The position numbers and the translations under genes are program-made. Below, one piece after another: positions 1 through 33,214 of a DNA stretch of 33,214 bases. Under the pieces are notes generated by a model, which searched no databases, was not told where the DNA came from, and saw only the letters and a list, made by a program, of their open reading frames with translations. Source of the stretch: Chitinophagaceae bacterium. Its GTDB lineage: Bacteria > Bacteroidota > Bacteroidia > Chitinophagales > Chitinophagaceae. The DNA is taken from the NCBI GenBank assembly GCA_947447825.1, contig CANFLL010000047.1, positions 1-33,214 of the forward strand. The letters are read 5' to 3'. The stretch's first letter is position 1. Each line of letters opens with the position of its first letter.

Positions 1-3000
1 AAATTGCCATTTACACTCAATGTGGCATTATTGGTAAGGGTGGCACCTGTGGCAATCGTAATGTTACGAGCCAAAGCCGTTCCACTAGCAATCAATGGTT
101 TGTTTGTTGTTACAGGTATGTTTGCATCGCTAGAGTTAGTTGGCACACCGTTAGTCCAGTTGCCTGCTGTGAACCAGTCAGTAGATTTATTGCCTGTCCA
201 AGTATTAACTGCAGGTGTGATGGTTAACACCAGGGTGGCAATGCTATCGCATCCCACAGCATTAGTGGTACTAAAGGTGTAGCTTCCACTAGTTGTGTAA
301 GTTGTTCCATGCCATAAATAACTACCGTTTGCTGATTGAGAGATGGTGCTTGTAGTAGGTGTGTTAATAGTTAAGTTTAACGTAACCACACTATCGCAAC
401 CTGCCGCATTTGTTGTGGTGAAAGTGTAAGCACCACTTGTGGTATAGGTTGTACTATTCCATGTATAGCTGCCGCAAGCAGTTTGGTTAATGGTGTTTGA
501 AGTTGGTGTGCAAGTAATGGCTATATACAAATTAGTACTAGTGCTACCACCTGCATTGCTAGCCGTTACTGTGTAATTAGTACTAGCACTTGCAGCAGTT
601 GGCGTACCACTAATAACACCAGTAACACCATCAATACTCAACCCATTAGGCAATGAAGGGCTAATGGTATAGCTACTAACTGCACCACCTTGATTGCTTA
701 CCCCTATTTCATAAATAGTGTTCTGCCCTGCATCAGTAACAAATAGATTTCCTTTTGCATCCACTGCCAAACCTGTAGCATACTTAAAGGAATATGGAAG
801 GCTAGTTTGAGTGCCATCAGTGCCTATTTTATAAACAGTAGAACCACCTACAAGCGCAGATGATAAACTTGATGCACCTGCATCTGCAACATACACATTG
901 CCCGCAGCATCTACTGCAACGGCTGTAGGATTAATATAACCCCCAACACCAATACTATTATAATCTTTGAAAACTTGCCCAAAAAAATTGCTTGTAGTAT
1001 AAACACTCCCACTTACATCTACTGCTACATTGTTAGGTGATAAAGCTTCAGCAAGGCCTAAATCAATAGTGCTGCCATCGGTAGTTATTTTGTAAACGCT
1101 TCCACTTGCTAATACAAAAACATTACCTGTAGAATCCACTGCTACGCTGGCTGGGTAATTAATTGCATCCGAGCCAATTTCGGTTATAGTTCCATCCGTA
1201 GTAATTTTCTTAACTATTGAATTTCCGTAATCGGCAACATAAACGTTGCCACTCGCATCTACAGCCACACCAGCAGGACTATTAAACCCAGAACCAATAG
1301 TGGTAACAGTACCATTATTGGCAATCTTTTTAACCGCATTATTACCTTGGTCTGCCACATACACATTGCCAGCAGCATCCACCGCTACACCAATAGGATT
1401 ATTAAAACCACCAGATGCTATTACATTTAATTTTCCACCTGTGTTTGCAGTGGGCAACAATGGTGTGATGGCTGCACCTACCACAAAACTGTTGGGCGTA
1501 GGGTAGGTAAATGAACTTGGTGGCAGCACCCCGATAGTTAAATGTAAAGTGGTTAAGCTATCGCAACCAGCCGCATTAGTGGTATCGAAAGTGATAGTGC
1601 CACTTGTGGTGTAAGTTGTTCCATGCCATACATAACTGCCAATGGCTGTTTGATAGATGGTGCTTGTAGTAGGTGTGTTAATAGTAAGGTTCAACATTGT
1701 TAAACTATCGCATCCACCAGCATTTAAACTATCAAAGCTGTATGTTCCGCTTGTATTATATGTTGTTCCATGCCAAGTATAGCTACTGCAAGCAGCTATA
1801 CTGACGCTTGCGGTGCTAGGTTTACATGCTGAGGTGATGATTAAGTTCAACGTTGTTAAACTATCACAACCTTTGGCATTGGTAGTATCAAAAGTGTAGG
1901 TGCCACTCTTAGTATATGTTGTTCCATGCCAAGTGTAGCTACCAGTTGCTGTTTGAGTAAGGGTGGCAGTACTAGATGCGTTGATGGTAACAGTTACTGT
2001 GTTTGTTGCCGTTCCTCCCAACACGTCAGTAACCTGAACTGTAAACTGGTCCGTGCCGCTGTAACCATTTGTTGGTGTATAGCTCCAGCCAGTAGGGCTT
2101 ACTATTCCACCATTGCTAGTGGCAGTTGCTCCAATTGTAATGCTGCCATGGTTAGGCGTAGCAGTGAAGGTGAAAGTTTCTTGTTGACCATTATCTGCAT
2201 CCGTAATAGTAAGGTTGTTTTGAATACTATTATTACTTGAATTCTGGCAAATAGACAATAAGCCAACACCAGTACCAGTGAAAGCAGGAGCAGTATTTGG
2301 AAGTATTTTAATTGGAGTGATCCTATTTGTAGTTGTTCCATCGCCTATTTGTCCACTGTTATTATATCCCCAAGCCCATACAGTGCCATCGGTTTTAAGG
2401 GCAACTGTGTGAGTAGAACCAGCTTCAACAGACGCCCAGTTGGTCGAAGTGCCAATTTGCACAGGAGTAGTTTTATTGGTAGTAGTGCCATCCCCCAATT
2501 GTCCCCAACAATTATATCCTAGAGCCCATAAAGAGCCATTGTTTTTTAGGGCAACTGTGTGACCGTTTCCAGCAGTTACATATACCCAATTAGTATCTGT
2601 TCCTATTTGCATGGGGGTATTCTTATCAGTAGTTGTTCCATCGCCCAACTGTCCATAAGCATTATTTCCCCAAGTCCATACAGTGCCATCGTTTTTAATG
2701 GCAACACTATGATTAAAACCTGTAGCAACATAAACCCATTTGCTAGTACTTATTTGCACAGGAGAGGTTCTGTTGGTGGTTGTTCCATCCCCTAATTGTC
2801 CATAACCATTATATCCCCACGCCCACAAGGTGCCATCGGTTTTAGTGGCAACTGTATGAGAATTACCTGTAGAAACAGATGCCCAATTAGTTGAAGAGCC
2901 TATTTGTACTGGAGAGTTTTTAGAGCTGGTTGTTCCATCCCCTAATTGTCCTGAATAATTATTCCCCCATGCCCATAAGGTACCATCTGTTTTAATGGCA

Positions 3001-6000
3001 ACTGTGTAATAAATTCCAGCAGCAACAGATGCCCAGTTGGTAGAAGAACCTATTTGCAGAGGAGAGGTTCTGTTAGTGGTTGTTCCATCCCCCAATTCTC
3101 CAGAAGAATTAGTTCCCCACGCCCATAAGGTACCATCATTTTTAATTGCAATTGTATGAGAATAACCAGCAGCAACAGATGTCCAGTTTGTTGAAGACCC
3201 TATTTTCACAGGGGAGAGTTTATTGGTTTTTGTTCCATCGCCAACTTGTCCAGAATTATTATTTCCCCAACCCAGTAGAGTTTCATCGGCATCAACATAG
3301 AAACTGAGAAAAGATACTCCCCCTTTAAACAGTGCTGGCAAAATAGTTAAATTCAACCTAGATAAGCTATCACAACCTGCTGCATTTAAACTATCAAAAG
3401 TGTAAGTACCACTTGTAGAATAGGTAGTACCATGCCACGCATAACTACCTACAACGGATTTGGAAATAGTAGAAGTAGTAGGTTTATTAATTGTTAAGTT
3501 CAAGGTTGTTAAGCTATCACAACCTACCGCATTTAAACTGTCAAAAGTATACGAGCCGCTTGCGGTATATGTTTTACCATGCCATGCGTAACTCCCACAA
3601 GCAACTGCTGTGATGCTTGCAGTACTACTAGCCTTTACGGTAACCGATACGGTATTTGTTGCTTTCAACCCATCTGTTACCTGAACCGTAAACTGATCTG
3701 TTCCGCTAAAACCACTTGTTGGCGTATAGCTCCAGCCAGTAGGGCTTACTGTGCCACCATTGCTAGTGGCAGTTGCTCCAATTGTAATGCTGCCATGGCT
3801 AGGTGCAGCCGTAATGGTGTATGTTTCTGTCTGACCACTATCTGCATCCGTTATGGTCAAGTTGTTTTGAATGCTATTACTACTGGAATTTTGGCAAACA
3901 GTCAATAAACCTACACTAGCCCCAGTGAAAGTAGGAGGGGTATTCGGAAGTATTTTAACCGGAGAAGTCCTTTGGGTGGTTGTTCCATCGCCAACTTGTC
4001 CACTACTATTATCCCCCCAAGCCCATACTGTGCCATCGGTTTTAAGTGCAATTGTGTGCCCCATACCTGCTGCTATAGATACCCAATTGGTTGAAGAGCT
4101 TATTTGTATGGGTGAACTTTTACTGGTGGTTGTTCCATTCCCCAATTGTCCATTATTATTATATCCCCAAGCCCACAACGTGCCACCGCTTTTAATGGCA
4201 ATTGTGTGTTGACCACCAGCAGCAATAGATACCCAATCGGTTGAAGTCCCTATTTGCATGGGGGTGCTTGTCGTGTTATTTGTTCCATCGCCCAATTGTC
4301 CATAAGTATTACTTCCCCAAGCCCACAACGTGCCATCGCTTTTAATGGCAATTGTGTGACTATATCCAGCAGCAATAGATGCCCAATTGGTTGAAGCACC
4401 TATTTTTACTGGGGAAGTTCTGGTAGTGTATGTTCCATCCCCTAATTGTCCCAAAACATTTATTCCCCAGGCCCATAAAGTGCCATCGGTTTTAAGTGCA
4501 ATCGTGTTACCATCACCAGCAGCAACCGATACCCAATTGGTTGAATTTCCTATTTGTGTTGGAGAAGTCCTTTGTGTGGTTGTTCCATCGCCCAATTGTC
4601 CACTACTATTATCCCCCCAAGCCCATAAGGTGCCATCTGTTTTTATGGCAACTGTATGATATGCCCCTACAGCAACAGATGCCCAATTGCTTGAATTGCC
4701 TATTTTAACGGGGGTAGTTCTGTTGGTGGTTGTACCATCCCCCAATTGTCCCCAATTATTATTTCCCCAAGCCCATAAAGTGCCATCTGTTTTTGTTGCA
4801 ACCGTGAAATTTTGAGCTGCTGCAACAGATGCCCAATTTGTTTCCGTGCCAATTTGAACAAGAGTGTTGCTGTTGGTGGTTGTTGCATTCCCCCAAGCCT
4901 GCAATGCACCAGACGTATCAATATAGAAACTGGAATAAGTACTTGATCCCTTAAATAACTTACCTATAAAAGTTAAATTCAACGTCATTAAGCTGTCGCA
5001 ACCTGCCGCATTTAAACTGTCAAAAGTATAGGAGCCACTTGTTGTATAAGTTTTACCATGCCATGTATAAATCCTAATGGCAACTGCTGTGATGCTTGAA
5101 GTACTGCTAGCTTTCACAGTAACAATAACTGTGTTAGTTGCTGTGCCTCCCAAAACATCAGTAACCTGAACCGTAAACTGATCTTTGCCACTATAGCCAC
5201 TTGTTGGGGTGTATGTCCATCCAGTGGGGCTAACTGTTTCACCATTGCTTGTAGCAGTTGTTCCAGTAGTAATGCTGCCATGTGTAGGCTGCGTAGTGAT
5301 GGTAAAGGTTTCTGTTTGACCATTATTAGAATCCTTTATGGTCAAGTTATTTTGAATACTATTGGTAGAATTCTGGCAAACTGATAATAAGCTAACACCA
5401 GCCCCTGTGAAAGTAGGAGCGACGTTTGGAAGTATTTTAACAGGAGCATTTCTATTGGTAATAGTTCCGTCTCCTAATTCTCCATCACTATTATATCCCC
5501 AAGCCCATACGGTGCCATCTTTTTTAAGGGCAATAGTATGCTCATTTCCAGCAGCAATAGATGTCCAGTTAGTTGAAGTGCCAATTTGCACAGGTGAGGT
5601 TTTATTTATAGTAGTGCCATCCCCTATTTGACCTACTTCATTATACCCCCAGGCCCATAAAGTACCATTTTCTTTAATGGCAACTGTGTGACCATAACCA
5701 GTAGAGATAGATGCCCAATCGGTTGCGCCAAAAAAACCACCTAATTTAGCAGGAGAGGTTTGCGCTGTAGTGTTTCCAAGACCTAATTGTCCATACGTAT
5801 TATCTCCCCAAACATACAAGGCACCATTGGTATTTGTGGCAACAGTGTGTTTGTAGCCTGCAGCAACAGATGCCCAGTTCCCAGATAAAAACACACTAAT
5901 ATTAACAGGAGCGGTTCTGGTAGTGGTAGTTCCATCGCCCAATTGCCCAGAAGCATTTAATCCCCAAGCCCATAAAGTTCCATCGGTTTTAATAGCAACT

Positions 6001-6620
6001 GTGTGATTGAAGCCAGCTGATATTGATGCCCAGTTGCTTAAAGTGCCTATTTGCACAGGAGCGGTTCTAGTAGTAGTAGTGCCATCGCCTAATTGTCCAG
6101 AAGTGTTTTTTCCCCAAGCCCATAAAGTGCCATCTTTTTTTATGGCTACAGTAAAAGATTGCCCAGCAGCAACAGATGCCCAGTTAGTAGCAGAACCTAT
6201 TTTAATAGGACTGTTTTGATTGGTGGTAGTTCCATCGCCTAATTGCCCATAATCATTACCTCCCCAAGCCCATAAAGTTCCATCTGTTTTAATGGCCACA
6301 GTGTGACTGTAACCAGCAGCAACAGATGTCCAGTTAGTAGCAGACCCTATTTTGATAGGAGCGGTTTTGAATCTGCTAGTTCCATCGCCTAATTCTCCAT
6401 CGCTATTGTTTCCCCAAGCCAACAATGAACCAGAAGTGTCAACATAAAAATTAGAAGAATTAGTGGCCCCCTTAAACAATTTACCAGTTTGTGCATTTAG
6501 GCTTGTCGTAGCAAAGAAAAACATGCAGCAAAGTGTCCAAAAGTTGTATTTAAGTACTCCGTGACGCATACCTATAGCTAACCAACTACTCTTGTATTTG
6601 TGTGTATTTTTAAAACTCAT
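1..6620 (-). CDS. Giant secreted RCC1/NHL repeat protein, 3' end beyond the window
   Basis: One open frame runs from ATG at 6620 to the left edge without a stop, about 2206 codons; the frame was checked at both ends and in the middle. An unusually long N-region is followed by a hydrophobic stretch ending near N-A-Q at residues 42-44, a likely signal peptide. An internal Met at residue 18 (6569) is an alternative start. Domains in order: RCC1 block A (nt ~6486-5430), cadherin/VCBS-like domain, one Cys-Asp-Ser-Leu module; RCC1 block B (~4975-3960), cadherin-like, two modules; RCC1 block C (~3350-2310), cadherin-like, three modules; six NHL units (~1440-715); a putative-Ig domain with the G-V-I-S-G-T-P signature (~700-530); two more modules; and a W-T-G...N-W segment at the edge. 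RCC1 units carry WAWG...GQLGDGTT. The family context suggests a T9SS-exported surface protein, but the C-terminus that would prove it is outside the window. Confidence 0.9.
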   Translation of the reverse strand, partial: MSFKNTHKYKSSWLAIGMRHGVLKYNFWTLCCMFFFATTSLNAQTGKLFKGATNSSNFYVDTSGSLLAWGNNSDGELGDGTSRFKTAPIKIGSATNWTSVAAGYSHTVAIKTDGTLWAWGGNDYGQLGDGTTTNQNSPIKIGSATNWASVAAGQSFTVAIKKDGTLWAWGKNTSGQLGDGTTTTRTAPVQIGTLSNWASISAGFNHTVAIKTDGTLWAWGLNASGQLGDGTTTTRTAPVNISVFLSGNWASVAAGYKHTVATNTNGALYVWGDNTYGQLGLGNTTAQTSPAKLGGFFGATDWASISTGYGHTVAIKENGTLWAWGYNEVGQIGDGTTINKTSPVQIGTSTNWTSIAAGNEHTIALKKDGTVWAWGYNSDGELGDGTITNRNAPVKILPNVAPTFTGAGVSLLSVCQNSTNSIQNNLTIKDSNNGQTETFTITTQPTHGSITTGTTATSNGETVSPTGWTYTPTSGYSGKDQFTVQVTDVLGGTATNTVIVTVKASSTSSITAVAIRIYTWHGKTYTTSGSYTFDSLNAAGCDSLMTLNLTFIGKLFKGSSTYSSFYIDTSGALQAWGNATTTNSNTLVQIGTETNWASVAAAQNFTVATKTDGTLWAWGNNNWGQLGDGTTTNRTTPVKIGNSSNWASVAVGAYHTVAIKTDGTLWAWGDNSSGQLGDGTTTQRTSPTQIGNSTNWVSVAAGDGNTIALKTDGTLWAWGINVLGQLGDGTYTTRTSPVKIGASTNWASIAAGYSHTIAIKSDGTLWAWGSNTYGQLGDGTNNTTSTPMQIGTSTDWVSIAAGGQHTIAIKSGGTLWAWGYNNNGQLGNGTTTSKSSPIQISSSTNWVSIAAGMGHTIALKTDGTVWAWGDNSSGQVGDGTTTQRTSPVKILPNTPPTFTGASVGLLTVCQNSSSNSIQNNLTITDADSGQTETYTITAAPSHGSITIGATATSNGGTVSPTGWSYTPTSGFSGTDQFTVQVTDGLKATNTVSVTVKASSTASITAVACGSYAWHGKTYTASGSYTFDSLNAVGCDSLTTLNLTINKPTTSTISKSVVGSYAWHGTTYSTSGTYTFDSLNAAGCDSLSRLNLTILPALFKGGVSFLSFYVDADETLLGWGNNNSGQVGDGTKTNKLSPVKIGSSTNWTSVAAGYSHTIAIKNDGTLWAWGTNSSGELGDGTTTNRTSPLQIGSSTNWASVAAGIYYTVAIKTDGTLWAWGNNYSGQLGDGTTSSKNSPVQIGSSTNWASVSTGNSHTVATKTDGTLWAWGYNGYGQLGDGTTTNRTSPVQISTSKWVYVATGFNHSVAIKNDGTVWTWGNNAYGQLGDGTTTDKNTPMQIGTDTNWVYVTAGNGHTVALKNNGSLWALGYNCWGQLGDGTTTNKTTPVQIGTSTNWASVEAGSTHTVALKTDGTVWAWGYNNSGQIGDGTTTNRITPIKILPNTAPAFTGTGVGLLSICQNSSNNSIQNNLTITDADNGQQETFTFTATPNHGSITIGATATSNGGIVSPTGWSYTPTNGYSGTDQFTVQVTDVLGGTATNTVTVTINASSTATLTQTATGSYTWHGTTYTKSGTYTFDTTNAKGCDSLTTLNLIITSACKPSTASVSIAACSSYTWHGTTYNTSGTYSFDSLNAGGCDSLTMLNLTINTPTTSTIYQTAIGSYVWHGTTYTTSGTITFDTTNAAGCDSLTTLHLTIGVLPPSSFTYPTPNSFVVGAAITPLLPTANTGGKLNVIASGGFNNPIGVAVDAAGNVYVADQGNNAVKKIANNGTVTTIGSGFNSPAGVAVDASGNVYVADYGNSIVKKITTDGTITEIGSDAINYPASVAVDSTGNVFVLASGSVYKITTDGSTIDLGLAEALSPNNVAVDVSGSVYTTSNFFGQVFKDYNSIGVGGYINPTAVAVDAAGNVYVADAGASSLSSALVGGSTVYKIGTDGTQTSLPYSFKYATGLAVDAKGNLFVTDAGQNTIYEIGVSNQGGAVSSYTISPSLPNGLSIDGVTGVISGTPTAASASTNYTVTASNAGGSTSTNLYIAITCTPTSNTINQTACGSYTWNSTTYTTSGAYTFTTTNAAGCDSVVTLNLTINTPTTSTISQSANGSYLWHGTTYTTSGSYTFSTTNAVGCDSIATLVLTITPAVNTWTGNKSTDWFTAGNWTNGVPTNSSDANIPVTTNKPLIASGTALARNITIATGATLTNNATLSVNGN
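715..1440 (-). other. Six NHL repeats (predicted six-bladed propeller)
   Basis: The minus-strand protein shows six successive units of the form NP-x-GVAVDAAGNVYVADxGNN-x-V-x-KI. The first, second and fifth are near consensus. The third and fourth are degenerate: the fourth reads VAVDVSGSVYTTSNFFG. NHL repeats usually form a six-bladed beta-propeller used for binding. The unit lies downstream of the three RCC1 blocks in the same giant protein. Confidence 0.8.
4868..4975 (-). other. Truncated first blade of RCC1 block B
   Basis: In the other RCC1 units AWGNN is followed by GQLGDGTTTN. Here the protein reads DTSGALQAWGNATTNSNT, so roughly nine residues containing the GQLGDG signature are missing while the frame is kept. 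The Asp-Thr-Ser-Gly lead-in matches the first blade of block A. This looks like an in-frame deletion in an otherwise regular seven-unit block. Confidence 0.7.
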
Positions 6621-6707
6621 AACAGCTGTTTTTTATTATAGATAATTAATGTTTTTAAATTGATAATTGATTATGTTTTTGTATCCCTAGAATACTTAGA
6701 GAATTAG

Positions 6708-6776
6708 TCAAAATAAATTGAAAGACTTTCGCTTAAATAAAGTGTCTTTGTCTTTCGTCTCTTTACTTTCAACTTA
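6708..6776. repeat. Copy 1 of a two-part intergenic repeat
   Basis: TCAAAATAAATTGA at 6708-6721 is followed by ACTTTCAACTTA at 6765-6776. The same pair of motifs, in the same order and similar spacing, recurs at 6997-7068. The sequence between them has diverged. Confidence 0.55.
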
Positions 6777-6922
6777 CTTATTTCATGTTCCGTTGCATAT
6801 TGAATACAACCTTCGAACCCTGTTACTATTTGTTGAAAATTTTTCACAGTTAAACCAAATCACATTTTTCCGAATATCTATTATCATAAGAAAATTTTAG
6901 TAAAAAAAGGAATTCCTAAAGG

Positions 6923-6940
6923 CTCAAACAAAAGTTTGAG
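6923..6940. other. Perfect 7-bp hairpin with AAAA loop
   Basis: CTCAAAC and GTTTGAG pair perfectly around AAAA. A run of T residues lies about 13 nt downstream (6953-6958), too far for a standard intrinsic terminator, so the role is open. Confidence 0.4.
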
Positions 6941-6996
6941 TTCTAACCGACTATTTTTTGAGGTCAAAACAGTTAAGCAGACTTTAAGGAATCTAA

Positions 6997-7068
6997 TCAA
7001 AATAAATTGAGCAACATTCTAGTTCAGTGCTGTGCCTTTTTTATTTTTGAATTTCAACTTTCAACTTA
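6997..7068. repeat. Copy 2 of a two-part intergenic repeat
   Basis: TCAAAATAAATTGA at 6997-7010 and ACTTTCAACTTA at 7057-7068 repeat the pair seen at 6708-6776. A further TTTCAACTTA follows at once, so this end has expanded slightly. Confidence 0.55.
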
Positions 7069-7124
7069 TTATTTTCAACTTAACATGGATGGTATTTTAT
7101 TTATATTTTTACAGATGGAAGACT

Positions 7125-7156
7125 ATACCCTTAGGTTTTAAAAACCTGTAAGGTCT
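7125..7156. repeat. Imperfect extragenic palindrome upstream of the kinase gene
   Basis: The core AGGTTTTAAAAACCT (7133-7147) is a perfect palindrome around one base. Its flanks, ACCCTT on the left and GTAAGGT on the right, extend the pairing imperfectly to about 30 bp. From memory, palindromes built on ACCTTACAGGTTTT recur between genes in other Bacteroidota; that memory is unverified. No T-run follows, so it is not a clear terminator. Confidence 0.5.
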
Positions 7157-7194
7157 GCCTCCTTCGAACTTTTAATACTTTAATTTACTTCAAT

Positions 7195-8856
7195 TTGTAT
7201 AAATACGCACCACTTCCTTCGCTATTGCTATTCTTTTTGTCAACTGTAATAGGTTGTAACATGAAAAAGGATATTGAACCTAGTAAGCAAGATGTTATTA
7301 CCCTATATGCTTATCTGGATAAAGGAAATGCAGTGTTTAAAAAGAAAAGCAGCATTGAGAACTTTTCTACAGGAATGAATTACTATGATTCTGCTAATAG
7401 AATAGCTGAAAAATATGATAATGATTCTATCAAATTCGATACTTACATATCCATTGCACGAGCTTATGATGCTTGGAATAAAAAGCCGCAAGCCACCGTA
7501 GATTATTATAAACGAGCTTCTGAATATGCACACAAAATGTTCAATAAGGATCAGGCAGTATTTTGTAGTATATTAGTGGCTCACGCATTGATGAAGAGCA
7601 TAGATTTTGCTAAAGCAGTGAGTGCTTGCAAAAAGATAGACGAAAATGAAATGCAAAATGCAAATCTGAGTGAGGTGGACAATTATTACACAGAATTGGC
7701 TTATATCTGCGTTTCGAGCAAAGATTATCCCACTGCCTACATGTTTAGCCATAAAGTAAAGCATCCTGAAAACATACAAAATGGATCACTTACTTATAAA
7801 ACGTACCAAACAATCACTCAAACAAGCCTTCATCTATATTATCTCCATGAAGACATAACAGTATGGATTGACTCTATAAAACAAACGATTGCAAGAACAA
7901 AAAACCTCTCAGACAGCTTATCGAACTTGAGTTACTTAATTCAGTCATACAAAAACATACATCAAGATGATAGTGCTGCTAAATATGATAAAATTATTGA
8001 CACCCTAAATGATAGATTTGGAAACAACTTCGACCAATCTATAGCAAAAAATACCTTTTTGGAGTATGAAGCACAAAAGTCTGAAAGAGAAAAACGGATA
8101 GCTGCTCTCGAAAAACAAAGCATTTTAAATACCACCATTGCCATTGCCATAATTGCCTTCTTATCAATTTTAATAACCTTTTTGGTTCTTTTAAACAGAA
8201 GAAAAGTAGCAGCTAAAAACTTAGTGCTTGCACAACTTAATAAGCAACTGGAAGAAAAGGCAGACGAAAACGAAATGTTGCTAAAAGAAATGCACCATCG
8301 GGTAAAAAATAACCTTTCTCTAATTTATAGTCTATTAGAAATGCAAGGACGCAAAACAACAAACAACGAAACTAGAGAGCAGTTAATGATGGCAAGAAAT
8401 AGGATTGAAAACATTGCACTTACCCACGAACAATTATATAGAAACCATAATAGTAGCATAAATATGAACGACTATTTATCCAAAATAATAATTAGTAGCC
8501 TCAAAGCTGTTCTTTCCGAAAAAACAATCATCCCAACCATTGAAATAGCTAAGGAAATAAATCTCACAGCCGATAAGTGTCTTCCAGTTGCCATGATTAT
8601 AAATGAATTGATTACAAACTCTGCCAAATATGCCCAAACAAATGAGGGGGAAATTGCCATTGCCATCATTGCAAAATGCATAAACAATACTATTTCAATA
8701 ACCTATTCGGATTCAGGAACAAACAATTTAGCAGAGGAGAGAAAAGAAGGACTAGGTAGCAACATTATGAGGATTCTTTGCAAACAAATTCAAGCCACCT
8801 TAGACACCAAACTTAATGGCTTGCCTTTCAATTATAAAATTACATTTACTATTTGA
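7195..8856 (+). CDS. TPR-like membrane sensor histidine kinase (HisKA_2 family)
   Basis: A 553-residue protein from a TTG start, chosen because it supplies a complete lipoprotein-type signal with Cys at residue 21 (V-I-G-C); the first in-frame ATG lies two codons after that Cys. Residues ~25-290 are helical and TPR-like (for example NYYDSANRIAEKYDNDSI), presumably the periplasmic sensing part. A single membrane helix lies near residues 313-335, followed by a short coiled coil. The cytoplasmic part has the HisKA_2 motif HHRVKNN at 367-373, with H368 the likely phosphoacceptor by family analogy. The ATPase N-box NELITNSAKY begins at N470, and a GLGSNIM motif lies near the end. The ATPase domain is short but looks complete. 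The gene overlaps the response regulator by one base (TGATG), so the two should be translated together. A lipoprotein signal plus a membrane helix in one kinase is unusual but seen in this phylum. Confidence 0.85.
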   Translation: MYKYAPLPSLLLFFLSTVIGCNMKKDIEPSKQDVITLYAYLDKGNAVFKKKSSIENFSTGMNYYDSANRIAEKYDNDSIKFDTYISIARAYDAWNKKPQATVDYYKRASEYAHKMFNKDQAVFCSILVAHALMKSIDFAKAVSACKKIDENEMQNANLSEVDNYYTELAYICVSSKDYPTAYMFSHKVKHPENIQNGSLTYKTYQTITQTSLHLYYLHEDITVWIDSIKQTIARTKNLSDSLSNLSYLIQSYKNIHQDDSAAKYDKIIDTLNDRFGNNFDQSIAKNTFLEYEAQKSEREKRIAALEKQSILNTTIAIAIIAFLSILITFLVLLNRRKVAAKNLVLAQLNKQLEEKADENEMLLKEMHHRVKNNLSLIYSLLEMQGRKTTNNETREQLMMARNRIENIALTHEQLYRNHNSSINMNDYLSKIIISSLKAVLSEKTIIPTIEIAKEINLTADKCLPVAMIINELITNSAKYAQTNEGEIAIAIIAKCINNTISITYSDSGTNNLAEERKEGLGSNIMRILCKQIQATLDTKLNGLPFNYKITFTI

Positions 8857-9608
8857 TGGAAAAATTAGATAAGATTAATATATTGATTGTAGAAGACGAC
8901 TTAATCATTGCAGAAAACTTAAAGGAAGTTCTGCAAGATCTAGGCTATGCAGTTGCCGAGCCATGCACTTGTATGGACGAAGCGTTGACAAGTATGAAAA
9001 TAGAAAATTTTGATTTAGCCATTCTAGATATTAACTTAAAAGGAAAGGATGAAGGAATAACCATAGGAGAAAAGATTAGGAGCGAATACAAGATTCCCTT
9101 CATTTTTTTGACCGCATTTGCAGACCCTAAAACAATTGCTGCTGCTGCAGAGACAAAGCCAAGTGCATATCTAGTGAAACCAGTATCGTCTCTGAACCTT
9201 TTTGCATCTATTCAAATAGCCTTGCAAAATTTTAGAAATAACCAAGAGGCAACCCCGCAGACCAAAAATGAGAGAGAAAAAGACTTCTTCATAAAGGTTG
9301 GGAATAAGATTTCAAAAATAAACTGGGAAGAAGTTATTTGTATAAATGCAGGAAAAAACTATGTAACCCTTCAAATTGGCAAAGAACATATCCCAGATTA
9401 TCCTATCAGAAGTAGTCTATTAAATGTAATCACCGACTTAATTCCTTTAGAACTGAAAGAGTGTTTTATTCAGATAAACAGGAGCCAGTATTTTAATATA
9501 AAGTTTGTAAATGAAATAATTAAGGAATCTATCATTACTTCTTTTGGCAACTTTGAGATTGGTGAAAAATATAAAAAGGATTTGATGGTAAAGTTGAACA
9601 TTATTTGA
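8856..9608 (+). CDS. LytTR-family response regulator
   Basis: A 250-residue regulator. The start is the ATG whose A is the last base of the kinase TGA; a TTG one codon earlier is less likely. The receiver domain (residues ~7-125) has the acidic pocket E13-D14-D15, phosphoacceptor D58 in LAILDIN, T86 in FLTA and K108 in LVKP, all the residues needed for phosphotransfer. A Gln/Asn-rich linker leads to a LytTR DNA-binding domain (~145-250) with the typical I-x-W-E-E-V-I-C-I-N-A start and F-I-Q-I-N-R-S-Q-Y core. In this family phosphorylation promotes dimerisation and binding to direct repeats. Its obvious partner is the kinase immediately upstream; target promoters cannot be told from this window. 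Confidence 0.93.
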   Translation: MEKLDKINILIVEDDLIIAENLKEVLQDLGYAVAEPCTCMDEALTSMKIENFDLAILDINLKGKDEGITIGEKIRSEYKIPFIFLTAFADPKTIAAAAETKPSAYLVKPVSSLNLFASIQIALQNFRNNQEATPQTKNEREKDFFIKVGNKISKINWEEVICINAGKNYVTLQIGKEHIPDYPIRSSLLNVITDLIPLELKECFIQINRSQYFNIKFVNEIIKESIITSFGNFEIGEKYKKDLMVKLNII

Positions 9609-9779
9609 ATAATGAAGTGTGTGTGTTGAGGGTTATCTGAACTAGGATTTATAGTATTTTAGTATTAACATGATTTGCGAGTGATTTACTTCTAAAAAGT
9701 TAGAGTTTGAAAGAAGGAGGTAGAAAAAATAAATTGGGGTTAATCATTTTTAAATCACCTTCTGTAAAGATATATTTTC
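9609..9779. other. Intergenic, nothing recognised
   Basis: AT-rich spacer between the response regulator and the nuclease remnant. AAGGAGG occurs at 9714-9720, but it is 60 nt before the remnant's start and is unlikely to be a ribosome site. Confidence 0.5.
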
Positions 9780-10632
9780 TTGATTAAAAAAAGTACCATA
9801 CAAGGTAAATACATCAATCCCTTCACTGATTTTGGTTTCAAGAAAATACTTGCCGAAGAGGCTGCAAAGCCGTCACTCATCAACTTTCTGAATGCCTTGC
9901 TTATTCAGGAAAACAAAACACCTGACATCGCCTTTAAGAATACAAAAAAACTTAGATTAACACAGTCCTACAGAAAAGCTGTCTATGACATCTTTTGTGA
10001 AAACAACAAATGATAGAAATTTATTGTGGAACTACAAAAACTAAAGCAGAACTTTTTCAAGGATAGAACAGTCTATTACTCCACCTTCCCAATAATGGAT
10101 CAAGCCGAAAAGGGGAGATTGGAACTATCAGTTGAAAGCTATTTACTGTATAGGAATACTTGATTTTACCTTTGAAAGCAAAGAAGAACTTAGTTTTAAA
10201 AATGAAGTAGTGCACACCATTAAACCAAAATACCACAACAGTAAGATGTTCTGCAAAAAGCTTTCTACATCTATGTAGAAATGCCCAATTTCAGAAAGAA
10301 ACTGGAGGAACTAGAAACATAATTAGACAAGTAGCTTTTTTTTCAAAGAATCTAGAAGACTTTCAAGAGCTTCAGTCCGGCTTTAGAGCTTCAATATTCG
10401 AGAAAGCCTTTGAAAAAGCCGAATTAGCAACATATAATAATGAAGAGCATGAATTATATCAGGCAAGTCTGAAATCATTACGGGATAACTATGGGTAAGC
10501 AAATAGGTATAACAAAGGGTAAGAAGGGAAGAGAAATGGTTGTTAAAAAAGGGGTACATAGATTAAGATAGTGGTATGCCAATTGACAAGATTAGTGAAT
10601 CGACAGGTTTATCAGAGGAAGAAATAAATTAA
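9780..10632 (+). pseudogene. Degraded Rpn-like PD-(D/E)XK nuclease/transposase gene
   Basis: The start encodes the family's N-terminus (KYINPFTDFGFKKIL), and translation in shifting frames recovers the rest. There are two adjacent stops (TGA TAG, 10011-10016) where the family has Gly-Glu, then FIVELQKLKQNFFKDRTVYY in the same frame. A +1 shift near 10112 leads to DWNYQLKAIYCIGILDFTF, and another shift near 10265 to FYIYVEMPNFRKKLEELET. Stops follow at 10320-10322 and 10332-10334, then KNLEDFQEL and IFEKAFEKAELATYN. A further shift gives the C-terminal motif MPIDKISESTGLSEEEIN ending at 10632. The acidic catalytic region (D before IFC, then VELQ) lies across the first stops. Proteins of this group are DNA nucleases that promote recombination and are often annotated as transposases. 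At least five lesions make an active product implausible. Confidence 0.88.
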
Positions 10633-10670
10633 TTGTGCAATAATCAGTAGGTTTATAATTAATAATAAGA

Positions 10671-10739
10671 AGGCAAGGAGGCAAGGAGGCAATAGGCAAT
10701 AGGCAATAGGCAATAGGCAAGAGGCAAGGAGGCAAGGGG
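10671..10739. repeat. Heptamer tandem repeat, AGGCAAT/AGGCAAG
   Basis: Units read AGGCAAGG twice, AGGCAAT four times (10687-10714), AGGCAAG once, then AGGCAAGG and AGGCAAGGGG. It lies just after the nuclease remnant and before a terminator for the opposite strand. Such a tract is expected to vary in copy number between strains through slippage. Confidence 0.85.
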
Positions 10740-10809
10740 ACTTTATTTTTTCTGTGCGTACGTCAACGCATACAAAGAATAGCATCTGAGATGTTCATTA
10801 AAGCAAAAA

Positions 10810-10839
10810 GAGGTTGAAAGCTTTAAGCTTTTCAACCTC
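10810..10839 (-). terminator. Intrinsic terminator for the 299-residue minus-strand gene
   Basis: GAGGTTGAAAGCTT (10810-10823) pairs with AAGCTTTTCAACCTC (10825-10839) with one bulged base. On the minus strand the stem is followed at once by TTTTTGCTTT. It lies about 50 nt beyond the stop of the gene at 10888-11787, with the heptamer tract at 10852-10893 between them. Confidence 0.82.
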
Positions 10840-10851
10840 CAACTAAGTAAT

Positions 10852-10893
10852 ACTCACCACTAATCACTCACCACTCACCACTCACCACTAAAG
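10852..10893. repeat. Heptamer tandem repeat, ACTCACC/ACTAATC
   Basis: Six 7-nt units in register: ACTCACC, ACTAATC, then ACTCACC three times and ACTAAAG. The last unit contains the stop codon of the minus-strand gene. The period equals one third of the 21-bp arrays elsewhere in the window. Confidence 0.8.
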
Positions 10894-11787
10894 AGGCATC
10901 ATCGCAACTGCCAATGACGAAATTTTTCCCAATTCAAACTCAATAATTGCAGTAACCGTCACAAAACTTTCTTTAGCACAAGTAATATGATAAGTGCCAG
11001 GCTTTATTCTTTCTATCAATGAAATGCCTGTAATATCCGAAACACCACTTCTTGCCACTTCAATAATTGTTACTGTAACATCTTGCAATTTTCCCCCTGT
11101 CGTCGCATTGGTAACTGTCACCTTCAATCCCGTTGCCTTATTTCCTAATGAACTAATATTCCGCGACAAATGGTAAGCCTCCACCATTGCAGCATCTGTG
11201 TCTTCATATTCAGGTACTAGCAAATCATCAATTATGCCCAAATAAGCATCACACTCATCAATAAAAACTTCAATTTGGCTAGTGGCCACAGCCCTTGTGG
11301 TAATGGCTTGTTTGGGTGTACCAATATCAGATGAGGCTAGGTTAATGGCTGTTGATATGGCAGTAACATCAGTGGCAACAACTTTATAAGCGGTCAAACT
11401 GCTAATGTTTGAATTCAATGTTGTTTTGATAGTAGTAAGCGAATTAATAACTACAGATTGCGTCATTTCGGCAAAACTTGATATCTGAACATCAAATAAT
11501 GCCTCAAGTTTGGCATTGCCTGTATTCTTAGCCCATGCCCTTGCTTTTCTTGCCGATTTCACTGTTAGCTTAATGGCTTTTTCCAAGTTTGTTTCCTTAG
11601 TAGTGGTCACGCCACTAATTTTTAGAGCCTGTTGCGCAATTTCTAATTGCAGTTGGTCATACGAGCCAGTAAAACCTGTTATTTCAGTAACCAATTGTAC
11701 AAAAGTGGCAAATGTTATTGAATATTTCTCAAAAAATAGAATCATGGCTATTAGCATATTCACTTTAGCTGTTTGTCTTTTTGTCAT
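10888..11787 (-). CDS. Protein of unknown function with carboxypeptidase-regulatory-like C-terminal domain
   Basis: A 299-residue protein from ATG at 11787. No signal peptide: the N-terminus MTKRQTAKVNMLIAMI is basic and then only moderately hydrophobic. Residues ~1-205 are almost wholly alpha-helical with many Ala, Thr and Ser, including EKAIKLTVKSARKARAWAK. Residues ~217-299 (GLKVTVTNATTGGKLQDVTV ... IKPGTYHITCAKESF) match the beta-sandwich of CarboxypepD_reg-like domains, which often serve as binding or structural modules. Proteins of this layout occur as hypotheticals in Bacteroidota (recollection, not checked). Intrinsic terminator at 10810-10839; transcription is probably monocistronic. 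Upstream lies a 21-bp repeat array about 80 nt from the start codon. The function is not known. Confidence 0.75.
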   Translation of the reverse strand: MTKRQTAKVNMLIAMILFFEKYSITFATFVQLVTEITGFTGSYDQLQLEIAQQALKISGVTTTKETNLEKAIKLTVKSARKARAWAKNTGNAKLEALFDVQISSFAEMTQSVVINSLTTIKTTLNSNISSLTAYKVVATDVTAISTAINLASSDIGTPKQAITTRAVATSQIEVFIDECDAYLGIIDDLLVPEYEDTDAAMVEAYHLSRNISSLGNKATGLKVTVTNATTGGKLQDVTVTIIEVARSGVSDITGISLIERIKPGTYHITCAKESFVTVTAIIEFELGKISSLAVAMMPL

Positions 11788-11866
11788 TTTATGTAATTTA
11801 TTTGTAGTAAATGATAATAATTAATGCATAAAGCCTTCATTTTAAGTCTAAAAGGCTATTTTTAAT

Positions 11867-12097
11867 GTCAGAGAGGGTTTTTCTGCTGCCAGATGCGCAT
11901 ATTGCAATGTCAGTTGCAATAAAGCTATTGTAAGATGCAATAATGTTATTGTCAGACACGATAATGTTAGTGTCAGATGCAATAATGTTACTGTCAGATA
12001 CAATAATGTCGTTGTTAGATACAATAAACCTTTTGTCAGATTCAATAATATCCAAGTAGAACGCAATAATCCCCAAGTAGTATGTTCTTATAAATAA
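11867..12097. repeat. 21-bp tandem array 1
   Basis: Ten units begin at 11867, 11888, 11909, 11930, 11951, 11972, 11993, 12014, 12035 and 12056, with a degenerate eleventh at 12077. Every interval is exactly 21 bp. The unit starts GTCAGATGCA and continues ATAATGTTATT; the middle five units are best conserved and both ends decay. Across the join of units 2 and 3 lies the dyad CAATAA-TG-TTATTG (11938-11951), partly kept in unit 1 and weaker elsewhere. Because 21 is a multiple of three, the minus strand reads as a heptapeptide repeat (SDxNIIA), but there is no start or flanking domain to support a protein. Confidence 0.9.
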
Positions 12098-12230
12098 ATC
12101 AAGGTGGGCAATGGATCGAAGATGCCAGCAAAAGGAGATTAAGCAGGAACTTGTGAATAGAATTATATGATCCAATTATTTTCATACCGAAAACATTTTG
12201 GCAATACTAGTGAATATATAATTGGCATCA

Positions 12231-12244
12231 TAACAACGTTGTTA
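12231..12244. promoter_or_regulatory. Perfect 14-bp palindrome, possible operator
   Basis: TAACAACGTTGTTA is fully self-complementary. It lies about 400 nt upstream of the adhesin start, between two divergent genes. Regulatory use is a guess. Confidence 0.25.
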
Positions 12245-12640
12245 ACAATACTGCTGATAAGCTGTTTTTTGCCTAAATTATTGAGTCAACATAAATTAAA
12301 AAATTATCACTTCAATGAAGAGTTTCTTTACACCTCAATACTTTCGTCTTCCTTGTAGCCTTTACGAAAATGAATCAATTTATCTGAATCCATACTAAAA
12401 TCTAAAAATTATAAGCTAACTGAAATTCTAAATTCAATAGGTCAGGACGGTGCAGGATAGATAGGGGTTAAAGCAATTATATGTTTGCCAGTAAAATACG
12501 TTCATCTATTGTTGATATTATTTGTCCATAAATGAGCGTGTTTAATAATGATTGCACAATGAAAAGAAAATTACATCTCCCTCGATGCTAGGGAACATTT
12601 TGCTGCCACTATTTTAATAAACGATTACAACAACAACTAT

Positions 12641-15600
12641 ATGAAAAAGAGGTTCCTTTACTCAACTGGAGTTATTCCTTGCTTTATTGTTAAACATGTA
12701 TCATCAAAAAGAATATCAATTCCGAAGATGTTTCCAATGTTGGTGATTAAAAGTGTTTTTTTTTTAATAACATTTATTTTTTATTCAAATAACCTTATTT
12801 CGCAGAGTCTTTACCAAATATACACAACTCCATTCCAAGCATCAGCTACTGCGCCAAGTTGGGGAGGAACAGCAACAGGTACAGTTTCAAGTGCAGCATT
12901 TTTTTCTGCCGCACTCTCAGGATGGTCTGGAACTTACACGAATACCTATTTTTCAACCTCTAGTTCTACTGGGTCAGGAACAATAACTTTTTCTTCCGCT
13001 TTGCCTCTTGTTTCTAATGGAACTGATAAAGGAACTGTTGTAGTAAACTTTGGACATACCTCCGCAGGAAAAGGTTTTACTTTGTATCTTAATGGATCTC
13101 CATTAACCTCCTACACTGCAACTGCTCTTAAAACTGGATATGTAGTAACTTATACAATTCCAATAGCCCAAGCAAATATTACTTCTTTACAATGTAAAGG
13201 TTCAAGTACTTCTGGATTATATTGTTTTTCAGTTTCAGTTAATACCTACACAACGTGTACAACACCTACTTTGAGTGGAGCATCTCAGTCTAGTACAGTT
13301 TGTAGTGGTACAAGTGCAACTATTAATATGACTGGCTTAGTAGCCAGCAGCAATGCTAATGCAATAGACTACACAATTAATGGAGTGGCTCAAACGCAGA
13401 TAACTGGAGTTGCATCAGATGCAAGTGGAAACGCTAGTTTCACATCAGTTTCACTAAGTTCTTCAAACAATGGTCAAACATTACAAATTACAAAAATTAC
13501 AAATGGCTCTTGTAATACTAGTTTTACAAAAAATGTGACACTCTCCGTAAATACACCAATCTCTATAGGCACTAACCCCTCTGCAACCTCAGTCTGTGCG
13601 GGTTCTAGTACCACTATGGGCGTATCATCTGTTTCGGGTACATCACCAACGTATCAATGGCAATATGCTACCTCTGCCGGTGGAACTTATGCTAACGTGA
13701 CGAATGGCACACCCATAGGCACGTCTTACACTAATACAACAACTGCAACTTTGGGTATTGCAACATCAGGAAGTACACCTGCTGGTAGTAATTATTTTTA
13801 TCAATGTGTCGTTGCTGGCACTTCCCCTTGTGGTAATGTAACCTCTGGCAATGCAGCACTAACAGTGAATGCTCCAATCGCAATTGGCATCAACCCCTCA
13901 GCAACAATAGTTTGTGCAGGCTCTAGTACCTCAATGTCTGTATCTTCCGTTACGGGTACATCTCCCACTTATCAATGGCAATATGCAACATCAGCTGGTG
14001 GAACTTATGCAAACGTTGTTAATGGCACACCAAGTGGTGTAACTTATTCTAATGCAACAACGGCAACTTTGGGAATATCAACGGCTAACAGCACCCCTTC
14101 TGGAAGTAGTTATTTTTATCAATGTGTAGTATCTGGCACTTCTCCATGCGGAAGTGTCACTTCTGGTAATGCTGCACTAACAGTGAATGCCCCAATCGTT
14201 ATAGGCTCAAATCCTACAGCTTCATCTGTAAATATTAATGGAGCTTCAACAACATTTTCAGTTTCTTCGGTTACAGGCACATCTCCCACATATCAATGGA
14301 AGCATGCAACTACTGCTGGAGGGGTTTATACAAATGTTGTTAATGGAACACCCACAGGAGTAACCTATAGTGGTGCGAATACTGCTACATTATCGTTATC
14401 AGCTTCTGGCACTGCATCTACAGGCACAAATGATTACTATCAGTGTGATGTTGCTGGAAGTTCTCCTTGTGGATCAGTATCTTCAGGCAATGCGGCTCTT
14501 ACCATTAATGCGGCATCAGGACAAACCCCTCCTTCTTTGTCCGCAACTGCTAATCAATCTGTAGATAATGATTACATAATAACCTATTCAGATGATATAG
14601 CTTGGGATGCAGCAGTTACTGGGATTACTATAGATGGAGGAAGCGTTCTTTCGGGAACTACCTATTTTTCAACTCCTAGTGCTGGTATTATTACTTTGCA
14701 TACTTCAACCATTCCAGCTTTGCAAATACCTGGAAGCCACACAATTGTAATAATAGCTTCAACTTACTTAAATGCAACGCTTAATTCAGCCTCCAATGTT
14801 TCAGGTGTTCCTGTCCGATTATCTATCAGTAGCATAGTAAGCACTCAAGTAGCTGGTACTTCATTTGGAGTAACGTTAAACTCATTAGATCAGTTTGGTA
14901 ATCCTGCTAATGTTTCAAGTAATACAAATGTTACTTTAGCTACTTCGGGAAGTGGTGTTTTGTCAAGCAACTCTGGAATTATTAATACAGGAAATAGTAG
15001 TGTTACTCTAGCTGGTGTTAACTATACTAAAGCAGAAGCAGTCACATTTACAGCATCTGCAAGTGGTTTAACAACATCTTCCGCAAGTAATACTGTTACT
15101 TTTAGTGCAGCAACTGCAATGCAATTGTCTATTGCAACAATCGCAAGCGCTCAAACTGTGGGTACTCCATTCAGTGTCATCATTACAGCCCAAGACATTT
15201 ATGGAAATACGGCAAACAGTTCAGCAGCGGTAACATTTGCTTCCTCAGGTAGCGGAATCTTGTCTGGAAATTCAGGATCATTAAGTAGTGGTGTATTAAC
15301 ATTAACTAGTGTTAGTTACACCAAAGCAGAAACTGTCACCTTCTCTGCATCCGCAAGTGGATTAACTTCTGCTGTAAGCAATTCAGTAACTTTCAGCACA
15401 GGTACTCCAACTAAACTTGCAATTTCATCAATCTCAAGTTCTCAAAATGCTGGGACAATTTTCAGCGTAACAGTTTCTGCGCAAGATGCTTATGGCAACA
15501 TTGCCAATAGTTCTGCAAATGTAACTTTAGCTTCATCTGGAAGTGGAATATTATCAGGAAATACTGGTACTCTTAGTAGTGGCACACTTACACTAACTAA

Positions 15601-18600
15601 CGTCAATTATACAAAGGCAGAAGTAGTCACGTTTACAGCATCCGCTAGTGGATTAACAAATTCTGATGCAAGTAATTCTGTAACTTTCAATGCAGGGTTA
15701 GCTTCGCAAGTTGTCATTACAACAGTGCCTACCGCACCAGCAACTAATGGGGGGAATTTAGTTACTCAACCCATTGTTAAAATTGAAGATGCAAACGGAA
15801 ATGTTGTAACAGGAAGTACGGCTAATGTAACGGTAAGTATCCTAGGAACTAATGCTCTAATTAATGGAACAACTACTGTAAGTGCTAGTGCTGGCATAGC
15901 CACATTTAGTGGAGTTTCTATTGCAACATCTAATGGAACAACCCAATCAGCTACTTTAACTTTTTCTTCTTTGGGGCTAACATCTGCAACATCTGGAAGT
16001 ATAACAATACCTGCTTATGCCACATCTGCTGCTAGTTTCTTTAGGTCAAATGGAACAGGTGGTGGCACATGGACTACTGCAAATACGTGGCAAAGTAGTC
16101 CAGATAACATTAATTGGTTTACAGCTACTACAGCGCCAACTTCTACTGCATTGGCTATAGATGTTAGAAGTGGAGACGTTGTCGGAATTGCATCTGCCGT
16201 AACTATAGGAATTGTTACCACTAATATTGTTTCTGCTACTGTAGAAGGTGAATTGGACATTAATACTGCTGGTACCTTAACAATAGCAAATGGTTCTTCA
16301 TTAACTGTAACGGGTACTTTGAACAATACACTTACAACTACCTCCATCACTACCACAGGTACTCTAGCTTTTGGCTCAAATGGTATTTTTCAGCTTTCTG
16401 GAAACGGTGGAACCATTCCTGCTGCAACATGGGCATCCACTTCTACCATCAAAATAACAGGTATAACTACAGGTGCTAATGCCCTAACAGTTACTGCTCC
16501 TACAAGTGGAAACTATGGAAGCTTATGGGTAGATATTCCTGGCTACACAGCGGCTACGACGTTTAAGTTTTTCAAAAATTTCCCATCAACTGTTACGCTT
16601 GCTGGTGACCTTACTTTAGGAAGAACAGGTGGGCGTATTTTGCAGTTGCCAACAGGTACTAATGGAAATACTGTTAACGTGTTAGGTAATGTAAATGTAT
16701 ATGCGGGTGATTGGATAATAAACAATTTTACAACTGTGGCTTGGACAATCAATGGTAACTTAAACATAGATGCAACTTATTCATTTGGCACTTCCACAGG
16801 GTATAGTAATCCAACTTTTGAAGTAAACACTTCTGGTTCTACATCAACAACTGTAAACCTAAAAGGAAACCTAAACATGACTACCGGTGTCAATGCAGGA
16901 ACTGGAGTAACTCAATCAGCAGTTTTGTTTTCTTCTGGTTCTAATACACAAAGCTTTAATTTTAATGGTAGTAACAACCAATCTATTAATGTTGTAGGAG
17001 TAGGAACTTTTACAGGCGCAACAAATATCACTGTAGCTAATACTGGAACTGCTCCCAATAATATTGTTACTTTAAATGGCAACTTTACAGTGGGTGGCAC
17101 TCTTACCCTTACTTCTGGAACATTTGCAGTAGGCTCAAACACATTAAGCCTAAACGGTCCTTCGATTGTTAACCCTGCTAATTTAGTCTTAACTTCTTCT
17201 TCAAGTTTATCATTTGGAGGAAGTTCAGTAAGTGTAATTATCCCGTCAAATGTTACTTCATTAACCAACCTGACCATTGCAAATAATACTGGTGTTACAT
17301 CTAGCAGTAATATTACTGTTAGCGGAACAATGTCTGTAACAGGAGTATTTATTCCAGCTCCTGGTAATATTATTGGTGGTGGCACTTTAAGTGGAACTGG
17401 AACTGTTAAAGTCACAAAGGCAACTGGCTCTGGAGACTTTTTAGGCCAATATACACTCAATACTTTAACCTTGTCTGCACTTACAGTTGAGTTTGCAGGT
17501 GCGTCGGCTCAGGGTGTAAATGCAAATACTTTTGGTAGTTTGAAAATTAATAATTCTAATGGCGTTACTGCCGCTGGAGCAATTACTGTTAATGGTACAT
17601 TGACTTTAAGTTCTGGATTGTTAACCACCACCACTTCAAACTTACTTACCTTGGGTAGTGGTGCAACAGTAAGTGGAGGCTCTTCTACTTCTTTTGTGAA
17701 TGGACCAATGCAAAACACTATTTCTGTTGCTACATCTACGCCTAAAGTTTTCCCTATTGGCAAATTGATCAGTTCGACTAATTATTATAGCCCAATTACT
17801 TTAACAGTAACACAACTAGCTGCTTCTGCCACAACTTACCAAGCAGAAGCATTTTTTGGAGGTTCAATGCCTAGCTACACTTTGCCTACTACATTATCAG
17901 TCGTTTCAGCTAATAGATATTACACCTTAAGCTCAAGTGCCAATAATATTTCCACAGCGGCTATAACTTTAAACTATGATGCAAATGATGCCACAGGTAG
18001 TGGTCTTTCGTTGGTTACTGCTGCCAATATTCGTATTGCAGGAAGTAGTGGTTGGATTGATTTAGGTGGAAATGGTTCTGCTACAGCTTCTGGTTCAATC
18101 ACTTCAACAAATAGCTTTACTTCACTTGGTGATTTCGTTATTGCAAATGCCCTTGTTTTAGGTACTCCACCTTCTTTAACTGCTGCTGCAAGTCCAAATA
18201 ATACACTTGACGGTAACATTAATATTCAATTTACAGATGATGGAACTTGGGGTAGTAAAATAAATACTGTGAAACTGGGTACAACTTCATTGGTACTCGG
18301 AACAGATTATAGTCTTTCTATAGTTGCCAATCCAGGTACAAGTACTTTGAGCTTAATACCCGGAAGTGCAATAACAACTCCTTTTACCACACAAACAATC
18401 ACAGTTTCTGCTACTAGTTACAATGACGCTACAGTAAGCCAGACAATCACTGTTGGTGTACCAGCAAAACTGATTGTTAAAACACAGCCTGTTTCTTCTA
18501 CTTTTTATGCAGGAGCTTTTACCACGCAACCAGCTGTCTACATACAAGATCAGTATGGTAATGCCACTACTAGCACTGCAAGCGTTACAGTTGCTCCATC

Positions 18601-21600
18601 TGTTGGTTGGACAATTGGAGGTACTACAACCGTAGCTGCAATTAATGGTACTGCAACTTTTACTGGTCTTGCTGCAACCGCATCTTCAGATGTTACTGGT
18701 GCTGCACTTTCATTTACATCTGGTTTATTTACTGGCACCACTTCAAATACATTTACAGTCGTTGGCCCTGCTGTTTATTATTGGGTTGGAGGAACAGCTT
18801 CTAGTAATTGGATTACTAGTGCAGTTTGGAGTAAAACCAGAGGGGGAACTGGTGCCATAGTCTCTAATCCACTTGCAACTGACACCTATATTTTTGATGG
18901 TACAAATATTGGTGCTGGGGCTACAGGTAGTGTTAATGTAACATTAGGAGCATCTATTAATGTAGGTCAGATACTGCTTCAAAATAGTCAAAAGGTAACG
19001 TTTACGCCTTCTACAACTGTTACTGTAAGCGTAAATGGAATGCCAAATGGAGCAGACTTTGTGGTCGGTACAGGCAGCAAATTTATTACTGCTGGTAGTG
19101 CTTCAACATTTGCTTTGGCTACAGGAGCAACTGGAAGTATTTCAGATTCTGTAACATTTGCCACTGGTTCTAATACCCCGATTACTGCGGCTGATAGTGC
19201 TGCATTAGTTTTTAACAGTGGTTCTGTGGTAACATTCAACTTGGGAAGTAGTTCTACTTACCCATTTGGACAAGGAAAAGATAGTTCAGTCATCTTTAAA
19301 AGTGGTTCTAAGCTTTTAAATAGTAAGGCTGGGGATCCTTTTGGAGGAACAGGTCATAGTGTAGTTATTTTCCAAACGGGAAGCTCTTATGAATTGGCTC
19401 ATTCTAATTCTGCTGCCTTAATATTTTCAGGTCGCACATTCTCTAACTTCATTTTTAGTTCTACATCTACAGCTTCTCCAGCTGCAGGTTCAGCAGGAAT
19501 AACTTTCGATAGTATTTTAGTTAGTGGCACAAAAAGCTTTACAATTGCTGAAACAGGTTCTTTGAATCATATAAGGGGGCATATTAAAATTGGATCTGCT
19601 GGTGGTTCTCTAATATTTGCCCCTGCTTCTGCATCTACTTTCACTTTAGATGGATTAATCAATCAAGTAATCGCAGATACTGGCACATTAACCATTGGGT
19701 CTAATCAAACTATTCAAGTCAATAACTCAAATGGTGTGACTATCGGATTGCCAGTAACTAGTTCTGGGTCTTTATCACTTTCTACTGGCAATGTTACTTT
19801 AGGCAATAATAACCTAACAGTTGCTTCTGTGTCTGGCGGAAGTTCATCTTCTTATATTGATGCTAGTGGCACAGGCAAATTCAGTATTGCTTCCGTTCCT
19901 ACTTCTGCTACCATTTTCCCCATTGGAACAGCTACTTATTACGCACCACTTAGCTTTTCTGGAGGCACTGCCAACAGAAAGGTTACTACTGGCGTTAAAG
20001 AAGCACTAACAAATGCACCTAGCATTCCTACCAATGTGGTAAACCTTGAATGGTCTATTTTGGCCAGTGCAGCTACATCTCCAACCGTAACATTCCAATA
20101 TAATGCAGCTAACAAAGCAAGTGCTTTCTCGGCTTCCACGCCTGTTTTAGGAACTTATGTTAGTTCCTATTCTGAATCTATCATGGGAGCTATTAGTGGC
20201 TCTGATCCATATTCTGTTTCTACCAGCACAACAATTGCCTTGCCAATCATTTCTGCTAGTTTATATGCTATTGGTAATCAGTATTCGTTTAATTGTGTTG
20301 CTGGAACTTATGTTGGGGCTAACAATGGTGATGCTAGTGTGTCATCAAACTGGTGTGGTGGAGTTCCTTCGGCTGCTAGTAACGTAATTATTTCTTCGAA
20401 TGCGCCACTACTTACCACCAATCTTTCAGTAAATAATCTAACGCTCAATGGAGGATTAAACCTAAATGGTAATTCTCTAACCATTAATGGTTCAATTTCC
20501 GGAACGGGTACTATTACTGGTTCTTCAACCTCTTCTGTAAACGTTTTAGGTTCTGGAGGTACTTTATATTTTAACCAAGGAACACCTAGCACAACAAACC
20601 TGCTTAATAATTTAACTATCAATACGGCAGGCACCGTTACATTGGGGAATGCATTAAACGTATTGGGAACCGTTACGCCAACTGCTGGCACACTTGCTTC
20701 TGCTGGCAACCTAACATTAATTTCCAATGCTAGTGGAACTGCAAGAGTCGATCAGGTTTTAGGAAGCATCACTGGTAATGTTTCTATTCAGCGTTACATC
20801 TCTTCAAAGTCTGCTCGTAGGTATAGTTTCATCGGTAGTCCTGTTGCTCAAAGTGTTCGTAGTGCTTGGCAAAACCAAATTTATATTACAGGATCTGGCA
20901 CTGGTGGTGCAATTTGTGGTTCAACAAGTGGTGATGGTGGCACAACAGATAAATATAATAGCAATGGATTCGATGTTTCGCAGGTAAATGCCGCAACGGT
21001 AATGAACTATACTGCATCAACAACTAATGGTAGTCATTATGTAGGAATTTCAAATACTGAAAGTACCAGTCTAACCCCTGGTGTTGGGTATGTGGTAAAC
21101 ATTCGTGGTAATAGAAATAGTCAAACTGTTTCTTGTTCTAATCAACTTGCTAATACTTCACCAACTGCCCCAGAGGAAGTTACCCTCAGTGCAACCGGAA
21201 CACTTACACAAGGCGATGTGTCGGTAACATTGAATGATCCTTTTGTACATAAATTTACTTTGCTAGCTAATCCATATCCTAGTCAGATAAGTTTTTCTGC
21301 TTTTCAATCCGCTAATAGTGGTACAATAAGTAATAAAATGTGGACTTACAGCCCTTTTGGTTCTGGCAATTACACCACCTACTCTAATGGTGCAATAGTT
21401 AATGCCGCCACTAACTATGACAATATTAATGGAAACTATCTTGCAGTGGGTCAGGCATTTTTTGTGGAAGGAATCACTGCTGGTAGTGTTGCTTTCCATG
21501 AAAATCAAAAGGTAAGTGGACTCATACCTAACACACAATATTTTGGAACAAACAATATTAAAACAATCAGGGTGGCATTTAATAATGCGGCAGGTTCTCG

Positions 21601-22522
21601 TTTAGATGAAATTATTGTTAGATACAATAATAGAGGTTCTAAAGACTATGTCTCCGCCTGGGATGCTAATTCATTAAGTATTGTGGGGCAAAGTTTGGTT
21701 TCTCTTAAAGGAACAAATCGTTTAGCTATTGCCACTCATCCAGATGATGCAACTGTTGACACAACCCAGCTTGCAGTGGTAAATAAGGCTGGAAGCTATT
21801 CTTTATCCTTCAATCAATTAGAAACTATCGACTCTGCTCAATCAATTATCTTGATAGATAAATTTTTAGGAACACAAACAAATGTTCGTAAAAACTCAGT
21901 CTATCCTTTTAATATCACTTCCGATACTGCTAGTAGGGGCATTAACAGGTTTAAGATTGTGTTGAGTGCTGCAGCGCCGCTTGCTGTGAGCTTTACAAAC
22001 ATTGAAGCTTCAAAAACGGGCAAGGATGTTTCTGTGAAATGGCAGTTGGCTGATGAGAAAAATATTGTCACTTACACAGTAGAAAGAAGCACGGATGCAA
22101 TCAATTTTGAAGCTTTTTCTACTGCTAAAGCAATAAGTGTTTTTGCGTATACTACAATAGATGCTTCAGTTCCAAATGGTGTTTCTACTGTTTATTACCG
22201 TGTGAAAGCTGTTGACAATATGGGCAAGGCCAATTATTCAAAAATAGTCTCCGTAAAGGTTTCAACCAGTAACGCACAAGTGTTGGTTTATCCTAATCCA
22301 GTTCAAAACAAGTTGAATGTTTCGCTTAATAATGCGTCTGCTGGTGTTTATGGACTAAGGGTTTCTACTACTTCTGGGGTTCTGGTATTTAGTAAAAACA
22401 ATGTTTCTTTAAGTGCAAGCAATGCAAGTTTCAACGTAAGCAATTTGGCTTCTGGTGCATACATCCTTGAAGCGACAGACAAAAGTGGAAGTAAATTAAT
22501 TAGCAAGTTTATTAAGCAATAA
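12641..22522 (+). CDS. Giant multidomain adhesin with T9SS type A sorting domain
   Basis: A 3293-residue protein. The first ATG gives a long N-region; Met30 (12728) directly precedes the hydrophobic core of the signal peptide, which ends near S-Q at residues 54-55, and may be the true start. Domains: three Ig-like repeats of exactly 106 residues (each 318 nt, starting ~13556, 13874 and 14192; ~304-622) with PTYQWQYATSAGGTY and paired Cys; three to four bacterial Ig/invasin-like repeats (~723-1130) with NYTKAE-x-VTFTASASGL; then long Thr/Ser/Gly-rich segments likely to be beta-helical, with W-T-x-x-x-x-W starts near residues 1139, 2045 and 2553; a FN3-like domain (~3118-3208); and a C-terminal tail (~3214-3293) with VYPNPVQNKL and GAYILEATD, the signature of T9SS cargo. 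It should be exported by the Por system and held on the cell surface or released. It has its own promoter region and a terminator at 22546-22579. Confidence 0.95.
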   Translation: MKKRFLYSTGVIPCFIVKHVSSKRISIPKMFPMLVIKSVFFLITFIFYSNNLISQSLYQIYTTPFQASATAPSWGGTATGTVSSAAFFSAALSGWSGTYTNTYFSTSSSTGSGTITFSSALPLVSNGTDKGTVVVNFGHTSAGKGFTLYLNGSPLTSYTATALKTGYVVTYTIPIAQANITSLQCKGSSTSGLYCFSVSVNTYTTCTTPTLSGASQSSTVCSGTSATINMTGLVASSNANAIDYTINGVAQTQITGVASDASGNASFTSVSLSSSNNGQTLQITKITNGSCNTSFTKNVTLSVNTPISIGTNPSATSVCAGSSTTMGVSSVSGTSPTYQWQYATSAGGTYANVTNGTPIGTSYTNTTTATLGIATSGSTPAGSNYFYQCVVAGTSPCGNVTSGNAALTVNAPIAIGINPSATIVCAGSSTSMSVSSVTGTSPTYQWQYATSAGGTYANVVNGTPSGVTYSNATTATLGISTANSTPSGSSYFYQCVVSGTSPCGSVTSGNAALTVNAPIVIGSNPTASSVNINGASTTFSVSSVTGTSPTYQWKHATTAGGVYTNVVNGTPTGVTYSGANTATLSLSASGTASTGTNDYYQCDVAGSSPCGSVSSGNAALTINAASGQTPPSLSATANQSVDNDYIITYSDDIAWDAAVTGITIDGGSVLSGTTYFSTPSAGIITLHTSTIPALQIPGSHTIVIIASTYLNATLNSASNVSGVPVRLSISSIVSTQVAGTSFGVTLNSLDQFGNPANVSSNTNVTLATSGSGVLSSNSGIINTGNSSVTLAGVNYTKAEAVTFTASASGLTTSSASNTVTFSAATAMQLSIATIASAQTVGTPFSVIITAQDIYGNTANSSAAVTFASSGSGILSGNSGSLSSGVLTLTSVSYTKAETVTFSASASGLTSAVSNSVTFSTGTPTKLAISSISSSQNAGTIFSVTVSAQDAYGNIANSSANVTLASSGSGILSGNTGTLSSGTLTLTNVNYTKAEVVTFTASASGLTNSDASNSVTFNAGLASQVVITTVPTAPATNGGNLVTQPIVKIEDANGNVVTGSTANVTVSILGTNALINGTTTVSASAGIATFSGVSIATSNGTTQSATLTFSSLGLTSATSGSITIPAYATSAASFFRSNGTGGGTWTTANTWQSSPDNINWFTATTAPTSTALAIDVRSGDVVGIASAVTIGIVTTNIVSATVEGELDINTAGTLTIANGSSLTVTGTLNNTLTTTSITTTGTLAFGSNGIFQLSGNGGTIPAATWASTSTIKITGITTGANALTVTAPTSGNYGSLWVDIPGYTAATTFKFFKNFPSTVTLAGDLTLGRTGGRILQLPTGTNGNTVNVLGNVNVYAGDWIINNFTTVAWTINGNLNIDATYSFGTSTGYSNPTFEVNTSGSTSTTVNLKGNLNMTTGVNAGTGVTQSAVLFSSGSNTQSFNFNGSNNQSINVVGVGTFTGATNITVANTGTAPNNIVTLNGNFTVGGTLTLTSGTFAVGSNTLSLNGPSIVNPANLVLTSSSSLSFGGSSVSVIIPSNVTSLTNLTIANNTGVTSSSNITVSGTMSVTGVFIPAPGNIIGGGTLSGTGTVKVTKATGSGDFLGQYTLNTLTLSALTVEFAGASAQGVNANTFGSLKINNSNGVTAAGAITVNGTLTLSSGLLTTTTSNLLTLGSGATVSGGSSTSFVNGPMQNTISVATSTPKVFPIGKLISSTNYYSPITLTVTQLAASATTYQAEAFFGGSMPSYTLPTTLSVVSANRYYTLSSSANNISTAAITLNYDANDATGSGLSLVTAANIRIAGSSGWIDLGGNGSATASGSITSTNSFTSLGDFVIANALVLGTPPSLTAAASPNNTLDGNINIQFTDDGTWGSKINTVKLGTTSLVLGTDYSLSIVANPGTSTLSLIPGSAITTPFTTQTITVSATSYNDATVSQTITVGVPAKLIVKTQPVSSTFYAGAFTTQPAVYIQDQYGNATTSTASVTVAPSVGWTIGGTTTVAAINGTATFTGLAATASSDVTGAALSFTSGLFTGTTSNTFTVVGPAVYYWVGGTASSNWITSAVWSKTRGGTGAIVSNPLATDTYIFDGTNIGAGATGSVNVTLGASINVGQILLQNSQKVTFTPSTTVTVSVNGMPNGADFVVGTGSKFITAGSASTFALATGATGSISDSVTFATGSNTPITAADSAALVFNSGSVVTFNLGSSSTYPFGQGKDSSVIFKSGSKLLNSKAGDPFGGTGHSVVIFQTGSSYELAHSNSAALIFSGRTFSNFIFSSTSTASPAAGSAGITFDSILVSGTKSFTIAETGSLNHIRGHIKIGSAGGSLIFAPASASTFTLDGLINQVIADTGTLTIGSNQTIQVNNSNGVTIGLPVTSSGSLSLSTGNVTLGNNNLTVASVSGGSSSSYIDASGTGKFSIASVPTSATIFPIGTATYYAPLSFSGGTANRKVTTGVKEALTNAPSIPTNVVNLEWSILASAATSPTVTFQYNAANKASAFSASTPVLGTYVSSYSESIMGAISGSDPYSVSTSTTIALPIISASLYAIGNQYSFNCVAGTYVGANNGDASVSSNWCGGVPSAASNVIISSNAPLLTTNLSVNNLTLNGGLNLNGNSLTINGSISGTGTITGSSTSSVNVLGSGGTLYFNQGTPSTTNLLNNLTINTAGTVTLGNALNVLGTVTPTAGTLASAGNLTLISNASGTARVDQVLGSITGNVSIQRYISSKSARRYSFIGSPVAQSVRSAWQNQIYITGSGTGGAICGSTSGDGGTTDKYNSNGFDVSQVNAATVMNYTASTTNGSHYVGISNTESTSLTPGVGYVVNIRGNRNSQTVSCSNQLANTSPTAPEEVTLSATGTLTQGDVSVTLNDPFVHKFTLLANPYPSQISFSAFQSANSGTISNKMWTYSPFGSGNYTTYSNGAIVNAATNYDNINGNYLAVGQAFFVEGITAGSVAFHENQKVSGLIPNTQYFGTNNIKTIRVAFNNAAGSRLDEIIVRYNNRGSKDYVSAWDANSLSIVGQSLVSLKGTNRLAIATHPDDATVDTTQLAVVNKAGSYSLSFNQLETIDSAQSIILIDKFLGTQTNVRKNSVYPFNITSDTASRGINRFKIVLSAAAPLAVSFTNIEASKTGKDVSVKWQLADEKNIVTYTVERSTDAINFEAFSTAKAISVFAYTTIDASVPNGVSTVYYRVKAVDNMGKANYSKIVSVKVSTSNAQVLVYPNPVQNKLNVSLNNASAGVYGLRVSTTSGVLVFSKNNVSLSASNASFNVSNLASGAYILEATDKSGSKLISKFIKQ
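13556..14512 (+). repeat. Three in-frame 318-bp repeats encoding Ig-like domains
   Basis: The codon for Pro in NTPI/NAPI recurs at 13556, 13874 and 14192, so the period is exactly 318 nt. Copies 1 and 2 both keep YQWQYATSAGGTYANV and the VCAGSST opening. Copy 3 has lost that opening Cys (it reads SSVNINGASTT) and has YQWKHATTAGGVY. Copy similarity at the DNA level points to recent duplication. Confidence 0.85.
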
Positions 22523-22545
22523 GTTTTTTGGTGTGAAAGATGAAT

Positions 22546-22579
22546 GGGTCACCTGTGCAAATGGGTGGCTCTTTTTTTT
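22546..22579 (+). terminator. Intrinsic terminator of the adhesin gene
   Basis: GGGTCACC (22546-22553) pairs with GGTGGCTC (22564-22571), including two G-U pairs, around a 10-nt loop. Eight T residues follow directly. It starts 24 nt after the adhesin stop codon. Confidence 0.85.
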
Positions 22580-22757
22580 GTCAAGTAAAGAAGATAGGTC
22601 GAAATTATCCAGTTGATTACAACCATTTTATCGAATTTATTTTGTTTTTCTTATTCTATAAAACATAGTAAAACCTTTGCCTATAATAGATAATACCTTT
22701 TTTAGGAAACGAGTTTTGTTTTATTAAAGAAGAGTTTTCAATAAATAATTACCCCAT

Positions 22758-22944
22758 TTTTCCTGTACAGTAATGATCTATTACTGTACAGGAAAATCAT
22801 TTTACTCTACAGTAAAAACATTTTCCTGGTAAGTAATGCTCCAATACTGTACAGTAAAATCATTTTACTGTACAGTAAAACGTTTTTCCTCTAGAGTAAA
22901 ATCATTTTACTCACCAATTTATCAATTTTCCTTACCAGTAAAAT
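22758..22944. repeat. 21-bp palindromic tandem array 2
   Basis: Nine units are centred on an 8-bp core that starts at 22763, 22784, 22805, 22826, 22847, 22868, 22889, 22910 and 22931, always 21 bp apart. The best unit (22863-22880) is the 18-bp perfect palindrome TTTTACTGTACAGTAAAA. Cores read CTGTACAG in units 1, 2, 5 and 6, CTCTACAG in 3, CTGGTAAG in 4, CTCTAGAG in 7, CTCACCAA in 8 and CTTACCAG in 9. Unit 7 differs from the consensus at two positions that stay paired. Units 1 and 2 also form a large inverted repeat: 17-bp perfect arms (22758-22774 and 22780-22796) around GATCT. Confidence 0.93.
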
Positions 22945-23057
22945 TTAGATATTTCAGAGTGATTTCTATTTTTAACCTCAATTGAAAACTTAGTTTAGTG
23001 TGGATAAAGAGGTTTTCAAAAGTTAATACAGCATAATAAGGACTTGAAATAAGTGGC

Positions 23058-23675
23058 CTAAACGTTTTTAAATTTATTATTGAACACCCTTGGTTTAAAG
23101 TATCCTTTTATGCAATTTGGATTTCTTATGCAAATTTGAATGTGATTTTTTTCTCTAAATCCAGCATTTGGGTAAATTTCCTCACCTTCCCAAAATACAC
23201 CTCTTATTGAATCGAATGGTATTAGGTTGTTTATTTCTATAATTCTGTGCATTGATTCAATAACAGCACAATCCAATTCTCTCAAAATAAAGTCTCCGCT
23301 ATGATTAAGAGGCTTGTTCTCAGGTAATTTTTTTCCGATTCCGTCCATGCTGGTTGAAAGTAAACTATACGAATCTTTCAAAAATACTAGGTTTTGATAG
23401 TCTAATAAGTCTAAGCAGTGACCCAAATTTATTACAGCACCAATAACAGAAGGATTTTTTATAGGTTCTTTTTTTATGTTTGGGGATTTGTGTAGTTCAT
23501 TCGCAAATTCTAATGCTCTTGAAGGACTATTTTCCCAGAAGTAGATACCATTCCCCAACCAGTCATATTTGTTTTTGCTTTGTTCTAATGTCTTTTTCCC
23601 TAACAATATTTCATCAACTAAGCTTTCGTCACATCCATGAAAAGCTAAAATTATGCTTGATCTTGTGGTGTACAT
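23058..23675 (-). CDS. Putative ADP-ribosyltransferase-like toxin of a two-gene module
   Basis: A 205-residue soluble protein from ATG at 23675, with no signal or membrane segment. Near the N-terminus it has AFHGCDES (H13) and, 30 residues later, DWLGNGIYFWEN (Y45). Those resemble the His and Tyr of the H-Y-E fold of PARP/diphtheria-type ADP-ribosyltransferases. A candidate third residue is E175 in GFREKNHIQICIRNP, in a strongly conserved-looking C-terminal part. GAVINLGHCLDLLD and LRELDCAVI are further recognisable blocks. From memory this combination recurs in many phyla behind a small partner gene; I cannot confirm a named family. The start lies inside the upstream gene (25-nt overlap), so translation is coupled. 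Activity as a toxin is inference from fold signature and context. Confidence 0.65.
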   Translation of the reverse strand: MYTTRSSIILAFHGCDESLVDEILLGKKTLEQSKNKYDWLGNGIYFWENSPSRALEFANELHKSPNIKKEPIKNPSVIGAVINLGHCLDLLDYQNLVFLKDSYSLLSTSMDGIGKKLPENKPLNHSGDFILRELDCAVIESMHRIIEINNLIPFDSIRGVFWEGEEIYPNAGFREKNHIQICIRNPNCIKGYFKPRVFNNKFKNV

Positions 23676-23872
23676 AAGTTTTTGTATGGCTTTTTTAACT
23701 TCCCAGATTTGTTTATGATGCCAACACTTACTAAGAATCTTTTAGACTCAACTTTATCGTTAGTTACTTTTTGAGTGTATCGCTTAATAGATTCTGAGAA
23801 TCGTTTTATTTCTTTATCTGACATTTTAATATGTTTAATTAGTTTGGACAAGTACTTAATTATACTTTCCAT
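23651..23872 (-). CDS. Small partner protein, putative antitoxin
   Basis: A 73-residue basic protein. The ATG at 23872 is preferred over a TTG three codons upstream. The N-terminal half is helical and charged (MSDKEIKRFSESIKRY). The C-terminal half has KVESKRFLVSVGIINKSGKL, close to a pattern I remember from small proteins that precede toxin-like genes: residues leading into F-L-x-x-x-G-I, then x-x-x-G-K-L and K-P-Y. The last 25 nt overlap the start of the ART-like gene, in the same direction and a different frame, which is typical of antitoxin-toxin pairs. No DNA-binding motif is obvious. Confidence 0.6.
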   Translation of the reverse strand: MESIIKYLSKLIKHIKMSDKEIKRFSESIKRYTQKVTNDKVESKRFLVSVGIINKSGKLKKPYKNLCTPQDQA

Positions 23873-24087
23873 TCTTGGCAAACCTATTCTAAAAATTAGA
23901 ATTATTTCAAACTATAAAATGATTATTCTATTTCGTTTGTTTTACATGAAAAAAAATGCCGGTGAAACCATCTACTTCATCCCCAAAAAATTTATTTTCC
24001 ACACCTACAGGTGCTGCCTTTTTAGAAGTTTTTGTTTTTTTAGGTTATTTTTTTATTAACAACCCTAGAACATATATTCGGCACGGC

Positions 24088-24095
24088 TATCTTCG
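24088..24095 (+). promoter_or_regulatory. Possible -7 promoter element of the LolA-like gene
   Basis: TATCTTCG differs in one position from the Bacteroidota -7 consensus TAnnTTTG and lies 64 nt before the ATG. No clear -33 TTTG was found at the usual spacing, so this is a weak call. Confidence 0.3.
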
Positions 24096-24159
24096 TTAAA
24101 GAGGGGATTTACTTTAAATAGAGAATACATTTTTACAATAATTTACTAAACTACAAACC

Positions 24160-24879
24160 ATGAATTTTAAAAAAGCGATTCCTTTTGTTCTTTGTGCTAT
24201 GATACAATTTGGCTTATTAGTAACTGCAAATGCCCAAGATGATGCAACAGGTGATAGTGCAAGCATCGTTGTTGAGAACGCTTTAGTGGCAATGGGTGGA
24301 AGGGAATATCTGTCCACTATTAGAACCCTTTACACTGATATGAGTTTGCAAACTGAAGGCAAAGCAATTCATTGGATTAAAAAAGAAATGTTGCCCAATA
24401 AATGCGTTTTTAAAGTGGTTAACAATGATAATGTAGTTTTTAGCCAATGCTTTAATGGGAGTAAAGGGTTTGAATTGTTAAACTCTAATAAATTTGAACA
24501 GGAAGCCGAGGAATTGAAAGATAAAAAGAAACAAAAGAACATTTTTCCAGAATTTGATTACCTTAATTCAGCACTTTGGAAAGTGGAAATGGCAGGACAG
24601 CAAAAAATTAATGGAGAGGATTGTTACCGAATTAAGGTTGTTTCGCATTATGGAAACATCAAATACTTGTCTTATAGTAAAAAGAAGTTTTATAAACTAG
24701 CCGAAGAGATTCCTTTAAACGCAGTTCAAGAAAAATATAAGACTACTATTTATGGTGGATATAAAAAGTATGGCAAATTAGTTTATTATTCCACCATGCA
24801 AACAGATAATACCTCGGTTGCTAAGATGGAAAAATTATTAACTAATCAAGAGGTTTCAAATGCAGACTTTAGAGATTAG
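24160..24879 (+). CDS. Periplasmic LolA-like protein, outer-membrane lipoprotein-sorting fold
   Basis: A 239-residue protein with a signal peptide ending near A-N-A-Q (residues ~24-26). The mature part opens with VVENALVAMGGREYLSTIRT, the usual start of Bacteroidota LolA-like proteins. It continues with beta-strand-rich sequence, including WIKKEMLPNKCVFKV, CFNGSKGFE and NGEDCYRIKVVSHYGNIKYL, then a closing stretch typical of an incomplete beta-barrel that binds a lipid. LolA itself carries lipoproteins to the outer membrane; many relatives have unknown cargo. It is convergent with the DUF5686 gene, and both share the 18-bp stem at 24886-24931. Confidence 0.7.
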   Translation: MNFKKAIPFVLCAMIQFGLLVTANAQDDATGDSASIVVENALVAMGGREYLSTIRTLYTDMSLQTEGKAIHWIKKEMLPNKCVFKVVNNDNVVFSQCFNGSKGFELLNSNKFEQEAEELKDKKKQKNIFPEFDYLNSALWKVEMAGQQKINGEDCYRIKVVSHYGNIKYLSYSKKKFYKLAEEIPLNAVQEKYKTTIYGGYKKYGKLVYYSTMQTDNTSVAKMEKLLTNQEVSNADFRD

Positions 24880-24885
24880 AACCTT

Positions 24886-24931
24886 GTTTTATTTCTGCAC
24901 TATATGGTATGAAATAGTGCAGAAATAAAAC
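24886..24931. terminator. Bidirectional terminator, 18-bp perfect stem
   Basis: GTTTTATTTCTGCACTAT (24886-24903) and its exact complement (24914-24931) flank a 10-nt loop. The arms begin and end with T- and A-rich ends, so it can stop transcription from both convergent genes. It starts 7 nt after the plus-strand stop codon and lies 15 nt beyond the minus-strand stop. Confidence 0.85.
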
Positions 24932-24945
24932 CTTTGAAACATTTT

Positions 24946-27438
24946 TTAGAAAGATAATTTGAAGCTTCCAAATATTCCAAAATGATTAATGGCTTGGCTG
25001 GTTGAGGCAGCAGGCGTTAATCGCCACACACAATCTACCCTGAAAACTTTCAATATGTTGTCAATTCCTGTTCCTAGCTCCACATAAGCTTTGCCATTTA
25101 GACTATTGTATGGATAATTGCCTACAAAGTTTGTTTGCTGATTTTGGGTAGATAAACTGCCAACCACGCCTTTGGCACTCCAAAACTGTCTCCATTTAAG
25201 CATACGAGTAAGAGGAATATATTTAAATATACCACTACCCATTTTGTGTTCAATATTGAATCCTGCATATTCGTCAGCAATAAATTCAAAACGATTCATC
25301 AAGTTGAAAGCATATTTGCTGTAGTAGAGCATTTCATTTCCAGGTAATATCTGTAAAAAATTATAAGATGCTTGGCCATAAACTTTCCCTCCAAAAAAGT
25401 TGTAATAGATGCTGCCATAAGGTGCAATACTTACATAATCATACAAGGAAAAATCAATTTTATCGTATTCATAGCTGCTGTGCAACACATTTTTAAAAGC
25501 ATGGGTATATAGCAATTGAACAATGGGTTTATCACTGCCAAGAGAAATACGGTTAAAATTATCTTCAAAAGTTCTTTCTGCATAGGCATATCTAAACTTA
25601 GCAGTTGCTTCAAACGAATTGAATGGATTGACCGAACTACTACTAAATAATTTACTAGAAGGTAAGTTTTGTAGAGCCGTAAATTGCTTGCTAGAAGCAG
25701 AAAGGCCAATGCCAAAGTTTTTGTATGTTTCTTGGTAATATTCTACCCTCGTTTCTTCAGACTTTTGAAACTTAAACGGAATACCAGGCCTCCTGAAAAG
25801 TGTTGCAAAGATGTTGTCAGTTCCTAGTTGACCATAATAAACCTGACCATTGTCCAAATCATTTCTGTAGGATGCTGTTACATAACCCCAAGGTTCTCTT
25901 CCCAACAGATATTTTACCTCAGCTTTACCTTTATATTCCTTATCGCTAAAGCCATAAGCACCATATCCATGTAAGAATAAGTTTTTGCTAAAGCCAAAGT
26001 TTGTAGATACATCAAACCTAACCCTTAGCCCTTCCCAAGGGTTGGCACTAATCCAATTATACCAAGGACCAACACGGATGTTTCCAAAGTCTTTGGTGCC
26101 GTTTGTGAGAAAAGAAATTGTGTTTCTATAGTGAACATAAGTTTTATTGTTTTCAAGTGTGTCCAATAATTTATAGACAGTTTTTTCGCTTTTACTTAGT
26201 TCTTCATGGCGATGATTTGCCCAAAATGTGTCCGATTCGTTTTTGTAATTGTCAGCTAATTGTACCGTTTCTGGAAGTTTTACTTTGTTTATTTCAGTAG
26301 TTACAGAGTCTGAGTTTAAAACTATATTTCTATAGGTAGTTGTTTTCCTTCCTTTAAGCGAAAGACTTTTTTTACCAATAGGCGATATGTCTGCCACAAA
26401 CTTATCCTTGTATAAAAACCAAGTGGTGTCATTAATCATTTTGTATTCCTGAATGATAGATAATCCACTTAGGAAGTTAATGTTAGCATCAACTGCCGGC
26501 CTCAATGTTATTTTTTGGATAGCAAAGGAAGTGTCATTCACCCAGCAGTCTCCTTCAAAAACATCGTCACCTTTATTTTTAGGAGATATGCGTAAATGAA
26601 CTAAACGACGTTTGTTTAAATATTGTGTGTCTAGGAGTTTATAAGTATAGAAATTTGGTGCACTCGAATTAAATGGACTAATGAATTCTCTGTTAAATAC
26701 TGGTATAGTGCTATTCATCACGTTAATGTTTTGATATAGTCCTCCCAGTTGTTTTATGATACTTTCATTTTTAATGCCATTTGTTCGGGCAGCCTTAATC
26801 AGTTCTTTTACTTTATGTGGGTCTTTCTGAAAGTAATAGTCAGATAGGGTTTCGGTAAGATACGCTGGCAAAAATGGTTTGTCTTCAGAGGAGGAATCTA
26901 TGAAGTCAAACACAAAGTTCAATGGTTTTAACAATACATTTTTGCTGAGCTTGTTAGGATTAATATTCTCAATATCAACTTCTAGTTTATTATAAATTTC
27001 ATAACTATAATTGTCCCAGTGAGATCTGTCGTTTTTAGGTTTATGTTTCATTATTTGTTTCCAAAACCATAATGCCCTGTTGTATTTAGACTTTACCACA
27101 GCTTCATTAGAAGGTGGTTGCAACTCTAGTTTGCAAGTAAATTTTGTGCTGTCTGTAAAAGTTTTAACGCTAATTGATAATGATTTATAGCCAACACTAC
27201 TAATAATCAAGGAATCTTTTGGGTTTATTCTTTCAGTTTCCAGTACAAATGTCCCAGAAGAGTCTGTGAGAACTCCATTGCCTGCAAATTTAAATTTAGC
27301 TGATGCAAAAGGTAGCGGCTCGTCACTTTGTTTGTCTAGGATTCTACCAATAATCAATTTTCTTTGAGAAAACGAGTGGTTTGTATTACATATAAATAAC
27401 AAAGAAAGGAAGAGAAATCTCAATAAAACTCTGAACAT
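24946..27438 (-). CDS. DUF5686 outer-membrane protein with carboxypeptidase-like domain
   Basis: An 830-residue protein from ATG at 27438. It has a signal peptide (residues 1-25, ending F-S-Q). A CarboxypepD_reg-like domain (~27-110) carries GRILDKQSDEPLPFA, DSSGTF and SSVGYKSLSI. A long DUF5686-type region follows, with ALWFWKQIMKHKPKN, FINREF-like sequence, and GDCWVNDTSFAIQKI. From about residue 440 it becomes an outer-membrane beta-barrel with alternating aromatic strands, ending in the C-terminal FGSFKLSF typical of barrel proteins. Proteins of this type are common in Bacteroidota; the role is unknown, with suggested links to outer-membrane transport. The next gene on the same strand lies ~170 nt upstream, so they may be separately transcribed. 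Confidence 0.85.
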   Translation of the reverse strand: MFRVLLRFLFLSLLFICNTNHSFSQRKLIIGRILDKQSDEPLPFASAKFKFAGNGVLTDSSGTFVLETERINPKDSLIISSVGYKSLSISVKTFTDSTKFTCKLELQPPSNEAVVKSKYNRALWFWKQIMKHKPKNDRSHWDNYSYEIYNKLEVDIENINPNKLSKNVLLKPLNFVFDFIDSSSEDKPFLPAYLTETLSDYYFQKDPHKVKELIKAARTNGIKNESIIKQLGGLYQNINVMNSTIPVFNREFISPFNSSAPNFYTYKLLDTQYLNKRRLVHLRISPKNKGDDVFEGDCWVNDTSFAIQKITLRPAVDANINFLSGLSIIQEYKMINDTTWFLYKDKFVADISPIGKKSLSLKGRKTTTYRNIVLNSDSVTTEINKVKLPETVQLADNYKNESDTFWANHRHEELSKSEKTVYKLLDTLENNKTYVHYRNTISFLTNGTKDFGNIRVGPWYNWISANPWEGLRVRFDVSTNFGFSKNLFLHGYGAYGFSDKEYKGKAEVKYLLGREPWGYVTASYRNDLDNGQVYYGQLGTDNIFATLFRRPGIPFKFQKSEETRVEYYQETYKNFGIGLSASSKQFTALQNLPSSKLFSSSSVNPFNSFEATAKFRYAYAERTFEDNFNRISLGSDKPIVQLLYTHAFKNVLHSSYEYDKIDFSLYDYVSIAPYGSIYYNFFGGKVYGQASYNFLQILPGNEMLYYSKYAFNLMNRFEFIADEYAGFNIEHKMGSGIFKYIPLTRMLKWRQFWSAKGVVGSLSTQNQQTNFVGNYPYNSLNGKAYVELGTGIDNILKVFRVDCVWRLTPAASTSQAINHFGIFGSFKLSF

Positions 27439-27510
27439 ATTCCAAAAATAGGGATTACTAATTAACTCCTTGCTTTAGCAAATAGTTAAAAACGAAGAAA
27501 ATAGATAAAC

Positions 27511-27561
27511 CGGTTATGTTTATGCTATCTAAATCGGTAAAACCTTCATAGCATAACGGTT
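27511..27561 (-). terminator. Possible hairpin after the SRPBCC gene
   Basis: TATGCTAT (27521-27528) pairs exactly with ATAGCATA (27548-27555) around a 19-nt loop, and CCGGTT/AACGGT next to it can extend the stem with a bulge. It follows the end of the minus-strand gene at 27607. No strong T-run follows on the minus strand, so termination is uncertain. Confidence 0.4.
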
Positions 27562-27606
27562 GTGTACATCTTTTGATTTGAATTCGATAATAAACGCTGT
27601 TTGTCT

Positions 27607-28149
27607 TTATTTTTTTTCTAATAGGTCTTTTAAATTTGTAAGCCCAATAGATAAATCATCACCAATCATCTTGTCCATATTCATGAACAATAACATCAAA
27701 TTCATTGGGTATTTCATTTTGCCTACAAAGCCCCATCTAACAATAGTTTGCTTTGTTCCAATTGAGTCTAGGGTCATACATGCATCTGCAAAACCTTCAA
27801 ATGGTTTAATGAAATGTATATTGTACTCAATTCGTTCGTTTTCTAACATTGCCTTTATAGTTTGTTCGCCCTTGCCTACCTCTTTTTTGTAGCTATCCCA
27901 AGCTGAAACGAATCCAATAGTGCCGTCTGTACCTTTGAATTCTTTCTTCATTTGTGTATCCATAGAAGCCCATTTACTGTAATTGTTTTGGTTTTTTAAA
28001 TATTTGATATAGTTATAAATTGAATCTTTAGGAAGATCTATAGTAATTTGTCGTTCAACGGTGTATTCCTTTTTTAGAAATAATGCAACAATTAATGCAA
28101 TGGCAATGATTGTTACTAGTGCAATAGTTAGATACTTTAATGTTTGCAT
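27607..28149 (-). CDS. Membrane-anchored SRPBCC (START/polyketide-cyclase-like) protein
   Basis: A 180-residue protein. ATG at 28149 is preferred because the membrane segment follows directly; a TTG 20 codons upstream is the alternative. Residues ~5-25 (YLTIALVTIIAIALIVALFL) form one membrane helix. The rest has the SRPBCC layout: EYTVERQITIDLPKDSIYNY, NQNNYSKWASMDTQM, GTIGFVSAWDS, and a long C-terminal helix (LMLLFMNMDKMIGDDLSIGL). The fold makes a pocket for hydrophobic ligands. Many Bacteroidota carry short anchored members with no known ligand. It is on the same strand as the DUF5686 gene but separated by a hairpin region. Confidence 0.8.
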   Translation of the reverse strand: MQTLKYLTIALVTIIAIALIVALFLKKEYTVERQITIDLPKDSIYNYIKYLKNQNNYSKWASMDTQMKKEFKGTDGTIGFVSAWDSYKKEVGKGEQTIKAMLENERIEYNIHFIKPFEGFADACMTLDSIGTKQTIVRWGFVGKMKYPMNLMLLFMNMDKMIGDDLSIGLTNLKDLLEKK

Positions 28150-28518
28150 ACAGTTAGTTTTATAATGAAATATTTCCTCAATATTAGTATTTATTTTCAA
28201 ACAATTCAAAATGTCGAAATAATATTTAAAGTAGAAACTCCATGAACTAGTTATGATTGTTTAATTTTTTTTCTTAGTACTATTAGCTTCTTTAGTTTTC
28301 TCGTGCTTCTGGATATAGTTACATGGTTCATTTCTTAGTTTAGTTTTAATACAGAAAATAGCATACTTATAAAACGCTTATAAACAAACTCGTTGTATAA
28401 CTAAGATTCTTGTTTTTATTTTTTAGGAATTAACAATGCAAAATCTGACTTTTATTACTATTTTAGCCGCCGATTTGCTAAAAAGCACTTTTTTTTACTA
28501 ACATCAAACTAAAAAGCG
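28150..28518. other. Divergent intergenic region before the fucose operon
   Basis: AT-rich spacer between the SRPBCC gene and the transporter gene. It should hold promoters for both directions. A candidate -7 box is listed separately; no regulator gene or operator was recognised. Confidence 0.5.
28459..28466 (+). promoter_or_regulatory. Possible -7 promoter element of the fucose operon
   Basis: TATTTTAG differs in one position from TAnnTTTG and is followed by CCGCC. It lies 53 nt before the transporter start. The -33 TTTG partner is not evident, so this is a weak call. Confidence 0.28.
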
Positions 28519-29808
28519 ATGGCCTTGCCTCAAAATGGTTCTCAATTGTCGAGTAATGATTCTAACGAAATGGGTAATTATTTGTTCCCCTTTATTTTAA
28601 TTACTTCTTTGTTTTTTTTGTGGGGATTTGCCCATAACCTTGATCCAATTTTAATTCCTCATTTAAAAAAGTCATTTACGCTTACCACTGTTCAATCAAC
28701 TTTGGTGGATACTGCGGTGTTCTTTGCTTATTTTGTTATGGCTATTCCTGCTGGGTTCATTATGAAAAAGTATGGATATAAAACTGGTATTATTATCGGA
28801 CTGCTCATTTTTGCGATTGGTTCTTTTCTATTCATCCCGGCAGCTAAAACCCAACAATACGATTTCTTTTTAATAGCCCTATTCATCATTGCTTGTGGGT
28901 TAACAATTCTTGAAACCGCCGCAAATCCTTATGCTTCATTGTTGGGCGACCCCAAAACATCTACACAGCGGCTAAACTTTGCTCAATCATTCAATGGACT
29001 TGCTTGTTCTTTGGCTCCTATTATCGGTGCAAGAATTATTTTAACCAAAGGCTACTCCGACCTCGAACTCAGTGCAATGACTACTACTGCTCGTGTGCAG
29101 GCTTTGGCTAAGGAAGCTGAAACAGTAATACCTCCATACTTTATTTTAGGAACAATTTTGGTCATAATAGCAGTAATATTTGCTTTTACTAAGCTTCCTA
29201 AAATTCAAACTAGTTCCACAAAGGCAACAAGTCAAAGCATTTTTCATGCTTTAAAACATTCTCATTTATCATGGGGAGTGGCTTCGCAATTTTTCTATGT
29301 TGGTGCACAAGTTTCTGTATTTAGCTTATTTATTCTTTACGCAAGTAAATCCGCTGATTTATCAGAGGTTAAAGCAGCAGACTTTTTAGGGGTTTGTGGA
29401 TTTGCTTTTTTGATAGGTCGTTTTATTGGAACATTTTTAATGAAATTTATAACACCAGAACGGTTACTAGCAATTTACGCTGCCATCAACATTGCACTTT
29501 GCCTTGTTGCAATAACAGCTCATGGAATGATTACAGTTTATACGGTTATTGCTATTTGCTTTTTTATGTCTATCATGTTTCCAACTATTTTTTCTTTAGG
29601 AATAAAAGATCTTGGTGGCGACACTGAATATGGAAGCAGTTTGATTATTATGTCGATTGTGGGTGGTGCTATTCTGCCAAGAGTTTTTGCTACCATAGGT
29701 GAGGCATCTGGTAATATTCAATTTGGATATGTAGTCCCATTGATTTCTTTTTTGGTAATTATGTTGTTTGGCTTGAGAGGTTACAAAGTTAAAAATGTAG
29801 AAAATTAA
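28519..29808 (+). CDS. fucP: L-fucose:proton symporter, FucP family
   Basis: A 429-residue major facilitator with twelve predicted membrane helices, close to the usual ~430-440 residues of FucP. The N-terminal helix reads SLFFLWGFAHNLDPILIPHL, with D42 at the place of the transport aspartate known in E. coli FucP. E132 in CGLTILETAANPYASLLGD matches the family's second key acidic residue. LNFAQSFNGLACSLAPIIG is the FucP/glucose-galactose transporter motif. It imports L-fucose with protons across the inner membrane. It is the first gene of the operon; the mutarotase starts 12 nt after it. A glucose/galactose relative is possible on motifs alone, but the downstream fucose enzymes favour L-fucose. 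Confidence 0.88.
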   Translation: MALPQNGSQLSSNDSNEMGNYLFPFILITSLFFLWGFAHNLDPILIPHLKKSFTLTTVQSTLVDTAVFFAYFVMAIPAGFIMKKYGYKTGIIIGLLIFAIGSFLFIPAAKTQQYDFFLIALFIIACGLTILETAANPYASLLGDPKTSTQRLNFAQSFNGLACSLAPIIGARIILTKGYSDLELSAMTTTARVQALAKEAETVIPPYFILGTILVIIAVIFAFTKLPKIQTSSTKATSQSIFHALKHSHLSWGVASQFFYVGAQVSVFSLFILYASKSADLSEVKAADFLGVCGFAFLIGRFIGTFLMKFITPERLLAIYAAINIALCLVAITAHGMITVYTVIAICFFMSIMFPTIFSLGIKDLGGDTEYGSSLIIMSIVGGAILPRVFATIGEASGNIQFGYVVPLISFLVIMLFGLRGYKVKNVEN

Positions 29809-29820
29809 ATTAGTGCAAAT

Positions 29821-30165
29821 ATGAAAAAGTATTGCTTGGCTTGCGATTTAGTGGATGATGAAGCATTGATAGCAGAGTATATTGACTGGCATAAATCTGA
29901 AAATGTTTGGCCAGAAATTAAACTAAGCATATTGGATGCTGGTATTACAAATATGGAAATATTTCGTATTGGTAATAGGTTATTCATGATTATGGAAGTA
30001 AATGAAACATTTTCTTTTGAAAGAAAAGCTGTAATGGATGCCTCTAATCCGAAAGTACAATCATGGGAAGAACTTATGTGGAAGTTTCAACAGTCATTAC
30101 CCTTTGCCACAAAAGGAGAGAAGTGGATGCTGTTAGATCAGATATTTTCATTGAATGAAAAATAA
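29821..30165 (+). CDS. RhaM-family sugar mutarotase, probably for L-fucose
   Basis: A 114-residue protein of normal family length. Y20 and H24 in the motif Y-I-D-W-H occupy the place of the catalytic Tyr and His of E. coli L-rhamnose mutarotase. ITNMEIFRIGNRLFMIMEV and the closing W-x-x-M/L segment are also typical. Mutarotases interconvert the alpha and beta pyranose forms so that the right anomer reaches the dehydrogenase. The family is usually annotated for L-rhamnose, but members in fucose operons act there on L-fucose (inference from context). It lies 12 nt after the transporter and 12 nt before the lactonase. Confidence 0.85.
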   Translation: MKKYCLACDLVDDEALIAEYIDWHKSENVWPEIKLSILDAGITNMEIFRIGNRLFMIMEVNETFSFERKAVMDASNPKVQSWEELMWKFQQSLPFATKGEKWMLLDQIFSLNEK

Positions 30166-30177
30166 AAAACAAGAACA

Positions 30178-31020
30178 ATGAGTATTGCAAACATTGGTTG
30201 TATTGATGCTCACCAACACTTCTGGCACTATGAGCCTGTGAAACATGATTGGATTGATGAGGAAATGACTGTTATCAGAAAAGATTTTTTGCCAGCAGAT
30301 TTAATCCCAATCATAAAAGGCAATGGTGTAAAAGGTACAGTTGCTGTTCAGGCCGACCAAACCGAGTATGAAACAAATTTTCTTTTAGGACTTGCAGATG
30401 AATATGACTTTATAAAAGGAATTGTTGGTTGGGTTGATTTGAGGAATGCTTTGGTTAAAGAAAGATTGGCGCACTATGCTCAATTTAAAAATATAAAAGG
30501 ATTTCGCCATGTACTTCAAGGAGAAGAGCCTGATTTTATGTTGCAACCTTCTTTTCTAAATGGAATTTCTGCTTTAAAGTCTTACAACTTTACTTACGAT
30601 ATTCTTATTTTTCCTAAACATCTAGAAGCTACTATACAGTTAGTAAAGCAATTTCCTAATCAGCCTTTTGTAATAGATCATATTGCAAAACCATTTATTA
30701 AAGCAGGATTGATGGATGAATGGGCAAAAGGAATGCTTGCTTTGTCTGGTTACGAAAATGTTTTTTGTAAAGTGAGCGGTATGGTCACAGAAGCTGATTA
30801 CAAACAATGGCAACCTAATCATTTTAAACCTTACTTGGATGTTGTAGTAGAAGCTTTTGGAATGAAGAGATTAATGTATGGTTCCGATTGGCCAGTATGT
30901 GAAGTAGCCGCTTCTTATGAGCAAGTAATTGGTATTGTAGAAGACTATTTTGCTTCTTTTTCGTTAGCAGAAAAGACCCAATTCTTTAACCAAAATGCTT
31001 CAACTTTTTATAATTTATAA
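30178..31020 (+). CDS. L-fucono-1,5-lactonase, amidohydrolase superfamily
   Basis: A 280-residue amidohydrolase of the COG3618 group. The metal-binding H-x-H is H12-H14 in DAHQHFWH. FRHVLQGEEPDF, FVIDHIAKP, VFCKVSGMVTEA and YGSDWPV follow in family order; the Asp in SDWP is the usual catalytic base. These enzymes hydrolyse sugar lactones such as L-fuconolactone to the open acid, the second step of oxidative fucose breakdown. Start ATG at 30178. It sits between the mutarotase and the reductase, which gives substrate support. Other members act on L-rhamnono- or 2-pyrone lactones, so the substrate is inferred. Confidence 0.86.
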   Translation: MSIANIGCIDAHQHFWHYEPVKHDWIDEEMTVIRKDFLPADLIPIIKGNGVKGTVAVQADQTEYETNFLLGLADEYDFIKGIVGWVDLRNALVKERLAHYAQFKNIKGFRHVLQGEEPDFMLQPSFLNGISALKSYNFTYDILIFPKHLEATIQLVKQFPNQPFVIDHIAKPFIKAGLMDEWAKGMLALSGYENVFCKVSGMVTEADYKQWQPNHFKPYLDVVVEAFGMKRLMYGSDWPVCEVAASYEQVIGIVEDYFASFSLAEKTQFFNQNASTFYNL

Positions 31021-31060
31021 CCTTAGATCTGATATTTAATACTTTTTAATCCCTCTACAG

Positions 31061-32065
31061 ATGAATAAATATAAACTGCAATTACCACCAGTAATTTTTG
31101 GTACAAGTGGGCTAGGTAACATATACCATGATACGCCTTACGAGTTAAAGTTGGAAATTGTGAAAGAATGTATCACTCATGCCAAAGGGGTTCCAATGTT
31201 TGATAGTGCTGGAAAGTATGGTGCTGGAATGTCTTTAGAGGTGTTGGGTAAATGCTTAAAGGAGCTTAACGTAAAGCCAGATGAAGTGCTAATCAGCAAT
31301 AAGTTGGCTTGGTACCAAGTACCACTTACCACACCAGAACCTACGTTTGAGAAGGGAGTTTGGGTAAACATAAATAACGATGCTGTTCAGAAGATTAGCT
31401 ATCAGGGTATTCTTGATTGTTTTGAACAGGGAAATGAATTGCTTGGAGACTATTCTTCGCAGATGGCTTCTGTGCATGACCCAGATGAATATTTGGCTAC
31501 TGCAACTACAAACGAGGAAGAAGAAAAATTATATGAAGATATTTTGGGTGCCTATACTGCTTTAACCGAATTGAAGGCACAAGGAAAAGTAAATTCAATT
31601 GGGGTTGGTTCTAAACAATGGCGCACTATAGAACGCATCTCTAAAGATATAGATTTAGATTGGGTGATGATTGCAAATAGCCTAACCATTCATAGCCATC
31701 CAAAAGAGTTGATAGATTTTATAGCCGAACTACATAAGAAAGAGGTTTCTGTTATTAATTCAGCCGTATTTAATGGTGGGTTCTTAATTGGGGGCGATCA
31801 TTATAATTATAAATTCGTTGATATAAACACCCAAGAGGGTAAAGAATTATATGATTGGAGAAATCGTTTTTTTGCGCTTTGTCAATCATACAATTTAAAG
31901 CCAGCAGAAGCCTGTTTCAATTTTGGATTTAATATTCCAGGTGTAAAAAGTGTTGCTTTAAGTACTTCACATCCAGACAAGGTTAAGGAAAACATAGATA
32001 TGGTTACGAAGGAAATATCTGCATCTTTCTGGGAAGCTATGAAAAACGAAGGGCTTATTGATTGA
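31061..32065 (+). CDS. Aldo/keto reductase, probable L-fucose dehydrogenase
   Basis: A 334-residue aldo/keto reductase with the full catalytic tetrad D48, Y53, K81 and H139. FGTSGLGNIYHDTP is the N-terminal motif of the aldose 1-dehydrogenase subgroup. GVGSKQWRTI, DWVMIANSLTIHSH and FNFGFNIPGVKSVALSTSHP follow in order; the last forms the cofactor pocket. The likely job is oxidation of L-fucose to L-fuconolactone, first step of the non-phosphorylating pathway. It lies 40 nt after the lactonase, the only gap over 12 nt in the operon. Related enzymes act on D-threo-aldoses, including D-arabinose and L-fucose, so exact substrate and NAD/NADP use are not known. Confidence 0.85.
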   Translation: MNKYKLQLPPVIFGTSGLGNIYHDTPYELKLEIVKECITHAKGVPMFDSAGKYGAGMSLEVLGKCLKELNVKPDEVLISNKLAWYQVPLTTPEPTFEKGVWVNINNDAVQKISYQGILDCFEQGNELLGDYSSQMASVHDPDEYLATATTNEEEEKLYEDILGAYTALTELKAQGKVNSIGVGSKQWRTIERISKDIDLDWVMIANSLTIHSHPKELIDFIAELHKKEVSVINSAVFNGGFLIGGDHYNYKFVDINTQEGKELYDWRNRFFALCQSYNLKPAEACFNFGFNIPGVKSVALSTSHPDKVKENIDMVTKEISASFWEAMKNEGLID

Positions 32066-32156
32066 TAGTTTCAATTATTTTGCTTCTTAAAGAGGAATAT
32101 GCTAAATAAATCTCTATTTTCATCTTGGGTTTAAAGGAAGTATTCCTAAATAATAG

Positions 32157-32957
32157 ATGAAAAAAGTATTACACTACAACTCTTCACAGATATGTTATTA
32201 CACTTATGGAAGTGGAAACAGAATTATATTTTGTTTCCATGGTTATGGACTATCTGGTGAAAGTTTTTCAGTTCTACAAACAGTTTTAGGGGCAGATTTT
32301 ACCCTAATTTGTATAGATTTACCTTTCCATGGGAACACCTTATGGCAAAATGAGCTATTGTTTTCTGATAATATTCTTTGGGCTATCATACAAAAAATAA
32401 ACCCTAACCCAAATGAACCTTTCTGCCTAATGGGATATAGTTTGGGAGGAAGAATAGCCCTTCAGCTACTGCAAAATCATCCAGATTTAATTCAGCAAGT
32501 TGCTTTAATTGCCCCCGATGGACTCAAGTTTAACTGGTGGCAGCACTTGGCAACAAATACCAAAATTGGTCACTCGCTTTTTCGCTTCACAATGCGCCAT
32601 CCACATTGGTTGATTACGCTAATTCGGCTTAGTAGTACGCTACATTTTATAAACAAATCGGTAGAAAAGTTTTCCTTAGCCTACATTGTTGAAGCTAATG
32701 AAAGGTGTTTACTCTATGAAAGGTGGTGTGTACTGAAATCATTTAAGCCAAATATGCGGGTGGTAAGAAAATTAATCAGCCAGCATCATATCCCCATAAA
32801 TCTATTGTTTGGCGAATATGATAAGATAATTACTACAAATCAAGGAGTTTCTTTTAAGAAAGATGAACCCCTTATTTCCGTCAAAGAAATAAAATGTGGG
32901 CATCAGCTATTAAAAGAAAAATATGCACTCGAAGTAGCAAAATTAATAGTGAAGTAA
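32157..32957 (+). CDS. Alpha/beta-hydrolase fold protein
   Basis: A 266-residue hydrolase with no signal peptide. The oxyanion motif is CFHGYG (H28-G29), the nucleophile elbow GYSLGG gives S95, and D222 in FGEYDKI and H249 in CGHQLL complete the triad. A cap region near residues 130-190 contains FRFTMRHPHWL and is hydrophobic. The substrate cannot be read from sequence. It begins 91 nt after the fucose dehydrogenase on the same strand, so it may or may not belong to that operon. No terminator was found between them. The start is the first ATG, with strong N-terminal agreement to the fold. Confidence 0.87.
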   Translation: MKKVLHYNSSQICYYTYGSGNRIIFCFHGYGLSGESFSVLQTVLGADFTLICIDLPFHGNTLWQNELLFSDNILWAIIQKINPNPNEPFCLMGYSLGGRIALQLLQNHPDLIQQVALIAPDGLKFNWWQHLATNTKIGHSLFRFTMRHPHWLITLIRLSSTLHFINKSVEKFSLAYIVEANERCLLYERWCVLKSFKPNMRVVRKLISQHHIPINLLFGEYDKIITTNQGVSFKKDEPLISVKEIKCGHQLLKEKYALEVAKLIVK

Positions 32958-33040
32958 ATGGGGATTTTGTGCCAATATGCTGTTTTAGAACCACTCATCA
33001 CTACTATTTGAGCACTTTCTTTTGCCCTCTTTCTTCCGTT

Positions 33041-33214
33041 TATTCAACTGAATCATACTTAATTTCACTTGAGTCAGTCCACGACTCACCTGAGTCATAC
33101 AAAGATTCACCTGAGTCAGGCGACGACTCAACTGAGTCATACAAAGATTCACCTGAGTTAGTCGGCGACTCACCTGAGTCAGACAAGGACTCAGTTGAGT
33201 CAGTCCACGACTCA
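33041..33214. repeat. 21-bp palindromic tandem array 3, cut by the window edge
   Basis: The TCA of the dyad recurs at 33044, 33065, 33086, 33107, 33128, 33149, 33170, 33191 and 33212, always 21 bp apart. The unit is a 14-bp dyad GACTCA-NN-TGAGTC plus a 7-nt linker. The two central bases vary (AC, CT, CC, GT). Linkers 3 and 5 are identical (ATACAAA), alternating with C/G-richer ones (AGTCCAC, AGGCGAC), which gives a partial 42-bp pattern. Unit 1 has ATTCA-AC-TGAAT, a paired change against the consensus that keeps the symmetry. The array begins about 85 nt after the hydrolase stop. Confidence 0.92.

Follow-up and report, generated by a model that had tools for sequence, protein, structure and literature searches.

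Intergenic arrays of 21-bp units with many unrelated sequences in a Chitinophagaceae bacterium

An uncultured Chitinophagaceae bacterium carries a class of intergenic DNA elements that consist of 21-bp units, many of which are made of two inverted half-sites with freer linkers. What might such elements do? The best reading, held tentatively, is that they are phase-locked DNA arrays that may mark or insulate domains of about 10 kb. Its chief rival is that they are evenly spread selfish elements.

Three arrays in one contig

The window, i.e. the whole stretch of DNA analysed, is a contig of 33,214 nt with three arrays (Table 1). An earlier note on this DNA had described an exact step of 21 bp, or two helical turns, in all three; lag self-match, TRF and the unit register confirm it. 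At lag 21 the self-match is 0.66, 0.62 and 0.69 for arrays 1, 2 and 3, respectively, and only 0.14-0.33 at lags 20 and 22, and the register is kept throughout when the units are printed at 21-bp steps. Arrays 2 and 3 have a higher self-match at lag 42 than at lag 21. Over 120 bp, self-match reaches 0.83 at 33044 (lag 42) and 0.79 at 11908 (lag 21), as against a best value of 0.52 in 30 locally shuffled windows. The dyad read from the sequence is TTTTACTGTACAGTAAAA in array 2 and GACTCACCTGAGTC in array 3; it is weaker in array 1, where one unit shows CAATAATGTTATTG.

Table 1. Arrays and associated element in the window
Feature	Positions	Strand	Description	Period-21 row from TRF
Array 1 (family 1)	11867-12097	.	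11 steps x 21 bp, consensus TGTCAGATACAATAATGTTAT	11908-12049
Array 2 (family 2)	22758-22944	.	9 x 21-bp units, e.g. TTTTACTGTACAGTAAAATCA	22758-22911
Array 3 (family 3)	33041-33214	.	at least 8 x 21-bp units, e.g. TCACCTGAGTCAGTCCACGAC; length a lower bound	33065-33214
Family 3 element, inner part of conserved leader	33009-33043	+

Array 1 lies in a divergent gap between ORFs 10888-11787 (minus strand) and 12641-22522 (plus strand), and array 2 in a convergent gap between the latter ORF and ORF 23058-23675 (minus strand). The contig, C47, stops inside array 3. Other copies of the family 3 element have a left terminal inverted repeat that was not found in this one, whose right half would fall past the contig end. 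The ORFs 11837-12175 and 32894-33214, which overlie arrays 1 and 3, are open because a 21-bp period preserves the frame. Two heptamer arrays (10671-10736 and 10848-10891) form a class apart from the 21-bp arrays.

Period and unit architecture

The sample covers 860 kb, or roughly one quarter of the genome. Of 82 noncoding arrays, 59 have a period that lies within 2 bp of 21, 42, 63 or 84, compared with 0 of 43 stretches of the shuffled control; these noncoding counts omit arrays that lie more than half inside ORFs of at least 120 aa (15 arrays, 6 with period 21). The mean lag profile of 36 families stands at 0.646 for lag 21, 0.774 for lag 42, 0.641 for lag 63 and 0.752 for lag 84, and all other lags up to 85 give 0.22-0.29. 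Most arrays contain 7 to 10 units in tandem, each 21 bp long, or dimers of 42 bp; some families have a period of 41, 43, 44, 65, 83 or 85 bp. In family 3, where 38 loci were tried and 28 had both anchors, the anchor distance is 18+21k bp, with k from 0 to 7, in 28 of 28 copies. By eye, unit variants look homogenised within a single array.

An origin from heptamers (21 = 3 x 7) is not supported in the 36 families, where lag 7 (0.24) and lag 14 (0.235) are at background, and arrays with periods of 41, 43, 65, 83 and 85 bp are at odds with it as well. The arrays are not CRISPRs, as there are no unique spacers and the units abut at 21 bp. Nor are they coding minisatellites: an open frame was present in 61 of 84 arrays, with 65.5 expected, and the codon-position contrast (0.092) is below the null (0.116).

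Dyads were measured against column-permuted arrays, in which period and composition are kept. Across 46 families the mean z is -1.99 (SE 0.24), and 25 of the 46 reach p<=0.05; 21 fail this stronger test. A simpler test on consensus sequences gives a weak signal, with p<0.05 in 5 of the 46 families and a combined p of 0.038. The earlier note's description of dyad-built units is borne out, and two outcomes that it had proposed to test in a wider scan were both found in the sampled quarter of the genome: periods peak sharply at 21 bp over many different unit sequences, and dyads are enriched over controls. The value for dyad columns is 12.2, with 10.9 expected (p=9e-5), and in 31 of 39 families these columns vary less than the remaining ones (p=5e-4), a test made on 103 deduplicated arrays with 44 family 3-like arrays counted as one family. 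Among the relatives of family 3, the 7-nt linkers alone vary. A dyad combined with a 21-bp period by itself places dyad centres 10.5 bp apart, and this distance is excluded as evidence.

Sequence families and mobility

That one architecture is carried by many unrelated sequences, as had been suggested, holds well beyond the window. At a threshold of at least 16/21, 62 arrays fall into 46 clusters. At 15/21 or more, 66 clean arrays fall into 34 families (Chao1 58), the clean set having passed a filter against 7-, 9- and 14-mer types and then a phase filter (95 to 85 to 66 arrays in this genome, 33 to 25 to 18 in congeners). In 52 families no k-mer of 4-6 bases stood clear of the column-permuted maxima; with no k-mer clearly common to the families, one sequence-specific protein cannot read them all. 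The view that the three arrays are not dispersed copies of one repeat stands in so far as the families are mutually unrelated. It fails in that each array belongs to a dispersed family of its own: family 1 has four complete places in the genome and a partial match of 44 bp, family 2 has 10 (overlapping matches merged) and family 3 about 40.

Of interest here is family 3, whose array sits within a MITE and resembles in this BrickBuilt, an element found in Porphyromonas gingivalis. A conserved leader and tail surround a spacer-free tandem array, the unit number of which differs between copies. Terminal inverted repeats TTAATTCTACTTTGACA are present at both ends in 19 of 35 printed copies (up to 4 mismatches; total length 581-728 bp), and the exact 13-bp end was counted 33 times, its reversed control once. 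A 4-bp target duplication (TTAA, TTAG, TTAC, CTAA) is suggested by eye; such pairs are present in several copies and overlap the terminal repeat. BrickBuilt and 464/PgRS appear in excerpts of PMC4596501 as MITEs with 23- and 41-nt arrays. BrickBuilt, whose host belongs to the same phylum as this bacterium, is likewise described there as intergenic, with an array between leader and tail, short terminal inverted repeats and a varying unit number.

Are all the arrays, then, selfish minisatellite-bearing insertion elements, that is, many short mobile families with 21-bp arrays spread through intergenic DNA? The structure of family 3, the array-bearing MITEs of P. gingivalis and the dispersal of the arrays speak for this. 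The making or mobilising machinery would set the period, and insertion immunity or selection against crowding would keep the elements apart. The flanks of other families argue the other way. In eight of the nine multi-member clusters besides family 3, the longest two alignments between copies comprise the array alone, and in the ninth the pair does not align. Copies of family 2 have the array in common and no flank; family 1 has shared ends, but no terminal inverted repeat was seen by eye. The leader, tail and terminal repeats that recall BrickBuilt were seen in family 3 only. There is no expansion of Y1 transposases (five Y1_Tnp matches, four over the cut-off, compared with 0-9 matches in 22 relatives), and no two exact family 3 ends were listed at a distance that would hold a transposase gene. 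A selfish origin is rather unlikely, if still to be taken seriously.

Even spacing along the chromosome

The typical distance between arrays is near 10 kb. For 87 arrays with 50 neighbour pairs, the spacing CV is 0.50 against 0.95 expected, and only 2 of the 50 pairs are closer than 4 kb, where 14.2+-2.7 were expected and none of 2000 simulations gave so low a count. Arrays with a 7-, 9- or 14-bp self-match of at least 0.42 had been removed for this test (95 to 87 in this genome, 34 to 26 in congeners). Before that removal, 7 of 58 pairs were closer than 4 kb (19.3 expected); the deficit is also present without family 3 (2 of 42, 11.5 expected) and in contigs C1-C3 alone (1 of 30, 7.6 expected). 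Heptamer arrays, taken as a control, have no such pattern (5 of 18 pairs under 4 kb, 5.2 expected), and array-free gaps of at least 450 bp gave 16 of 57 pairs against 20.1, with a CV of 0.86 against 1.06 (P=0.07).

The even spacing holds between arrays of different families: neighbouring clean arrays were of one family in 2 of 38 cases. It recalls target immunity, a point for mobile elements; however, sequence-specific immunity cannot link unrelated families. Placement is indifferent to gene orientation, with 35 co-directional, 18 divergent and 8 convergent positions for 61 arrays, compared with 146, 61 and 34 for all gaps of at least 200 bp.

Congeners and other genera

Arrays with a 21-bp period occur in congeneric species as well, with sequences that nearly always differ, and comparison of the units suggests that they turn over fast between such species. 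Flanking genes were available for 84 and 33 arrays, of which 11 and 8 had a match, and two places were syntenic. Both syntenic intergenic places could be compared, and in both the array is absent in the other species; positions are therefore not fixed. These absences are also what mobile elements would leave. In congeners the spacing of 18 pairs has a CV of 0.49 against 0.77 (P=0.0055), while the count of pairs under 4 kb (1 of 18 against 3.0, P=0.16) is not significant; before removal of the 7-, 9- and 14-mer types no significant regularity was found (6 of 24 against 5.7; CV 0.74 against 0.87, P=0.14). Other genera gave eight detections in 807 kb, three of which were judged real by eye, namely one with period 43 in L231, one of the two detections in L238 and a weak one in L129. 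The genus is thus enriched for the class, which is also found outside it.

Could the arrays be functionless by-products of mutation, a genus-specific replication or repair process amplifying short palindromes in steps of 21 or 42 bp? Copies differ by whole units, 42-bp dimers resemble each other more than neighbours do, units seem homogenised by eye and unit sequences differ between species, all of which would fit. Such a process would not be expected to space arrays evenly with few pairs below 4-5 kb, or to leave linkers freer than the constrained half-sites next to them, and we regard it as improbable.

RNA or DNA?

Serial hairpins in untranslated RNA had been proposed as a second possible role; they would affect transcript stability or termination. 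Arrays fold better than column-permuted controls (strands averaged), and some are strongly one-sided, e.g. L091 2760 with -15.1 against -49.5 kcal/mol, the mean strand difference being 1.2 times the null. In raw counts, compensatory changes make up 7.6% of variable pairs on the axis against 4.3%, and there is a one-sided wobble excess (290 against 99, with 244 expected for the larger side). The raw wobble count is discounted because inherited changes are counted many times. When events are counted once, complementary double changes are hardly commoner on the axis (70 of 164) than on eight displaced axes (153 of 389), and the on-axis wobble excess, 196 against 179.5 (SD 5.0), is equalled on several displaced axes. 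Rfam at gathering thresholds gave 0 matches in the window and six array loci. Arrays are not enriched downstream of genes or between convergent genes, and hairpins give no reason for a step phased with B-DNA or for even chromosomal spacing. As far as tested, there is no gene-orientation bias, no strand bias specific to the dyad axis and little compensatory excess, and the RNA role is improbable; a phased array at the DNA level, the other role proposed, stays the leading idea.

Helical phasing could also make the arrays strong sites for gyrase or another DNA-wrapping enzyme, comparable to BIME-2 and the Mu site in E. coli. The motif read by gyrase is symmetric and degenerate, spans about 130 bp and is phased at 10.75 bp, and some BIME-2 palindromes are preferred by the enzyme (excerpts of PMC6379681); one strong site per domain of about 10 kb would match the spacing. 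Predicted curvature, computed with a wedge-angle table, is raised by any 21-bp period (1.17 in column-permuted against 1.07 in shuffled sequences), but in a paired test arrays (1.26) are not more curved than their column-permuted counterparts (1.17, p=0.82). The 10.5-bp GC harmonic is not raised either (0.091 against 0.104 expected, 54 families), and gyrase sites are very improbable. Among the 21-bp harmonics, GC is lower (p=0.013) and purines are higher (p=0.012) than the null.

A phase-locked array, the preferred reading, would work as follows. For a helix of 10.5 bp per turn, 21 bp is the shortest period in whole bases that keeps exact phase; the half-sites would then all face one side of the helix, and units could act cooperatively on double-stranded DNA. 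The arrays would most likely nucleate phase-dependent complexes with a putative protein, or serial cruciforms recognised by shape, and these complexes would act between topological domains of about 10 kb, either as anchors or as insulators. What is read would be the architecture more than the sequence, so that units could change in sequence from one species to another. A stronger form is a sequence-independent architecture code, in which the genus places a phased dyad array, whatever its sequence, about every 10 kb as a topological boundary or anchor, with period, symmetry and spacing alone conserved; this is doubtful.

Comparison with known systems

Plasmid iteron and centromere arrays are direct repeats about two helical turns apart that are bound cooperatively. 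They have one sequence per replicon, whereas dozens occur on one chromosome here. Searches of open-access papers showed, among the matches listed, no report of a fixed 21-bp class and none of even spacing of such arrays.

In excerpts of PMC4596501, BrickBuilt has a 23-nt step and is one family with 19 places in a genome, unlike the arrays here with their 21-bp steps, dozens of families and overall even spacing. The same excerpts describe 464/PgRS and, in strain W83, direct repeats of 22, 23 and 41 nt, which resemble the present arrays as several unrelated intergenic arrays near two or four helical turns within a single Bacteroidota genome; they differ in comprising few families with no period in common, and even spacing goes unmentioned in those excerpts.

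REP and BIME elements are also numerous intergenic palindromic units, sometimes arrayed, with a proposed topological role via gyrase; they belong to two sequence super-families with tags, GTAG REPs being associated with RAYT transposases (excerpts of PMC3733652, PMC6463007 and PMC6379681). The present arrays differ from REPs and BIMEs in showing neither a conserved palindrome sequence (k-mers, 52 families) nor an expansion of Y1 transposases. Borg tandem repeats are likewise many arrays formed independently and with fast turnover, but their units are perfect, of several lengths, about half within genes and A-rich (excerpts of PMC9879509), whereas the arrays here are imperfect, noncoding, fixed near 21 bp and have dyads.

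Supercoil domains have a mean size of about 10 kb in E. coli and in Salmonella, a point in favour of the domain reading. The boundaries in E. coli are described as stochastic, and there is thus no precedent there for a fixed-boundary role (excerpts of PMC6463007).

Significance

Under the selfish reading too, mutual exclusion of unrelated elements would demand a new explanation. If period, symmetry and spacing are selected but sequence is not, the arrays would be structural elements of the chromosome that are invisible to homology searches, and they would be a countable candidate for the boundaries of supercoil domains of about 10 kb.

The arrays and their families

The claim in the earlier note that three intergenic arrays of unrelated units share a 21-bp step holds for all three: each is real and in register, with a self-match at lag 21 of 0.66, 0.62 and 0.69 (arrays 1, 2 and 3) vs 0.14-0.33 at lags 20 and 22; the highest self-match over 120 bp in the shuffled control is 0.52. 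The window is one entire contig (C47) of a 4.65 Mb genome in 187 contigs, and its end cuts array 3. Genome searches place every array in a dispersed family: array 3 has about 40 places in the genome, array 2 has 10 and array 1 has 4. Overlapping matches were merged by eye, and some contig-end array 3 places may represent two halves of one copy. In eight of the nine multi-member clusters besides family 3 (that of array 3), family 2 included, the best alignment is confined to the array, the ninth being a pair without alignment; this comparison rests on the two longest alignments per pair. Array 1 and its adjoining gene are both duplicated in a paralogous region pair (L029 and L030; 74% identity, 1.4 kb).

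Features of the window
Feature	Position	Strand	Remarks
Open-ended ORF, 2206 aa, 150-bp DNA repeats	3-6620	-	Putatively RCC1-like, by reading
Histidine kinase (PF07568), then response regulator (PF00072)	7195-9608	+	ORFs overlap by 4 bases
Heptamer (7-bp repeat) arrays	10671-10736 and 10848-10891		AGGCAAG, ACTCACC
Array 1	11867-12097		Family 1
Repeat protein, 3293 aa	12641-22522	+	21-bp arrays in gaps on both sides
Array 2	22758-22944		Family 2
Putative permease, RhaM-like protein, amidohydrolase, aldo-keto reductase, alpha/beta hydrolase	28519-32957	+	Alpha/beta hydrolase from Pfam, rest by reading
Array 3	33041-33214		Family 3

The 2206-aa ORF likely encodes a large surface or secreted protein, judging from its sequence, and the end of the 3293-aa protein resembles what we take to be a type IX secretion sorting domain. 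The order of the first four genes of the permease run is kept in several congeners.

Family 3 stands out in its layout, a conserved leader, the array and a conserved tail. Its 17-bp terminal inverted repeats (TTAATTCTACTTTGACA / TGTCAAAGTAGAATTAA) are both present in 19 of 35 printed copies, and copies with both measure 581-728 bp. Both anchors were found in 28 of 38 loci tried, and in all 28 copies they lie 18 + 21k bp apart (k = 0-7). Exact matches to the 13-bp end number 33, vs one for the reversed control; a stricter end pattern occurs eight times in this genome and in 0/12 congeners. By these sequence features the element is a predicted MITE with a minisatellite, the same arrangement as that outlined for BrickBuilt of Porphyromonas gingivalis (PMC4596501).

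A class defined by period

How general is the 21-bp step? In 860 kb of this genome, sampled as 43 20-kb stretches, an autocorrelation scan found 82 noncoding arrays: 29 with period 21, 20 with 42, 10 with other periods within 2 bp of a multiple of 21, 19 with period 7 and 4 with anything else. Arrays appeared in 0/43 shuffled control stretches, and TRF gives the same picture of periods. Among 15 arrays mostly in ORFs, six have period 21. Periods of 10, 11, 31, 32, 52 and 53 bp are absent among the 82, with one 11-bp array found by TRF. At 10.5 bp per turn, a period of 21 bp makes exactly two turns, and no shorter whole-base period keeps exact phase.

The mean lag profile over 36 families rises above background at 21, 42, 63 and 84 only. 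Lags 42 and 84 are higher than 21 and 63, and therefore the most frequently copied unit seems to be a 42-bp dimer. Period-7 arrays form a second common noncoding class, separate from this one; a heptamer basis of the 21-bp class was rejected, lag 7 being at background.

Unit sequences are diverse. The 62 arrays of sample and window fall into 46 clusters at 16/21 consensus positions, vs a best match of 13/21 among sampled permuted controls. The 66 clean arrays, those passing the short-period and phase filters (1.22 Mb), form 34 families at 15/21, with a Chao1 estimate of 58. Unit number is 7-10 in 55 of these 66 (median 9), the lower limit being partly a floor effect of the seven-unit search segment.

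Symmetry within units

Real arrays are more self-complementary than column-permuted ones, which keep period and composition (mean z -1.99, SE 0.24, 46 families; p<=0.05 in 25/46). A cruder consensus dyad test is weak (5/46 families, combined p=0.038). Columns with a complementary mirror number 12.2 vs 10.9 expected (p=9e-5), and these vary less than other columns in 31 of 39 families (p=5e-4). In family 3-related arrays of three congeners (G001, G006, G010), TGAGTC/GACTCA-like halves and the step are mostly kept and linkers vary from unit to unit; these arrays were picked by similarity to family 3, a selection that leaves within-array linker variation unaffected.

Raw counts hinted at compensatory changes and a wobble bias. 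With every event counted a single time, complementary double changes show no clear excess on the dyad axes (70/164 vs 153/389 on eight displaced axes), nor is the one-sided wobble bias there greater than on several displaced axes. Together, these results are read as a constraint acting on DNA half-sites more than on paired stems. Symmetry and freer linkers would fit a factor recognizing phased half-sites on double-stranded DNA, or cruciforms recognized by shape. A simple gyrase site is unlikely: predicted curvature goes up with any 21-bp period, but the arrays are no more curved than permuted ones (mean 1.26 for real and 1.17 for permuted arrays, p=0.82 in a paired test) and lack 10.5-bp GC phasing.

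Even spacing along the chromosome

Of the arrays, 35 lie between co-directional genes, 18 between divergent and 8 between convergent ones, with one at an edge; gene orientation thus mirrors that of intergenic gaps generally (146, 61 and 34, array-holding gaps included). Distances between arrays are even. With 7/9/14-mer arrays taken out, 87 arrays remain in 1.22 Mb and yield 50 neighbour pairs, of which two lie <4 kb apart vs 14.2+-2.7 expected (0/2000 simulations), and the spacing CV is 0.50 vs 0.95; the null puts equal array numbers randomly into intergenic gaps of the same contigs. With the short-period arrays left in, 7/58 pairs are <4 kb apart vs 19.3 expected; without family 3, 2/42 vs 11.5. 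On contig C1, 18 successive distances measure 5.8-19.0 kb. Neither heptamer arrays (5/18 pairs vs 5.2 expected) nor array-free gaps of 450 bp or more (16/57 vs 20.1; CV 0.86 vs 1.06, P=0.07) are evenly spaced to this degree. Among 26 congener arrays (18 pairs) the CV is 0.49 vs 0.77 (P=0.0055); one pair <4 kb vs 3.0 expected is not significant, and inclusion of 7/9/14-mer arrays leaves no significant regularity.

Recombination between like arrays cannot account for the exclusion, since only 2 of 38 adjacent clean array pairs are of one family. Most likely the unrelated families, which have an even spacing of about 10 kb in common, share one role along the chromosome, and from the spacing we infer that this role could concern chromosome topology. 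Supercoil domains in enterobacteria match in size (about 10 kb), but their boundaries are described as stochastic (PMC6463007). The chief rival explanation is that the arrays are selfish insertion elements, spaced apart by immunity or selection.

Other species

The relatives identified through protein searches are MAGs that carry the label Chitinophagaceae. Array periods of 21, 42 or 84 occur in 9 of 12 congeners in a first sample that covered G005 and G008 at 15 and 3 kb only, the G008 stretch being masked; G012 arrays have other periods. The 18 clean congener arrays represent 18 families, one of which matches a family of the present genome. In G003 and G004 the same operon is followed by 21-bp arrays of differing sequence, and at both intergenic places comparable between species the other genome is without an array (gaps of 39 and 40 bp).

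Other genera gave eight detections in 807 kb, three judged real, a density about one-tenth of that here per noncoding kb (<=8 in 98.9 kb vs 87 in ~227 kb). One of the three (L231, period 43) repeats CCTCAAACTTGAGG-like dyads, again of 6-2-6 form. The class is strongly enriched in the genus without being confined to it. Long noncoding arrays of 9 and 14 bp in congeners (L161, G012 C1, 3351-4359; L158, G009 C1, 7896-11343) suggest that species may differ in preferred short period.

Searches of open-access literature turned up no account of a class that combines a fixed period and even spacing with free unit sequence. The arrays are a variant of intergenic minisatellites already known in Bacteroidota, the variant itself being new; if confirmed on closed genomes, their organization would be new as well.
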